Source of the DNA: Bacteroidales bacterium | GTDB lineage: Bacteria; Bacteroidota; Bacteroidia; Bacteroidales; UBA932 | Assembly (NCBI GenBank): GCA_028690215.1 | Contig: JAQVBQ010000004.1 | Location: 53,204 to 117,203, forward strand | Length of the DNA stretch: 64,000 nt | Direction: 5' to 3' | Shown: piece after piece, positions 1-64,000 of the stretch | Layout: every line of letters begins with the position of its first letter | How positions within the stretch are numbered: position 1 is the stretch's first letter | The notes under the pieces: model-generated | Database searches by the model: none | What the model was told of the DNA's origin: nothing | What the model saw: the letters and a program-made list of their open reading frames with translations, nothing else | Position numbers and translations under genes: made by a program

Positions 1-1040
1 GCACGGTTGGTTGCAGCAAGAATTATGACACCGGAATTAGATCCGAATCCATCCATCTCTGTCAACAGTTGGTTAAGAGTGTTCTCTCTCTCGTCGTTTG
101 AAGAGAAACCAGCATTTTTGCTCCTTGCCCTTCCTACTGCATCAATTTCATCTATGAATACAATACAAGGGGCTTTCTCCTTGGCTTGTCTGAATAGATC
201 CCTTACACGCGATGCACCTACTCCGACGAACATCTCAACGAAGTCGGAACCAGAGATAGAGAAAAACGGAACATTAGCCTCTCCTGCAACAGCCTTTGCA
301 AGCAAGGTCTTGCCGGTTCCCGGAGGGCCTACAAGCAGTGCACCTTTAGGGATCTTACCTCCAAGGCTTGTGTATTTCTTAGGATTCTTAAGGAAATCGA
401 CTATCTCCATCACCTCTACCTTAGCCTCTTCAAGACCGGCGACATCCTTAAACGTAATTTTTGTGTTGTTGTCCTTATCAAAAAGTTTGGCCTGTGATTT
501 TCCAACGGAGAAGATTCCTCCTCCGCCCTGGCTGCCACCGCCCATTCCCTTATTCATCTTTCTGAACATAAAGAACCATAGGGCAATCAACAGAATAGGG
601 AAAAGGAGCCACTCCATTGCCTTTGCAAAGTAATTGGTTCTCTCTTCATTCTCAATAGAGAACTTATTGCCCTCAGGCAACTGTTGTCTAACAAGGTCAA
701 TCTGCTCTTCTGCATTGAAATTATTAGATACAACAAAGTAGAACTGAGGAGCATATTTTGGTACCTTGCCTCCAAACTTGTTCTTGTACTTTGCGATACT
801 CTCTTTTTTGATGTAAACCTCGGCACGGTTCATATTGGTGACAAATGTTATCTTTTCTATATCACCTGCCGGAGCCATCTTCTCTTTAACTTCGGTCCAT
901 TCCGTCTTTACGGGATCACCACCGTCGTATGTGGTCCACATATAAAATATGCCGCCGAGCATAATTACATATATCCACAATACGTTGAATTTGGGGAGCT
1001 TGAGCTTTTTACGCTCTTTATCTTTGTTTGGAATATCCAT
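1..1040 (-). CDS. ftsH: ATP-dependent zinc metalloprotease FtsH (partial, C-terminus beyond window edge)
   Basis: Reverse-strand translation from ATG at 1040: [25 protein letters not shown]..., then [105 protein letters not shown]. Absent from the ORF track because its stop is outside the window. Confidence 0.95.
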
Positions 1041-1057
1041 TATTATTGATTTTCAGA

Positions 1058-1441
1058 TTATTTATCTTCATATTTTGTCTTTGGTGCATCTGCCCATAAA
1101 TCTTCAAGTCGGTAAAACAGTCTGTACTCTGTCTGAAAAATATGGACTACAATGTTTGTGTAATCAAGGATTACCCAGAATGAATTCTCTTTGCCCTGCA
1201 TACGGACAACCTTCCGGTTGCATTTTGTATACATCATCTCCTCTACATAGTCTGCTATTGCACCTACCTGAGTAGATGAATCAGCATTACAAACTATAAA
1301 ATAGTCTGTGATTGCAGTTCCTATCTCTTTCAGATTGAGTGAGCAAACCCCTTTTCCCTTTTTTTCAAGCATTGCTTCAGCGATGCATTGTACTTCCAAT
1401 GCATCTGTGTCCTTTTTGGTTGAGTTCTTTTTTGTTGGCAC
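1058..1441 (-). CDS. rsfS: Ribosome silencing factor RsfS
   Basis: 127 aa; EIGTAITDYFIVCNADSSTQVGAIADYVEE and NSFWVILDYTNIVVHIFQTEYRLFYRLEDLWADA are typical of the RsfS/Iojap family. Confidence 0.93.
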   Translation of the reverse strand: MPTKKNSTKKDTDALEVQCIAEAMLEKKGKGVCSLNLKEIGTAITDYFIVCNADSSTQVGAIADYVEEMMYTKCNRKVVRMQGKENSFWVILDYTNIVVHIFQTEYRLFYRLEDLWADAPKTKYEDK

Positions 1442-1524
1442 TATACTAAGTGTTTATTTAATTGATTCATTTTTATATATCGCAAAATTACTGCAATTTT
1501 GTTTCCAATTACAACTTTATTATA

Positions 1525-2277
1525 ATGTCAAAATGCATAAAATGGTTTGAAATCTTAGATTCCACTAATTATGAGGCAAATAGACAGATGGACCATGTTG
1601 ATGACTTTACTGTCTTCGCGGCACGTTACCAGACAAATGGTCGCGGTCAGAAGGGTAATACGTGGGAAAGTGCAGTAGGTGAGAATCTTACGTTTTCAAT
1701 TCTTGTCAAACCAAAATTTATTAAAGCCGAAGATCAGTTTCTTATTTCGCAAATAACCACTTTAGGAATCGTTAACTATCTAAGAGAAAGGTGTATTACT
1801 GCAACAATAAAGTGGCCCAATGATATTTATGTAAACAACAGGAAAATATGTGGTATCCTCATAGAACACTACTTAGGAGGTGACAAATTGTCAGCATCCA
1901 TTATTGGGATAGGATTAAATTTAAATCAGAAAAAATTTGCATCAGATGCCCCTAATCCTACCTCTGTGATTAATGAGACGGGTACCTCTCTGGTTATAGA
2001 AAAAGAACTTGAACTGCTTGTATCATCAATTGAGGAGTTATTTAATGATACAGATGTCGACAATTATTATGAGAGGGCAGAAAGGATTGGATTGGACTAT
2101 CTCAGCCACTTATATCATATCAATGAGTACCATTTGTACGAAGATACTGCCACAAAAGAGCAGTTTGAGGCAAAAATAACCGGAATAGATAAGTTTGCCT
2201 GTCTTTTATTGGAGAGGAGGGACGGAGGTGTAAAAAGCTATGCTTTTAAAGAGATCAGGTATATTTTAAATCTCTGA
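1525..2277 (+). CDS. birA: Biotin--[acetyl-CoA-carboxylase] ligase (no HTH domain)
   Basis: YQTNGRGQKGNTWESAVGENLTFSILVKP and IKWPNDIYVNNRKICGILIEH motifs; start set at MSKCIKWFEILDSTNYEAN. Confidence 0.92.
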   Translation: MSKCIKWFEILDSTNYEANRQMDHVDDFTVFAARYQTNGRGQKGNTWESAVGENLTFSILVKPKFIKAEDQFLISQITTLGIVNYLRERCITATIKWPNDIYVNNRKICGILIEHYLGGDKLSASIIGIGLNLNQKKFASDAPNPTSVINETGTSLVIEKELELLVSSIEELFNDTDVDNYYERAERIGLDYLSHLYHINEYHLYEDTATKEQFEAKITGIDKFACLLLERRDGGVKSYAFKEIRYILNL

Positions 2278-2905
2278 TGGCCTTAATCGGGTCCTGTGCT
2301 CCGAAAACACTGTTTCCTGCGACTAAGATATCTGCTCCGGCTTTTGCAAGCAAAGGAGCATTATCCTTGTTCACCCCACCATCTATCTCTATAAGACATT
2401 TTGAACCAGTCTCTTTAATTATCTCCTTGACTTTAGCCAATTTATTGTAAGTATTCTCTATAAAGCTCTGTCCGCCGAATCCCGGATTGACAGACATTAC
2501 GAGAATGAAATCAGCCTCTGTTGCAATTTCTGATAAAAGATGAGCCGGAGTGTGAGGATTAAGAGCCACCCCTGCCTTCATCCCGAGATTCTTTATCCGT
2601 TGCAGGGAGCGGTGAAGGTGTGTGCAAGCCTCATAGTGAACACTGAGATACTCTACACCTAGATCTTTGAAATTGTCAAAATACCTGTCAGGATCTACGA
2701 TCATCAAGTGTGCATCAAGAGGTTTTCCGGCACTCCTGGCTATTGCCTTGATTACCGGAAAACCGTATGAGATATTTGGTACGAAAACGCCATCCATGAT
2801 ATCAAGATGGATCAGGTCTGCATCGCTCTTGTTGACCAGGTCAACCTGTTGTGCAAGATTTCCAAAATCTGCAGAGAGCATGGAAGGGGCAATCAATACT
2901 CCCAT
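2255..2905 (-). CDS. rpe: Ribulose-phosphate 3-epimerase
   Basis: IAPSMLSADFGNL, HLDIMDGVFVPNISYG, VMSVNPGFGGQSFI, LIEIDGGVN motifs. Confidence 0.97.
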   Translation of the reverse strand: MGVLIAPSMLSADFGNLAQQVDLVNKSDADLIHLDIMDGVFVPNISYGFPVIKAIARSAGKPLDAHLMIVDPDRYFDNFKDLGVEYLSVHYEACTHLHRSLQRIKNLGMKAGVALNPHTPAHLLSEIATEADFILVMSVNPGFGGQSFIENTYNKLAKVKEIIKETGSKCLIEIDGGVNKDNAPLLAKAGADILVAGNSVFGAQDPIKAIRDLKYT

Positions 2906-2916
2906 AATGTTTCTTT

Positions 2917-4353
2917 TTATTTAATGTCTTTAAGTATCTGAACGAGAAGTTTCCAGAATTTGTCCACAGTTGCAAGTTCCAGTTTCTCTCCCGGGGCATG
3001 AACTCCTCTGAGGGTTGGGCCAAATGAGATCATATCGAGATTAGGGTACTTGTCCAGGAATAGTCCACACTCCAATCCGGCATGTATTGCCCTTACTACA
3101 GGCTCGTTGCCGAACAGTTTGATATATGCTTCTTTACTCACACCAAGAAGTTTTGAGTCCATTTTCGGCTTCCATCCGGGGTATTCGCTTTCATGTGTTA
3201 CATGAGCGCCTGCAAGTTTGAACAATGATTCAATTCTGCTTGCGGCCTGGTAACGAGCGCTGTTCAAAGAGCTTCTCTGGCTTGTGCATATAGTTATCTC
3301 CTCGTCTGAGGTCATCTTGACAGATGCCAGGTTTGTAGATGTTTCAACAAATCCCGGAATGTTCTGGCTCATGGCAATAACACCGTGAGGGCAGGCATTT
3401 AAAGAGTTAAGCAAACGGTATGTTGTATCAGAGTCCATGCACCACTCTTCCTGCTTTGTTGTCTCTATCTTCCCGAAAAGATCTGAATCTGACACTCTGT
3501 ACTCATCCAAAATCTCTGCCTCTGTCTTTTTGAAGAGGTTTAATATTTTGTCCTTGTCAGCAGGCTTAAAGGCAATCGTAGCGAATGCCTCACGGGATAT
3601 TGCATTGCGTTTGTTCCCGCCATCAATTCTGCAAATAGCAATTTTATATTTCTCAAATATAGGGAGGAGAAATCTTGTAAGAAGCTGATTGGCATTAGCC
3701 CTGTTCTTGTTGATGTCGTCTCCGCTATGTCCTCCGGTTGCTCCGTAGAAGCCGACCTTCATGAAGTCCATCCCGGATGGTACCTGCTCCTTTTTATACT
3801 TGAAAACGGCTGTTGTATCGATTCCTCCGGCACAACCGATAAAAAGCTCTCCTTCGTCTTCAGAATCAAGGTTTATAAGGATATTGCCGGTTATAAAACC
3901 AGGTTTAAGAGCTTTTGCTCCTGTAAGGCCGGTCTCTTCATCTGTTGTAAAGAGCGCCTCGATTCTGCCGTGCTCAATGGTTTTGTCGGTTAGAATTGCC
4001 ATTTGGGCAGCCATACCTATTCCGCAGTCAGCTCCAAGCGTTGTCTCTTTTGCTATGAGCCAGCCATTCTCCTCGACTACTTTTATCGGGTCTTTGCTGA
4101 AGTCGTGTGTGCTGTCGCCGTTTTTCTCGCATACCATATCTGAATGGCTTTGCAAAACTACGGTCGGAATGCTTTCCATCCCGGGAGTCGCCTCTTTTGA
4201 TATAACTACATTACCTGAACTATCTATTTTGTATTCAAGAGAGTTCTCTTTTGCAAAATTTTCCAAGTATGCTACTATCATCTCTTCGTGACCTGATTCT
4301 CTCGGAATTTTGCAGATCTCTGAAAAGTATGACAGGACTTTTTGGGATTCCAT
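2917..4353 (-). CDS. pepD: Aminoacyl-histidine dipeptidase (M20 family, PepD)
   Basis: 478 aa; VVLQSHSDMVCEKN, TLGADCGIGMAAQMAIL, LFTTDEETGLTGA, RNAISREA, VRAIHAGLECGLF. Confidence 0.93.
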   Translation of the reverse strand: MESQKVLSYFSEICKIPRESGHEEMIVAYLENFAKENSLEYKIDSSGNVVISKEATPGMESIPTVVLQSHSDMVCEKNGDSTHDFSKDPIKVVEENGWLIAKETTLGADCGIGMAAQMAILTDKTIEHGRIEALFTTDEETGLTGAKALKPGFITGNILINLDSEDEGELFIGCAGGIDTTAVFKYKKEQVPSGMDFMKVGFYGATGGHSGDDINKNRANANQLLTRFLLPIFEKYKIAICRIDGGNKRNAISREAFATIAFKPADKDKILNLFKKTEAEILDEYRVSDSDLFGKIETTKQEEWCMDSDTTYRLLNSLNACPHGVIAMSQNIPGFVETSTNLASVKMTSDEEITICTSQRSSLNSARYQAASRIESLFKLAGAHVTHESEYPGWKPKMDSKLLGVSKEAYIKLFGNEPVVRAIHAGLECGLFLDKYPNLDMISFGPTLRGVHAPGEKLELATVDKFWKLLVQILKDIK

Positions 4354-4359
4354 GTTGTT

Positions 4360-5775
4360 CTATTGTGGTTTTAGTTTTTTCTCGATATCTGTGACATACT
4401 TGCGGAAAGAGCGGTCAGTATCGATAAGGTCACAGACAGTATTGTATGCGTGAAGTACTGTTGCATGATCTCTTCCTCCTGTCTGGGAACCGATAGTCGC
4501 AAGGGAGTTGTTTGTAAGGTTTCTGCTTAGAAACATTGCAATCTGCCTTGCCTGTACCAGTTCTCTCTTTCTGGATGAGGAGAGGAATAGTTCAGTATTT
4601 ATTTTGAAGTATTCGCATACTGTTTTCTGAATCTCATCAATAGTAAGCTCATTTCTGTTCCTGCTGACAATCTTTTCGGTAAGACTCTCTGCAAGATCCA
4701 TGTCGATGGTTTTGTTGTTGAATATAGCCTGAGCAAGTAATGAGTTTAATGTCCCCTCGATCTCTCTGATATTTGTAGTCACTCTTGATGCAAGATATGA
4801 TACGACCTCTTCAGGGAGGGTTACACCATCATTATAACATTTAGCCCTGATTATTGCCATCCTTGTCTGATAGTCCGGCTGACGAAGCTCTGCAAGTAAT
4901 CCCCATTTGAATCTTGAGAGCAGTCTTTGTTCCAGATCCTGAAGATCAACGGGTGGTTTATCTGAGGTAAGTATTAGTTGTTTGCCGAGATTGTGAAGAT
5001 GGCTGAAAATGTGGAAAAATGCATTTTGAGTTCCGCTCTTTCCGGCAAATTCCTGTACATCGTCAATAATCAGCACATCAATCATCTGATAAAAATGAAG
5101 GAAGTCTGTAAGTTTATTCTTGACGTTAACAGCATCCATGAACTGGGTCTGGAAACGGTTTGCACTTACATAGAGTACTATCTTGTCGGGGAATTTTTCC
5201 TTTATGTTGATTCCGATGGCCTGTGCAAGGTGTGTCTTTCCAAGCCCTGAGCCTCCATATAGGAAGAGGGGATTGAAAGCGCTCGAACCGGGATTGGATG
5301 CAATAGTAAGTCCCGCAGACCTGGCAAGTCTGTTGCATTCGCCTTCGATAAAATTGTCAAAATTAAAGTGAGGGTTGAGTTGTGGATCAATCTTCAACTG
5401 TTGGAGTCCCGGAATGACGAACGGGTTCGCTATCTGTCTTGCCTGATTTGGAAAAGGCAAGGTTTTGTTTGTTATCTCAGCTGTTGATTGATGAGGAATC
5501 TGAACAGGTTTCTCATTTGAAACAACCTTCACGTTGTATTCGAGTTTTGCATCTCTGCCAAGCTCGCGTTTAAGAGCCTTACTGATAAGGTCAATATAGT
5601 ATTCTTCAAGGAACTCTATGAAGAAATGGGTAGGTACGGCTATTGTAAGTATGCTCCCGGTGAGTTTTACAGCCTTTATAGGTTCGAACCACGTCTTGAA
5701 ACTCTGAGGCGGAATATTGTCCTTTACGATTTGCAGACAATTATTCCATACTGTTGTATATGAAGCTTCAGACAT
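4360..5775 (-). CDS. dnaA: Chromosomal replication initiator protein DnaA
   Basis: NPLFLYGGSGLGKTHLAQAIG, VLIIDDVQEFAGK, and C-terminal box-binding domain GGRDHATVLHAYNTV. Start placed at MSEASYTTVWNNCLQIV rather than the upstream ORF-track start. Confidence 0.97.
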   Translation of the reverse strand: MSEASYTTVWNNCLQIVKDNIPPQSFKTWFEPIKAVKLTGSILTIAVPTHFFIEFLEEYYIDLISKALKRELGRDAKLEYNVKVVSNEKPVQIPHQSTAEITNKTLPFPNQARQIANPFVIPGLQQLKIDPQLNPHFNFDNFIEGECNRLARSAGLTIASNPGSSAFNPLFLYGGSGLGKTHLAQAIGINIKEKFPDKIVLYVSANRFQTQFMDAVNVKNKLTDFLHFYQMIDVLIIDDVQEFAGKSGTQNAFFHIFSHLHNLGKQLILTSDKPPVDLQDLEQRLLSRFKWGLLAELRQPDYQTRMAIIRAKCYNDGVTLPEEVVSYLASRVTTNIREIEGTLNSLLAQAIFNNKTIDMDLAESLTEKIVSRNRNELTIDEIQKTVCEYFKINTELFLSSSRKRELVQARQIAMFLSRNLTNNSLATIGSQTGGRDHATVLHAYNTVCDLIDTDRSFRKYVTDIEKKLKPQ

Positions 5776-5946
5776 GTTTAAGGTTTTTGTTTTAGATTGC
5801 AAAACAAAAATGGGGATAAATTCTTTAAAAAAAAACAAATAATCGCTTTGAAAATTCAAGAATTTTTCAAGAGGCTGTATTTCAGCCGGAAAATTTTTTT
5901 AAAATTGACAATCTTAAAAATCAATAAAATAAAGAAGAAAATTTCT

Positions 5947-6864
5947 TTAAAATACGGAAACTTTTATGTACTTTTTAGGGTTAGCTTGTATGTTTTTTAT
6001 CAACACGTCGATATCCCTTACCAATACATCAATTGAGGTGTGTAACGAATCTGTTTTAATCAATTTTCCGATTGAGCCCTGAGGATTATTTATCTCTAAA
6101 AGCAAATCTCTAAGTGATTTAATTGTACCTGAGAGGTCTGCACTTTTCAGAGAATCTGTGATCTCAGTTATATTACCCAAACCTTTGTCAAGAACAACAA
6201 CACTTTTTTTGAGAGATGAGGATAGATTGTCGAGATTACTTATCAATGAGGATATCTCAGGACCGTTCTGGTCAAGGTTGGTTGTTATGTTCTTTATATT
6301 CTGCAATGTCCTGTCAAGATTCTGAATAGACATAGATAGATGCCTCTTTGCTTCTGGATCAAGAACTTCATTGACATTCACAAAAGTTGTGTTGAGGTTT
6401 GATATGAGCTCAGATGCCTGATCTTTCAAAGGGAGAATCTGTGCGGCGATATTCTCGATCATACCAGGTTCAATTTGTGAATGGAGTGTGTCGCGCTCCC
6501 CAATAATCCTGCCTCCTTTGGCAATCTGTATCCGGATTGACTTACCGCCGAGCAGGTCGGAACTGTATAATTGGGCAACAGAGCTGTCAGGTATACTGTA
6601 TTTGGAATCGACCTTCATTGTTACAAGAAAGTCTTCACTCTTTTCCTGATATTCAATTTTCTGGACAGTCCCCACCTTAAACCCTTTAATAAATACCGGG
6701 CCGGTGGCGTTAAGACCATCTACACTTTCATATACCGTATAATATATGTTAGTGGTTCCGAAAATATCTTTTCCTTTGAGGTAATTTATTGTAATGTACA
6801 GCGATGCTCCTATCAATATCGCAAACAAACCGATTTTCTGTTCTCTGTTTAAATTAATTTTCAT
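5947..6864 (-). CDS. MlaD/MCE-domain lipid transport periplasmic protein
   Basis: N-terminal TM helix, then GTTNIYYTVYESVDGLNATGPVFIKGFKVGTVQKIEY (MCE domain) and a coiled-coil tail. Confidence 0.88.
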   Translation of the reverse strand: MKINLNREQKIGLFAILIGASLYITINYLKGKDIFGTTNIYYTVYESVDGLNATGPVFIKGFKVGTVQKIEYQEKSEDFLVTMKVDSKYSIPDSSVAQLYSSDLLGGKSIRIQIAKGGRIIGERDTLHSQIEPGMIENIAAQILPLKDQASELISNLNTTFVNVNEVLDPEAKRHLSMSIQNLDRTLQNIKNITTNLDQNGPEISSLISNLDNLSSSLKKSVVVLDKGLGNITEITDSLKSADLSGTIKSLRDLLLEINNPQGSIGKLIKTDSLHTSIDVLVRDIDVLIKNIQANPKKYIKVSVF

Positions 6865-8104
6865 TTTCTACTTTAATAATAAATGCTTGTGGAAATTTCT
6901 TCTTCACACGGATTAATTCTTTCTCAGCCTCCTCTTTTGTGCTGAATTCTCCGACACTGTATTTATAAAAATTTCCCACTTTTATATATTTCAGATTTTT
7001 TTCTCCTTTAAAATCAGGGGCGTTTTCAGGCAGTATTCTTGTAACTGCCATTATTTGTACCCTGAAGCTTAATTGCGCGTTGTTTTTCCCGGCTTTGAGG
7101 GTGCTCTTTGTTGTATCAGGCCTCTTTTCCGTAATAACTTCGTTTCTTATGTCGCTCTTTTTCTGCAAAGCTTTACGTATCTCAGCCAAAGTGTCCCTCT
7201 TTACCTCTTGAGTTTTTTCCTCTACTTTAATCTCTTTACTCTTTTCACTACTTTTCCTTTCACTGCTTACCTTCTCACTCTTAACGACAGTGTCCTGACT
7301 TTTTACTGCAACTTTCTCTCCATTATTGGATTCATAAGCCTTCTTATACTTATTAAATGCTTTATAGAGTAAATTCGCAAATTTTTCTTGGTTATCCTCT
7401 TGTATAAGCACAAGGTAATCATTGGGATTGGATATGAATCCAAGTTCTACCAATATTGCCGGCATGGAACTTCTCCATAGGACAATCAGACCGCCCTGCT
7501 TTATTCCTCTGTTTATCTTGACAGGACCTTTGCCAAGCTCTTCCTGAACAAACTCGGCCATTTGAAGACTCTGTTCCAGATGTGCATTCTGGAGGAGGCT
7601 GAAAATGATATAGGACTCAGGATTATTCGGATCAAAACCCTCATAGACAGATTGATGGTCTCCTTCAAGCGAAATAACGCTGTTTTCCTTCATTGTAACC
7701 TCAAGGTTTGAGCTGCTTTTACTCTCTCCCATTACATAGGTCTCTGAACCGGAAGCAGACCTGGCTTTGACAGAGTTGACATGAATGGAGATGAATAGGT
7801 CAGCCTTGTTTTTGTTTGCAATATCTGATCGAGTGTTTAGAGGAATGAAAACATCGGTTTTTCTTGTGTAAATCACCTGTATGTCAGGGTATCTTTCCTC
7901 AATTAATTTTCCAAATTTGAGCGCCACCGATAGTGCAATGTTCTTCTCCTTAACCTTGCGGTTAGGGCTGATTGATCCGGGATCGTGACCGCCATGACCA
8001 GCATCAATAACCACTTTTTTTATTTTTACCGGGTCTGTAGCCAGAATGACCTCCGGTATTTGGGTCAGTAAACAAAAAAGTAATAAAAGTATCCTGTATG
8101 GCAT
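6854..8104 (-). CDS. N-acetylmuramoyl-L-alanine amidase with C-terminal SPOR-like domain
   Basis: VVIDAGHGGHDPGSISPNRKVKEKNIALSVALKFG, SIHVNSVKARSASGSETYVMG, VELGFISNPNDY; K/E/S-rich linker; SPOR-like RVQIMAVTRIL...YKYSVGEFSTKEEAEKEL. Confidence 0.93.
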   Translation of the reverse strand: MPYRILLLLFCLLTQIPEVILATDPVKIKKVVIDAGHGGHDPGSISPNRKVKEKNIALSVALKFGKLIEERYPDIQVIYTRKTDVFIPLNTRSDIANKNKADLFISIHVNSVKARSASGSETYVMGESKSSSNLEVTMKENSVISLEGDHQSVYEGFDPNNPESYIIFSLLQNAHLEQSLQMAEFVQEELGKGPVKINRGIKQGGLIVLWRSSMPAILVELGFISNPNDYLVLIQEDNQEKFANLLYKAFNKYKKAYESNNGEKVAVKSQDTVVKSEKVSSERKSSEKSKEIKVEEKTQEVKRDTLAEIRKALQKKSDIRNEVITEKRPDTTKSTLKAGKNNAQLSFRVQIMAVTRILPENAPDFKGEKNLKYIKVGNFYKYSVGEFSTKEEAEKELIRVKKKFPQAFIIKVENEN

Positions 8105-8179
8105 TTTTGTTGCTTAAAAATGATTTATCTTTGCAATTCACAAAAGTAGTAATAATTTTTTTTAAAACTTTTAACCCGT

Positions 8180-11011
8180 TTGGGCTTTCGATACAATATC
8201 AACAGAATCCTATGGGGCTCATTATTTACTCTCTTGGCGGGGTACATGTATTCCATACCATCTCCGGGAAGAGTTGGTTTCAATTCTGTTACCGAGGATA
8301 CGTTAAAAAAACCGGTGGATGCTATCTTGCTTAGGAAAGACACCTCATTGTTGAAGAATGATACCTCATTCCTTAAGAAAGATACTTTATTGTTGAATAA
8401 GGATACCTCTTTGCTGATAAAGGACTCCTCTCTGTTGACGAAAGATTCATTAACCGCTAATATTAAGGATACAACCGACACACTTGCTCCGAAAGGATCT
8501 ATAACAATGCCTGTCTTTTCCGGTGCTAAGGACTCAGTTATTGAGGACTTCACAAATGGCAGGAAGATGGTCTATTATTACGGTGATGTCAAGGTTAAGT
8601 ATGGCAATCTGGAACTTACATCTGACTATATGGAATATGACCTTGATTCAAAGACAATCTTTGCAAAGGGTGGTATTGATACTGCCGGAAATGTTGTAGG
8701 ATTGCCGAAAATGATAGAGGGTAAGAGTGAATACACCATGGAGTCGGTGTTTTATAACTTCGACAGCAGGAAGGCCAAGATTAAGAATATGGTTACCCAG
8801 GAGTCGGAGGGATTTCTTCACGGGGATGTTATTAAAAAGATGCCGGACAACTCCATTAATATTAATAAGGGAAAATATACAACTTGTGAACTGGACCATC
8901 CGCACTTCTACCTGCAACTGACAAGAGCCAAAGTGACAAATAATCCGAGGAACACAGTCTTTGGTCCTGCATATCTTGTCGTGGAAGATGTGCCTACCCC
9001 TTTTGCACTTCCTTTCGGGTTTGTGCCAAATCAAGTGAAAAGGGCAAGCGGACTTCTTATCCCTTCATTTACCGAGGAGGCTGCCAGAGGTTTTGGTATG
9101 ACAGGTCTGGGTTACTATTTTGTGCTGGGAGATCATCTGGACTTTACAGTAACTACAGACTTCTATACTTTGGGGTCATACAATTTGCAGGTTGAATCAA
9201 GGTATAGAACAAGGTATAGGTTTGACGGAGGATTCAGTTTCAATTATTCCAATAACAGGGTGGGAGAGCCCGGGACAGAGAGTTATTACGATTCAAAGGA
9301 TTTCTCTGTGAAGTGGACTCATTCACAGGATTCAAAGGCGCATCCGGGAACCACATTCAGAGCTTCTGTAAACTTCTCTTCGCCGTCAAATAACCGCTAC
9401 AATTCATACGAGATACAGCAGAGCCTGCAAAATCAGATATCTTCCAGCGTTTCATATTCAAAGACTTTTACTGGAACTCCGTTCAGTATGTCAGCCAACC
9501 TTCTGCACAGCCAGAACTCTCTCGACAGCTCATATGCGTTTACTCTCCCTAACCTGACTCTTACAATGACTAGGATAAATCCTTTTAAGAGGAAGGAGGC
9601 GGCGGGCAAGGAGCGTTTTTACGAGAAGATTCAATTTTCATACAATGCAGCCGTTGATAACAAGATAAATTTCAAAGCGAGTGAGTTCGGAGGAGCTGAT
9701 TTTCTCCAGAAATTCAAGACAGGTGTAAAGCACAACTTCTCAATAGGTCTTCCTACATTTACCCTGCTGAAATACCTTCAATTCTCCCCTGGTGTCTCAT
9801 ATGGTATGAATTGGTATTTCCAGACAATGAACCAGTCATACGACCAGGAGAAACAACAGTTTGTGACCGACACTTCTGCTCTCTTCAGCCATTTCGGTGC
9901 AACAAATGATTATGCAGGTTCGTTGTCAATGAGTACCCGCCTCTATGGAACATTCAACTTTGGAGACAGAGGAAAACTCAAAGCTATCAGACACATGATC
10001 ACTCCACAGATATCATTCAGCTACAGGCCGGATCTGGGCACACGAGGTAATGGATACAGGACTCTGACCTACACAGATAAAAACGGAGAGGTCAAGACCA
10101 AGAAGTACAATATATATGATGGCCTTCTCTATGGCTATCCGGCTGCCGGAGAGAGTGGTGGAATATCATTCTCGCTAGGTAATAACTTAGAGGCGAAAAT
10201 CAAGAGTGACAAGGATACTGCAAATGGAGGAATTAAAAAACTAAAACTAATTGAAAGTCTTAATTTTACCGGGTCATACAACTTTCTTGCCGACTCTATG
10301 AAATTGTCATTAATCTCTTCATCTCTCAGTACAAGTGTGTTTGGTGGGCTCTCATTTAATGCAAATGCGATTTTTGACCCTTATGCAATAAACGAGAGGG
10401 GAGTCAGGATAAATCAATACAACATTGTAAAGGAGGGGGGATTTAAGATTGCAAGAATGACAAATGCCAGTCTTTCACTTTCTTATACGTTTAGAGGAGG
10501 AGGAACAAGAGGTGGCGGACAGTCAGAAGCCAACAACATAAAGAGCGCCGCTTCCACTGTGGGAGGCCACCCAGATCCTGTATATTACAACAGAGTCTAT
10601 CAGAACCCTGTGACCGGGGAGTATATTCCGGGTGGATGGCTATATTATCTTGATCCGGAGATTCCTTGGTCACTGAGTGTCAACTATAATTACTCCTATA
10701 GTCGCTCTTACTCTTATGCGAGCAATCAGCTTACCACTATAAATGCACATAATCAGACACTTGGCTTGTCCGGAAGCGTAAATTTGGCAAAACAACTCTC
10801 CTTTAATGTCAATTCAGGTATTGACATTATGAAGAGAAAGCTGACGACTACACAGCTGAGTGCGACATACAACCTTCACTGCTTTATGATCTCTTTTTCA
10901 TGGGTGCCTACAGGTATGTGGAAGAGCTGGAGTTTCAGGATAAACGCAACAGCTTCGGCACTCGCAGATCTATTGCAATACAAGAAGAGTGCTAGTTATT
11001 GGGACAATTAA
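8180..11011 (+). CDS. LptD-like LPS-assembly outer membrane beta-barrel protein
   Basis: 943 aa; OstA/LptA-like N-terminal part (KMVYYYGDVKVKYGNLELTSDYMEYDLDSKTIFAKGGID) and long beta-barrel. Start is TTG: an in-frame TAA lies at 8153 and no ATG occurs before residue ~22. Confidence 0.85.
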   Translation: MGFRYNINRILWGSLFTLLAGYMYSIPSPGRVGFNSVTEDTLKKPVDAILLRKDTSLLKNDTSFLKKDTLLLNKDTSLLIKDSSLLTKDSLTANIKDTTDTLAPKGSITMPVFSGAKDSVIEDFTNGRKMVYYYGDVKVKYGNLELTSDYMEYDLDSKTIFAKGGIDTAGNVVGLPKMIEGKSEYTMESVFYNFDSRKAKIKNMVTQESEGFLHGDVIKKMPDNSININKGKYTTCELDHPHFYLQLTRAKVTNNPRNTVFGPAYLVVEDVPTPFALPFGFVPNQVKRASGLLIPSFTEEAARGFGMTGLGYYFVLGDHLDFTVTTDFYTLGSYNLQVESRYRTRYRFDGGFSFNYSNNRVGEPGTESYYDSKDFSVKWTHSQDSKAHPGTTFRASVNFSSPSNNRYNSYEIQQSLQNQISSSVSYSKTFTGTPFSMSANLLHSQNSLDSSYAFTLPNLTLTMTRINPFKRKEAAGKERFYEKIQFSYNAAVDNKINFKASEFGGADFLQKFKTGVKHNFSIGLPTFTLLKYLQFSPGVSYGMNWYFQTMNQSYDQEKQQFVTDTSALFSHFGATNDYAGSLSMSTRLYGTFNFGDRGKLKAIRHMITPQISFSYRPDLGTRGNGYRTLTYTDKNGEVKTKKYNIYDGLLYGYPAAGESGGISFSLGNNLEAKIKSDKDTANGGIKKLKLIESLNFTGSYNFLADSMKLSLISSSLSTSVFGGLSFNANAIFDPYAINERGVRINQYNIVKEGGFKIARMTNASLSLSYTFRGGGTRGGGQSEANNIKSAASTVGGHPDPVYYNRVYQNPVTGEYIPGGWLYYLDPEIPWSLSVNYNYSYSRSYSYASNQLTTINAHNQTLGLSGSVNLAKQLSFNVNSGIDIMKRKLTTTQLSATYNLHCFMISFSWVPTGMWKSWSFRINATASALADLLQYKKSASYWDN
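8327..8452 (+). repeat. Six tandem 21-nt units encoding a heptapeptide repeat (LLxKDTS-like) in the LptD-like N-terminus
   Basis: LLRKDTS / LLKNDTS / FLKKDTL / LLNKDTS / LLIKDSS / LLTKDSL; 126 nt = 6 x 21. Confidence 0.9.
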
Positions 11012-11028
11012 ACTTAAAAAAATATAAA

Positions 11029-11406
11029 ATGAAAAGTGTTTTTTCTTCTGCCAGGGCTCCTAAGGCGGTGGGCCCTTATAGTCAGGCTACTGAGGCCAAT
11101 GGTATTGTGTTTGTATCAGGACAGCTTCCAATTGATGTCACTACCGGTGAGTTTGTTGAAGGTGGGATTAAGGAACAGACAGCTCAATCTCTGAAAAATG
11201 TGGGTTATATTCTTGAAGAGGCAGGATGTACATATGATAATGTACTTAAATCTACAGTATATCTTTCAGATATAAAGGATTTTGCGGCTATGAATGAGGT
11301 ATATGCAACATTCTTCAAGGAACCATATCCTGCAAGGGTTGCTTATTCAGTTGTAGCCTTGCCGAAAGGTGCTCTTGTTGAAATTGATGTCATAGCAGCA
11401 AAATAA
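11029..11406 (+). CDS. ridA: RidA family reactive intermediate/imine deaminase
   Basis: SSARAPKAVGPYSQATEANGIVFVSGQLPID, VYATFFKEPYPARVAYSVVALPKGALVEIDVIA. Confidence 0.95.
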   Translation: MKSVFSSARAPKAVGPYSQATEANGIVFVSGQLPIDVTTGEFVEGGIKEQTAQSLKNVGYILEEAGCTYDNVLKSTVYLSDIKDFAAMNEVYATFFKEPYPARVAYSVVALPKGALVEIDVIAAK

Positions 11407-11426
11407 TTTAACAGAAAAGCAATTTT

Positions 11427-11457
11427 TTTGTTTTTCTGAATATAAACTATAAATTTG
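11427..11457 (+). promoter_or_regulatory. Bacteroidetes-type promoter upstream of rho
   Basis: TTTG (11427-11430), 19 nt spacer, TAAATTTG (11450-11457), matching the TTTG / TAnnTTTG consensus. Confidence 0.65.
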
Positions 11458-11509
11458 CACTCAATCAAGATTATCATTTCTGATTAATCAATACTCCCTA
11501 CAACATCGA

Positions 11510-13432
11510 ATGTACGATATAAAAGAATTAAGCAAGATGGGTCAGGATGACTTAATTGCTATTGCTCAAAAGCTGAATATCAGCAAAGCCAAAAATTTTT
11601 CTCCCGAGGAACTTGTTTATGAGATATTAGACGAGCAAGCCAAGCAGGGCAGTCTCTCAAACGAGCCAATAAAACGTCCGTTAGTCCAGAAACAGAAAAA
11701 GTTACGTATAGACAAGTCTAAAGTAGCTGAACCGGCAAAAGAGAATCCGGTTGCAACGGAAAATGTGGTTAACCCGACTAAACCTGAAGCAGCACCTGCT
11801 AAGGCTGAAGCGGCCAAGGAAGAGACTCCGGCACCGAAAAAAAGAGGCAGAAAACCTCTTGCCGCAAAATTGGCTGAGCAGACAACAAGCAAAGAACAAC
11901 CGGTTGTTGTAGAGGGTGGTGAAACATTGGAACAGGAAAAAACAAAGAGCGAGGTTAAAGTTGTTGACAAACCTCAGAATCCTAATCAGAAACAGCCACA
12001 GAATCTTCAAAGAGGGGGACAAATTCAAAAAGGGCCAAGACCCCAACCCCAGCAGGGCCAGCAACCTCAACAACCACAATCTCAGCAGAACCAGCAATCC
12101 GGTCAATCTCAGATCCAGCAGAATGCTCAACAGAGCAATCAGCAACACCAGCATCAAGCTAATAAACAACATCAGCAGCCGGGACAACAACAAAACAGAC
12201 CTAATCCCAATCAACAAAAGGATAATAAGAAACACATCCCTGTAAGTGACGAGATGCTATCTGTAGAGAGTGTCGAGAACAGCATGAAGGAACAGTTAAA
12301 GAAGGTTGAGTTTGAGGGGACAGTTGAGGCTACGGGTGTTCTTGAGATAATGCCAGACGGATACGGATTCCTCAGATCTTCTGATTATAATTACCTTAAC
12401 TCACCGGATGATATATATCTTTCACAATCACAGATCAAATTATACGGTCTGAAGACTGGTGATACTCTAGTAGGGGAGATACGACCTCCAAGAGAGGGTG
12501 ATAAATACTTCCCACTGGTCAAGGTTAGCCAGATCAACGGTAGATCTCCTGAGTTTATTAGAGACCGTGTGCCTTTCGATTTCCTCACACCTCTCTTCCC
12601 GGAAGAGAAGTTCAATATAACTTCAAATGGCCACAATAACCTTTCAACCAGAGTGGTGGATCTTTTTGCACCTATTGGTAAGGGGCAAAGAGGCCTTATT
12701 GTAGCTCAGCCTAAGACAGGTAAAACAGTTTTGCTTAAGGATATAGCCAATGCGATTGCAGCTAATCATCCTGAGGTATATATGATTGTTCTGCTTATAG
12801 ATGAGCGTCCGGAGGAGGTTACCGATATGGCTAGAAGTGTTAAGGCCGAAGTAGTTGCCTCAACATTTGATGAGCCTGCGGAGAGACATGTAAAGGTGGC
12901 GAATATTGTGCTGGAGAAAGCCAAGAGGCTTGTAGAGTGTGGTCACGACGTTGTTATACTCCTTGACTCAATAACAAGGCTTGCAAGAGCTTTCAACACT
13001 GTTCAGCCCGCCTCGGGAAAGGTACTCAGCGGTGGTGTCGATGCAAATGCGCTGCATAAACCTAAGAGATTCTTTGGTGCGGCAAGAAATATTGAGAACG
13101 GAGGTTCACTGACTATTCTGGCCACAGCCCTTACTGATACCGGATCTAAGATGGATGAGGTGATCTTTGAGGAGTTTAAGGGTACAGGTAACATGGAACT
13201 TCAACTAGACAGAAAACTTGCAAACAAGAGAATATTCCCTGCTGTTGATGTTACACTCAGCAGTACAAGAAGAGATGACCTTCTGTTTGACAAGGAGACT
13301 CTAAACCGTATATGGATTCTCAGGAACTACCTTGCAGATATGAATTCCGTAGAGGCTATGGAGTTTATGAAGACAAGACTTATGCGTACAGAGAACAATC
13401 AGGAGTTCCTGATCTCTATGAATGGTGAATAG
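11510..13432 (+). CDS. rho: Transcription termination factor Rho with long low-complexity N-terminal insertion
   Basis: [83 protein letters not shown]-terminal Rho_N-like [24 protein letters not shown]-rich segment around residues 155-242. Confidence 0.97.
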
Positions 13433-13455
13433 TTTCTGACTCTATTCTTCACCTG

Positions 13456-14556
13456 TTATATTCCAAACAGGTGAAGAAGCAGTCCAAGTGATATACCAAC
13501 AACAAAGTTAACGGCTTTTGCCTTAAAGAAGCTGCCCTTGCTCTCCGCGAGCAGGGGCAGTGCTGTATGTCCATCCTGCACCATAGAGCTTACAAACAGT
13601 ACACTGAATGGAATCAGACCACTTGCAAAAAGTGTTATGAAAACCATATGAGGTCCGGACTCCGGTATCAATCCAATGGCTGCAGCAAGCAATATCATCA
13701 TTACTACATTGTCCCTGACCCAATCTTCAATATGCAGATATTGCATACCGAAGTGAATTACAAGTAAAGCACCGAATGTCCATAAGAATATGGATTTGAA
13801 GTGTTTCAATACGACATGGTTCCACAGATGCTCCTTAATAAAATGTTCTTTTGCCTTTAATGTGAGGAATAGTGTGATTACGCTTATTCCTGCAAAGAGC
13901 AAATTGATCCACCTTTCGCTGAATATATTGATAGCTCCGTGAAGATGTTCCTCTTCGTGTTGATGCCCTGAAGTTCCCACCTCTACATGCTCGTGCTCGA
14001 GAAGTCCCATAACCACAGCAATGATAAAAATTGCTATACCAATGATTATGATAAGTCTCTCTTTGCTGAATTGTTTTAAATTTTCGCGGATGCTTTCCCC
14101 GAAAACTGATGGAGATGCGATTGAATCGCAATCATCATGTATCTTGTACTCTTCAGGGGTAAATGGACGTTTGCTCTGCTTTATCAGCTTATCTGCAGCA
14201 AGACCTGTCAGAACGCCTGTAACCAGCAACGATATGAAAAGAATGACCGCTGTTTTTGGAACTGCCGCCATTAAGACAAATGCTTCATCTCCAGATGAGG
14301 AGATCATCATGGCCAAAAGAGCTCCGAAGCTAATTATGTTGTGAGTGTAGAGGGATACTACTGCAAATCCTCCGACACAGCCGGGAATAAGACCCAGTAA
14401 TGCAGCCAGAAGTACCTGCCTTACCGATGAACCCTTTAGCTTACTGAATGTGGATCCATGAGTATGTATATTTACATACTCTATGAGTAGCATCATTATC
14501 ATCACAAGTCCAGTGATGAGTATGCTGTTTTTTAGAGCCTCTATGACTATGTTCAT
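13456..14556 (-). CDS. Putative 10-TM heavy-metal/arsenic-type efflux membrane protein (ArsP_2-like)
   Basis: GLIPGCVGGFAVVSLYTHNIISFGALLAMMISSSGDEAFVL and AAAIGLIPESGPHMVFITLFASGLIPFSVLFVSSMVQDGHTALPLLAESK internal repeat; His-rich loop. Confidence 0.75.
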   Translation of the reverse strand: MNIVIEALKNSILITGLVMIMMLLIEYVNIHTHGSTFSKLKGSSVRQVLLAALLGLIPGCVGGFAVVSLYTHNIISFGALLAMMISSSGDEAFVLMAAVPKTAVILFISLLVTGVLTGLAADKLIKQSKRPFTPEEYKIHDDCDSIASPSVFGESIRENLKQFSKERLIIIIGIAIFIIAVVMGLLEHEHVEVGTSGHQHEEEHLHGAINIFSERWINLLFAGISVITLFLTLKAKEHFIKEHLWNHVVLKHFKSIFLWTFGALLVIHFGMQYLHIEDWVRDNVVMMILLAAAIGLIPESGPHMVFITLFASGLIPFSVLFVSSMVQDGHTALPLLAESKGSFFKAKAVNFVVGISLGLLLHLFGI

Positions 14557-15644
14557 CGCTTGTTGTATATTTTCAGTAATTCAGATGCAGCTGTGAAGGA
14601 GCCAATCTTGCCGTTTGATACAGATTCTTCGTACTCCTTAAGCTTTTCCTGAATATCCGGATCATCAAAGAATCTGTTCTTGAGCTCCTCATTGATAGTC
14701 TCATACATCCAGAATCTTGCCTGTTCTCTTCTTTTATGTTGATAATAACCGTTTTCAGTGGTCAATTTAAAATATTCGTTGATTTTATCCAGAATTTCCG
14801 GCAAACCCTCTTTTGTGACAGCCGATGATGTAAGTGCAGTTGGAACCCAGCCTGATTCTGTAGGGGGAAAAAGGTGAAGTGCGTTTGAGTAGAGGGCCTT
14901 TGCCAAGGTTGCCTTATCTATATTGGTGCCATCTGCCTTTGTAATAGCTATAAGGTCGGACATCTCCATAATTCCCCTCTTGATTCCCTGCAGCTCATCT
15001 CCTGCGCCTGACAACATCAGCAGAAGAAAGAAGTCACTCATTGAATGGACCGCTGTCTCAGATTGCCCGACTCCGACAGTCTCAATGAAAATAACATCAA
15101 ATCCTGCAGCTTCACAAAGGACAATGCTCTCCCTTGTCTTTCTTGCAACTCCTCCAAGTGATCCGCCGCTCGGGCTGGGCCTTATGAATGCTTTAGGGTC
15201 AGAGCTGAGTGTCTCCATTCTTGTCTTGTCACCAAGTATGCTCCCTTTACTCTTTTCACTGCTGGGGTCTATTGCAAGGACTGCAAGTTTGTGATTGCTC
15301 GAAGTGATAAGACCGCCAAAGGCCTCTATAAATGTACTCTTGCCTGCTCCGGGAACACCGGTAATACCAATTCTCATAGATTTTACGGCAAATGGCTGGC
15401 AAGTTTCTATTACCTGTTGAGCTATAACTCTATGTTCGTGTTTAGAGCTCTCTATCAATGTGATAGCCTGGCTGAGTATTGTTGTGTTGCCGGCAAGAAT
15501 TCCCTCAACATACTCCTTAACGGAAAGGGTCTTGACTCGGTTTTTCTTATAAAAATTAGTAATATAAGGATTAATAACGGGTGGCTGTTCTACGCCTTCA
15601 TTGACAATGAGCGCACTATCCTTTACTAAATTGTCCATAGGCAT
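14553..15644 (-). CDS. meaB: MeaB-type GTPase (methylmalonyl-CoA mutase-associated)
   Basis: RIGITGVPGAGKSTFIEAFG, LAVLAIDPSSEKSKGSILGDKTRM, RPSPSGGSLGGVARKTRE, VIFIETVGVGQSE. Confidence 0.94.
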   Translation of the reverse strand: MPMDNLVKDSALIVNEGVEQPPVINPYITNFYKKNRVKTLSVKEYVEGILAGNTTILSQAITLIESSKHEHRVIAQQVIETCQPFAVKSMRIGITGVPGAGKSTFIEAFGGLITSSNHKLAVLAIDPSSEKSKGSILGDKTRMETLSSDPKAFIRPSPSGGSLGGVARKTRESIVLCEAAGFDVIFIETVGVGQSETAVHSMSDFFLLLMLSGAGDELQGIKRGIMEMSDLIAITKADGTNIDKATLAKALYSNALHLFPPTESGWVPTALTSSAVTKEGLPEILDKINEYFKLTTENGYYQHKRREQARFWMYETINEELKNRFFDDPDIQEKLKEYEESVSNGKIGSFTAASELLKIYNKR

Positions 15645-16732
15645 TATTTTATAATCTCACCTGATACTATCAGGTTTATTATTGGTCTTGTTGGTGAATT
15701 TGTAATAATTGTGATAATCAGGTTTTTTGTTCCTGACATACCTTTTGTATTATATGTCGACACTATGCTGGAGGCTGCGCCTGGGGCGGTATTCTCCTTG
15801 TAGGTCGCTGTCAATCCATTTTCGCTGTATTGAATCTGGCGGATGATCATATCGCTACGGCCTACGTTTCTGTAATCAAAAGATGCTTTGACAACAGTGC
15901 CTGCTTTAACCTTACCGAAACTGTAGGAACTTTTGGAAAATATAGGAAGTGGTGCTTTATCGAGCTCCTCTTTTGACATATGTGTAAAGTCCTCAAGAAT
16001 TGTAGCCTTGACCTGGATGGATTTGTCAGCCTTCTTGCCATTTATGACGGGAGTAGCAGAAAATATAGTAGGCCCCCATGTGCGTGCAGATCTTGTATCA
16101 ATCGAAAATATAAGATCACTTTTACCTCCGGCGCTGATTACTTCAGGATTGGCATTAATATAAAATCCCTTTGAAAAGTCGGTAAAAGTCAATTTTATAG
16201 GGTTGGAAGCAAGGTTAACCACTTCAACCGCCCCCTTTGAGATGGATCCGTAACTAGCCTGACCATAGTCAATCTGGTTTTTTTTTAGCCCTATATGACC
16301 TATTTTCACAGGGTACTGTTGCTTGACAGATTTAGGCTTCTGTGTGACAACGCCCTTTATCCTGAGAACAATTGGTCTGGGAGAGCCGGTAACATATACA
16401 GTGAGAGACTTATCGAAAGGGTATGCACCCTGATCGTTGAGGAATGTTACATCTATCTTTCCCTTCGCTCCTGGTTTAATCGGCTCTTTTGTCCATTCGG
16501 GAGTGGTACAGCCGCATGATGATATTACGGTCTGTATGATGACTGTTTGCTTGCTTATGTTCTTAAAATAGAAGGCATAACTCTTCGGCCCTGAATTTAT
16601 ATCTATATATCCAAAATCGTGAACAGTCTTGTTGAATTCAATACTCATCTCAGTTGCCTGCTGTGCAGATGCGCCTGCAAGAGGGTAGAGTGCTAATATG
16701 AGTGCAGCACATAAATTATATATATTACGCAT
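15644..16732 (-). CDS. DUF1573 domain-containing exported protein
   Basis: Signal peptide; HDFGYIDINSGPKSYAFYFKNISKQTVIIQTVISSCGCTTPEWTKEPIKPGAKGKIDVTF is characteristic of DUF1573. Confidence 0.88.
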   Translation of the reverse strand: MRNIYNLCAALILALYPLAGASAQQATEMSIEFNKTVHDFGYIDINSGPKSYAFYFKNISKQTVIIQTVISSCGCTTPEWTKEPIKPGAKGKIDVTFLNDQGAYPFDKSLTVYVTGSPRPIVLRIKGVVTQKPKSVKQQYPVKIGHIGLKKNQIDYGQASYGSISKGAVEVVNLASNPIKLTFTDFSKGFYINANPEVISAGGKSDLIFSIDTRSARTWGPTIFSATPVINGKKADKSIQVKATILEDFTHMSKEELDKAPLPIFSKSSYSFGKVKAGTVVKASFDYRNVGRSDMIIRQIQYSENGLTATYKENTAPGAASSIVSTYNTKGMSGTKNLIITIITNSPTRPIINLIVSGEIIK

Positions 16733-16778
16733 GGTATGAATGTTAAAATGGTTTTATTCTGCAAAGATACAATTACTA

Positions 16779-16810
16779 TTTGTTCTTTTCCACCCAATTT
16801 TATACCTTTG
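16779..16810 (+). promoter_or_regulatory. Bacteroidetes-type promoter upstream of ferredoxin
   Basis: TTTG (16779-16782), 20 nt, TACCTTTG (16803-16810), about 30 nt before the ATG. Confidence 0.7.
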
Positions 16811-16840
16811 CGAGAAATAACCAAATTAAATTTTATTGTA

Positions 16841-17008
16841 ATGGCTTACAAAATTTCAGAAGACTGCACAGCTTGTGGAACATGTATCGATGAGTGCCCA
16901 GTTGAGGCTATCTCTCCCGGTGATATCTACAAAATTGACCCGAATATCTGCTCAGATTGCGGCACTTGCGCTGACGTTTGCCCGGTTGGAGCAATCAGCC
17001 AGATGTAA
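16841..17008 (+). CDS. 2x[4Fe-4S] ferredoxin
   Basis: MAYKISEDCTACGTCIDECPVEAISPGDIYKIDPNICSDCGTCADVCPVGAISQM; two CxxCxxCxxxCP motifs. Confidence 0.95.
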   Translation: MAYKISEDCTACGTCIDECPVEAISPGDIYKIDPNICSDCGTCADVCPVGAISQM

Positions 17009-17032
17009 TTAATATTGCTGTACAGAAGATAA

Positions 17033-17064
17033 AGAGCCGGAACATGAGTCCGGCTCTCTTTTTT
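17033..17064 (+). terminator. Rho-independent terminator after ferredoxin
   Basis: AGAGCCGGA-acatgag-TCCGGCTCT stem followed by CTTTTTT. Confidence 0.85.
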
Positions 17065-17116
17065 AGATAATGTAATGTATTTTTTTCTACCTTTGAAACT
17101 CATTTATTAAGATAAG

Positions 17117-18385
17117 ATGTTAAACATAAAACTACTCCGGGAACAACCTCAATTTGTTGCAGAGAGGCTTGCTGTCAAGAATTTTGATGCAGCTGAGATA
17201 ATTAAAAGTATTAATGATCTTGATCAAAAGAGAAGAGAAACTCAGACAGAACTGGATTCCATTTTGGCAGAGCAGAACACACTGGCCCGTGCTATCGGTT
17301 CTTTTATGAAAGAGGGTAAAAAATCCGAGGCTGAAGAGGCAAAATCCAAAGTTACAGAGCTTAAGGAGAGGTCAAGGCAACTGGATCTCCAGATGCAGTC
17401 CAATACTAACGAGATGAATGAGAAGCTTGTTCTTCTTCCTAACTTGCCGCACTCATCAGTGCCAAAGGGCAAAGTGGCTGAAGACAATGTAATTGTAAGG
17501 GAGGGAGGATCTTTTCCCGAGTTGAAGGATGCATTGCCACATTGGGAGCTGGCTAAGAAATATGATATTATAGATTTTGATCTCGGAGTGAAACTTACCG
17601 GAGCGGGTTTCCCTGTTTATAAAGGCAAAGGAGCTAAGATACAGAGAGCCCTGATATCCTATTTTCTAGATAAAAACACAAAAGCCGGATATGTTGAGTA
17701 TCAACCGCCACTCATGGTCAATGAGGCTTCAGGTTTCGGAACAGGCCAACTTCCGGACAAAGGTGAACAGATGTATCATGTAGGGCTTGATAACTTCTAT
17801 CTGATTCCTACAGCAGAAGTTCCAGTAACTAACATTTTCAGGGATGTCATTTTAAACAATAGTGAGTTACCTGTCAAATGCACTGCCTATACACCTTGTT
17901 TCAGAAGAGAGGCTGGATCTTATGGCAAAGACGTAAGGGGTCTCAACAGGTTACATCAATTTGACAAGGTTGAGATCGTTCAGATTTCACACCCTGATTC
18001 ATCATACGATGCTCTTGAAGAGATGGTAAAACATGTAGAGGGAATTGTACGTTCTCTTGGACTTCCATACAGGATTTTAAGACTTTGCGGAGGTGATATG
18101 AGTTTCACATCTGCTCTTACATATGACTTTGAGGTATACTCTGCAGCGCAGGGCAGATGGCTGGAAGTCAGTTCAGTGTCAAATTTCGAGACTTTCCAGG
18201 CAAACAGGCTTAAGCTGCGTTTCAAGGATGAGAACGGCAAGACACAATTGGCCCATACTCTTAACGGAAGTTCACTGGCACTGCCTAGAATTCTGGCTGC
18301 GATCCTTGAAAACAACCAGACAGAAAGAGGCATCGAGGTCCCTTCAGTACTCAGAGAGTATACAGGTTTCTCATATATTGACTAA
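17117..18385 (+). CDS. serS: Seryl-tRNA synthetase
   Basis: N-terminal coiled coil; YLIPTAEVPVTNIFRD, CFRREAGSYGKDVRGLNRLHQFDKVE, NGSSLALPRILAAILENNQ. Confidence 0.97.
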   Translation: MLNIKLLREQPQFVAERLAVKNFDAAEIIKSINDLDQKRRETQTELDSILAEQNTLARAIGSFMKEGKKSEAEEAKSKVTELKERSRQLDLQMQSNTNEMNEKLVLLPNLPHSSVPKGKVAEDNVIVREGGSFPELKDALPHWELAKKYDIIDFDLGVKLTGAGFPVYKGKGAKIQRALISYFLDKNTKAGYVEYQPPLMVNEASGFGTGQLPDKGEQMYHVGLDNFYLIPTAEVPVTNIFRDVILNNSELPVKCTAYTPCFRREAGSYGKDVRGLNRLHQFDKVEIVQISHPDSSYDALEEMVKHVEGIVRSLGLPYRILRLCGGDMSFTSALTYDFEVYSAAQGRWLEVSSVSNFETFQANRLKLRFKDENGKTQLAHTLNGSSLALPRILAAILENNQTERGIEVPSVLREYTGFSYID

Positions 18386-18390
18386 CCCTT

Positions 18391-18945
18391 ATGATCTCAG
18401 ATAAGATCATACTTGGTATTGATCCTGGGACAAGAATTCTTGGGTGGGGTGTTATTAAGGTAACCGGTAATAAGGTGCTCTTTGTAGAGATGGGTGTCTT
18501 AGATTTACATCTCTGTAAAGATCATTATCAGAAACTAAGTGAAATATATAATGGTATCAGCGGACTTATCGAGAGGTTTAAACCTGATGAGATGGCTGTC
18601 GAGGCTCCATTTTACGGTAAGAACATACAATCTATGTTTGTGCTCGGAAGGGCTCAGGGGGCTGCAATAACTGCGGCCTTGTCAACAGATATTCAGATTA
18701 CTGAATATGCTCCAAGAAAGGTTAAAATGGCAATAACAGGGAGGGGGGCAGCTTCAAAGGAGCAGGTTGCCACTCTTCTTTGTAATATACTCAGAATTGA
18801 AAATCCATCGGTCTATCTGGATGCTACTGATGGTGTGGCAGTTGCCTATTGCCACTTCCTTGAATCTGCAAGACCTGCTGTCTCAAATGGGGGTAAATCA
18901 AACTGGAAAGAGTTCGTGAAAAATAATCCGGACAGGATTAAATAA
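18391..18945 (+). CDS. ruvC: Crossover junction endodeoxyribonuclease RuvC
   Basis: ILGIDPGTRILGWGVI, MAVEAPFYGKNIQSMFVLGRAQGAAI, ITEYAPRKVKMAITGRGAASKEQV, DATDGVAVAYCHF. Confidence 0.96.
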   Translation: MISDKIILGIDPGTRILGWGVIKVTGNKVLFVEMGVLDLHLCKDHYQKLSEIYNGISGLIERFKPDEMAVEAPFYGKNIQSMFVLGRAQGAAITAALSTDIQITEYAPRKVKMAITGRGAASKEQVATLLCNILRIENPSVYLDATDGVAVAYCHFLESARPAVSNGGKSNWKEFVKNNPDRIK

Positions 18946-19030
18946 TTTTTTTTCATAATTGATTTAACTTTTCACGGTTTTTGTAGTCAAAGCAGGGATT
19001 AAAAACTACACAAAGAAAATTTTGACCTAT

Positions 19031-21880
19031 ATGAAGTATATCAACATATGCCTGCTTACTCTATCACTTGTTTTTTTGAGCACTTATAAATCATTTGCCG
19101 ACACTGAAGCAAAGGATTTCAGAGTAAAAATCATTCTGATTGACAGTATAAGACAGGAGCCTATTGAATTTGCAACAGTCTCTATAACTCCTGACGGAAA
19201 AAAGGAGGCTTTGAAATATGCACTTACAGATGCGTCCGGATGGGCAGAGATATTAAAGGTACCTGATGGATCATACACCTTAAAGGCTGAATGTCTGGGT
19301 TACTTCCCCTTTACAGCCAAGTTCAATACAACCGGGAAATCTCTTATAGATTTTGGCAGAGTTAAGATGAAAGAGGAGGTAAACACTCTTTCCACCATCA
19401 CAGTCTCGGCACTTGCCAATCCTATAATTGTCAAAAAGGATACCATAGAGTATAATGCATCCTCATTTAAGGTGACTGATGGTGATATGCTGGAGACACT
19501 CCTGAAAAAACTACCTGGTATTGAGGTTTCCAGTGATGGCTCTATTACTGCTAATGGTAAGACAATCAATAAGATTACCATTGACGGTAAGACCTTCTTC
19601 CTTGATGACCCTCAATTGGCTACAAAAAATCTTCCGGCAAAGATTATTGAAAAGGTAAAGGTTCTTGAGAAGAAATCGGAGCAAGCACAATTCACAGGGA
19701 TTGATGACGGTAACTCTGAAACCGTAATTGACCTTTCAATCCGGCCGGGAATGATGAACGGATGGTTCGGAAACATGAGCGCAGGATATGGTACTGATGA
19801 TAAATATCAGACTGCAGGTATGCTTGGTAACTTTACAACAAGGAGTCAACTGAGTGTGATAGCCAATGCGAACAATACAAATAACCGAGGTTTCTTTGAT
19901 GTTGCCGGTGAGGCGATGAGAAGCATGAGAAACTCTATGGGAGGATCAAGTGGAGTACGTGTAGGGGGAGCTTTAATGAATTTCGGCGGAAGCGGTATAA
20001 CCACATCCTGGATGGCAGGTGCAAATGCAAATACTGAGAGTAAGAATAAGAAGCTTTTAATTGGAGGCAGCTACCTTTATAGCGGGAATGAAACAGAAAA
20101 CAAACAACAGACATCCAAGCAGACATTTCTTACCGACAGTAGCTTTATCTATAACAGTGATCAGTACTCACTTTCTAGATCTGATGCACACAGGGCATCT
20201 TTGAATCTCGAGTACAAGTTCAACGAGATGACATCTATCCTTTTCCGTCCAAACGTCAATGTGGGAAGCGGATCTTTCAATGAGGGAAATCTCTATTCGA
20301 CAAAAGGGGTACTAGGGACTATGATAAACGATGGTAACAGTAAATCTTTCGGAGACAATGACACAAGGACGCTTGGCGGAGATCTCTTATTCCGTCAGAA
20401 ATTCAATAAGACCGGCCGTACTTTTTCAGTAAGTATCACATACGGGTATGAGGACAATGATATAAGGGCATTCAATCAATCCTTGACCAACAGTTATGGC
20501 AGTCAAGCCATGACCTCTGAGGTGAAACAGATGTACAACACAAATCAGAGTAATTACTCTTTGGGTGCAAGGGCTTCATATACAGAGCCATTGGGAAACA
20601 ACTACTTCATGGAACTTGCCTACTCTTACAACTATAAAAAGAACAATTCCGACAAGGTGGCCAATAACTTCAATAATACAACCCAGGAGTACGATCTGTA
20701 TGACTCTACATATTCAAACAGTTTTGAAAACACCTTCATTAATCAGAGAGGTGAGATCAATGTCAGAAAGGTTGAAGAGAAATACAACTATACTATAGGT
20801 GTGAATGTACAGCCTGCATATACTCACAGTCTGACCACTGCTGACGGTGAGACAACAGATCTGGAGAGGAGTGTGGTTAATTTCTCACCTACAGCAATGC
20901 TAGAGTTCAATTTCAGTGATACAAAGGCTCTCAGGCTAAGATATCGCGGTAACACAAGACAACCTTCAATCTCCCAGATGCAGCCTGTTAAAGATAATTC
21001 AAACCCGCTTTTTGTTTCAGAGGGAAATCCTGACCTGCTGCCAGAGTTTTCTCACAACATGTCTTTAAGTTACAGAAATACTGACAGGGCTACTTTCAGT
21101 ACTATGGACGCAAGGTTGGAGGGTACTTATACTCTGGATAAAATTGTGAACAAGACATGGTATGAAGAGGGAGGAGTGCAACATACAAGGCCGGTAAATG
21201 ATCAGGCAGTATACTCTGTGTATGGTAATATTATGTGGAGCGTTCCGATTGGGAAATCAAAATTCTACTTAATGACCAACACCCGAAGCGGCCTGAATAA
21301 CGGAATTAGCTACTCTAGCAGTACTGCTTCTGAGGTAGACGCCCTCAAGAATATCACAACATCTTTCTCTATATCTGAAATGCTAAGACTTTCTTACAGA
21401 GGAGAAAAACTTGAAGCCGGAATAGGTGGCAGGGCATCGTATTCAAAAGCCTGGTATACTGTGGAGAAGACAAAGGACGCAACATGGAATAATTCAATTA
21501 ATGCAAACATAAACTGGACATTGCCTGCCGGTTTCGGTCTTTCCAGCGATATTGACTATCAGTTCTATTTCGGTTATGGTAAAGGTTACAATGACCCTGC
21601 AACTGTATGGAATGCTGAGGTTTCTAAGCTTTTGCTAAAGAATGCAGCTACACTAAGATTGAGAGTATTTGATATACTGGATCAATCGAAAAGCGTAAGA
21701 AGAACAACCACTGACAACTATATACAAGATGTCAGTAGCATGACGCTCAAGCAATATTTCATGCTCTCTTTCACCTGGAGATTCGGCAAGTTTGGCGATG
21801 GAAATGAGCGTGGTGGAAGGGATAGAGGAATGAGAGGCCATGGAATGTATGGTCCTCCTCCGGGAGGATTCCATAGGTAG
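19031..21880 (+). CDS. TonB-dependent outer membrane beta-barrel protein with carboxypeptidase-regulatory-like N-terminus
   Basis: Signal peptide; QEPIEFATVSITPDGKKEALKYALTDASGWAEI; plug KKDTIEYNASSFKVTDGDMLETLLKKLPGIEVSSDGSITANGKTINKITIDGKTFF; barrel C-terminus. Confidence 0.88.
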   Translation: MKYINICLLTLSLVFLSTYKSFADTEAKDFRVKIILIDSIRQEPIEFATVSITPDGKKEALKYALTDASGWAEILKVPDGSYTLKAECLGYFPFTAKFNTTGKSLIDFGRVKMKEEVNTLSTITVSALANPIIVKKDTIEYNASSFKVTDGDMLETLLKKLPGIEVSSDGSITANGKTINKITIDGKTFFLDDPQLATKNLPAKIIEKVKVLEKKSEQAQFTGIDDGNSETVIDLSIRPGMMNGWFGNMSAGYGTDDKYQTAGMLGNFTTRSQLSVIANANNTNNRGFFDVAGEAMRSMRNSMGGSSGVRVGGALMNFGGSGITTSWMAGANANTESKNKKLLIGGSYLYSGNETENKQQTSKQTFLTDSSFIYNSDQYSLSRSDAHRASLNLEYKFNEMTSILFRPNVNVGSGSFNEGNLYSTKGVLGTMINDGNSKSFGDNDTRTLGGDLLFRQKFNKTGRTFSVSITYGYEDNDIRAFNQSLTNSYGSQAMTSEVKQMYNTNQSNYSLGARASYTEPLGNNYFMELAYSYNYKKNNSDKVANNFNNTTQEYDLYDSTYSNSFENTFINQRGEINVRKVEEKYNYTIGVNVQPAYTHSLTTADGETTDLERSVVNFSPTAMLEFNFSDTKALRLRYRGNTRQPSISQMQPVKDNSNPLFVSEGNPDLLPEFSHNMSLSYRNTDRATFSTMDARLEGTYTLDKIVNKTWYEEGGVQHTRPVNDQAVYSVYGNIMWSVPIGKSKFYLMTNTRSGLNNGISYSSSTASEVDALKNITTSFSISEMLRLSYRGEKLEAGIGGRASYSKAWYTVEKTKDATWNNSINANINWTLPAGFGLSSDIDYQFYFGYGKGYNDPATVWNAEVSKLLLKNAATLRLRVFDILDQSKSVRRTTTDNYIQDVSSMTLKQYFMLSFTWRFGKFGDGNERGGRDRGMRGHGMYGPPPGGFHR

Positions 21881-21896
21881 TCTTTATTAAGACATA

Positions 21897-22952
21897 TTAT
21901 TGCTTAGAGTAGTTTGAGTAAACTCTCCACTTCTCTATGACTGAAAGCATGTCTGCGGGAACCGGGCACTCAAAGAAGAGCCTTTTTCCTGTCCTTGGAT
22001 GGGTAAATCCTAGCGTCCTTGCATGCAGAGCCTGACGGGGCAGAAGTTCAAAGCAATTATCCACAAATTGTTTGAACTTGGCATAAAGGGTCCCTTTCAA
22101 AATCTTATCACCACCGTATCGGTCATCATTGAAGAGCGGGTGGCCTATATAGTCCATATGAACTCTGATCTGGTGTGTCCTCCCGGTCTCAAGCTTGCAT
22201 GAAACCAGTGTGGTGTAGCCGAATCTCTCTATTACTTTGTAATGAGTGACAGCATGTTTTCCCAATGAACCGTCCGGAAAGACCTTGAAACGCATCCTGT
22301 CGTTGGGGTCTCGTGCAATGTGTCCTGTGATTGTTCCTTCGTCTTCTTTAAGATTTCCCCAGACGAGTGCTATATATTCCCTGTCAATAGAATGGTCAAA
22401 GAATTGTTTTGCAAGAATAAGCTGGGAGTCATCGTTTTTTGCCACCAAAAGAAGTCCGGAGGTGTTTTTATCAATTCTGTGGACAAGTATGCCCATTCTC
22501 TCATCCGGAGCATCCTCATCCTGGCTTATACCAAGATGATAGGCCAAAGCATTTACCAGTGTGCCTGAAAAATGTCCGTGCCCGGGATGGACAACAAGTC
22601 CTGGAGGTTTGTTTATAAGGAGAAGATCTTCATCTTCGTATACAATGCTTAAAGGAATATTTTCAGGTCTGACCTCCATTCCCCGTCTCTGATAGGGCAG
22701 TTCAATGGTTACAATGTCCAGAGGCTTTACTATATAACTAGCCTTGGCTGTCTTGCCGTTGACAAGAACATAACCTGCACCGACGGCGAGCTGTATTCTG
22801 TGTCTGGAGGTTTTCTCCATACGGCTTGTTATGAACTTGTCGACCCTCATGGGAGTCTGTCCTTTGTCAGAAATGAAACGGTAGTGTTCAAAACTCCCCG
22901 TCTCTTCATCTTCTTCGTCTGACTCAGGTAGATCGATATCTTCTTCGAGCAT
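21897..22952 (-). CDS. rluD: RluA/RluD family 23S rRNA pseudouridine synthase
   Basis: S4-like N-terminus; LLINKPPGLVVHPGHGHFSGTLVNAL, ILVHRIDKNTSGLLLVAKND, LETGRTHQIRVHMDYIGHPLFNDDRYGG. Confidence 0.93.
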   Translation of the reverse strand: MLEEDIDLPESDEEDEETGSFEHYRFISDKGQTPMRVDKFITSRMEKTSRHRIQLAVGAGYVLVNGKTAKASYIVKPLDIVTIELPYQRRGMEVRPENIPLSIVYEDEDLLLINKPPGLVVHPGHGHFSGTLVNALAYHLGISQDEDAPDERMGILVHRIDKNTSGLLLVAKNDDSQLILAKQFFDHSIDREYIALVWGNLKEDEGTITGHIARDPNDRMRFKVFPDGSLGKHAVTHYKVIERFGYTTLVSCKLETGRTHQIRVHMDYIGHPLFNDDRYGGDKILKGTLYAKFKQFVDNCFELLPRQALHARTLGFTHPRTGKRLFFECPVPADMLSVIEKWRVYSNYSKQ

Positions 22953-22955
22953 CGG

Positions 22956-23780
22956 TCACTCCGTTTTTATTGCTTTAATTCTTTCTTTGTCGTTGCTGAA
23001 ATAGAGTTCTACCCTGGTTCCCAGAGAGAATGACGTTGATCTTGACGGTGAAGGTGTCTGTTTTATTACAACACTGGAGACAGTGTCTGAGTAATTCTTC
23101 ACGGAACTGTCATAGTGTAACCTGCCCAGATTAAGAGAATTCTCTATAAGAATATCTTTTGCAAGGAGAAGTGTTAAGCCTGTAACGTCAGGTATTGATG
23201 TGTTTGTATATCCGTTGTCGCCCAACTCCAGATCGATCTCGCTGCCGGCCTCTATCATTTTTCCGGGAGCTATGTATTTTCCGTTAACTCTTTGAGAAAG
23301 AACGTTATCTGTTGCCATATCATATACGTAGGTCAGTTTTCCTACGGTAAGCTGTTTGGCATCGAGCTCTGCCTTTGCCTGGCGGAGTGAGTATCCTGTC
23401 AGAGATGGCATGCTTACTAATTTTGGTTGAATTGTGTTTATGGTAAGCAATATCCTGCGGTTTTTCTTAACCATATTTCCTGCTCTCGGATTTTGTCTGA
23501 GAACCAACCCCCGGCTAATTGTCGGTATAAATACAGAGTCAGATACCTCCAGACGCAGATGATGCCTGTCCGCTAACTCGCTTGCCTCTTCAATCGTCAT
23601 TCCGGACATATCCGGAACCTCCATTTCCTGATTGTGTCTTGTTATAACCTTGAGAAGCAGTGTTGTCACGATAAATAAAAGTATCAGACAGCCTGCTGCC
23701 TTGTAAAGTTCTTTAAGTATGGGATTTTCCCATCTTACTCTTTTCTTTACCTTTTCTGAGATATCTTTTCCTTTTGCCAT
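22956..23780 (-). CDS. PASTA-domain membrane protein
   Basis: TM helix followed by PASTA repeats: MEVPDMSGMTIEEASELADRHHLRLEV, VSMPSLTGYSLRQAKAELDAKQLTVG, TSIPDVTGLTLLLAKDILIENSLNLG. Confidence 0.9.
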   Translation of the reverse strand: MAKGKDISEKVKKRVRWENPILKELYKAAGCLILLFIVTTLLLKVITRHNQEMEVPDMSGMTIEEASELADRHHLRLEVSDSVFIPTISRGLVLRQNPRAGNMVKKNRRILLTINTIQPKLVSMPSLTGYSLRQAKAELDAKQLTVGKLTYVYDMATDNVLSQRVNGKYIAPGKMIEAGSEIDLELGDNGYTNTSIPDVTGLTLLLAKDILIENSLNLGRLHYDSSVKNYSDTVSSVVIKQTPSPSRSTSFSLGTRVELYFSNDKERIKAIKTE

Positions 23781-23792
23781 GATACAAAAATA

Positions 23793-24839
23793 CTATTTTT
23801 TCACTTTATTGTAGAAGCTGTCTCTCTCAATTGCTACAAACCCGCACTCCTCAGCCATCCTTTTCAGCTCCAGACTGCTCATTCCCGGATTTTTTTGCGA
23901 ACCGGCCATGCTGTATATTTTTGTTGAATCGTTAATAGTTCCGTCAATGTCATCAGCACCGTAGAGCAGCGCAAGCTGACTCAACTCTTTCCCCAGCATC
24001 GGCCAATAAGATTTTATATGTGTGATATTGTCCAGAACAATTCTGGAAATAGCAAACGTTTTAAGAATTTCTATAATACCAATCTCTCCAAGGTGAGACA
24101 ACTCGTTGTTTGCCGATCTGAAAAGGAGCGGTATAAATGCGTCAAATCCTCCTGTTTCTGCCTGTAAATCTCTCAATCGCATCATATGGTCTATTCTCTC
24201 CTCACGGGTCTCTATATGACCGAAAAGCATGGTGGCATTACTCCTTATGCCCAGTTTGTGTGCAGTACGGTGTATATCGAGCCAACGTGATGCATCCGCC
24301 TTATCCGGACAAATCTCTCTTCGCACTCTTGGGGCAAAGATCTCGGCACCGCCTCCCGGAATTGCAGATAGTCCTGTATCCCTGAGAGTCTTCAGGACAT
24401 ATTCGGCGCTTTTCCCCGAGCTTCTAGACATGTCATCTATCTCGACAGCGGAGTATGCCTTTATTGCTACTTCGGCCGGGAGTTCGCTTTTCAATAAAGA
24501 TATGATTGAGGTGTAGTATTGAAGGTCTCTGTCTGGATGGACACTGCCTACAACATGTACCTCTGTCATCCCTTTCCGGTATTTTTTATGGCAGTAGTCG
24601 CGTATCTCATCCAGAGTCATTGCCCATGCCCCTTTTTGGGATGAATCGTTTCTCCTGTATGAGCAGAACCTGCATCTGTGAATGCAGATGTTGCTCGGCT
24701 CAATATGAAAGTTGTTATTGTAAAATACCTTATTGCCGTTCTTCTCCTCCCTTATTTTCAAAGCAACCCCTGAGAGGCTGTTCATCTCTGTCGAAGAGTA
24801 TAGTTCGAGTGGCTTGAGGTAATTGGAAACCTTTTCCAT
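23793..24839 (-). CDS. mqnE: Radical SAM aminofutalosine synthase-like protein (MqnE/MqnC family)
   Basis: NICIHRCRFCSYRRN (CxxxCxxC), VHVVGSVHPDRDLQYY, IPGGGAEIFAPRVRREICPDKADA, LALLYGADDIDGTINDSTKIYSMAG. Confidence 0.85.
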   Translation of the reverse strand: MEKVSNYLKPLELYSSTEMNSLSGVALKIREEKNGNKVFYNNNFHIEPSNICIHRCRFCSYRRNDSSQKGAWAMTLDEIRDYCHKKYRKGMTEVHVVGSVHPDRDLQYYTSIISLLKSELPAEVAIKAYSAVEIDDMSRSSGKSAEYVLKTLRDTGLSAIPGGGAEIFAPRVRREICPDKADASRWLDIHRTAHKLGIRSNATMLFGHIETREERIDHMMRLRDLQAETGGFDAFIPLLFRSANNELSHLGEIGIIEILKTFAISRIVLDNITHIKSYWPMLGKELSQLALLYGADDIDGTINDSTKIYSMAGSQKNPGMSSLELKRMAEECGFVAIERDSFYNKVKK

Positions 24840-24866
24840 AGAATTCTGATTACGGCTTCAAATATA

Positions 24867-24893
24867 ACAAAAAAGACGCTCAAGGCGTCTTTG
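24867..24893 (-). terminator. Rho-independent terminator downstream of rpmH
   Basis: Minus strand AAGACGC-cttga-GCGTCTT followed by TTTTGTT. Confidence 0.75.
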
Positions 24894-24913
24894 TAGTCTA
24901 TAGTATATCTCTG

Positions 24914-25066
24914 TTAGTAAAGATCTTCAGATGATACTGTGAGTTTCTTGCGCCCACGACGACGACGGGCTGCCAGTACGCGACGTCCATTGGGAGTTGA
25001 CATTCTCTCGCGGAATCCGTGTTTATTGCGACGCTTGCGTTGTGATGGTTGGAATGTGCGTTTCAT
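24914..25066 (-). CDS. rpmH: 50S ribosomal protein L34
   Basis: 50-aa reverse-strand translation [50 protein letters not shown]; below the size cutoff of the supplied ORF track. Confidence 0.97.
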
Positions 25067-25143
25067 GATATATACCTGTTATTTTATTTCTTCAAAAGGG
25101 AGTGCAAAGATATGTAAAATGTTTTTAATAGCAAATATTTATA

Positions 25144-25788
25144 TCAGCGTTTGATGTACAAAAGCTGTTTTTCTTCAAAAAATGGCTCGTCAAACCACTT
25201 GTTTATATACTCTTTTTCTATGTTGCGGGGGGAAATCCTCATTCTTGCACAGGCTGCGGATATCTCTTCATCCAGATCCCCGCCTTTTAGATATATGACT
25301 CCTCTTGATACACCTCCGCATACCCCGGGCTCAATATTCTTCCATATCCATGGGAGGAAATCCTTCAGTTCGGTAACGGCTCTTGAGACAATGAAGTCAT
25401 ATTTGGAAGATAGATCCTCCGCTCTTGTCTGCTCTGCAACTATATTGGATATACCGTCAGCCTTTGCTACCTCATTTACAACCAGGATTTTTTTTCTTAT
25501 TGAGTCGCAAAGGTGAAAAGATACTTCCGGGAACATTATGGCAAGCGGGATTCCCGGAAAACCACCTCCTGTCCCCACATCCAGGACTCTTGCCCCGGCA
25601 GGGAACTTTATGAACCGTGCAATTGAAAGAGAGTGCAGTATGTGGTGAAGATAAAGATTCCCGGCATCCTTGCGTGAAATCACATTTATCTTTGAATTCC
25701 ACTCCATATAGAGAGGGTAGAGGGCTTTGTATCTCTCTTTCTGGCTCTCTGTAATGTCGGGGAAATATTTTGTAATCAGCTCTTCCAT
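25144..25788 (-). CDS. rsmG: 16S rRNA (guanine(527)-N(7))-methyltransferase RsmG
   Basis: VLDVGTGGGFPGIPLAIMFPEVSFHLCDSIRKKILVV, DFIVSRAVTELKDFLPWIWKNI. Confidence 0.93.
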   Translation of the reverse strand: MEELITKYFPDITESQKERYKALYPLYMEWNSKINVISRKDAGNLYLHHILHSLSIARFIKFPAGARVLDVGTGGGFPGIPLAIMFPEVSFHLCDSIRKKILVVNEVAKADGISNIVAEQTRAEDLSSKYDFIVSRAVTELKDFLPWIWKNIEPGVCGGVSRGVIYLKGGDLDEEISAACARMRISPRNIEKEYINKWFDEPFFEEKQLLYIKR

Positions 25789-26348
25789 TTTTCTGCTAAA
25801 AGTTTTCTTGCTCTGTTTATGTGTGTTTTAACGGTGTTGACAGGGAGATCCAGCTCCTTTGCAATCTCCTCATATGCGTAGTCATGGATGAATCTCAGTT
25901 CGGCAACCTTGCGGTATTTTATATCCAGCCCCTTGATTGCCTTGATCAGCTGTTCAAAAGTCTGCTGGGTAATCATGTTGTCTTCAGGACTCCTTGTCGG
26001 TTCGAGAGGTTCTGTTGTCTCTGAATAATCGACAGCAGATGTGGCGACAGATGTTGAGATGTTTGCAATTCTCTTTCTGTAAAAATCAAAAGCCGTATTC
26101 TGGGCAATTTTATAAAGCCAGGTTGAGAAGGCCCAATCTTCCCGGTATGTGGAGATGTTTCTGAAGGCTTTGTCAAATGTCTCCTGACAAATATCCTCTG
26201 CATCCTGTGGTTGAGGAATTATTCCCAGAACGAATGCATATACCTGGTCGCTGTACCTTTCGAAGAGTCTGAAAAAAGCTGACTGGTCATTTCTGACAGC
26301 CAATCTTATGAGTTCAATCTCATCCTTATGTACAGCTACCTTAACCAT
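25776..26348 (-). CDS. RNA polymerase sigma factor, ECF/sigma-70 family
   Basis: AFVLGIIPQPQDAEDICQETFDKAFRNISTYREDWAFSTWLYKIAQNTAFDFYRK and region 4 KVAELRFIHDYAYEEIAKELDLPVNTVKTHINRARKLL. Confidence 0.93.
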   Translation of the reverse strand: MVKVAVHKDEIELIRLAVRNDQSAFFRLFERYSDQVYAFVLGIIPQPQDAEDICQETFDKAFRNISTYREDWAFSTWLYKIAQNTAFDFYRKRIANISTSVATSAVDYSETTEPLEPTRSPEDNMITQQTFEQLIKAIKGLDIKYRKVAELRFIHDYAYEEIAKELDLPVNTVKTHINRARKLLAEKWKS

Positions 26349-26358
26349 AATGTTTCTG

Positions 26359-29004
26359 TTAATGAGCCTCAAGCCAGTTTTTACCGGTGTTACAATCTAC
26401 AGTGAGTGGTACTGAGAGCCTTGTAACATTTTCCATCTCCTCTTTCACGATAAGGCTCAATTGTTCCTCTTCTCCCTTGATGACATCAAATACAAGCTCG
26501 TCATGTACCTGAAGGATCATCTTGCTTTTGAGCCCCTCTTTTGTTATCCTGCGGTCAACATTTATCATGGCTATCTTTATGATGTCTGCCGCACTGCCCT
26601 GTATAGGGGCATTTACAGCGTTTCTCTCCGCCAGTCCGCGAACAACGGCATTCTTTGAGTTGATGTCAGGTGTGAATCTTTTCCTTCCGTAAAGAGTCTC
26701 TACATATCCACTTTTTCGCGCCTGCTCAATCGTGTTTGTCATATAGGCATGTACTCCCGGGTATTTGTTGAAATACTCCTCAATGAGGCTCTTGGCTTCA
26801 CTCCTTGAGATATGAAGCCTCTGAGAGAGGCCAAAGGCAGATATGCCGTATATTATGCCGAAGTTGGCGACTTTTGCCCTGCTCCTCTGTTCCTTTGAAA
26901 GCATCTCTTCGGGTGTGTCGAAGATTCTGGATGCAGTGGCAGCATGGATATCCTTGCCGGCACGGAAAGCCTCTATAAAATTCTCGTCTCCGCTTATATG
27001 GGCCATTAATCTTAGCTCTATCTGTGAATAGTCGGATGACATTATACAACCATCAGGAGATGAGGGTATAAATGCCTTGCGTATCTCCCTGCCTCTCTCT
27101 GTCCTTATAGGGATATTCTGCAGGTTTGGTTTGACAGAGCTGAGCCTTCCTGTTGATGTCAGCGCCTGATTGAATGTCGTGTGCAGTTTACCGCTTTTTC
27201 TTGAGATCAGAAGCGGCAGTGGGTCTGTATATGTTGAAATCAGTTTCTTGATATTCCTGAATTCAAGTATCAGTGGAATTACCGGATGTTCCCCTTCGAG
27301 TTCTGAAAGAGTCTCTTCATCCGTAGAAAGAGCTTTCTTGCCCTCCTTTCCATTTTTGTGGCCTAGCTTGAGTTTTTCATAGAGAAGTACACTCAGCTGT
27401 TTCGGTGACGAGACGTTAAGTGTGTGATCATCTGCAATATCTCTTATTTTGTCCTCTATCTCAGAAAGTTCTGCAGTTAACTTTTCACTGTAATTTCTGA
27501 GCATTAATGTGTCAATCTTGACTCCAGTCTGTTCCATCCCTGCCAAGACGCTTATCAATGGCATCTCGATCTTGTTGTATAAACTGTAGAGGGACTCTCT
27601 CTTAAGATCTTCCTCTAGTTTGTGAAACAGTGGCAGAAGTATTGCACCCTCTTTGAAAAGAGTATCGTTGTCGTTGACGCTGTTCGCGCTCTCCTGGAAA
27701 AGGTCTGCCTGAACGACCGTTTTTTCTTCACCGAGTGTTATATCCAGATATGTTGAAGCCAGTATCTCGATCTTGTGTGCTCTCTCAGGCATCAGAAGAT
27801 AGTGCATCAGCTCAATGTCAGCCAGGTAACCCTTCAGGAAAATGGCTGCTGATGCCAGTTCATTCATCAGGGATTTAATATCATAGCCGCATTTCAACAG
27901 AGTCTGATCTTCAAGAATCTCTTTGAATACTGAAATCCGATCTCTTGTGCAGAAATAGACAGAGTCATAACAACCAATGAGATATCCTCCCTCAGCCTGT
28001 TTTATGGCAATCTCTCCCTTTGCTCTTGATTCAGCAGCGATCTCTTCGGGGGTGGCGAGCCGATAGCTGACTGTTTTAGCCTTACTTTCCGCCACAGGTT
28101 CTACAGACTTGCTTCCTGTAACTTCAAAAACCTCTCCGAGTTTCTGTATTGACCGGTTCAGAGAGCTGAACTCATACTCAGTAAAAATTCTGTTCAAATC
28201 GTTGAAATGGGGTGTAGAGAGCTTAAGAGAATCTTCATCCCATGATACATCTACATTCGTGTCGATTGTGATAAGCCTTTTGCTGAGTCCGATGTGTTGC
28301 TCTGCCTCCCGGAATGCTGCCTGCTGCTTCTCGGGCAGCTCTGTTAACATATTGTAGATGTTCTCTACAGAACCATATTTCTGTATAAGCTTTTTCGAAC
28401 CAACCTCACCGACACCCCTAACTCCGGGAACATTGTCGGAGGCGTCTCCCCAAATAGTAAGAATGTCTATAACCTGCTCGGGCCTCTCGATGGTGTAATA
28501 GTCACAAATCTCCTTCATCCCGATGACTTCCATATCTGCCCCGCTCTTTCCAGGTTTGTACTGGAATATTCTGCCTGAGACAAGTTGTCCGTAATCCTTG
28601 TCTGGAGTCACCATGTATACCTCAAAATCCTCTTTTTCCGCCCTTTTTGCCAATGTCCCTATAACATCATCAGCCTCAAATCCTGGTTTCATTATCACCG
28701 GTATTGATATCGCTTCAAGAATCTCTGACAGAGGCTCGAGTGCCTTTTTTATAAGTTCGGGGGTCTCACTCCTGTTCGCCTTGTATTCAGGGTAGAGCTC
28801 ATGACGGAATGTCTTTGCCGGAGGGTCGAATGCAACGGCAAGGTGTGTCGGCCGCTCCTTTATTATAAGGTCAATCAGGGTCTTTGTAAAACCAAATAGG
28901 ATTGATGTGTCAACCCCTTTGGAGTTGAACATCGGCCTTCTTAAGAATGCATAGTATGACCGGAATATCAATGCATGACCGTCAATAAGGAAAAGTCTCT
29001 TCAT
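26359..29004 (-). CDS. polA: DNA polymerase I
   Basis: 5' nuclease domain (FLIDGHALIFRSYYAF, TPDKDYGQLV) and polymerase motifs (TTFNQALTSTGRLSSVKPNLQNIPIRTERGREIRKAF, DYSQIELRLMAHISGDE, VHDELVFDV). Confidence 0.96.
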   Translation of the reverse strand: MKRLFLIDGHALIFRSYYAFLRRPMFNSKGVDTSILFGFTKTLIDLIIKERPTHLAVAFDPPAKTFRHELYPEYKANRSETPELIKKALEPLSEILEAISIPVIMKPGFEADDVIGTLAKRAEKEDFEVYMVTPDKDYGQLVSGRIFQYKPGKSGADMEVIGMKEICDYYTIERPEQVIDILTIWGDASDNVPGVRGVGEVGSKKLIQKYGSVENIYNMLTELPEKQQAAFREAEQHIGLSKRLITIDTNVDVSWDEDSLKLSTPHFNDLNRIFTEYEFSSLNRSIQKLGEVFEVTGSKSVEPVAESKAKTVSYRLATPEEIAAESRAKGEIAIKQAEGGYLIGCYDSVYFCTRDRISVFKEILEDQTLLKCGYDIKSLMNELASAAIFLKGYLADIELMHYLLMPERAHKIEILASTYLDITLGEEKTVVQADLFQESANSVNDNDTLFKEGAILLPLFHKLEEDLKRESLYSLYNKIEMPLISVLAGMEQTGVKIDTLMLRNYSEKLTAELSEIEDKIRDIADDHTLNVSSPKQLSVLLYEKLKLGHKNGKEGKKALSTDEETLSELEGEHPVIPLILEFRNIKKLISTYTDPLPLLISRKSGKLHTTFNQALTSTGRLSSVKPNLQNIPIRTERGREIRKAFIPSSPDGCIMSSDYSQIELRLMAHISGDENFIEAFRAGKDIHAATASRIFDTPEEMLSKEQRSRAKVANFGIIYGISAFGLSQRLHISRSEAKSLIEEYFNKYPGVHAYMTNTIEQARKSGYVETLYGRKRFTPDINSKNAVVRGLAERNAVNAPIQGSAADIIKIAMINVDRRITKEGLKSKMILQVHDELVFDVIKGEEEQLSLIVKEEMENVTRLSVPLTVDCNTGKNWLEAH

Positions 29005-29006
29005 AA

Positions 29007-29462
29007 TTAAATCAAGCTTTGGCTGTTGTCGTCAGCCATCCATTCCACATAGGATGTGGGTGTCTCGTACAATTTGATGCTTTGAAGTGTCACCTTGGCC
29101 GGTAGTCTCTCTATAAGAATGTCGTGGATGTACAGGACCAGGTTTTCGCAGGTGGGCTGGAAGTCTACTATGACAACATTATCGTATGCCTCGGAAATTT
29201 CTGATGACAAGGCGGATCCCCTCCTTAAGATAAGTGCGTGGTCGAAAACGTTTATAATATAATCATTTACTACCTTTTTCAGATCGCTGAAATCGAGTAC
29301 CATGCCGTTTTTCGGATTAGAAGTCTCTGATATTGGAGTGCCCTTGACAGTTATATATAATCCGTATGAATGTCCATGTATGTGGCGGCACTTTCCATCG
29401 TACCCGGTGAGTGCATGTGCTCCTTCGAACCGGAATTCTTTTGTAATGCGAAGTGTTGACAT
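29007..29462 (-). CDS. 6-pyruvoyl-tetrahydropterin synthase / 6-carboxytetrahydropterin synthase (QueD) family
   Basis: FEGAHALTGYDGKCRHIHGHSYGLYITVKG, GMVLDFSDLKKVVND, FDHALILR, PTCENLVLYIHDIL. Confidence 0.87.
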   Translation of the reverse strand: MSTLRITKEFRFEGAHALTGYDGKCRHIHGHSYGLYITVKGTPISETSNPKNGMVLDFSDLKKVVNDYIINVFDHALILRRGSALSSEISEAYDNVVIVDFQPTCENLVLYIHDILIERLPAKVTLQSIKLYETPTSYVEWMADDNSQSLI

Positions 29463-29467
29463 TATTT

Positions 29468-29497
29468 TTTTACAAAAGTATTAATATTTTTGTAAAA
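29468..29497. promoter_or_regulatory. 30-bp near-perfect palindrome in divergent intergenic region
   Basis: TTTTACAAAA-gTATTAATAt-TTTTGTAAAA; 10-bp perfect arms plus self-complementary TATTAATA centre, one mismatched pair. Confidence 0.6.
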
Positions 29498-29615
29498 TCT
29501 GGAATAACTAATATTCTATTAAATAGATGAAAACTAAATAAGTTTTATTTAAATAATTAATTAAAGTTTTTATTTTTATTACAAATTCTTACTTTTGTAG
29601 AAAAATTTATAAGTC

Positions 29616-30809
29616 ATGGCGATAAATATTCAAAACTTTCTATCTTCCAATGCAAAGAATATGAGAAGATCTGCAATCAGAGATCTTCTTAGTGTAGCAA
29701 ACAGACCAGAGGTAATTTCATTTGCAGGAGGTTTCCCGAATGCAGCAACTTTTCCTATCGATGATCTTAAGGTAATAATGCAAGAGGTACTGGAAACAGA
29801 AGGTACATCAGCCCTTCAGTACGGACCAACAGAGGGTAATCAGAAGCTAAGGGAGCAGATAGCAAAGAGATATTCTGAAAAAGGATGCAAGGTTACAGCA
29901 AAAAACATTCTGATAACAACATCTTCACAACAGGCTATAGATTTAACAACAAAAATATTCATCAATCCGGGTGATACCATTATCTGCGGTCTTCCATCAT
30001 ATTTAGGAGCTCTTCAGGCTTTCTGGTCATACCAGGCAGAACCGGTAGGCATAAAATGTGACAATGACCTTGAGGATACAGTAAAAGAGCTTATCACCAA
30101 AGGCCAAAAACCAAAATTTGTCTATGCAATTCCAGATTTCCAGAACCCTTCAGGAGTGACAATGACCCTGGAGCAAAGGAAGTATGTTCTTGATGTAGTA
30201 AAGAGATATGACCTGCTTCTTCTTGAGGACAGCCCTTATAGAGAGCTCAGGTTTGACGGTGTGGAGCAACCTATGATGTATTCGCTCGATGATGACAATA
30301 GAGTTATATTGCTGGGTACATTCTCCAAGACATTCCTTCCGGGCTTCCGTATCGGATGGATAATTGCACCGGAAGAGATTATTGACAGACTTATTGTTGC
30401 AAAACAATCAACAGACCTTTGTACTCCGGTATTTGATCAGGCTGTAGCTGCTAAATATCTTGAGAAGGGTCTCTTTGAGAAGAACCTTCAGAAGACTATC
30501 GCTCTATATCGCGAGAAGAGAGACCATATGTTGGCTTGTTTTGAAAAATATATGCCTAAGGGAGTTGCATGGACACACCCTGAAGGAGGACTTTTCCTCT
30601 TTGTCAAGTTGCCTGAGGGTTATGATACAAGGGCTCTTTTTGATATAGCAATGAAAGAGGATGTCGCTTTCGTGATAGGAGAGGCATTCCATTGCGACGG
30701 TTCCGGAAAGAATACAATGAGGATGAACTTCTCATTTATGAATGCTGAAAAAACCGAGGAGGGTGTTAAAAGACTTGCCCGTGCAATTGATAAAATGATT
30801 AATAAGTAA
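29616..30809 (+). CDS. PLP-dependent class I/II aminotransferase (2-aminoadipate-like)
   Basis: VISFAGGFPNAATFP, LQYGPTEGNQKLREQIAKRY, YAIPDFQNPSGVTMTLEQR, LLLEDSPYRELRF, GTFSKTFLPGFRIGWI. Confidence 0.9.
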   Translation: MAINIQNFLSSNAKNMRRSAIRDLLSVANRPEVISFAGGFPNAATFPIDDLKVIMQEVLETEGTSALQYGPTEGNQKLREQIAKRYSEKGCKVTAKNILITTSSQQAIDLTTKIFINPGDTIICGLPSYLGALQAFWSYQAEPVGIKCDNDLEDTVKELITKGQKPKFVYAIPDFQNPSGVTMTLEQRKYVLDVVKRYDLLLLEDSPYRELRFDGVEQPMMYSLDDDNRVILLGTFSKTFLPGFRIGWIIAPEEIIDRLIVAKQSTDLCTPVFDQAVAAKYLEKGLFEKNLQKTIALYREKRDHMLACFEKYMPKGVAWTHPEGGLFLFVKLPEGYDTRALFDIAMKEDVAFVIGEAFHCDGSGKNTMRMNFSFMNAEKTEEGVKRLARAIDKMINK

Positions 30810-30830
30810 TAATCAGTTTTACTGACAGAT

Positions 30831-30866
30831 GGGGGCTTTGGCGTTATCGCCGGAGCCCCCTTTTCT
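30831..30866 (+). terminator. Rho-independent terminator after aminotransferase gene
   Basis: GGGGGCTttGGCGttatCGCCggAGCCCCC followed by TTTTCT. Confidence 0.87.
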
Positions 30867-30937
30867 ATTTAAATTTTCAATGATTTTTTTTATTTAGTAT
30901 TTTTGCAGCCAAAGTTAAATACATAAAATTATAGGAT

Positions 30938-31705
30938 ATGAGAAAGAAAATTGTTGCCGGAAACTGGAAAATGAACACTACAATCAAGGAGGCTGAAGTG
31001 CTTGTTAAAGACCTTACAGCTCTTGTAGATGAGTTTGATACAGATGTCGATATTATAGTGTGTCCTCCTTTCACTCACCTTGACTCTGTTGCCAGACTGC
31101 TTGCCAAACAATATGATGAGAAAGAGAAGATATATCTTGGTGCTCAAAACTGTGCCGATCACACATCTGGTGCATACACAGGAGAGGTATCAGTAAACAT
31201 GTTGAAATCTGTTAACTGCAAATATGTGATACTTGGCCACTCAGAGAGAAGGGAGTATTATCATGAGAATAGTGCATCTTTGTATGAGAAGATAGAATTG
31301 GCTCTCAATGCCGGTATTATTCCGATTTTCTGTGTAGGTGAGAAACTTGAGGAGAGAGAGTCCAACAGACATTTCGAGGTTGTTGCTGAGCAGATCAAGG
31401 ACGTGCTATACAGGCTCAAAGGGGCTGAAATGAGCAAGATAATAATTGCCTATGAACCGGTTTGGGCTATTGGTACAGGTAAAACTGCCACTTCGGAGCA
31501 GGCCGAAGAGATGCACGCATATATAAGAAAGGTAGTGGCAGATAAATTCGGTGATGTAGCTGACATTGTTCCTATTTTGTATGGTGGAAGTTGCAAGCCG
31601 TCGAATGCCCAGGAGATATTCTCTAAACCGAATGTTGACGGAGGTCTGATCGGAGGTGCATCGTTAGTTGCCAAAGATTTTGTGGATATTGTAAAATCCT
31701 TCTAA
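30938..31705 (+). CDS. tpiA: Triose-phosphate isomerase
   Basis: [65 protein letters not shown]. Confidence 0.98.
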
Positions 31706-32556
31706 TGAATTATATAGAGGTAATCTTTGAGATTGAGCCGTTTTCAGAAGATTATGCAGAGCAGGTAATAGCTCAAATAGAAGAGCTCCCTTACGAAAGT
31801 TTTGCAACAGAGAATGGATGTCTCAAAGCTTATATTCCTGAGGAGAAGTACTCTGCAGGTGATCTGAGGGCTCTGCTTTCTGCCTTTGCAAACTCTCCGG
31901 AGTTTCAGGTGAAGAGCAGTGCATCTCTTATTCACGAGCAAAACTGGAACATTTTATGGGAGTCAAATTTTCCTCCTATTGCAATTGGAGGTAAATGTAC
32001 TGTAAAAGCCAGTTTTCATAAGGGACTTCCTAAAACAAGGTACACAATAACAATTGATCCTAAGATGGCCTTCGGTACCGGACACCATCAGACAACCTCT
32101 CTTATGGTGGAGACTTTGCTGGATGCGCAAGTAAAAGGGAAAAGAGTGCTGGATGTGGGTTGTGGAACAGGAATTCTCTCTATTCTTGCTGCAAAGATGG
32201 GCGCATCTGCACCTGTACATGCAATTGATATTGATCATATTGCCGTATCTTCGACAGAGGAGAATGTGAAAAAGAACAGAGTTCAGGGAAAGGTTGTCGC
32301 TCTTTGCGGAGATGCATCTCTGATACAAGCCGGGAGATATGATATTTTACTGGCCAATATCAACAGGAATATAATACTTCAGGATATAGCCACATATAGC
32401 AGGGCTCTGACAACTTCGGGGAGACTCTACATAAGCGGCTTCTATAGTGAAGATCTGCCGATGATACTGGAGGAGGCAAAAAAATTCTCTCTTGAGTATG
32501 TGACTGAGAGAAGACGCGATAATTGGATGGCTGCAGAACTGAAAAAAGTTGACTAA
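31705..32556 (+). CDS. prmA: Ribosomal protein L11 methyltransferase
   Basis: ITIDPKMAFGTGHHQTTSLMVE, VLDVGCGTGILSILAAKMGA, DILLANINRNII; ATG overlaps tpiA stop. Confidence 0.94.
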   Translation: MNYIEVIFEIEPFSEDYAEQVIAQIEELPYESFATENGCLKAYIPEEKYSAGDLRALLSAFANSPEFQVKSSASLIHEQNWNILWESNFPPIAIGGKCTVKASFHKGLPKTRYTITIDPKMAFGTGHHQTTSLMVETLLDAQVKGKRVLDVGCGTGILSILAAKMGASAPVHAIDIDHIAVSSTEENVKKNRVQGKVVALCGDASLIQAGRYDILLANINRNIILQDIATYSRALTTSGRLYISGFYSEDLPMILEEAKKFSLEYVTERRRDNWMAAELKKVD

Positions 32557-32570
32557 CCGTCATTCAGGTG

Positions 32571-32600
32571 TTGCAAAATTAGAAAATTATCGTACCTTTG
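32571..32600 (+). promoter_or_regulatory. Bacteroidetes-type promoter upstream of tRNA-Leu
   Basis: TTG (32571-32573), 19 nt, TACCTTTG (32593-32600); predicted start just before the tRNA 5' end. Confidence 0.72.
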
Positions 32601-32611
32601 CATCCCTCAAA

Positions 32612-32693
32612 GCGGGCATGGCGTAATTGGTAGCCGCGCCAGACTTAGGATCTGGTGCCGTAAGGCGTGGGGGTTCGAGTCCCTTTGCCCGCA
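32612..32693 (+). tRNA. tRNA-Leu (anticodon TAG)
   Basis: GCGGGCA...TGCCCGC acceptor stem, anticodon arm CCAGA-CTTAGGA-TCTGG, long variable arm, GGTTCGAGTCC T-arm; no genomically encoded CCA. Confidence 0.95.
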
Positions 32694-32695
32694 CT

Positions 32696-32730
32696 AAAAA
32701 GCAGATAGCCTTTGGGGTATCTGCTTTTTA
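32696..32730 (+). terminator. Rho-independent terminator after tRNA-Leu
   Basis: AAAAAGCAGATA-gcctttgggg-TATCTGCTTTTT. Confidence 0.85.
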
Positions 32731-32763
32731 GCTATTAGCTTGATTGATAATAATAACAGATAT

Positions 32764-34089
32764 ATGAAAGTAACACAAAAAAACATTGATGATCTGAATC
32801 TCACTGTTACTCTTAACATTGAGCAGGGAGACTATAGCGATAAGCAGAAGAAGATTCTTAACGACTATCGCAGAAAAGCTGATATCAAAGGATTCCGTAA
32901 AGGAATGGCCCCAATGAGTCTTATTGAAAAGATGCATGGCAGGTCTGCTATGCTTGATGCTGTTAATAATCTCATATCTGAAGGTCTGAATAACTATATC
33001 TCTGAAAACAAGCTTAATATTTTAGGAGAACCACTGCCTAATGGGACTGAACAAAAAGAGATCGATTGGGACAATGACACAACCTTCGAGTTTGTATTTG
33101 ACCTGGCTCTTGCTCCAAAGGTTGAAATTCAGCTGAGCAAGGATGATAAAATCCCATACTATGAAGTTAAGATTTCAAAAGAAGAGAAAGAAAAATATAC
33201 CGGTAATATAAAGAAACAGTTCGGGCAGCTTGGCGTGGCGGACATGATTGAGGAGGAGGATTTCATCATCGCTGACCTTATACAAGGTGAGATGAGAATT
33301 GAAGGAACCTATGTAGCAATGAGGTCTATCGAGGATGCAAAGATTAAGAAGACATTCATCGGTAAAAAAGCCGGGGATGAGTTTGAAATCGATGTAAACA
33401 AGGCTTTTGCAAACGAGACTGACAGAGCAGCATTGCTTAAGGTTAAGAAAGAGGAGCTTGCTTCAATCGAACCAATTTTCAATGTAATTGTTAAGGAGGT
33501 TAAGAGATTTGTAGATGCTGAGGTTAACCAGGATCTCTTTGACAAGGTTTTTGGAGCGGGTGTGATAACCAGCCAGGAGGAGTTTGATGCTAAATTGGTA
33601 GAGAGGATGAAGGGAGAGTTTGCTCAGGAGAGTGACTATCGCTATATGCTTGATGCAAGAGAGTATCTTATCGAGAAGAGTGCACTCAAATTGCCTGAAG
33701 ATTTTCTCAAGAGGTGGCTCTTTACTGCCAACGAGGGAAAATTCACAATGGAGGAGATAGAGAAGGATTTCGCACTTTTCCTTAAGGATTTCCGCTGGCA
33801 GATGATACGCCAGACCATTATGAAAGAGCAGAAGCTGGAGGTTACTAAGGAGATTCTGATAGAGAATGCAAAGAAGATAGCAAGCTACCAATTTGCAATG
33901 TATGGTCTGACAAATGCACCTGAAGAGCAGGTTGAGAAGTATGCTCAATCACTGTTGTCAAATGAGAAAGAGGGCAGGAGAATATATGAGAAGGCAGAAG
34001 AGGATATGACTATTGAATATGTCAAGAGCGTTACATCTATTGACAAAAAGTCCATATCTCTCGATGAACTTCAAAAAATGACCAACTAA
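32764..34089 (+). CDS. tig: Trigger factor
   Basis: Ribosome-binding region DYRRKADIKGFRKGMAPMSLIEKMHG; directly upstream of clpP-clpX. Confidence 0.92.
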   Translation: MKVTQKNIDDLNLTVTLNIEQGDYSDKQKKILNDYRRKADIKGFRKGMAPMSLIEKMHGRSAMLDAVNNLISEGLNNYISENKLNILGEPLPNGTEQKEIDWDNDTTFEFVFDLALAPKVEIQLSKDDKIPYYEVKISKEEKEKYTGNIKKQFGQLGVADMIEEEDFIIADLIQGEMRIEGTYVAMRSIEDAKIKKTFIGKKAGDEFEIDVNKAFANETDRAALLKVKKEELASIEPIFNVIVKEVKRFVDAEVNQDLFDKVFGAGVITSQEEFDAKLVERMKGEFAQESDYRYMLDAREYLIEKSALKLPEDFLKRWLFTANEGKFTMEEIEKDFALFLKDFRWQMIRQTIMKEQKLEVTKEILIENAKKIASYQFAMYGLTNAPEEQVEKYAQSLLSNEKEGRRIYEKAEEDMTIEYVKSVTSIDKKSISLDELQKMTN

Positions 34090-34100
34090 TTTTAAAAAAT

Positions 34101-34772
34101 ATGGCTACTGAATTTGAAAAATTTGCCAGGTTGCACCAGGGCGTCAGCAGTCTGTCTATGCACAGGTTCCAGTCCCTATATGGTGCATACATCAACCCTA
34201 CAATCATCGAGGAGAGACAGTTGAATGTCGCTGCCATGGATGTTTTCTCAAGGTTGATGATGGACAGGATCATATTCTTGGGAGTGCCTATCAACGACGA
34301 TGTTGCCAACATTATTCAGGCGCAACTTTTATATCTTGACTCAGTTGATTCTAAGGCTGATATTCAGCTTTACATCAACTCTCCGGGAGGCTCGGTATAT
34401 GCCGGCCTGGGCATATATGACACAATGCAGCTTGTAGGCTCCGATGTTGCCACTATCTGTACAGGTATGGCTGCTTCAATGTCGGCTATATTGCTGACAG
34501 CAGGGGCTTCTGGCAAAAGATCGGCCCTGCCTCATTCAAGAGTCATGATTCACCAGCCTATGGGAGGTGCAGAGGGACAGGCAGTTGATATCGAGATTAC
34601 TGCAAGAGAGATTATGAAGATTAAGAAGGAGTTGTATGAAATCATCTCCCATCACTCAGGCAAACCGCTGGATATCATAGAGAAAGATGCAGACAGAGAT
34701 TACTGGATGACTGCAACTGAAGCTAAAGCATACGGCATGATTGACGAAATCCTGATTAAATCTAAAAAATAG
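34101..34772 (+). CDS. clpP: ATP-dependent Clp protease proteolytic subunit
   Basis: [73 protein letters not shown]. Confidence 0.98.
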
Positions 34773-34782
34773 TTGTATAAAT

Positions 34783-36021
34783 ATGGCATCCAAGTATAAC
34801 GACTATTGTTCATTTTGCGGACGGGGAAAGGACGAGGTAGAGGTTCTTATAGCCGGAGAGATAGCCAGTATTTGTGGCGAATGTGCACAACAGGCTGTGG
34901 ATTACTCCAAAGAGGCGATGAGGGCAAAGAGATCAAAAGGACGTAAGAGTGAGGATTCTGAGAAGAAACTCATGAAACCTGTTGAGATCACTCAGTTTCT
35001 TGACCAATATGTGATAGGTCAGGATGAGGCAAAGAAACACCTCGCTGTTGCCGTATACAACCACTATAAGAGAATCTCCAATCCCGGCAATGATGACCTG
35101 GATCTTGAAAAATCAAACATCATGCTCATCGGTCAGACCGGTACAGGAAAGACCCTTTTAGCCCGGACCATAGCCAAGATGCTGGATGTTCCCTTCACAA
35201 TTGTAGATGCAACCGTGCTCACAGAAGCCGGCTATGTAGGAGAGGATGTCGAGAGTATATTGACAAGATTGCTTCAGGAGGCAGACTATGATGTTGAGAG
35301 GGCTCAGAGGGGAATTGTATTTATTGATGAGATTGACAAAATTGCAAGAAAAAGCGATAATCCGTCAATAACAAGAGATGTTTCTGGTGAGGGTGTGCAA
35401 CAGGCTATGCTGAAACTTCTGGAGGGAAGCGTTGTGAATGTTCCACCTCAGGGAGGGCGTAAGCACCCTGAACAAAGGATGATAGCTGTCGATACTAAGA
35501 ATATCCTTTTTATCTGCGGCGGGGCGTTTGAAGGAATAGACAGAAAGATCTCACAAAGGCTGAACACTCAGGTTGTGGGTTATGGGGCAGAGAAGAAGAG
35601 AAGCAAGATTGACAAGGATAACCTTATAAGATATGTCTCTCCTCAGGATTTGCGGGCCTATGGTCTTATTCCGGAGATAATAGGCAGGTTGCCTGTTCTG
35701 ACTTACCTCCATCCATTGGACAGAAAAGCATTGAGGACTATCCTGACAGAGCCGAAAAATGCGCTGGTCAAGCAGTATCACAAGCTTTTCGAACTTGACG
35801 GTGTCAAGTTGAAGATTGAGGATGATGTGTTGGATTATATTGTTAATACTTCAATTGAGTACAAGCTTGGGGCTAGAGGTTTGCGCTCAATATGCGAGGC
35901 AATTATGGTAGATGCCATGTACGAGACTCCTTCACAGGCAAAGAAGAGCCTTACCATAAAGCTTGACTATGCAAAGAAGAAGATTGACAAGTTCACAGGT
36001 ATACTGGCAGCTTCTGCTTAA
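34783..36021 (+). CDS. clpX: ATP-dependent Clp protease ATP-binding subunit ClpX
   Basis: [11 protein letters not shown] zinc finger, [57 protein letters not shown]. Confidence 0.98.
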
Positions 36022-36027
36022 TAACGA

Positions 36028-36258
36028 CTACTTTTTTGGTAATATTTCATAACCGGCAGCTGTGAGAATCTCAGCTGCTGCTTGATATTCCTCTTCAGGA
36101 ACCTGAAGCTTGACGTTCGATGTCGGATATATGTTAATCACAGAGTTATAGAACTCATCTTTCAGAAAAGTGTGTATACCGTTAGCCTCAAGGTTTGATC
36201 TTGGTATCAGTATGTCCTGTGGGTAGGCTGAAGTCAGTATCGTAATCCATTTATCCAT
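36028..36258 (-). CDS. DUF2007-like putative signal-transducing protein
   Basis: 76 aa: MDKWITILTSAYPQDILIPRSNLEANGIHTFLKDEFY...NVKLQVPEEEYQAAAEIL. Confidence 0.75.
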   Translation of the reverse strand: MDKWITILTSAYPQDILIPRSNLEANGIHTFLKDEFYNSVINIYPTSNVKLQVPEEEYQAAAEILTAAGYEILPKK

Positions 36259-36308
36259 GATAATTCAATTTTAGACTATTAAAGATAGTCAAATATCGGA
36301 TAAGTGTG

Positions 36309-37340
36309 TTAAAATGTGCTTCTTCTTATCAATCTGAAGTTGCATCGAATCTTCCTGAAGGGTTTCTCGAGGATCATCAGTGCGGCAAGCTCACCCATCT
36401 GTATGAAGTCGGTCGACATCACAGTAAGCCCGTCAAGGATAATCTCATTTATCGGAGACTCGTTGTATGAGATGATACCGATATCCTTTCCTATACTGCA
36501 CCCCTTCATTTTTGCTATCCTTACAAGTTCTATCAGTTCAGAGTCCAACTGGCTGTTCAGGATAAGGAAGATCTCACCCTTTTCAATCTTATTCTGATTA
36601 ATTGTATGGTGAAACTCGTATTGTATTCCGTCTTCGTCACAAAAACGTTTTATACCTTTTTCTATAATAGGAGAGTATAGAGAACCCTTCATAGAGACAA
36701 TATTCAATTTCCTGAATTTAAGGATGTCCTCTTTACCTTGACAGAGGCCGTCATAAATGTCATTCTCGAAATCCTGGTATACTGACCCGAAGTTACCTTT
36801 TAACTCGTCTATATATCTGTCAAGTAGAATTAGCTTTCTGTTTGGTATTCTCTTAAGGGTCCTGACCACTCTGCTCTGGATGTCTTCCTGGAGTGAGAAG
36901 TGAGGGGTAACGATGTAGTAGTCGAATTTATCCAGATTCTCCTCTACGAATTGCTCGAATAGGTCAACATCCTGGTTGTGGAGACGGATGGTTATTTCGG
37001 AGAGCTCTCCGATATGATTCATAAATGAGGAGAATAGTACCTGCTTGTATGTGCTCAATTTGTCAAATAAGACAAGAATCTTGATTTTATCCCCGTTTTT
37101 ATTTGTGATGTAGAATCCTTTCCCCTGGGCAGATCCGATCAGCTCTTCATCTCTGAGCAGCGCATAGGCCTTTTTGACAGTCTCCTTGGAGATGTTCAGC
37201 TCAGCAGACAATTCGTTCATTGATGGCAAAAAATCTCCCACCTCATACTCTCCGTCATTTACCAAATCCCTTATCGATTGCATTACCTGCTTATAGACAG
37301 GAACCTGAGATGCGGGATCCACTTTTATTTTTGAATTCAT
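36309..37340 (-). CDS. GntR family transcriptional regulator with periplasmic-binding-protein-like effector domain
   Basis: wHTH: PVYKQVMQSIRDLVNDGEYEVGDFLPSMNELSAELNISKETVKKAYALLRDEELIGSAQGKGFYI; then sugar-binding-like domain. Confidence 0.9.
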   Translation of the reverse strand: MNSKIKVDPASQVPVYKQVMQSIRDLVNDGEYEVGDFLPSMNELSAELNISKETVKKAYALLRDEELIGSAQGKGFYITNKNGDKIKILVLFDKLSTYKQVLFSSFMNHIGELSEITIRLHNQDVDLFEQFVEENLDKFDYYIVTPHFSLQEDIQSRVVRTLKRIPNRKLILLDRYIDELKGNFGSVYQDFENDIYDGLCQGKEDILKFRKLNIVSMKGSLYSPIIEKGIKRFCDEDGIQYEFHHTINQNKIEKGEIFLILNSQLDSELIELVRIAKMKGCSIGKDIGIISYNESPINEIILDGLTVMSTDFIQMGELAALMILEKPFRKIRCNFRLIRRSTF

Positions 37341-37373
37341 AATAATATTTTATATAAAAATATAAACTTCCTA

Positions 37374-37403
37374 TTGTATATTAAAAAACAAACTTTAAAT
37401 TTG
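37374..37403 (+). promoter_or_regulatory. Bacteroidetes-type promoter upstream of susC-like gene
   Basis: TTG (37374-37376), 19 nt, TAAATTTG (37396-37403). Confidence 0.65.
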
Positions 37404-37404
37404 T

Positions 37405-37457
37405 ACCACACTACACAACACTTAAATTGATCCTGATTAACTTAGCTGTGGTGTGGT
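37405..37457. promoter_or_regulatory. Interrupted inverted repeat, candidate operator of the GntR regulator
   Basis: ACCACACTACA (37405-37415) and TGTGGTGTGGT (37447-37457), 10/11 complementary, directly downstream of the -7 element. Confidence 0.5.
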
Positions 37458-37501
37458 TTTGGGTGCAAATTTAAACAACAAAATGCTAATTTAAACTTGA
37501 T

Positions 37502-40500
37502 TTGATGAAAAAAAATGTTGGATCAAATGATTTAATGCAGTTATTCCAAAAATATTGGACTGCAACTTTATTGATGCTGTTAGGCTGTTTCTTGTATACA
37601 GACCTGATGGCTCAAAACTTATCCGTATCCGGAACAGTCAGATTTTCAACAGGAGAGGCTGTCCCTGGTGCAAATGTCTCTGTAAAGGGTTCTGCAAATG
37701 GAACCATGACTAATGCAGATGGTACCTATAATTTGACAAATGTGCCTGCAAATTCTGTTCTTCAATTCTCTTTTATAGGTATGGAGACACAGGAGGTGAA
37801 CCTGAATGGCAGGAAACAGATTGATGTCGTACTTAAAGAGAGTGCAATTGTACTTGATGAGGTGGTGGCAATTGGTTACGGAACTGCAAAGAAAAAAGAT
37901 CTGACAGGTTCGGTTTCGGCTGTGGGCAGCGAGAAGCTCATGTCACGTCAGAACAACCAGGTCATAACAGCCCTTCAGGGTGCCATGGCCGGTGTCACAA
38001 TTACAAGATCAAGTTCTGCTCCCGGAGTTGGGGGGACAATCCGTGTCAGAGGTATTACCTCAATTCAGGAGAGTGATCCACTTATAATTATTGACGGAGT
38101 GCCTGCCAGTAGTATCAATGATGTGAACCCTGCCGATGTCGAGAATATCACAGTCCTCAAGGATGCTGCATCAGCCTCTATCTATGGAGCAAGAGCTGCT
38201 GCAGGAGTTGTACTTATAACAACTAAAAGAGGATCCCGAGACGGAATGAATGTTGACTATAACTACAGCCTCTCATTGGATGTGCCTACAAAGATGCCTG
38301 AATATGCCAATGCGGTAACCTACATGAAGGTGCTGAATGAGAGAAACTGGAATGATAATAATGCAGGAGGTGAATATTCTGTATATGAGAAGGACCTGAT
38401 TGATAATTATTGGAGTCTGAATAAACAGAATTCTGATCTTTATCCAAATACTGATTGGGTTAACTTATGTATGGAGGATTATGGCGTGAAACACAGCCAT
38501 CAGCTTGGTATTTCAAGCGGAAATGAGAAATCAAGGACAAAGGTTAGTTTCGGATATGATAATGTGGATGGTTTGTATGTTGCAAACAACTCATGGAAAA
38601 GGATCACTGCCAGAGTCAACAATGACATCAAACTTAAAAAGTGGCTCTCTACATCAATTGACCTTGGTCTCAAGCATAGTGAGACTATAGAGCCGGCTTT
38701 CAGCCCATCTTTGAGAATGAGGTACGCGGCTCCGGTATATCCTGCTATATTCTCTGACGGACGTCTTGCAGGAGGTAAGGATGGTGAGAATCCATACGGA
38801 AAACTCGTTTATGGAGGAAATGAAAACAGTAAGGGTTATCAGGTTAGCGGAAAAGTTTCTGTGGATATTAAGCCAATCGAGGATCTTACTATCACAGGTG
38901 TCTTTGCACCTATATATAACTTCTCTAAGGTCAAACGCTTTAACAAACAGGTTGAGTATTATACATCATGGGATGATATGGTGAGCACTGACTTTATGGA
39001 TGATACAAATACAACTGACTTGAGGGAGACCAGAAGTGACAGTTATTCAATAACTTCACAGATATATGCAAACTACAATAAAACCATAAACAAGCATAAT
39101 ATAAGTGCGACTTTAGGTTATGAGACCTTCCACTATTTCTATGAGAATCTCTGGGCTTCACGCGGAGAGTATGATATTCCTTATTACCCGTACCTTGCAG
39201 CAGGTCCTTCAACTCTAATGGACAATAATGGAGATGCATATGAAAATGCTTACAACTCATACATCGGAAGGGTAATGTACAACTGGGGATATAAATATTA
39301 TGTTCAGGCTAACTTCCGTTATGATGGTTCAAGCCGTTTCCATAAAGATCACAGATGGGCATTTTTCCCTTCTGCATCTCTGGGATGGGTTATATCTAAA
39401 GAGAACTTCATGCAGGATATTGACTGGCTCTCTTTTGCTAAACTGCGTCTTTCCTATGGCCAGCTTGGTAACGAGAGAATAGGTAATTATCCTTATCAAT
39501 CTTCAATTGAATTCAATACAGGAACACTATATCAAGGAAGTACAATTATTCCTGTTCAGGGAGCTTCTGCATACCAGTACGCAATACAAGACATCTCTTG
39601 GGAGACAACTGAGACAATTGACCTTGGTCTTGATCTCAGCTTCTTTAGAGAAAGACTGAAGTTTACCGGAGATTACTATCAGAAGAAAACTATGGATATG
39701 CTGTTGCAGCTTCAGATTCCTAATTATATGGGTTATACTGATCCTGATCAGAATGCAGGCACAATGTCTACTAAAGGATGGGAGATTGATCTGGGGTGGT
39801 CAGACAAGATTGGAGACTTCTCTTATGGAATTAACTTCAACCTTTACGATTCAAAGACTGTAATGGGTGAACTTAAAGATACCCAGGTGCTCTCGAATGG
39901 CCTTATTATAAGAGAGGGCAGTGAATACAATGAGTGGTACGGATACAAGAGTGACGGTATATTCCAGACAGCTGAAGAGATAGCTTCTTCTCCTGTAACT
40001 TCAGGAGCTGTTATGGTGGGAGATATCAAGTACAAAGATATCAGTGGCCCTGAAGGAACTCCTGATGGTAAGATTGATGCAGTATACGACAGGGTTCTCC
40101 TTGGCGGTTCTCTTCCAAGATTCAATTATGGAGGTAACATCAACCTTGGATATAAAGGTTTTGATTTCTTAGTGGCTTTCCAGGGTATTGGAAAACGTAA
40201 CTCGATGATAACTGAAGATATGGTGCAGCCAATCAGAGGTGACTGGTACAATGTACCACAGATAATTGTAGGTAAGTACTGGAGCAACTACAATAGTGAA
40301 GCACAGAATGCTAACGCTAAGTATCCTCGGGTTTCCAGAACCGGAAATACAAACAACTATGCAATATCGGATTTCTGGATGATTGACGGGTCATATTTCC
40401 GAATTAAAAATATAACACTTGGTTATACAATTCCTTCTCAGCTTTTGAGAAAAATTTCACTTCAGAATGTGAGATTCTATGCTTCACTTCAGGACATCTT

Positions 40501-40600
40501 TACAATAAGCAACTATCCACTGGGATGGGATCCGGAGGTAAGTTCTACAGGCTACCCAATTACAAAATCGGTAATTTTTGGAGTTTCAGTTAAATTTTAA
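37502..40600 (+). CDS. SusC/RagA-like TonB-linked outer membrane protein
   Basis: SVSGTVRFSTGEAVPGANVSVKGSANGTMTNADGTYNL, DEVVAIGYGTAKKKDLTGSVSAV, GTIRVRGITSIQESDPLIIIDGVP, VLKDAASASIYGARAAAGVVLITTKRG. Confidence 0.96.
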   Translation: MMKKNVGSNDLMQLFQKYWTATLLMLLGCFLYTDLMAQNLSVSGTVRFSTGEAVPGANVSVKGSANGTMTNADGTYNLTNVPANSVLQFSFIGMETQEVNLNGRKQIDVVLKESAIVLDEVVAIGYGTAKKKDLTGSVSAVGSEKLMSRQNNQVITALQGAMAGVTITRSSSAPGVGGTIRVRGITSIQESDPLIIIDGVPASSINDVNPADVENITVLKDAASASIYGARAAAGVVLITTKRGSRDGMNVDYNYSLSLDVPTKMPEYANAVTYMKVLNERNWNDNNAGGEYSVYEKDLIDNYWSLNKQNSDLYPNTDWVNLCMEDYGVKHSHQLGISSGNEKSRTKVSFGYDNVDGLYVANNSWKRITARVNNDIKLKKWLSTSIDLGLKHSETIEPAFSPSLRMRYAAPVYPAIFSDGRLAGGKDGENPYGKLVYGGNENSKGYQVSGKVSVDIKPIEDLTITGVFAPIYNFSKVKRFNKQVEYYTSWDDMVSTDFMDDTNTTDLRETRSDSYSITSQIYANYNKTINKHNISATLGYETFHYFYENLWASRGEYDIPYYPYLAAGPSTLMDNNGDAYENAYNSYIGRVMYNWGYKYYVQANFRYDGSSRFHKDHRWAFFPSASLGWVISKENFMQDIDWLSFAKLRLSYGQLGNERIGNYPYQSSIEFNTGTLYQGSTIIPVQGASAYQYAIQDISWETTETIDLGLDLSFFRERLKFTGDYYQKKTMDMLLQLQIPNYMGYTDPDQNAGTMSTKGWEIDLGWSDKIGDFSYGINFNLYDSKTVMGELKDTQVLSNGLIIREGSEYNEWYGYKSDGIFQTAEEIASSPVTSGAVMVGDIKYKDISGPEGTPDGKIDAVYDRVLLGGSLPRFNYGGNINLGYKGFDFLVAFQGIGKRNSMITEDMVQPIRGDWYNVPQIIVGKYWSNYNSEAQNANAKYPRVSRTGNTNNYAISDFWMIDGSYFRIKNITLGYTIPSQLLRKISLQNVRFYASLQDIFTISNYPLGWDPEVSSTGYPITKSVIFGVSVKF

Positions 40601-40623
40601 GTGTTAATAAACAACCTAGAAAA

Positions 40624-42354
40624 ATGAAAAAAAGGAATTATATATTATCGGCAATGGCGGTTGTGGCTCTCTATTCATGCAACAATCTCGATCTTCAGCC
40701 GCTTTCAAAGGCATCCAATGAGAGTTGGTTTAAAGACCGCACTCAGGTGGAGATGAGCCTTAACACTCTTTATCTGCACCAGTTCTGGCCAATGCATAAG
40801 ACAGATTTCGGAAGTAATATAATGTCTCTGGACGAACCTTCCGATGACTGGACAAACAGAACCACACTGAATGTCTTCACAAACGGAACTTTGACAGGAA
40901 CAAACTCATCGTTCCTCAATAACACCTGGACATACAGCTACAGGGCAATCAGCCGTGCAAATACCATCATAAACAACATTGACAAGGCAAAAGAGAATCT
41001 ATCTACAGAGCTATATGAGAGATATATTGCAGATGCCAGGTTTGTAAGAGCCTGCCAGTATTCAAGAATAATAGAGTATTGGGGTGATGCTGTATATTTT
41101 ACTGATGATATGGATATTGAAAAATCCTATACCCTTACAAGAATAAGCAAGGATACCATACTTGCCCACATTTACGAGGATTTCGATTATGCTATAGATA
41201 AGCTACCTGTTGCCTATGAGAGCACTGAGATAAAAAGAGCAACCAAGGGTGCAGCTTATGCAATGAAGGCAAGAGTTGCCCTCTTCTTCAATGACTATGC
41301 AACTGCACGTGATGCTGCAAAGGGTTGTATGGATCTTGGTATATATCAGCTTTATCCTGATTTTGGAGAATTATTCCTGAGCAAGACAAAGAACTCTGTG
41401 GAAACAGTATTTGGTATTCCTCGTTCAACTCAATATGGTACAGCCCTCACCGGAGGTTCTGTTACAGCATATCTTAGCAGGAATATTACATCTCCATCTG
41501 CAACAGCGTCTCCTTCATGGGATCTTCTCTGTGCTTTCCTTTGCACTGACGGAAAACCAATTGATGAGTCTCCTTTGTACGACCGCAAGAATCCGTTCAA
41601 GAATCGTGACCCGAGATGCTCATATACTATCGTAGAGTTCAATACAGATTACTTTGGATTTAATTACACTCCTCATCCTGATTCAGCACAATGTTGGAAT
41701 TACGCCACCCAGACCTTTGTTAAGAATAAGGACTCTAAGGCAGGTGACCAATATGCATCATATAATGGCCTGATCCTCAGGAAAGGTATTGATTCTGATT
41801 GGAATGATAACCTTGAAGCAGAGAACGATAAGCTGATCATGCGCTATGCTGATGTATTGCTTATGTATGCAGAGGCAAAGATTGAGCTTAATCAGATTGA
41901 CCAATCTGTACTCGATGCAATGAATATGGTAAGGGCACGTGCATATAAGGTTGATTTTAGGTCAGAAAACTATCCTAAGATAACTGAAACATCTCAATCT
42001 GCGTTAAGAACTATCCTCAGAACAGAAAGAAGAATGGAATTCGCATTTGAAGGGCTACGTTATAATGACATACTCCGTTGGAGAATTGCTGAAACAGTTA
42101 TGAACTACCCTAACTATGGTCTTCCGACAAGTGTCTCTCTATGCAAGACCTATTACAAAAATGGTTATTGGTTTATCCCTGGAGTTCCGGAAATTGACGA
42201 AAACGGTTGTCCTGATTTCTCAGAGATGCCCAACTTATCTCAGGCACGTGTATTGAGCAAAAGGGTGTTTGACAAGAACAAACACTACCTGTGGCCTATA
42301 CCTACTGCAGATATGCAGATAAATCCTAACTTGGTAAATAATCCTAATTATTAA
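40624..42354 (+). CDS. SusD/RagB-like nutrient-binding outer membrane lipoprotein
   Basis: Lipobox YSCNN; helical SusD pattern; IMRYADVLLMYAEAKIEL, RTILRTERRMEFAFEGLRYNDILRW, LWPIPTADMQINPNLVNNPNY. Confidence 0.95.
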   Translation: MKKRNYILSAMAVVALYSCNNLDLQPLSKASNESWFKDRTQVEMSLNTLYLHQFWPMHKTDFGSNIMSLDEPSDDWTNRTTLNVFTNGTLTGTNSSFLNNTWTYSYRAISRANTIINNIDKAKENLSTELYERYIADARFVRACQYSRIIEYWGDAVYFTDDMDIEKSYTLTRISKDTILAHIYEDFDYAIDKLPVAYESTEIKRATKGAAYAMKARVALFFNDYATARDAAKGCMDLGIYQLYPDFGELFLSKTKNSVETVFGIPRSTQYGTALTGGSVTAYLSRNITSPSATASPSWDLLCAFLCTDGKPIDESPLYDRKNPFKNRDPRCSYTIVEFNTDYFGFNYTPHPDSAQCWNYATQTFVKNKDSKAGDQYASYNGLILRKGIDSDWNDNLEAENDKLIMRYADVLLMYAEAKIELNQIDQSVLDAMNMVRARAYKVDFRSENYPKITETSQSALRTILRTERRMEFAFEGLRYNDILRWRIAETVMNYPNYGLPTSVSLCKTYYKNGYWFIPGVPEIDENGCPDFSEMPNLSQARVLSKRVFDKNKHYLWPIPTADMQINPNLVNNPNY

Positions 42355-42367
42355 TAACCATAAATAT

Positions 42368-44614
42368 ATGAGAAGAGTTATTTCAACATTTTACCTGCTG
42401 GTTATAATGATATTGACATGTCAGTATTCAGAAATCACTGCAAAAGAGTCAATTTCATCGGCAAGTGTCACAAACGCCTCTGGCAAGTTGATATTTTCTA
42501 AAGAAGGTATAAAGATTGAAACAGACGGAACTGCCCCCGGATCTGATTCGAAGAGCGAGGCTGTATGGTCAATCAAGATACAGAATCTGTCAGATAACAA
42601 TAGCGAGATTATTTTCAGTGAGAGAGACAATAAACCGGTTATCTCTACATCTGAAAATGGATTTGTGTTGTCTTACAATGGTCTCATATATAATGGAAAA
42701 CGTTGGGATATAGATTTAAATCTAAATTTTTCCAAAAAGGGTGAGGCATTCTCTCTTAACGGTGAAATCAAAAACAATGTCCAAGGTTGGGTTGTTGTTG
42801 GATTTACCGGCCCTGTCATAAGCGGTATCAAAGCAGAGCTTGCCGGTTATCCTCTGATCATGCCTTGCGGTCTTGGTCAGAAATTTACAAAGGCTCCATC
42901 GAGCAAAGATTCAATTAATAAAGTTAGTTTCAAAGGTGGATTGGCCTGGAAGTACGACCAGGCCACTTCATCCTTTTTCGTGAAGTCAGACTATCCGTCA
43001 AGATTTGCCACTATGCAGTGGTGCTCTTTCGCAGGCGACAAGGGTGGTTTGTATTACGGCAGTCATGACAATAAACACGGATCAAAGCATTTCCTGGTTT
43101 CATATAAACCCTCGGACAATACTCTGGGTGTGGCTTTTGAGCATGATCTTGCTTGTGCTCCGGGCGCAAAATGGCAAATTCCTGAACAGATTATCTATCC
43201 TTACAAGGGTACCTGGCACAAAGGGGCAGATTTATACAGAGAGTGGTTCAAGACTTCTGTCGCTTTTCAGCAGGTACCGGAGTGGCTAAGAAACTCTTCG
43301 GGATGGATGTTGACCATAATGAAGCAGCAGAACAATGAAGTGATGTGGAATTACGGGGATCTCTCAGAACTTGCAGACATGTCACTAGAGAGAGGACTTG
43401 ATATTATAGGTCTTTTCGGATGGACTGTTGGTGGTCACGATAAGTTTTACCCTTATTATGAACCTGATCCCGCAATGGGAGGGAAAGAGGGGCTGATGAA
43501 AGTCCTGAAGGATATTAAAAAGAAGGGTGTACGTTCTATTATATATGCTAACGGACAGTTGATAGATCAAAACGGGACTGATTACTGGGAAAAAGAGGGT
43601 AAGAGAATTTCTGTACTGAAGAGAGACGGAAAGGTAGACTATCAGAAATGGCACAAGTATTATGATGCTCCTGCCCGTTTTCATGGTATGGCTTGTCTCG
43701 GATGCGACGAGTGGTATGATATAATGCTCAAGCTTGCACTTCAGGCAAATGAGCTGGGTGCAGATGGTATTTTGTATGATCAGCTTGCTGTCACTGCTCC
43801 TAAATTCTGCTATTCACCTGATCACGGACATGCGGTTCCGGCAGTTGTATATGCCGAGGACAGATATCTGTTCTTACGCAAGATAGCTGAATACATGAAG
43901 ACTATAAACAAGGATTTTGTGGTTATGACTGAGGGGCTCAATGATGTGGAGATGGAGTCAATATCTATGTTCCACGGTTATGAAAATGGCGCTTATGTTC
44001 CGCTAATCGAGGAATTTTCTGCAAGATTGAACGGAAGTGCTCCTACTTTTATTTTCCCTGAGATGTTCAAGTATACATTTCCTGAATTGATCACCACAAC
44101 AAGAAATCCTGCACCGGTAAATAACAGGCTTATACTAAACTATGCAACTATGTATGGTCTGAGATCGGAGCTTGAGACCCGCTATGCGGCAGATGTCCGT
44201 TATCTCAAAGAAAACAGGATTCCGGTACCTGAAGATTACTCCAATGTCATAAGCAAACCAAATATCGATCTGGTAACATCAGAGGATCCTGTTGCAATGA
44301 AGAGTTATACAAAAGATGTGATTGATTTTCAGAGAGAGAATTCAGGACTGCTGTGGAGAGGTAATTTCAATGATGATAATGGCTTTTCTATAAAGTGCAA
44401 TAATAATACTGTCATTGCCAAATCATTCGTCTCAGGTAGCAGGATGGGTGTTGTTGTATGGAATACCGGAAAGAATAACGAGTCATTTGAAGTGGATGTG
44501 CCGGGATACACATTCGAGTATGCAACAGAGCCAGGCAAAGGAACAGTAAATGCATCAGAAAAAATCGCTGCAGAGAGTATCAGATTGCTGGTGTGGAAAA
44601 AAAATAACAGATAG
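42368..44614 (+). CDS. Secreted DUF6259-like putative glycoside hydrolase (TIM barrel)
   Basis: Signal peptide; GLDIIGLFGWTVGGHDKFYPYYEPDPAMGG, LGADGILYDQLA and VVMTEGLNDVEMES resemble beta-strand-end catalytic positions of retaining GH barrels. Confidence 0.65.
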   Translation: MRRVISTFYLLVIMILTCQYSEITAKESISSASVTNASGKLIFSKEGIKIETDGTAPGSDSKSEAVWSIKIQNLSDNNSEIIFSERDNKPVISTSENGFVLSYNGLIYNGKRWDIDLNLNFSKKGEAFSLNGEIKNNVQGWVVVGFTGPVISGIKAELAGYPLIMPCGLGQKFTKAPSSKDSINKVSFKGGLAWKYDQATSSFFVKSDYPSRFATMQWCSFAGDKGGLYYGSHDNKHGSKHFLVSYKPSDNTLGVAFEHDLACAPGAKWQIPEQIIYPYKGTWHKGADLYREWFKTSVAFQQVPEWLRNSSGWMLTIMKQQNNEVMWNYGDLSELADMSLERGLDIIGLFGWTVGGHDKFYPYYEPDPAMGGKEGLMKVLKDIKKKGVRSIIYANGQLIDQNGTDYWEKEGKRISVLKRDGKVDYQKWHKYYDAPARFHGMACLGCDEWYDIMLKLALQANELGADGILYDQLAVTAPKFCYSPDHGHAVPAVVYAEDRYLFLRKIAEYMKTINKDFVVMTEGLNDVEMESISMFHGYENGAYVPLIEEFSARLNGSAPTFIFPEMFKYTFPELITTTRNPAPVNNRLILNYATMYGLRSELETRYAADVRYLKENRIPVPEDYSNVISKPNIDLVTSEDPVAMKSYTKDVIDFQRENSGLLWRGNFNDDNGFSIKCNNNTVIAKSFVSGSRMGVVVWNTGKNNESFEVDVPGYTFEYATEPGKGTVNASEKIAAESIRLLVWKKNNR

Positions 44615-44616
44615 AT

Positions 44617-46110
44617 ATGAATTATATCAAGTTTTTTGTGCTTCTGGCAACCATGTCAATCTTTACGGCCTCGTGCGGTAAAGAGAACAATCCTTCCGGA
44701 GATGGCGGGGATGATAAGCCTGTCAATATTGTCAAGTCAGGAAAGGTGCTTTGTGATTCAAAAGGTGTAGCCGGAGTTGTTGTGACTGATGGCACCAATT
44801 TTACCCAAACTGCTGCAGACGGGGCTTATGAATTACCATACAATCCATCCGCCACTCACGTATACATATCGTCTCCGGCAGGCTATACCGTACCTGTGGA
44901 GAGAAGCGTGCCTAAGTTTTGGGTGGCATTGAAAAATGCCCCGGATAAGAAAAACATAAACTTTGTTCTCAATAAAATGGGACAATCGGACAATAAACAC
45001 TATTTCATTGCGGTAGGGGACCCGCAGGTCAGGAATGAGACAGAACTTAAAAAGCTGGAGCCGATTCTTGCTTTTATGAGACAGGAGATAGCTTCTGCTT
45101 CCTTAAGTCCAGTTCATCTGATGGTTGCTGGTGATGTGGTGTTCAACAAGCCGCTGATGAATGATCTAAGCAGGAGTTATTTCTCTGCTGTGAATCAGCC
45201 GGTATATTACTCTATAGGTAATCACGATCATGTGTTCAGCACTTCTCAGACACCATCGTATAATTATGATAAAGTTGCCGATTCTGCTTATATACGTCAT
45301 TATGGTCCTACATACTACTCTTTTAACAGAGGGATGGTTCATTATATAAGCCTGGACAACATCTATTACAAGGGTGGACCTGATGGAGAGTATACTGTTA
45401 ATTTCACAGATAATCAACTGAGCTGGCTCCGTAAGGATCTCTCGTATGTAACCAAGGATAAGGCTTTAGTCCTCTTGTTTCATGCCCCTTCCAAGTCAAG
45501 GTATGCCTCTTCTTACGGAAACAGTGAGACACTGCATGCGCTTCTGCAAGGTTATGCAAATGTTCAGATTATATGCGGCCACACACACTATAACTCTGTG
45601 ATGAAGGATAATACCGGCATTATTGAGCATATTGTAGGTGCAGCCTGCGGCGGATTCTGGGAAGGGCCGGTATGTCTTGACGGTGCAGAATTGGGCTATA
45701 AGATTTTTGAGGTGAACGGCACAGACTTTAAATGGATTTACAGATCATATACCAATCCTGACTCTCAGTTTTCGGTTTATAAACCGGAAAACAGGGCTCC
45801 TGTCCTGAGGCCATCTGATGAGTTGCTGGTTAATGTGTGGGATTGGGATCCTGATTGGAAGGTAATGTGGTCTGATAATCAGGGAGCAACATACCAGGAG
45901 ATGGTGAGGATTTCTGAGAAGACTATGGATCCTACTGCATACTCGTGGTTTGGGGCAGATGGCGATAATAAGATTTCCGGAAGGACTTGGATAAATGCAG
46001 TTACAACAGATCACATATTTAAATGTGTTCCCGCACCCGGTGTTAAAGAGGTAAGGATAAAGGTGACAAATTCGTTTGGAGTTGATTTTACCCGCCAGGT
46101 AAATTGGTGA
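44617..46110 (+). CDS. Lipoprotein calcineurin-like metallophosphoesterase with N- and C-terminal accessory domains
   Basis: Lipobox FTASCGK; FIAVGDPQVRNETEL, MVAGDVVFN, YSIGNHDHVF, ICGHTHYNSVM; C-terminal VNVWDWDPDWKVMWSDNQG domain. Confidence 0.88.
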   Translation: MNYIKFFVLLATMSIFTASCGKENNPSGDGGDDKPVNIVKSGKVLCDSKGVAGVVVTDGTNFTQTAADGAYELPYNPSATHVYISSPAGYTVPVERSVPKFWVALKNAPDKKNINFVLNKMGQSDNKHYFIAVGDPQVRNETELKKLEPILAFMRQEIASASLSPVHLMVAGDVVFNKPLMNDLSRSYFSAVNQPVYYSIGNHDHVFSTSQTPSYNYDKVADSAYIRHYGPTYYSFNRGMVHYISLDNIYYKGGPDGEYTVNFTDNQLSWLRKDLSYVTKDKALVLLFHAPSKSRYASSYGNSETLHALLQGYANVQIICGHTHYNSVMKDNTGIIEHIVGAACGGFWEGPVCLDGAELGYKIFEVNGTDFKWIYRSYTNPDSQFSVYKPENRAPVLRPSDELLVNVWDWDPDWKVMWSDNQGATYQEMVRISEKTMDPTAYSWFGADGDNKISGRTWINAVTTDHIFKCVPAPGVKEVRIKVTNSFGVDFTRQVNW

Positions 46111-46133
46111 TTCCGACTATAAAACAAAAGATT

Positions 46134-47438
46134 ATGAATACTTTAAAGCTGAAGAAGGACAACTATAAATGGGAGGTACTTGTGCTGCTCTGGATTGCTT
46201 TCTTTGTCAACCAGGCAGACAGACAGGTTTTTAATGTCGTACTGCCATTGATTAAGGAGGATCTGGCACTTTCTGATGTTCAAATAGGTACAATCGCTAC
46301 AGCATTTAACCTTGTCTATGCCCTTCTTGTTCCTATGGCCGGATATATTGGCGATCTTTTCAGCAGGAAGTGGATTGTCTCGCTGAGTATTCTTTTCTGG
46401 AGTGTCGCCACGATGTTTACAGGATTGAGTAACGGCATGATTATGCTGATTGTTATGAGAAGTGTTGCAACAGGAGGCGGGGAGGCCTTTTTCGGACCAT
46501 CCAACTATGCCTTGCTAGCCAGCTATCATAACAGGGAGACACGCTCCTTTGCAATGTCCATACACCAGACATCATATTATGTGGGTGTGATTCTGAGCGG
46601 TTTCGTTGCCGGATACATCGGTCAGCATTATGGCTGGCGAAGTGCATTCCTGGTATTCGGAGCAGTCGGTGTCATTCACGCAGTAGTCATGATATTCAGA
46701 TTACGGGACAAGAAAGAGGAAGGTGTTGAAGTGAGGAGTGAAGGGGGAAGAGTGAAAACAGAAAATGAAAATTTGAAGAGCGATGAGGTTAAAAAAGAGA
46801 AGATATCACTTTTTGAAGGGTTCAGGGTTCTTTTTACAACGCCGACAGCTATTATGCTGACTGTAGGATTCAGCGGACTGATCTTCGTTCTTACAGGATA
46901 TCTTACCTGGATGCCTACATACCTTTTTGAAGAGTTCAACATGTCTCTGGCAGAAGCAGGATTTCACTCAATGTTCTATACACATCTGTTTGCTTTCTTT
47001 GGTGTAATGATTGCCGGGAAACTCTCTGACAAGCTTGCAGGGAAGAATCCTGCCAACAGGATTTTACTTCAGGCAGGAGGTCTTCTCTTCGCAGTGCCTT
47101 TTATAATACTCATGGGAAATTCAGGAACTCTTGCAGCAATCTATATCGGTTTTGCCGGATTTGGGTTCGCAAGGGCATTTTTCGATGCCAATACTTATAC
47201 GGTATTATATGATGTTATTCCGGAGAAGTACCACTCCTCTGCGTCAGGGGTGATGATAATGCTGGGCTTTGCCATGGGCTCTCTCTCCCCGCTGATTCTA
47301 GGGTTGATGAAACCGGTATTGGGACTATCATTCTCAATATCCAGCCTTGCTGTAATATGGCTGGTTTGTGGATTATTAATGGTCGTGGCATACAAGTTTT
47401 TCTATAACAGGGATTATGCTAAGATACACAACATATAA
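46134..47438 (+). CDS. MFS transporter
   Basis: 12-TM pattern; FFVNQADRQVFNVVLPLIKEDLALSDVQIGTIATAFNLVYALLVPMAGYIGDLFSRKWIV. Confidence 0.92.
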   Translation: MNTLKLKKDNYKWEVLVLLWIAFFVNQADRQVFNVVLPLIKEDLALSDVQIGTIATAFNLVYALLVPMAGYIGDLFSRKWIVSLSILFWSVATMFTGLSNGMIMLIVMRSVATGGGEAFFGPSNYALLASYHNRETRSFAMSIHQTSYYVGVILSGFVAGYIGQHYGWRSAFLVFGAVGVIHAVVMIFRLRDKKEEGVEVRSEGGRVKTENENLKSDEVKKEKISLFEGFRVLFTTPTAIMLTVGFSGLIFVLTGYLTWMPTYLFEEFNMSLAEAGFHSMFYTHLFAFFGVMIAGKLSDKLAGKNPANRILLQAGGLLFAVPFIILMGNSGTLAAIYIGFAGFGFARAFFDANTYTVLYDVIPEKYHSSASGVMIMLGFAMGSLSPLILGLMKPVLGLSFSISSLAVIWLVCGLLMVVAYKFFYNRDYAKIHNI

Positions 47439-48681
47439 GGGTTGGAAGGCACTCTCTCTTGGCAATGGTTTGGTAGAGAGCCATATTGTGCCTGATTTGG
47501 GAGGAAGGCTTATGCAATTTTCCCTGCAGGGATATGACTATCTATTCGTAAACGGGGCTTTAGAGTCTCTTTATCCGGAAAGAGTTGACGGAAAGCAGTG
47601 GATGAATTTCGGAGGAGAGAAGGTGTGGCCGGCCCCTCAAGGTTGGAGCGGAGAGGGTTATTGGCCCGGACCACCGGATCATATTCTGGATGAAGGCCTA
47701 TATGAGTCTAATACCGAAAAAGGCTCAGTCACTCTTTTAAGTCCTGTGGACAAGAGAACAGGTTTGCAGATAAAGCGGCAATTGAGTGTAAAACCGGAAG
47801 AGTCCAGAATAAACATTATTACAACATTTACCAATAAGAGTGACGAGTATATACGATGGTCTGTCTGGCCCGTATGCCAGGTTGCTGTTGATGAGCAGGC
47901 TGAGGATCAATCTCAGATAGTTTGTCCTGCAAGAAAAGATGCTAAAGGTGATACCCAATATAAAATATTACACGGATTGGCCAATAATCCGCAGTATAAC
48001 TGCGATGAGGCCGGCAACCTGGTAGTTACATACAAATATATAGTTGGTAAGGTTGGAACTGATTCTGACGAGGGGTGGATTGCTTATGTAAACAGGGGCA
48101 GTGGTAAAGTGCTGGTAATGAATTTTGATGTTGCCGATGGCGCAGAGTATCCTGACAATACATCTGTTCAGGTGTGGACTCAAGGTGAAGGTGCGACATA
48201 TTCGAGAGGCAGGGTTAATATTCACAAATCTGATAAAAAGGTTAATCCGCCATATATGGAGATGGAGATTCTCTCACCGATGGTGAAATTGAGGCCCGGG
48301 GAGAGCTATGATTTCAAATACACCATTTCAGCCTGTACAATCGAGAGCGGAATGTGCGTCAAGGCTGCCTCAAAATATGGTGTTACTGTATCTCGGATAC
48401 ATACTGAGCAAATGTCAGACGGATTACATATCAAGGGAGAGTTTGGCTTCTTTAGTGGCGGTATTCTCCGGATGGTTATGGATCAGGAGACATTGGCAAA
48501 AAACAATAATAACAGAGTCTTATTCGAGACAGAGGTCTCTCCGCTTGCACCTGCGGTAATCGACATTCCGGTTGATGAATCCTGGGATGCACAAGAGGGG
48601 GGACAATCGGTATCGTTCAGACTCTATAATTTAAAAGATGATTTTATAGAGGAGATTGATAAAATAAAAATTGGAAAGTGA
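47416..48681 (+). CDS. DUF4380-like protein (aldose-epimerase-like fold suspected)
   Basis: LGNGLVESHIVPDLGGRLMQFSLQGYDYLFVN and NFGGEKVWPAPQGW; no signal peptide; overlaps the MFS gene by 23 nt. Confidence 0.72.
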   Translation: MLRYTTYKGWKALSLGNGLVESHIVPDLGGRLMQFSLQGYDYLFVNGALESLYPERVDGKQWMNFGGEKVWPAPQGWSGEGYWPGPPDHILDEGLYESNTEKGSVTLLSPVDKRTGLQIKRQLSVKPEESRINIITTFTNKSDEYIRWSVWPVCQVAVDEQAEDQSQIVCPARKDAKGDTQYKILHGLANNPQYNCDEAGNLVVTYKYIVGKVGTDSDEGWIAYVNRGSGKVLVMNFDVADGAEYPDNTSVQVWTQGEGATYSRGRVNIHKSDKKVNPPYMEMEILSPMVKLRPGESYDFKYTISACTIESGMCVKAASKYGVTVSRIHTEQMSDGLHIKGEFGFFSGGILRMVMDQETLAKNNNNRVLFETEVSPLAPAVIDIPVDESWDAQEGGQSVSFRLYNLKDDFIEEIDKIKIGK

Positions 48682-50126
48682 TGAAAGAGTTAAAAAAATT
48701 CCAGAAGGCAAAAGCGGGACTGTTACTGATAGCTTCGCCAAGATTCAGGGATATGGGAGCCGAGCTTGAAGAGGGCTCTTATGATGACAGAAAGAGATCT
48801 GTTGTACAAGCTATAGAGAGTAGCCTGAACAAGACAATTGACCTGGTAAATCCGGGGATTGTATATGAAAGGGAGGATCTCTCTAAGGCGATGGATATGT
48901 TCTCTGCAAGTAAGGTCGACTTTGTAATAGCCGAGTTTCTCTCTTGGGCAGAGGATTTTGCATGGGTGAGATTTCTTAGGGATATGCCCGATATGCCTGT
49001 GATTTTCGTGAATAGCGTGAAGGAGAGGATGACTTTTGAAAAAACTCTGGAAGAGAATGACTTTGTGGAGTTTCTCTGTAATGGAACACTTGTCGGCTCT
49101 CTGGAGGCATCAGGCTCAATAGCAAGACAGGGAAAGAAAAACCTTAAGATTGTTATGGGCAGCCGTGATGAGGTTACAGAGGAGATTATCTCATTCTCCA
49201 AGGCAGCAAAGGTGAGGAGTGTCCTGAGGGAGTCCACATTCGGAATTCTGGCAAGTTATAATGAATTGATGTGGTCAACATATATGGATTCCTACAATAT
49301 GTTCACAAAGATTGGCCCTGAGATAAGATTTATCGCATATTCAACACTACAGGACGAGATAGATTCGCTTTCAGAGTCGGAATGCAAGGAGTATTTTGAT
49401 GAGCTGAAATCCAAGTATCAGGTGACAGATGATGTTGATGAAGATAAGTTCATGGCTTCAGTCAGAGCCTCTCTGGCTACTGCCCGCCTGGCAGAGAAGA
49501 TGGGGATTGATGCAATGATTTATAACGATGTCGATCCTGCAATGTTTCAGCAGATAGGTCTTCGTCCGGGATTCTATCACCCTTCGTTCGGCAAGAATCT
49601 TTCGGTTATGGTCCCTGAAGCCGATATGGGTGCCGGTACCATGACTTTTATTCTAAAGCTTATCAGCGGGAAGCATGTCAATTTTATTGAGCCTTTCCAC
49701 ATCGAATCGGCCGACAATACATTTGCAGCCGGACATGCAGGTCCAAACGATCATACCGATCCGGACCATGTTGGAAATGTCAAGATTGCAAGAGATGTCC
49801 GTTTCGCAAAGACTAAATACAAATATGCCGGGGCTCCGTTTGCGTGGTACAGGATACCTGCAGGGAGAAAAACCATGGCTCAGTTTGTTGAAGAGAACGG
49901 TAAATATAAGGTTGTCTGCACCCTTGTTGATGCAATAGATGGAGAGCACATCTTCGCAAGCTACTCGCATGGTATCTTCAAGCCTTTGATGCCGGTTAAA
50001 GATCTTTTCGAGAAGATATTAAAGATAGGAACCACACAGCATTTTGCCCTTGTTGAGGGTGATTACAGGAGAGAACTTGCAACCCTGTCGCAGATAATGA
50101 ATTTTGAATATTTAGAGATTAATTAA
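48678..50126 (+). CDS. L-fucose/L-arabinose isomerase-like protein
   Basis: 482 aa; VRASLATARLAEKMGIDAMIYND, MVPEADMGAGTMTFILKLISGKHVNFIEPFHIESADNTFAAGHAGPNDHTDP resembles metal-binding regions of FucI/AraA-type isomerases. Confidence 0.72.
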   Translation: MMKELKKFQKAKAGLLLIASPRFRDMGAELEEGSYDDRKRSVVQAIESSLNKTIDLVNPGIVYEREDLSKAMDMFSASKVDFVIAEFLSWAEDFAWVRFLRDMPDMPVIFVNSVKERMTFEKTLEENDFVEFLCNGTLVGSLEASGSIARQGKKNLKIVMGSRDEVTEEIISFSKAAKVRSVLRESTFGILASYNELMWSTYMDSYNMFTKIGPEIRFIAYSTLQDEIDSLSESECKEYFDELKSKYQVTDDVDEDKFMASVRASLATARLAEKMGIDAMIYNDVDPAMFQQIGLRPGFYHPSFGKNLSVMVPEADMGAGTMTFILKLISGKHVNFIEPFHIESADNTFAAGHAGPNDHTDPDHVGNVKIARDVRFAKTKYKYAGAPFAWYRIPAGRKTMAQFVEENGKYKVVCTLVDAIDGEHIFASYSHGIFKPLMPVKDLFEKILKIGTTQHFALVEGDYRRELATLSQIMNFEYLEIN

Positions 50127-50149
50127 CATAAAATAGAGGAGATTTACAA

Positions 50150-52006
50150 ATGAGTTTCATGTTTAACCCACACCCGTATGACGATCCAAATGCTATCAAT
50201 AGGTTGAAAGTGGAGAAGGAAGTTGCCGGGGCAATACTAACCGGCACAAAAGATTCTGCAGATCATATTAGTGAGTTGATTTTAAAAAAGTTGGAGAGGG
50301 AACCTCGAAAGAGTGTAATAATAGCTTTTGACGGTTATGTAGGTGCTAAGTTCAATCAATTTGTCAACCTGATATCACAAAATTTGGGTTTAAGTTCTGT
50401 AACTGTAAAGGTTATAGATATTGCTTCATGTTATAAGACATCACAGGAGCTCGATGCACTGCTCGCTGACAACCTTGCCATCGACAAGGAGAAGGATCCT
50501 GTACAGCTTTTCGGAAAGCTCTTTAAAGGCACCTATGAGGATCTTCTTGATCAGGAAAAATTGTCTGAAATTGAACGTTCTCTGAATAATGCAAAGAGTT
50601 CAAATAGGGCAGAGGTTGTGATAGTAACAGGTTGTGGTACTGCAATACCAAGATTGAGAGCATATTATGATACATTAGTATATCTTGACGTTACACCTAA
50701 AAGAGCAATCCTTAGAGCAAAGGCCGGTGAGTACGCCAATATTGGTGATAATTCTGCAAGACCTGCAAAGGCCATGTTGAGAAGATGCTATTATGTGGAC
50801 TTTGAGGTTGCGGGTCACCTCCGTTGGGAACTGCTCAAAAAGGATCTGATAGACTTCTATGTTGCCAGCGATGATCCTGAGGATGTAAAGATGTTGCCAA
50901 GAGAGTCTTTTAACAGGATTATGTCAGGTTTGGTAAAGCAGCCTTTCCGTTGCAGACCCGTTTATATAGAGGGAGTCTGGGGAGGTCACTATGTTACAAA
51001 ACTTAGGAATCTACCAAAGACAATGAAAAACTGTGCCTGGGTATTTGACCTTATTCCTCTTGAGGTGAGCGTGGTTGTAGAGACTGCAGGTCATACAATT
51101 GAATTCCCCTATTTCACATTTGTCCAGAAGGAGGGAGACTCTCTGATGGGTAAAGAGTGTGTGAAAAAATACGGCGGATACTTCCCTATAAGGTTTAATT
51201 ATGACGATACATTCCACAGCTCAGGAAACATGTCTATACAGGTCCATTCAGGCCACGATTACAATATAAACAACTTCGGAGAGTACGGAAGGCAGGATGA
51301 GAGCTATTATATTGTAGAGACAGCCCACAACGCCAAGACATATGTTGGTTTTACCGAAACAGCCGATCCTAAGGAGTTTATAAAAGAGGCAAAAATTTCT
51401 GAGAAACAGCATACAGAGATTGATTACGAAAAGTATATCAACTATGTTGACTCAAAGCCGGGAGTACAGGTAATGCTTCCTGCCGGAACAATTCACTCAT
51501 CAGGACGTAATCAGGTTATTCTGGAAATCGGTAGTCTTACTGTAGGTTCCTATACATACAAGATGTATGACTATTTGAGGGCTGACCTTGACGGAAAACC
51601 AAGGCCTATTCATACTTTCCATGGTGAGAACGTTCTTGCCCTTGAAAGAAAGACAAAATGGGTTAATGACAACATTGTCCAAAAGCCGAGAGTAGCAGTA
51701 AAAGGTGAAGGTTGGACAGAGTATATAGTCGGAGAGCATGATCTTCTATACTTCACTCTCAGAAGACTCGAATTTGAGAAAGAGGCATACGGGGATACTG
51801 CCGGTAAATTCCATGTCCTCACATTGGTAGACGGAGAAAAGGTTTGTGTCCAGTCTCTGGAGAATCCTGAACTCTGCTATTATCAGAATTACCTGGATGT
51901 AGTGGTTATACCTGCAAATGTCGGTAAATATGTGGTTAAAAATCTTGGGAATCAGCCTGTTTGTATTCACAAGACAATGCTCAAAGATGGTTTTGTAAAT
52001 GACTGA
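50150..52006 (+). CDS. Two-domain protein: degenerate P-loop kinase-like N-terminus fused to mannose-6-phosphate isomerase (cupin)-like C-terminus
   Basis: N-term SVIIAFDGYVGAKFNQFVNLI (no canonical GxxxxGK[ST]) and YDTLVYLDVTPKRAILRAKAGEYANIG; C-term FRCRPVYIEGVWGGHYVTKLRNLP, MSIQVHSGHDYNINNFGEYGRQDESYYIVE, VMLPAGTIHSSGRNQVILEIGSLT. Confidence 0.7.
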   Translation: MSFMFNPHPYDDPNAINRLKVEKEVAGAILTGTKDSADHISELILKKLEREPRKSVIIAFDGYVGAKFNQFVNLISQNLGLSSVTVKVIDIASCYKTSQELDALLADNLAIDKEKDPVQLFGKLFKGTYEDLLDQEKLSEIERSLNNAKSSNRAEVVIVTGCGTAIPRLRAYYDTLVYLDVTPKRAILRAKAGEYANIGDNSARPAKAMLRRCYYVDFEVAGHLRWELLKKDLIDFYVASDDPEDVKMLPRESFNRIMSGLVKQPFRCRPVYIEGVWGGHYVTKLRNLPKTMKNCAWVFDLIPLEVSVVVETAGHTIEFPYFTFVQKEGDSLMGKECVKKYGGYFPIRFNYDDTFHSSGNMSIQVHSGHDYNINNFGEYGRQDESYYIVETAHNAKTYVGFTETADPKEFIKEAKISEKQHTEIDYEKYINYVDSKPGVQVMLPAGTIHSSGRNQVILEIGSLTVGSYTYKMYDYLRADLDGKPRPIHTFHGENVLALERKTKWVNDNIVQKPRVAVKGEGWTEYIVGEHDLLYFTLRRLEFEKEAYGDTAGKFHVLTLVDGEKVCVQSLENPELCYYQNYLDVVVIPANVGKYVVKNLGNQPVCIHKTMLKDGFVND

Positions 52007-52916
52007 TAAAAAGGCATATATAGTTGTGGATGTAGGAGGTACCTACCTCAAGTCCGCAGTAATGAGGCCGGATGGTGAACTCTTCCCTGATTCTTCATGT
52101 ATGACAGAGGCTCATTCAGAGGGATCAAGGGAGGAGATTCTGGATGCCATGAGATCTGCAATTGTAAAGGAGAAACAGATTCTTGAGCAGAGAGGTGCAA
52201 TGCTTTCCGGGATAGCAATGACCTTTCCCGGACCTTTTAACTATTTCAAAGGGACATCTTTGATGGAGCATAAATTCAAGAATGTCAAAGATGTTAACCT
52301 GAAAGAGTGCATAGCAGCGATGCCGGAAGTTGGTCGAGATATTCCTGTTGTTTTCAGACATGATGCAAACTCCTTACTGGCAGGAGAGCTTTGGCGCGGC
52401 AATGCAGTTGGTTTCAAAAATGCTGCAGCTGTAACACTAGGTACCGGTCTCGGTTTTGCATTCTCTCGTGATGGTGTTGTACAGACAAATGAGATAGGCG
52501 GTCCGCTCATTACTATTTTCAGAATACCATACAAAGATGGTATACTGGAGGATTACATATCAAAACGAGGATTCCTCTCTCTATATAAGAATCTAAGTGG
52601 AAGAGCCACTATTGAGGGAGTAGAGGTGTCTGACATAGGTAAATGGGCATCAGAAGGAGATCCTGTATCTCAGCGGGTCTTTGAGGAGATTGGAGTTATA
52701 CTCGCTCAATCACTAAAGCCGCTGCTTAAAGAGTTGGAGATCGAGTGCCTGCTTTTTGGCGGGCAGATATCCAGATCTTTTCACTGCATGGAGTCAAAAG
52801 TCAGGGAAGAACTCAATGATATGAGCAATCTGAAACTTATTTCGGTAGTGAAAAGTATTGAGAATGCCCCGTTATGGGGAGCTCTTCAATCAATAGTAAA
52901 CAATGAAAATATATGA
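51999..52916 (+). CDS. ROK family sugar kinase-like protein (1)
   Basis: YIVVDVGGTYLKSAVMRPDG, FPGPFNY, FRHDANSLLAGELWRGNA, VTLGTGLGFAF. Confidence 0.85.
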   Translation: MTDKKAYIVVDVGGTYLKSAVMRPDGELFPDSSCMTEAHSEGSREEILDAMRSAIVKEKQILEQRGAMLSGIAMTFPGPFNYFKGTSLMEHKFKNVKDVNLKECIAAMPEVGRDIPVVFRHDANSLLAGELWRGNAVGFKNAAAVTLGTGLGFAFSRDGVVQTNEIGGPLITIFRIPYKDGILEDYISKRGFLSLYKNLSGRATIEGVEVSDIGKWASEGDPVSQRVFEEIGVILAQSLKPLLKELEIECLLFGGQISRSFHCMESKVREELNDMSNLKLISVVKSIENAPLWGALQSIVNNENI

Positions 52917-55015
52917 AAAATAGATTATTTCTCTTGTTAATAGGTTTGTCGATGAATAATTTAGTTTCTGCTCAGGTTCAGAATGAAGGAAAATTGGTTT
53001 TGTTTGACGCATCAAAAGCCACAAATGGATCTATATCTGCAACTAACGGAGCTACATTTAAACTTGACGGCGGACTTCTCAAAATCAGCACTGTCGGGAA
53101 CAATGAATACCCATCTGTGCGTATTGAGGGTGAGTGGAATATCTCAGATTTTAACCAAATAGAGATTGAACTTGTCAATTTCACCAAGTCGTCACTTCCT
53201 GTAATGGTAAGACTTGAGAATGCCAATGCTAACCCTGACAAAGAGCGGGGAATTCTTCTCGACAGAGTTTCAATAGCCGGAGGTGCAACAAAAAGCCTTA
53301 CATTTCCGATACCTCCTAAGCCACCCTATCCGGATGTGAAGGAGAAACTTTTCGGAATGAGATATACCCCGTACAAATTGTCGGGCCTCGTTGAGGATCT
53401 TGATAAAAGTAAGGTGAAGGCTATCACTGTATATCTGAGAAAACCAAAGAATGACTGGGAGTGGGCGGTGAAAAGTGTCTCTGCAACAAAGGGAGAGCCG
53501 GAGAAAATGGTCTCTTGGATGAACATCCCGGCAGACAAATTCTTCCCTTTTATTGACAAGTACGGACAATTCGTCCATAAAGAGTGGCCCGGAAAGACAA
53601 AAAGCGATGAGGAGCTGGTGGAGTCACACAAAAGAGAGTTACTTGACCTTGCAGCACATAAAGGGCCTGAGGACAGGAGTAAATTCGGAGGATGGAAAAG
53701 TGGTCCTAGAGAGAAGGCAACAGGTCATTTCTATGTAAAAAAGATTGATGGTAAATGGTGGATGGTAGATCCTGAGGGATATCTTTTCTGGTCACACGGT
53801 GTTGTCAGGGTAACCCCGTCAACAGCAGTGACACCTCTGGACGGAAGGGATATTTATTTCACAGACCTGCCAAAGGAGAATGATCCTTTTGCAGAGTTCT
53901 ACAAGACCCATGATCAGCTTCTCTATCCATATTATGTTGCAAGAGGAATAAAGCGTACTTATGACTTTTCAGCAGCAAATATCAAGAGAAAGTACGGTGA
54001 GAACTGGCGTGCCGAATTTGCAAATATTGCTCATATACGTCTGAAAAGCTGGGGGCTGAATACAATAGCCAACAGTTCAGACAAATCTATCTGCATGATG
54101 GATAAAACCCCATATACAGACAGAATTGAGTTGAAATCACCTGACATAGAGGGTAGCAGGCAAGATTGGTGGAAGTTTAAGGATCCTTTCCATCCTGAAT
54201 TCAGAAAAGATTTCAGAAGGCAGTTGCTTGAAAGGAAAAAAGAGCTGGATGACCCATGGTGTTTCGGATTCTTCGTGGATAACGAGATTGCCTGGGGAAG
54301 CTCCACAGCTCTTGCAGAGTGGACTATGCAGTCACCTGCAACACAACCTGCCAAGGTTGAGATGATAAAATTTCTGAAGAAGAAATATCGTTCAATAGAA
54401 AAACTCAACTCTAAGTGGACAACAAATTATTCAGGTTGGGATGATCTTCTCAAGTTCCAGGGAGAGCTTCCTCAGGCAGCAATGGAAGATTGCAAAATCT
54501 TTACAGAGGTCATAACCGAGGCTTACTTCAAATTTGTAAGAGAGGAGTTTAAAAAAGTAGCACCAAACAAACTCTATCTTGGTTGCCGTTTTGCACGTTC
54601 AAATGCGACTGTTCTGAAGATTGGAGCAAAATATTGTGATGTACTTAGCTATAATATCTATTCCCGCTCACTTTCAACATTCTCACTTCCTGAAGGAGTT
54701 GATAAGCCGGTTATGATAGGCGAGTTTCATTTCGGTGCCCTTGACAGAGGACTTTTCCATCCCGGGCTTGTTGAGACAGCAAATCAACAAAAAAGGGGAG
54801 AGGCATACAAGGTATATGTTGAATCAGCACTGCGACATCCAAATATTATAGGGACACACTGGCATCAATTCTCAGATCAGGCAACAACCGGAAGGTTTGA
54901 CGGAGAGAATTTCCAGGTAGGCTTTACAGATGTTTGTGACAATCCATATCCTGAAACAATTGAGAATATCAGGAAAGTCGGATACGTAATGTATGAAATA
55001 AGAGCGAAAAAGTGA
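52913..55015 (+). CDS. Secreted agarase-like (GH50-like) glycoside hydrolase
   Basis: Signal peptide; GHFYVKKIDGKWWMVDPEGYLFWSHGVVRV, RLKSWGLNTIANSSD, CFGFFVDNEIAWG, PVMIGEFHFGALDRGLFHPGLVE, GTHWHQFSDQATTGRFDGENFQVGF. Confidence 0.7.
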   Translation: MKNRLFLLLIGLSMNNLVSAQVQNEGKLVLFDASKATNGSISATNGATFKLDGGLLKISTVGNNEYPSVRIEGEWNISDFNQIEIELVNFTKSSLPVMVRLENANANPDKERGILLDRVSIAGGATKSLTFPIPPKPPYPDVKEKLFGMRYTPYKLSGLVEDLDKSKVKAITVYLRKPKNDWEWAVKSVSATKGEPEKMVSWMNIPADKFFPFIDKYGQFVHKEWPGKTKSDEELVESHKRELLDLAAHKGPEDRSKFGGWKSGPREKATGHFYVKKIDGKWWMVDPEGYLFWSHGVVRVTPSTAVTPLDGRDIYFTDLPKENDPFAEFYKTHDQLLYPYYVARGIKRTYDFSAANIKRKYGENWRAEFANIAHIRLKSWGLNTIANSSDKSICMMDKTPYTDRIELKSPDIEGSRQDWWKFKDPFHPEFRKDFRRQLLERKKELDDPWCFGFFVDNEIAWGSSTALAEWTMQSPATQPAKVEMIKFLKKKYRSIEKLNSKWTTNYSGWDDLLKFQGELPQAAMEDCKIFTEVITEAYFKFVREEFKKVAPNKLYLGCRFARSNATVLKIGAKYCDVLSYNIYSRSLSTFSLPEGVDKPVMIGEFHFGALDRGLFHPGLVETANQQKRGEAYKVYVESALRHPNIIGTHWHQFSDQATTGRFDGENFQVGFTDVCDNPYPETIENIRKVGYVMYEIRAKK

Positions 55016-55770
55016 AAGTGGCAGAGAGATACAAAATAGGGCTGTTCATACCATGCTATATTGACCAGTTTTACCCTCAGGTCGGAATAGCTACACTGGA
55101 ACTGCTCAGAAAACTGGGACAGGATGTACACTATCCCCTTGAGCAGACATGTTGCGGGCAGCCGTTGGCAAACAGCGGGGCTGAGGATGATGCAAAAGAT
55201 GTGTACAAAAATTTTGTAAGAAATTTCTCTGAATTCGATTATGTTGTTACCCCATCCGGGAGTTGTGCCTATCATGTCAGAGAGCATTATGATATATTGG
55301 AGCAGAGTGAGGATGTAGTTAAAGTCAGGCGATGTACTTATGAGTTGTGTGAATTTATCGCCGATGTTCTGAAGGTTGACGATCTTAAAATAAACTATCC
55401 TCACAGGGTAGGGGTCCATCAGAGCTGTCACGGCTTACGTGGTCTTAAGCTCGGCAACCCTTCGGAACTTATATCTGCAAGCTATTCAAAGGTTATCTCT
55501 TTGTTGGAGAAGGCTGAGGGAATAGAGTTGATAAAACTTGACAGAGAGGACGAGTGCTGCGGTTTCGGAGGAACCTTCTCTATATTTGAACCGGCCGTCT
55601 CGGCAAGGATGGGACGTGACAGAGTAGATGACCATATCAGAAATAATGCTGAGGTGATTACTGCGACCGATATGTCCTGTCTGATGCACATGGAGGGTAT
55701 AATAAGGAGGAAAAATCTGAATATTAAGGTTGTCCATATTGCAGAAATATTAAATTCTAACACTCTATGA
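55012..55770 (+). CDS. lutA: LutA-like CCG-domain Fe-S oxidoreductase subunit
   Basis: IGLFIPCYIDQFYPQVGIATLELL, TCCGQPLANSG, HQSCHGLRGLKLG, DECCGFGGTFSIFEPAVSARMG; GTG start inside the upstream GTGA overlap. Confidence 0.88.
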   Translation: MKVAERYKIGLFIPCYIDQFYPQVGIATLELLRKLGQDVHYPLEQTCCGQPLANSGAEDDAKDVYKNFVRNFSEFDYVVTPSGSCAYHVREHYDILEQSEDVVKVRRCTYELCEFIADVLKVDDLKINYPHRVGVHQSCHGLRGLKLGNPSELISASYSKVISLLEKAEGIELIKLDREDECCGFGGTFSIFEPAVSARMGRDRVDDHIRNNAEVITATDMSCLMHMEGIIRRKNLNIKVVHIAEILNSNTL

Positions 55771-57143
55771 CAAACCATTCGGAAAGAGCAGCAATTTTTC
55801 TCAAAGATCAGAAGAGGGTGAGTTGGCACGATGAGACACTCTGGATTGTGAGAAAAAAGAGAGACAAGGCAGCTGCTGAAGTAAAAGAGTGGGAGGAGCT
55901 CCGCAATAAAGCCTCTCAGATCAAGGATTACGTGCTTTCAGATTTAGCCTATCTCCTGATGGAATTTGAAAGAAATGCGACATCAAACGGAGCTGTGGTA
56001 CATTGGGCTGCAGATGCGGATGAGTTCAACAGAATAGTACTGGAGATTATAAAAAGCAAAAATGGCCGTAACGTAGTCAAGAGTAAGTCGATGCTCACTG
56101 AGGAGTGCGGGTTGAACCATTATCTGGAGAATCATGGGATTGAAATTGTAGACACAGATCTCGGAGAACGTATAATTCAATTCAGAAATGAACCACCGAG
56201 TCACATAGTACTTCCGGCGATTCACCTGAAGAAAGAGGATATTGGTGAGTTGTTCCATACAAAGCTTGGTACGGAGAAAGGAGCCACCGACCCTCAGTAT
56301 TTGACCAGAGCAGCCAGGGCTCATCTTAGAGAGAAGTTTGTTAACGCTCAGGTTGCACTTACCGGAGTGAACTTTGCTGTTGCAGAGAACGGCTCTGTTG
56401 TAGTATGCACAAACGAAGGAAATGCAGACATGGGGGTACACTCGGCACCCGTACAGATTCACTGTATGGGCATTGAGAAGATTATCCCTAAAATGGAGCA
56501 TTTGGGCATATTTACAAGGCTACTGGCCAGAAATGCCACAGGACAGCCCATAACCACATATACTTCGCATTACATGACTCCAAAGGAGAATGGGGAGATG
56601 CACATAATAATTGTGGATAATGGACGTACAGAGAGACTCGGAAGCAGAGATTACAGAGATGCACTTAAATGTATACGTTGCGGGGCTTGTATGAACACCT
56701 GTCCGGTATATAGAAGGAGTGGCGGACACAGTTATGGATTCACAATACCGGGACCTATAGGAACAATACTGGCACCACACTCTTTACCCGGAAAAATCGT
56801 TTACAAGGACCTTCCAGCCGCATCCTCATTATGTATGTCCTGTTCAAATGTATGTCCTGTAAAAATCGGTATACACGAGCAGATATATAAACTGAGACAG
56901 GAGTTGATAAGAAACGGCTATGGCTCTCTTGTCAAAAGGTTCATCCTGAAGATTTCCGGATTTGTTTTCTCAAAACCTAACTTATACGATCTGTCAGGAA
57001 AAATGGTGAGAATGGCATTGAAAATACTTCCCAGACCACTGATATACAATCGTATCAATGCCTGGGGTTTGGAGAGGGAACTGCCTTCGGTCCCCGCACA
57101 ATCTTTTAAAGAGTGGTACAGACAAAATGAAAGCAATCAATAG
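55767..57143 (+). CDS. lutB: LutB-like iron-sulfur protein
   Basis: KSKSMLTEECGLNHYLENHGIEIVDTDLGERIIQ, ALTGVNFAVAENGSVVVCTNEGN, CIRCGACMNTCPVYRRSGGHSYG, CMSCSNVCPVKIGIHEQI. Confidence 0.93.
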   Translation: MTNHSERAAIFLKDQKRVSWHDETLWIVRKKRDKAAAEVKEWEELRNKASQIKDYVLSDLAYLLMEFERNATSNGAVVHWAADADEFNRIVLEIIKSKNGRNVVKSKSMLTEECGLNHYLENHGIEIVDTDLGERIIQFRNEPPSHIVLPAIHLKKEDIGELFHTKLGTEKGATDPQYLTRAARAHLREKFVNAQVALTGVNFAVAENGSVVVCTNEGNADMGVHSAPVQIHCMGIEKIIPKMEHLGIFTRLLARNATGQPITTYTSHYMTPKENGEMHIIIVDNGRTERLGSRDYRDALKCIRCGACMNTCPVYRRSGGHSYGFTIPGPIGTILAPHSLPGKIVYKDLPAASSLCMSCSNVCPVKIGIHEQIYKLRQELIRNGYGSLVKRFILKISGFVFSKPNLYDLSGKMVRMALKILPRPLIYNRINAWGLERELPSVPAQSFKEWYRQNESNQ

Positions 57144-57726
57144 TAGCAGACAAAAGATAGTTGAGAACATCAGAAAGTCAACGATGGCCGGAGGCATTAA
57201 TCATGCTCTGCCTCAGCTATCTTTTACTGATATAGAGAAAGAATCAAAAGAGGAGCTATATGAGAGATTCTCTCAATCATTAAAAAATGCCGGAGCAGGA
57301 GTTGTGGTATTGGATGTTTCTGAACTGGAGGGATATTTGAAAGATAAATTTCCGGAAGTGATTGATCTCCGGGATAGGAGTATATGGGAGCGTTACAAGG
57401 GAATGAAACCTTTGGAAATGGAATCAAAAACTGAATCTGTTCTCCTTATCGGGAAAATGGGTGTTGCAGAGAATGGCGCAATATGGGTTGATGAAACCTG
57501 TTTCCCTGAGAGATTGCTGCCATTTATCACAGGAAAGCTGGTTTTGTTAGTAGACGGGAAGACAATTGTCCGGGACATGCATGCAGCATATGCAGCTATT
57601 GCAGGCAAACTGGAAGGTTTTGGTGTTTTTGTTTCTGGTCCTTCCAAGACTGCAGATATTGAACAAAGCCTGGTTTATGGAGCTCATGGTGCAATCTCGC
57701 TCGATGTAATATTATTGAGAGGCTAA
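57127..57726 (+). CDS. lutC: LutC-like LUD-domain protein
   Basis: GVAENGAIWVDETCFPERLLPFITGKLVLLVDGKTIVRDMHAAYAAI, GPSKTADIEQSLVYGAHGAISLDVILL. Confidence 0.88.
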   Translation: MKAINSSRQKIVENIRKSTMAGGINHALPQLSFTDIEKESKEELYERFSQSLKNAGAGVVVLDVSELEGYLKDKFPEVIDLRDRSIWERYKGMKPLEMESKTESVLLIGKMGVAENGAIWVDETCFPERLLPFITGKLVLLVDGKTIVRDMHAAYAAIAGKLEGFGVFVSGPSKTADIEQSLVYGAHGAISLDVILLRG

Positions 57727-57827
57727 AATCCCCGTTTCACTTTGTTTTATTAGGTTTTTGAGCTTATTATTACACTTTTTATTTATATTTGTTAACATTT
57801 ACAAATTTTCTGATAACTAATATAAAA

Positions 57828-58928
57828 ATGTATACTAAGGAAAACCGAATTGTAGTCACACTGGATGCCGGAGGAACAAATTTTGTCTTCAGCGCCATTC
57901 AGGGGAATGAATATGTTGTAAGACCAATAACCCTTCCTTCGAACGCTTCGGATCTGGATACCTGCCTTTCAACTTTGGTAAAGGGATTTGATGCAATAAT
58001 AAAGTCATTGGGCAATAGTCCTGTTGCAATCAGCTTTGCCTTTCCTGGCCCGGCTGATTATAAAAATGGAATTATAGGCGGCTATTTGCCGAACTTTCCG
58101 TCATTCAGGGATGGAGTGGCTTTAGGCCCGTTTTTGGAGGATAAATTTGGTTTGCCTGTATATATAAACAATGATGCTGATCTTTTTACATACGGAGAAG
58201 CCATTGCCGGTGCATTACCTGAGATAAATCAACGACTGAAAGAGGCAGGAAGTCACAAGCAATATAACAATCTTATAGGTTATACATGGGGTACAGGCTT
58301 TGGTTATGGTCTCTCAATCAATGGTAAACTCCATATGGGGGATAACTCTTGTACTGAGACATTTTGCCTGAGACACAAACTGATGCCGGGAATTATTGTT
58401 GAGGACGGAGTCTCAGTAAGAGCGATAAAAAGGGTGTACGGAGAACTGAGCCATAATCCTGACCATAATCTTGAACCGGTAGATATATACAGAGTTGCAA
58501 CCGGAGCGATGGAGGGAGACAAAGATTCTGCAATCAAGGCATTTGAACTCTTTGGCGAGATTGCAGGAGATGCAATTGCAACTGCGACATCTCTGATAGA
58601 CGGTATTGTTGTCATAGGTGGTGGAATCACATCTGCCAGCAAATTCATTATGCCATCAATGTTAAACGAGATGAGAAGCAGCGTAAAAACTCTCTCGGGA
58701 GAGAACGTAAACCGTCTTCAACTTAATGTTTACAATCTGGATTCCAAGGAGGAGTTCGAACAATTTGCGAAGGGACAGAGCAGGGAACTTAATGTATACG
58801 GAAGTGACAGAAAGGTTATATATGATCCTGAAAAGAGGACAGGAGTCATGATTTCCAAACTTGGTGCAAGCAAGGCAATAGCAATAGGTGCTTATTGCTA
58901 TGCAATTCACTGTATTGATAAAAAATAG
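57828..58928 (+). CDS. ROK family protein (2)
   Basis: RIVVTLDAGGTNFVFSAIQGN, AFPGPADYKNGIIGGYLPNFP, YINNDADLFTYGEAIAG, GYTWGTGFGYGLSING, IVVIGGGITSASKF. Confidence 0.87.
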   Translation: MYTKENRIVVTLDAGGTNFVFSAIQGNEYVVRPITLPSNASDLDTCLSTLVKGFDAIIKSLGNSPVAISFAFPGPADYKNGIIGGYLPNFPSFRDGVALGPFLEDKFGLPVYINNDADLFTYGEAIAGALPEINQRLKEAGSHKQYNNLIGYTWGTGFGYGLSINGKLHMGDNSCTETFCLRHKLMPGIIVEDGVSVRAIKRVYGELSHNPDHNLEPVDIYRVATGAMEGDKDSAIKAFELFGEIAGDAIATATSLIDGIVVIGGGITSASKFIMPSMLNEMRSSVKTLSGENVNRLQLNVYNLDSKEEFEQFAKGQSRELNVYGSDRKVIYDPEKRTGVMISKLGASKAIAIGAYCYAIHCIDKK

Positions 58929-58943
58929 AAAAAGATACTTCTG

Positions 58944-60599
58944 TTACCTATATCCGGTTCCGTTGCAATATATACACCTCACATTGTCGTGATAATGCCC
59001 CGCAGCTACTACTTTACGGCATATCGTACACCATTCGTTATTACCACCATAGCTTGGAGCAAATTTTATCACATCTCTGCGTCCGGTTCCGTTGCAGTAT
59101 GAGCACTGAACTTTTCTCGGTTGTTGAGTTGTTTGATTGTTTTGTGAAGAAGTTCCTGTCTGCGGGACATATACCGGGATGACGACAACATTTGTCTTTT
59201 GTTTTTCAGTCTGAGTGTAGCTCTTCTTTTTGGCAGGCGTGTATCCGGCAACTTCATAAACTGTAAAGGGGCCATTTTTTTGTTGTTGTACCTCAAAACG
59301 CCCTGAAATACACGATATCCCTGTATAAATGCATGGAATCATCAATCTGCCGTTAGTGTCATAAGCTCCGACAGTATCGCCATTTCTGACCCTTATATAA
59401 TGATCTATGTCGTCATATATTATCATTGAATGCTCGGCCGGAATCTTTAGATTCCCATTCAGATCGCAAAGACCCCTTTTTCCCCCTTCTGCAGTTACTT
59501 CATAGAATTTACCCGGTGCGTAAAATGTTGATATTTCGGTATATTTACCTACAGGAATTATTGCATTACCTGAGTATGTGTAAATACCCTCAGTGTTTCC
59601 ACTCTCAGCTTTTATATATCCATAACTTTTTTGCACATAGATCTTGTCCATAACCGGAGGGATAATCTCTTTGCCTTTAATGTCAAGAAGTCCTTGCTTC
59701 CCATCCTTTTGTATATAGATATATCCTTCAGATTGATAAACACTTAGTTTGTCCATTACGGGCTCGACTATATATTTTCCATCCATTGTACAAACACCGC
59801 TTTTCCCATCTCTATTGACAAGTATATACCCCTCTTTGTCAAATATGAGAATACTCTCCATCTCAGCTGGCAAGACAACATGGCCATCTTTTGCAATCAA
59901 GCCTTTTTTACCATCTTTTTCAACATGGAAAAAACTATCATAAAATAAACATTGTGAATATATAGGATCAATAAGTACTTTACAATTCAGATTAAAGATG
60001 CCTTTTTTTCCATCCTGTTCTACTTTTATAAAGCCCTCTTCCTTGTCAAGATAGATACTTGACATGACAGGAGGAATCAATTCTTTCCCGGACTTGTCGC
60101 ATAGCGCGGTCTTGCCCTCTTTTTTTGTAATAATAAATCCATCTTTTAACATCCACAATGATATATCGGTATATCTCCCCAGAGGAATAATCTCAACGCC
60201 ATTGTTGTCACATAGCCCAAATGTCCGTTCATCGTTTACGGATACATAGCCCTCCTTGAAGAACCTGTTGTCAAAACTCTTATATCTTCCAGGAGTAAGT
60301 ATGACTCTTCCGGAAAGATCTGTGAGTCCCAGAGCTTTATCCTTAACCACAATAACATATCCCTCTTTGATAAAAAAGCATCTTATACTGTTATACTCGG
60401 TAGGAGGAATTATCTCTCTTCCTGAAGGATTGAGCAAACCCTCCATATTTCCGGATTTAACAACGAAATATCCCGAGGCGGTATCAAGTATCACCTTTTC
60501 GTATCTGTTCCCCGAATTTTTAATAATATCATTATGCTCTTGTGCAAAAAGAGATGTGCTCATCAGTATGAGCAGAAAAATGTTAAATAACTTGTACAT
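58944..60599 (-). CDS. WG-repeat protein with C-terminal zinc-finger-like region
   Basis: Many ~35-45 aa units such as GYVIVVKDKALGLTDLSGRVILTPGRY, GYILVNRDGKSGVCTMDGKYIVEPVMDK, GYIYIQKDGKQGLLDIKGKEIIPPVMDK; C-term CSYCNGTGRR...CTICRKVVAAGHYHDNVRCIYCNGTGYR. Confidence 0.88.
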   Translation of the reverse strand: MYKLFNIFLLILMSTSLFAQEHNDIIKNSGNRYEKVILDTASGYFVVKSGNMEGLLNPSGREIIPPTEYNSIRCFFIKEGYVIVVKDKALGLTDLSGRVILTPGRYKSFDNRFFKEGYVSVNDERTFGLCDNNGVEIIPLGRYTDISLWMLKDGFIITKKEGKTALCDKSGKELIPPVMSSIYLDKEEGFIKVEQDGKKGIFNLNCKVLIDPIYSQCLFYDSFFHVEKDGKKGLIAKDGHVVLPAEMESILIFDKEGYILVNRDGKSGVCTMDGKYIVEPVMDKLSVYQSEGYIYIQKDGKQGLLDIKGKEIIPPVMDKIYVQKSYGYIKAESGNTEGIYTYSGNAIIPVGKYTEISTFYAPGKFYEVTAEGGKRGLCDLNGNLKIPAEHSMIIYDDIDHYIRVRNGDTVGAYDTNGRLMIPCIYTGISCISGRFEVQQQKNGPFTVYEVAGYTPAKKKSYTQTEKQKTNVVVIPVYVPQTGTSSQNNQTTQQPRKVQCSYCNGTGRRDVIKFAPSYGGNNEWCTICRKVVAAGHYHDNVRCIYCNGTGYR

Positions 60600-60659
60600 A
60601 TCCTTTATTGGTTAGACTTTGTTTTCACCATTCACGGATACTGTTCCAATATTTATATA

Positions 60660-61394
60660 CTATTTGTTATGAATGGTCAATTTTATCAATTTCACGCCCG
60701 AAACAGTTATCCATACAAGAATAAAAAGCAGGGCGGGTGCTGCAATTGAGAAAGTGTAAATAGGATAGACCGGGAAAAAAACCAATCCGGAGAAATAGAC
60801 AATTAAAAGAAGATTCCCGAGTAATCCAAGTGCGGATATAAATTTATTGAAGACCTTTCCTTTGAACATGGCCCTGGAGATAAGAATACCTGCAAAACTA
60901 ATCAAAATGTAGGGTAAAGATGAGCCGGGTCCGACTCCCCCCTTTGCAAGCAAAGCCTCACCGGCGGCTTCATATGCTAATCTTCCCGAGTCGTTGATAG
61001 CCGCTGCATACTTGCTACTTAATTCTAAAAATGGCAGGACAGGATTTTGTGAAATGAAAACTGAAGTGCTTATTATAAAAAAGACAAGAGCCAAAAATGA
61101 GTCTCCTCCGACTTTAGAATGTCTGTGAGCTGCATAGAATGCAAAAAAAACCGGGATCAGAGCAATCTGTAGTATAAGATTTAATAATCCCAGATTGTAT
61201 AATCCCAGTAAAATGTTCGTTTTAAGTTCCCCAAATAATCCTGTAGCACTCTGTGAAACAGAATCTGTCCCGTTCAGGGTTATTGTCATGTTTATGACAA
61301 TAAAGGTAATGATGATGATTGCACAAATAAATGCAGTTATTCCTCCTGCTTTATATATCGAAGACCATCGATGTGATAGATTTTTACTTTCCAT
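60660..61394 (-). CDS. DUF4386-like multi-pass membrane protein
   Basis: 244 aa; KAGGITAFICAIIIITFIVINMT, NLILQIALIPVFFAFYAAHRH, about six TM segments. Confidence 0.6.
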   Translation of the reverse strand: MESKNLSHRWSSIYKAGGITAFICAIIIITFIVINMTITLNGTDSVSQSATGLFGELKTNILLGLYNLGLLNLILQIALIPVFFAFYAAHRHSKVGGDSFLALVFFIISTSVFISQNPVLPFLELSSKYAAAINDSGRLAYEAAGEALLAKGGVGPGSSLPYILISFAGILISRAMFKGKVFNKFISALGLLGNLLLIVYFSGLVFFPVYPIYTFSIAAPALLFILVWITVSGVKLIKLTIHNK

Positions 61395-61455
61395 AATTAA
61401 GCCAAATATACTAATTTGTTACTAAATTATCAATCTATCACTTTTAGGTGATTGC

Positions 61456-61956
61456 CTATTTATTTCCGCTTGTTCCAGTTGTGTCTTGCTTCACATCCTT
61501 GCTCTCCACAATAGGAGTTCCACCACCAACGACAGGTTCAAGCATCTTTTCAGTCTTTTTCATCAAGGATACAGAGACCGGTTTTTCAGGAGGACCTGGT
61601 TTAACCATTCCGAAAGAGTATTTAGTTCCTTTTGTGTAAATCCTGTAAAAGCCAATAAAATCCTTTGATGTCTCAAAAGTTCCGGTCTGAGAACCGGTGA
61701 ATCCATCCTTGCAATCAACATAGAGGATGGCAGATGTAAGTCTGCCGTCAGCAGTAAATTGCGGTTCAATTAATTTTATATCTATATTATACTTCTTAAG
61801 CTCCTTCTGATATTGCTCAAAGCTTGCATAAGTTGTGTTCCTGTCTATAGTCAGAGTTACAACGTCTTTATTTGCTGATAATCCTCTTTTGCATATCTGT
61901 GATGTTGCAGGTATAGCAATAATGACCAATAACAGAGTAATGAATAATTGTTTCAT
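61456..61956 (-). CDS. Hypothetical secreted protein
   Basis: Start at MKQLFITLLLVIIAIPATSQICKRG (clear signal peptide) rather than the longer ORF-track start. Confidence 0.65.
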   Translation of the reverse strand: MKQLFITLLLVIIAIPATSQICKRGLSANKDVVTLTIDRNTTYASFEQYQKELKKYNIDIKLIEPQFTADGRLTSAILYVDCKDGFTGSQTGTFETSKDFIGFYRIYTKGTKYSFGMVKPGPPEKPVSVSLMKKTEKMLEPVVGGGTPIVESKDVKQDTTGTSGNK

Positions 61957-62011
61957 GGTGATTGTTTTATTTAAATTTTCGGTCGGCAAAGTTATATCAT
62001 ATCTACAGAAA

Positions 62012-62845
62012 TTATTCATTTTTTTTACTAAAATGTCCCGGCCAATTAAGAATAGTTCTCTCACGTCTCTCTTTAGTATGTTGGAAAAGAGTTCTGACAG
62101 TCTGTGGAAAGGCTGATCGGATAACTTTTGTCCCCTCTTCAGTAATTCCACCTTTGGTAGCAACCCTCTCTACAATTTTGTCAAAGGGCATTTTCTGGTC
62201 TACACAAAGTTTGGAAGTGCCTAAAATAGTGGTGATTATCATGTTGTGAATATCCTCTTTGCTTAAAGTTGAACGGGATAATGCCTCCTCTACAATAATG
62301 CTGAATATTGAGGCTATAAATCCGGGCATACAGCTGGTCAAATCTGTACATATGCCCAATTCGCTTTCCGGAATAATTACTACAGAGCTGAATGTTCCCA
62401 GAAGCGTTTTTAAAATAGAGACTTCTTGTTCTGAGACAAATTGATTAAATGTGGCTAAAGTCACGGATTTATCCACTTCTCCGGTAACACTGGGGATAAC
62501 TATGGAGCATGAAGCATTTGGATAAATTGTATTTAACTGGTTGAATCTTATACAGGCATTAACCGCACAGATATGTTGCCCCTCTCTGAAAAATCCGGCG
62601 GTAGCTTCTGCAACCTCCTTCATATCTGTTGGCTTCACACATAAGAATACAATATCTGACGACTTTATAACCTCTTCATTATTCTTGAATATAGTGACCT
62701 TGGGGTATCTCTCGGATATTTCGGACAACTTCTCATTCGAACGATTCGAAATATAAAGATCTTCCTGTAATACAGTGCCAGTTTCTAAAAACTTGTGCGT
62801 TAGCATACTGCCCATGCTGCCAAAACCGATAATACCTATTTTCAT
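62012..62845 (-). CDS. Pyrroline-5-carboxylate reductase family (ProC-like) NAD(P)-binding protein
   Basis: MKIGIIGFGSMGSMLTHKFLETG Rossmann motif, DIVFLCVKPTDMKEV, SIVIPSVTGEVDKSVTL. Confidence 0.8.
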   Translation of the reverse strand: MKIGIIGFGSMGSMLTHKFLETGTVLQEDLYISNRSNEKLSEISERYPKVTIFKNNEEVIKSSDIVFLCVKPTDMKEVAEATAGFFREGQHICAVNACIRFNQLNTIYPNASCSIVIPSVTGEVDKSVTLATFNQFVSEQEVSILKTLLGTFSSVVIIPESELGICTDLTSCMPGFIASIFSIIVEEALSRSTLSKEDIHNMIITTILGTSKLCVDQKMPFDKIVERVATKGGITEEGTKVIRSAFPQTVRTLFQHTKERRERTILNWPGHFSKKNE

Positions 62846-62861
62846 AACTATTTGTAATATA

Positions 62862-62901
62862 ATATAAAAAGACGTATGCCTCCATAAATCAGAGGCATAC
62901 G
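62862..62901 (-). terminator. Rho-independent terminator after M20 peptidase gene
   Basis: Minus strand CGTATGCCTC-tgatttatg-GAGGCATACG followed by TCTTTTTATATT; perfect 10-bp stem. Confidence 0.88.
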
Positions 62902-62950
62902 ATTAATTGAACATTACAAATATATGAAATAAATAAAATCTACTTGCAAT

Positions 62951-64000
62951 TTATTCTGTATAATATTTGTAGAAAAGAGCTATAGACTCTATACCTTTAT
63001 AAAACTGACTTAAAAGATAGCTTTCATTTGGTGAGTGAATCACATCTCTTTCAAGTCCAAAACCCATAAGAAGCGGATTTGCTCCAAGAATCTGCTGCAG
63101 ATCAGCCAGTACAGGTATGCTTCCTCCACCTCTGTTCGGAACAGGCTCGATGCCATAGACATCTGTTATAGCGCGTGAAGCAGATTTGTATACTTTAGAA
63201 GACATAGGGCAGAGGAAACCTTGTCCGCCATGGTGTGATGTCACTTTAACCTTGACACCTTTCGGGGCAAGTTTCATGAAATGGGTCTGGAATAATTGGG
63301 CAATCTTTTTATTGTCCTGGTTTGGAACTAATCTCATAGAGATCTTGGCATAAGCCTTTGAAGGGATAACTGTCTTTGCACCCTCTCCTGTGTAACCTCC
63401 CCAGATACCGTTTACATCAAGGCATGGTCTTATTCCGGTTCTTTCCATTGTGGTATATCCGGCTTCTCCGCCAACTTCATCTATGTCAAGAAATCTCTTG
63501 TACTCTTCGATGTCAAATGGGGCCATTCCCAACATTTTGCGTTCCTGGGCGGAAAGTTCCACCACATCGTCATAAAAGCCTTCAATGGTAATTCTTCCGT
63601 TTTTGTCTATCAACTTGTCTATCATAGTGCATAATGTATTGATAGGGTTGAGGATGGCACCTCCGTAATGGCCTGAATGAAGATCCTTATTCGGTCCTGT
63701 GACCTCAACTTCCATATAGGTAAGCCCTCTCATTCCAACGTTTAATGACGGTATTTTCTCGTCAATCATTGTGGTATCGGAAACCAAAATGTCATCGCAT
63801 GAGAGAAGTTCTTTATGCTCGGCAGCCCATTCTGCAAGGCTTGGAGAACCAATCTCCTCCTCTCCGTCAATGATGAATTTGACATTACATTTAAGCTGAT
63901 TGGTCTTAATAAGGTATTCCAGAGCCTTGACATGCATGAAACCCTGACCTTTGTCGTCATTTGCACCACGGGCATAGATTGCACCATCCCTTATTTGAGG
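62951..64000 (-). CDS. M20 family dipeptidase (partial, N-terminus beyond window edge)
   Basis: Frame stays open to 64000 (PQIRDGAIYARGANDDKGQGFMHVKALEYL), KFIIDGEEEIGSPSLAEWAAEH, DLHSGHYGGAILNP, GIWGGYTGEGAKTVIPSKAYAKISMRLVPNQD. Confidence 0.93.
   Translation of the reverse strand, partial: PQIRDGAIYARGANDDKGQGFMHVKALEYLIKTNQLKCNVKFIIDGEEEIGSPSLAEWAAEHKELLSCDDILVSDTTMIDEKIPSLNVGMRGLTYMEVEVTGPNKDLHSGHYGGAILNPINTLCTMIDKLIDKNGRITIEGFYDDVVELSAQERKMLGMAPFDIEEYKRFLDIDEVGGEAGYTTMERTGIRPCLDVNGIWGGYTGEGAKTVIPSKAYAKISMRLVPNQDNKKIAQLFQTHFMKLAPKGVKVKVTSHHGGQGFLCPMSSKVYKSASRAITDVYGIEPVPNRGGGSIPVLADLQQILGANPLLMGFGLERDVIHSPNESYLLSQFYKGIESIALFYKYYTE

Follow-up and report, generated by a model that had tools for sequence, protein, structure and literature searches.

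The window analyzed here is the whole 64,000-nucleotide stretch of contig JAQVBQ010000004.1 from a Bacteroidales bacterium. Within it, 14 open reading frames (ORFs) occupy the plus strand between positions 37502 and 58928, in the order listed in Table 1, and a gntR gene lies divergently beside them. Checking of the ORF coordinates confirmed the run and its positions as given in the original prediction, but raised the count from 13 same-strand genes to 14. Profile searches agreed with the earlier domain assignments in nearly all cases. Adjacent genes are separated by approximately -23 to +23 bp, except ahead of ROK2, where ~100 bp intervene. The short gaps and overlaps first described hold in general, but the overlap between the phosphoesterase and MFS genes may not be real because the MFS protein more likely begins with the ATG at 46134 than with the TTG at 46104.

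Table 1. Genes and regulatory features of the locus, numbered from the first nucleotide of the window.
Feature	Position	Strand	Evidence and remarks
GntR-HTH regulator with LacI/periplasmic-binding-like C-terminus; predicted local repressor	36309..37340	-	PF00392 E 1e-15; PF13377 E 4e-5, just under cut-off
Bacteroidota -7 promoter box TAAATTTG	37396..37403	+	Read from sequence; TTG 37374-37376, 19-nt spacer
Predicted GntR operator ACCACACTACACAACAC, ACNAC direct repeat x3	37405..37421	+	Directly after -7 box (TAnnTTTG)
Inverted half-operator ACCACACCACA	37447..37457	-	Read from sequence; faces minus-strand TAAATTTG (37473-37466)
SusC TonB-dependent transporter	37502..40600	+	TIGR04056 E 6e-283; likely ATG 37505
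SusD glycan-binding lipoprotein	40624..42354	+	PF07980 E 5e-46
DUF6259 protein, predicted exported glycosidase, GH129/GH36-like fold	42368..44614	+	PF19773 E 2e-29
Calcineurin-type metallophosphoesterase, predicted lipoprotein	44617..46110	+	PF16371, PF16370, PF00149; N-terminus read from sequence
MFS sugar permease	46104..47438	+	PF07690 E 1e-59; core gene
DUF4380 mutarotase-like protein	47416..48681	+	PF14315 E 2e-14; TTE1925 mutarotase E 1e-16, under cut-off
ISO, AraA/SftI-like aldose-ketose isomerase family	48678..50126	+	SftI model E 4e-9, far under cut-off
KinPMI, degenerate P-loop-like N-terminal domain and phosphomannose-isomerase (PMI)-type cupin	50150..52006	+	1qwr ManA E 4e-11
ROK1 sugar kinase, core	51999..52916	+	PF00480 E 4e-25; adjoins KinPMI in most loci
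GH50-like glycosidase, exported	52913..55015	+	PDB beta-agarases 5z6p E 3e-95, 4bq2 E 2e-81
LutA-like CCG Fe-S protein	55012..55770	+	PF02754 E 2e-31, two stretches
LutB-like LUD Fe-S protein	55767..57143	+	TIGR00273 429 bits, cut-off 444.8
LutC-like LUD protein	57127..57726	+	PF02589 E 4e-11 on ORF 57058-57726
ROK2, Bacteroidota glucokinase-like kinase	57828..58928	+	3mcp glucokinase E 6e-129; likely ATG 57828

The order from susC through lutC is retained in Bacteroidales bacterium CF (protein identity 81-98%) and in Bacteroidetes GWF2_40_14 (41-77%; locus L033). A core of the MFS, ISO, KinPMI, and ROK1 genes recurs in most of 80 loci (genome contigs), often with a divergent gntR gene. Judged by these comparisons, the gene arrangement is more than chance. 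Homologs of this gntR gene (43-68% identity) occur in ~26 of the 80 loci, mostly adjoining the core, and identities of 60-72% were recorded in loci L157, L158, and L161.

A scan for sigma-70 promoters and terminators was uninformative for Bacteroidota. The predicted operator is unique in its own 2.65 Mb genome even when up to two mismatches are allowed, and the exact sequence is present in 2 of 393 genomes of the order. Sites matching at least 14 of the 17 positions number 45 in 42 of the 80 loci, compared with one to four in simulated sequence, and TAnnTTTG stands ahead of the repeat in 31 of these 45 (promoter-linked sites in simulated sequence, 0). In related loci, the operator recurs upstream of MFS, DUF6259, GH39-like, SusCD, or gntR genes. 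In Mariniphaga (L157, L036), it precedes both a separate SusCD operon and the core operon, while the L043 genome carries two exact sites, both at the L043 locus. The assembly of Parabacteroides acidifaciens, a cultured species, has gntR-operator-susC-susD-GH50-MFS at one contig end, and ISO-KinPMI-ROK1 starts another contig; Mariniphaga sediminis, likewise cultured, shares the core and the operator. A Planctomycete near-match (G400) was rejected because no -7 box accompanies it and it is remote from the core, and the operator is therefore treated as specific to Bacteroidota.

From this conservation we infer that the GntR protein binds the ACNAC-repeat operator, most likely as a repressor, and the inverted half-operator might possibly serve gntR autoregulation. 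Operator conservation also predicts co-regulation of SusCD with the degradative and cytosolic genes, and the whole run looks like one regulated unit. A single repressor acting through a single DNA switch, which dozens of bacteria from guts and sediments share, appears to control outer-membrane uptake, the sugar-releasing enzymes, and the sugar core. The single co-regulated import-to-cytosol pathway that was originally proposed is supported as a prediction, given that the lone operator of this genome stands ahead of the run and that elsewhere this operator precedes SusCD operons as well as core operons.

The same facts weigh against dividing the run into unrelated units, namely a SusCD/glycosidase operon, the sugar core, and an operon for lactate oxidation that includes a glucokinase, as do the overlapping genes and the synteny in GWF2_40_14. 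It is the 3' part of the run that invites such a division. The CCG, LUD-Fe-S, and LUD subunits of LutABC are adjacent, but among related loci the set was seen only in the window lineage and GWF2_40_14, making LutABC lineage-specific. ROK2, part of the pathway as first proposed, is not supported as a core member: its homologs (52-63%) are present in same-family genomes without the cluster and its gene stands apart downstream; it is probably not pathway-specific and has the look of a housekeeping glucokinase. LutB, in contrast, is absent from four same-family genomes without the cluster. Overall, we regard separate units as quite improbable.

With an adjacent SusC/SusD pair and two glycosidase-like proteins, the run has the makeup of a SusCD-type PUL. 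For the DUF6259 protein, no convincing sequence-level match to the GH129/GH36-like clan was found, and a search for literature on this domain returned nothing informative. An AF2 model of middling confidence (mean pLDDT 72.5) was compared with PDB structures by Foldseek, and matched a GalN-ase (4e-30) and a 3,6-anhydro-D-galactosidase (8e-25), with the GH129-like 3,6-anhydro-D-galactosidase 5opq among the best matches. Residues D471, E522, and D526 are invariant in the family columns. The fold match suggests a glycosidase of the GH129/GH36-like clan, which is characterized by a beta-sandwich, a TIM barrel, and a C-terminal beta domain with catalytic carboxylates. The other glycosidase, initially called agarase-like, is better termed a GH50-type protein: its match to the PDB beta-agarases spans the catalytic domain and takes in the two motifs that hold the catalytic Glu residues (DNE and IGEFH), and GH50 members are not all agarases (PMC11079163).

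The best NCBIfam model for the MFS permease is a D-galactonate transporter, under its cut-off. For DUF4380, no paper naming the domain was found in a literature search. ISO matches L-arabinose isomerases only weakly in profile searches (E 7e-4). Its residues E314, E338, H353, and H455 are invariant in 30 sequences, and we take this Glu-Glu-His-His spacing to resemble the metal ligands of AraA, weak as the family match is. The best NCBIfam model for ISO is the sulfoquinovose isomerase SftI, which would make sulfoquinovose the substrate and DUF6259 a sulfoquinovosidase. A GH31 sulfoquinovosidase does appear among the DUF6259 fold matches (rank 33), and the transporters are of anion type (the D-galactonate-type MFS; TRAP in L070). 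However, ISO scores 35.6 bits against an SftI cut-off of 700, and domain searches of the run found no sulfo-aldolase or transaldolase. Because sulfoquinovose bears its sulfonate at C6, neither a ROK kinase of C6 type nor a PMI would be of much use on it, and we give this substrate hardly any weight.

The KinPMI AF2 model (pLDDT 92) matches the ManA-like fold of 1qwr (Foldseek E 4e-24), and Q364, H366, E384, and H449 are invariant. The modeled cupin fold and putative Gln-His-Glu-His metal site are those of a class I phosphomannose isomerase. The protein had been described as a kinase/cupin fusion; its cupin half is indeed of ManA type, but the kinase half finds no support, because a Walker A motif (GxxxxGK[ST]) in the N-terminus is not conserved across the family and the lysine position varies.

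The original contrast with the usual PUL regulators was overstated, as GntR control of a SusCD locus has been described before. In B. thetaiotaomicron, the published mannoside regulon of ManR (BT2103, BT2107-13) places SusCD, alpha-mannosidases, and conversion to fructose-6-phosphate under a GntR regulator (PMC3878776). The window locus resembles it in the predicted scope of GntR control, which covers SusCD, extracellular glycosidases, uptake of the sugar, and its conversion into a central phosphosugar. Distant KinPMI relatives sit in alpha-mannosidase loci beside ROK kinases, GH92, and GH38. Given also its PMI fold and conserved metal-ligand-type residues, KinPMI could be the mannose-6-phosphate isomerase of another ManR-type mannose or mannoside locus, with ROK1 as mannokinase and ISO as a redundant mannose isomerase.

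Several differences make this unlikely. The window locus has an extra AraA-like isomerase and LutABC, and carries DUF6259 and GH50 proteins instead of GH92 and GH38 enzymes; neither mannosidase family is present in the run (the GH92 of this genome lies on another contig) or among the accessory families identified in close loci. Long branches and 100/100 support separate the KinPMI clade of this locus from that of the mannose loci, and P. acidifaciens carries both types. The operator is also distinct, as no sites of at least 14/17 were found in mannose-type loci. Finally, ISO occurs in 3 of 393 genomes of the order, and the same three carry a close KinPMI, tying ISO to this clade in that sample. 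The locus suggests that GntR-type control of whole SusCD pathways is broader than the mannoside case.

Other described pathways share individual parts. The Bacteroides fucose operon fucRIAKUP comprises a GntR regulator (FucR), isomerase, permease, kinase, and aldolase (PMC3878776). The regulator, permease, sugar kinase, and a related class of isomerase recur here, but with a ROK kinase and PMI cupin in place of an aldolase, and with SusCD and glycosidases included. D-arabinan PUL42 of Dysgonomonas gadei likewise includes an isomerase, a highly abundant predicted fucose isomerase, but a scan of the close loci did not turn up its DUF4185/GH183 and DUF2961/GH172 glycosidases (PMC10115798). The carrageenan locus of Zobellia galactanivorans encodes a GH129-like 3,6-anhydro-D-galactosidase (5opq, among the top fold matches of the DUF6259 model) beside GH127 enzymes, and has anhydrogalactose oxidation, an AraC-type regulator, and sulfatases (PMC5698469), all lacking from the run. 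As originally proposed, no described pathway matched among those examined.

We consider it probable that the run is a self-contained, locally controlled glycan-utilization regulon extending from import to entry into central metabolism. The GntR/LacI-type repressor would occupy the operator, located where transcription from the susC promoter would start, until a sugar inducer releases it. SusCD would import oligosaccharides, from which the exported DUF6259 (a predicted retaining GH129/GH36-type glycosidase) and GH50-like enzymes would release monosaccharide, while the phosphoesterase may remove phosphate groups. The sugar would enter the cell through the MFS permease, DUF4380 would equilibrate its anomers, and ISO, ROK1, and KinPMI would turn it into a ketose or aldose phosphate that belongs to central metabolism. 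Strict linear order of these enzymes is uncertain because Bacillota MAGs carry KinPMI and ROK1 without ISO, and Opitutaceae MAGs carry KinPMI without ISO. In a self-contained operon, fructose-6-phosphate or a pentulose-5-phosphate would be the expected end product of the kinase/isomerase pair. Unless the specificity of KinPMI has changed, this points to a hexose of mannose type or a pentose of D-arabinose/D-lyxose type as the substrate. In the window lineage, LutABC may oxidize lactate or a related 2-hydroxy acid.

More tentatively, the ISO-ROK1-KinPMI core with its dedicated GntR and operator could represent a route not yet described by which a rare monosaccharide is catabolized. Such a route would be common among Bacteroidales of herbivore guts, and DUF6259 would be a new family of glycoside hydrolases releasing that sugar. 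Because LutABC, a LutA remnant, or an FAD/Fe-S 2-hydroxyacid oxidase lies near the core in some lineages, the sugar might there carry or yield lactate. A list of genes of unknown function has become a defined regulon with a testable predicted operator and three candidate new enzymes (the DUF6259 glycosidase, ISO, and KinPMI), whose core is carried by many gut and rumen species. The identity of the inducer would point out a sugar for whose use many Bacteroidales of herbivore guts seem to be equipped and that no described pathway examined covers.

The accompanying glycosidases vary between loci (DUF4855, GH127, GH3, GH28, GH88, and GH2), so that beyond the window lineage the loci need not all target one glycan. 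In rumen species, DUF4855, NAGPA, and Exo_endo_phos genes are frequent near the core; being absent from the window, they were set aside as a clue to the substrate. Outside Bacteroidota, four phyla contain close KinPMIs. In one Oscillospiraceae locus (L041), glycyl-radical/microcompartment genes lie beside KinPMI across a gap of ~140 bp; the deoxyhexose substrate that they suggest was set aside, given the single locus and this gap.

The window carries an unbroken run of 14 plus-strand open reading frames (ORFs), extending from susC to a ROK kinase, with gntR divergent. Pfam and NCBIfam bear out most of the original prediction, identifying GntR, SusC, SusD, DUF6259, metallophosphoesterase, MFS, DUF4380, ROK, and LutA/B/C-type proteins. 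The host assembly is a 2.65 Mb draft (153 contigs, completeness 90%). The entire run is retained in the close relative Bacteroidales bacterium CF (protein identity 81-98%), and gntR with susC through lutC is retained in Bacteroidetes GWF2_40_14.

A search with KinPMI, the PMI-cupin protein of the run, yielded 80 loci, most of which share a core of MFS, the AraA/SftI-like isomerase ISO, KinPMI, and the sugar kinase ROK1 (identity ~30-70%), often with gntR adjoining MFS divergently. Source titles are chiefly ruminant or other gut Bacteroidales, plus sediment species; Bacillota, Spirochaetota, Planctomycetota, and Opitutaceae account for a few further lineages. The Spirochaetaceae cluster includes a TRAP transporter, and the Sedimentisphaerales order is DUF6259-GH39-like-ISO-KinPMI-ROK1, then an SSF symporter. 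ISO occurs in three of 393 genomes from the same order, the same three with a close KinPMI. Among genomes whose locus has no ISO, it is located elsewhere in two Bacteroidota and was not found in three Bacillota and two Opitutaceae MAGs. An Oscillospiraceae MAG (L041) has KinPMI-ROK1-DJ-1, then a glycyl-radical enzyme, activase, EutS, EutP, class II aldolase, and alcohol dehydrogenase.

The KinPMI structure model is of high confidence (pLDDT 92), and its C-terminal part matches phosphomannose isomerase, with Q364, H366, E384, and H449 invariant. Its N-terminal domain resembles a P-loop fold. Because the Walker A lysine position shows no conservation in the family alignment, the kinase half of the proposed kinase/cupin fusion is not supported. 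In a distant clade (L115 and L009), a ROK kinase is fused N-terminally to a KinPMI relative (891 aa), which supports a kinase-isomerase partnership. ISO has weak profile matches to L-arabinose isomerase and SftI, with E314, E338, H353, and H455 invariant.

Intergenic regions upstream of gntR have in common ACCACACTACACAACAC, three ACNAC repeats immediately 3' of TAnnTTTG, the Bacteroidota -7 element. This predicted operator occurs once in its own genome at ≤2 mismatches; of the 393 order genomes, two contain the exact 17-mer, and each of them has the cluster. Sites matching at least 14/17 number 45 in 42 of the 80 loci, 31 of them directly behind TAnnTTTG, an enrichment not independent of discovery because the consensus derives partly from these loci. 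Control counts were 1-4 in first-order Markov sequence and 8 with the reversed pattern, none behind the box. Independent checks on the putative operator are its position relative to the -7 box, its uniqueness in the genome, and the distant SusCD sites. Such sites lie upstream of MFS, DUF6259 (L067, L076), GH39-like genes (L039, L043, L044, L052), and ISO (L059). In Mariniphaga, the core and the susCD pair next to gntR each have a site ahead of them; in Parabacteroides acidifaciens, a site precedes susC-susD-GH50-MFS. Uptake, depolymerization, and cytosolic metabolism therefore share one predicted switch, for which proximity suggests GntR as the binder.

Coordinates of features in the window and in related loci
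Feature	Location	Coordinates	Remark
-7 box	window	37396-37403	TAAATTTG
Operator	window	37405-37421	preceded by the -7 box
Inverted partial operator copy	window	37447-37457	faces TAAATTTG on minus strand; read from sequence
susC-to-ROK run	window	37502-58928	plus strand
GH50-like gene	window	52913-55015	
WG-repeat protein	window	58944-60599	minus strand
M20 dipeptidase ORF	window	62951-63937	minus strand
Frameshifted lutA	L036, Mariniphaga sediminis	12745-13408	directly 3' of ROK1
lutA remnant	L035, Prolixibacteraceae MAG	2070-2279	70 residues
FAD-linked oxidase/Fe-S/CCG fusion	L035	14388-17222	downstream of ROK1
KinPMI-to-alcohol dehydrogenase genes	L041	8382-19612	

Comparative genomics assigned the Bacteroides thetaiotaomicron mannoside pathway to the GntR regulator ManR (PMC3878776). 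Loci of distant KinPMIs (28-35% identity), which neighbor ROK kinases, GH92, GH38, and DUF4185, resemble that pathway, and the window cluster would work alike. By the tests made, it is not a member of the ManR type: window-type and mannose-type KinPMIs form separate clades (support 100/100), the window-type operator was not found in mannose-type loci, the run includes no alpha-mannosidase, and P. acidifaciens carries both KinPMI types.

LutB was not found in four same-family genomes without the cluster and is single-copy here, which favors its membership in the unit. LutA remnants persist in two other loci (L036, L035), neither with LutB or LutC matches. The L035 fusion is 2-hydroxyacid-oxidase-like and possibly stands in for LutABC. 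Thus, a 2-hydroxy-acid oxidation step recurs near the core, in a few lineages only. ROK2, the last kinase of the run, matches a Bacteroidota glucokinase and has homologs in relatives without the cluster; it is probably not specific to the pathway and was set aside.

The gene predicted as agarase-like does align with solved GH50-type beta-agarases across the catalytic region; GH50 is not limited to agarases (PMC11079163), so agar is not implied. The closest folds to the DUF6259 model (pLDDT 72.5) are a Flavonifractor GalN-ase, a Zobellia GH129-like 3,6-anhydro-D-galactosidase, NagBb GH129, and GH36. Glycosidases near the core (GH129/36-like, GH50, GH2, and GH39-like) lean toward galacto-like or pentose residues, though the set differs between loci. 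Judging from established pathways, a complete operon with a kinase and an aldose-phosphate isomerase would most simply feed central metabolism from hexoses of the mannose type or pentoses of the D-arabinose/D-ribose/D-lyxose type; failing that, KinPMI would need a new specificity.

Beside the core in many rumen loci (L059-L111), susC-susD-BT3987-like-DUF4855 operons recur, accompanied by genes for NAGPA, GH127, and a mutarotase-like protein. In the window, a 551-aa WG-repeat protein lies directly 3' of the run on the opposite strand. The M20 dipeptidase ORF aligns to model positions 127-454 only, though its start is inside the window, and is possibly truncated or frameshifted.
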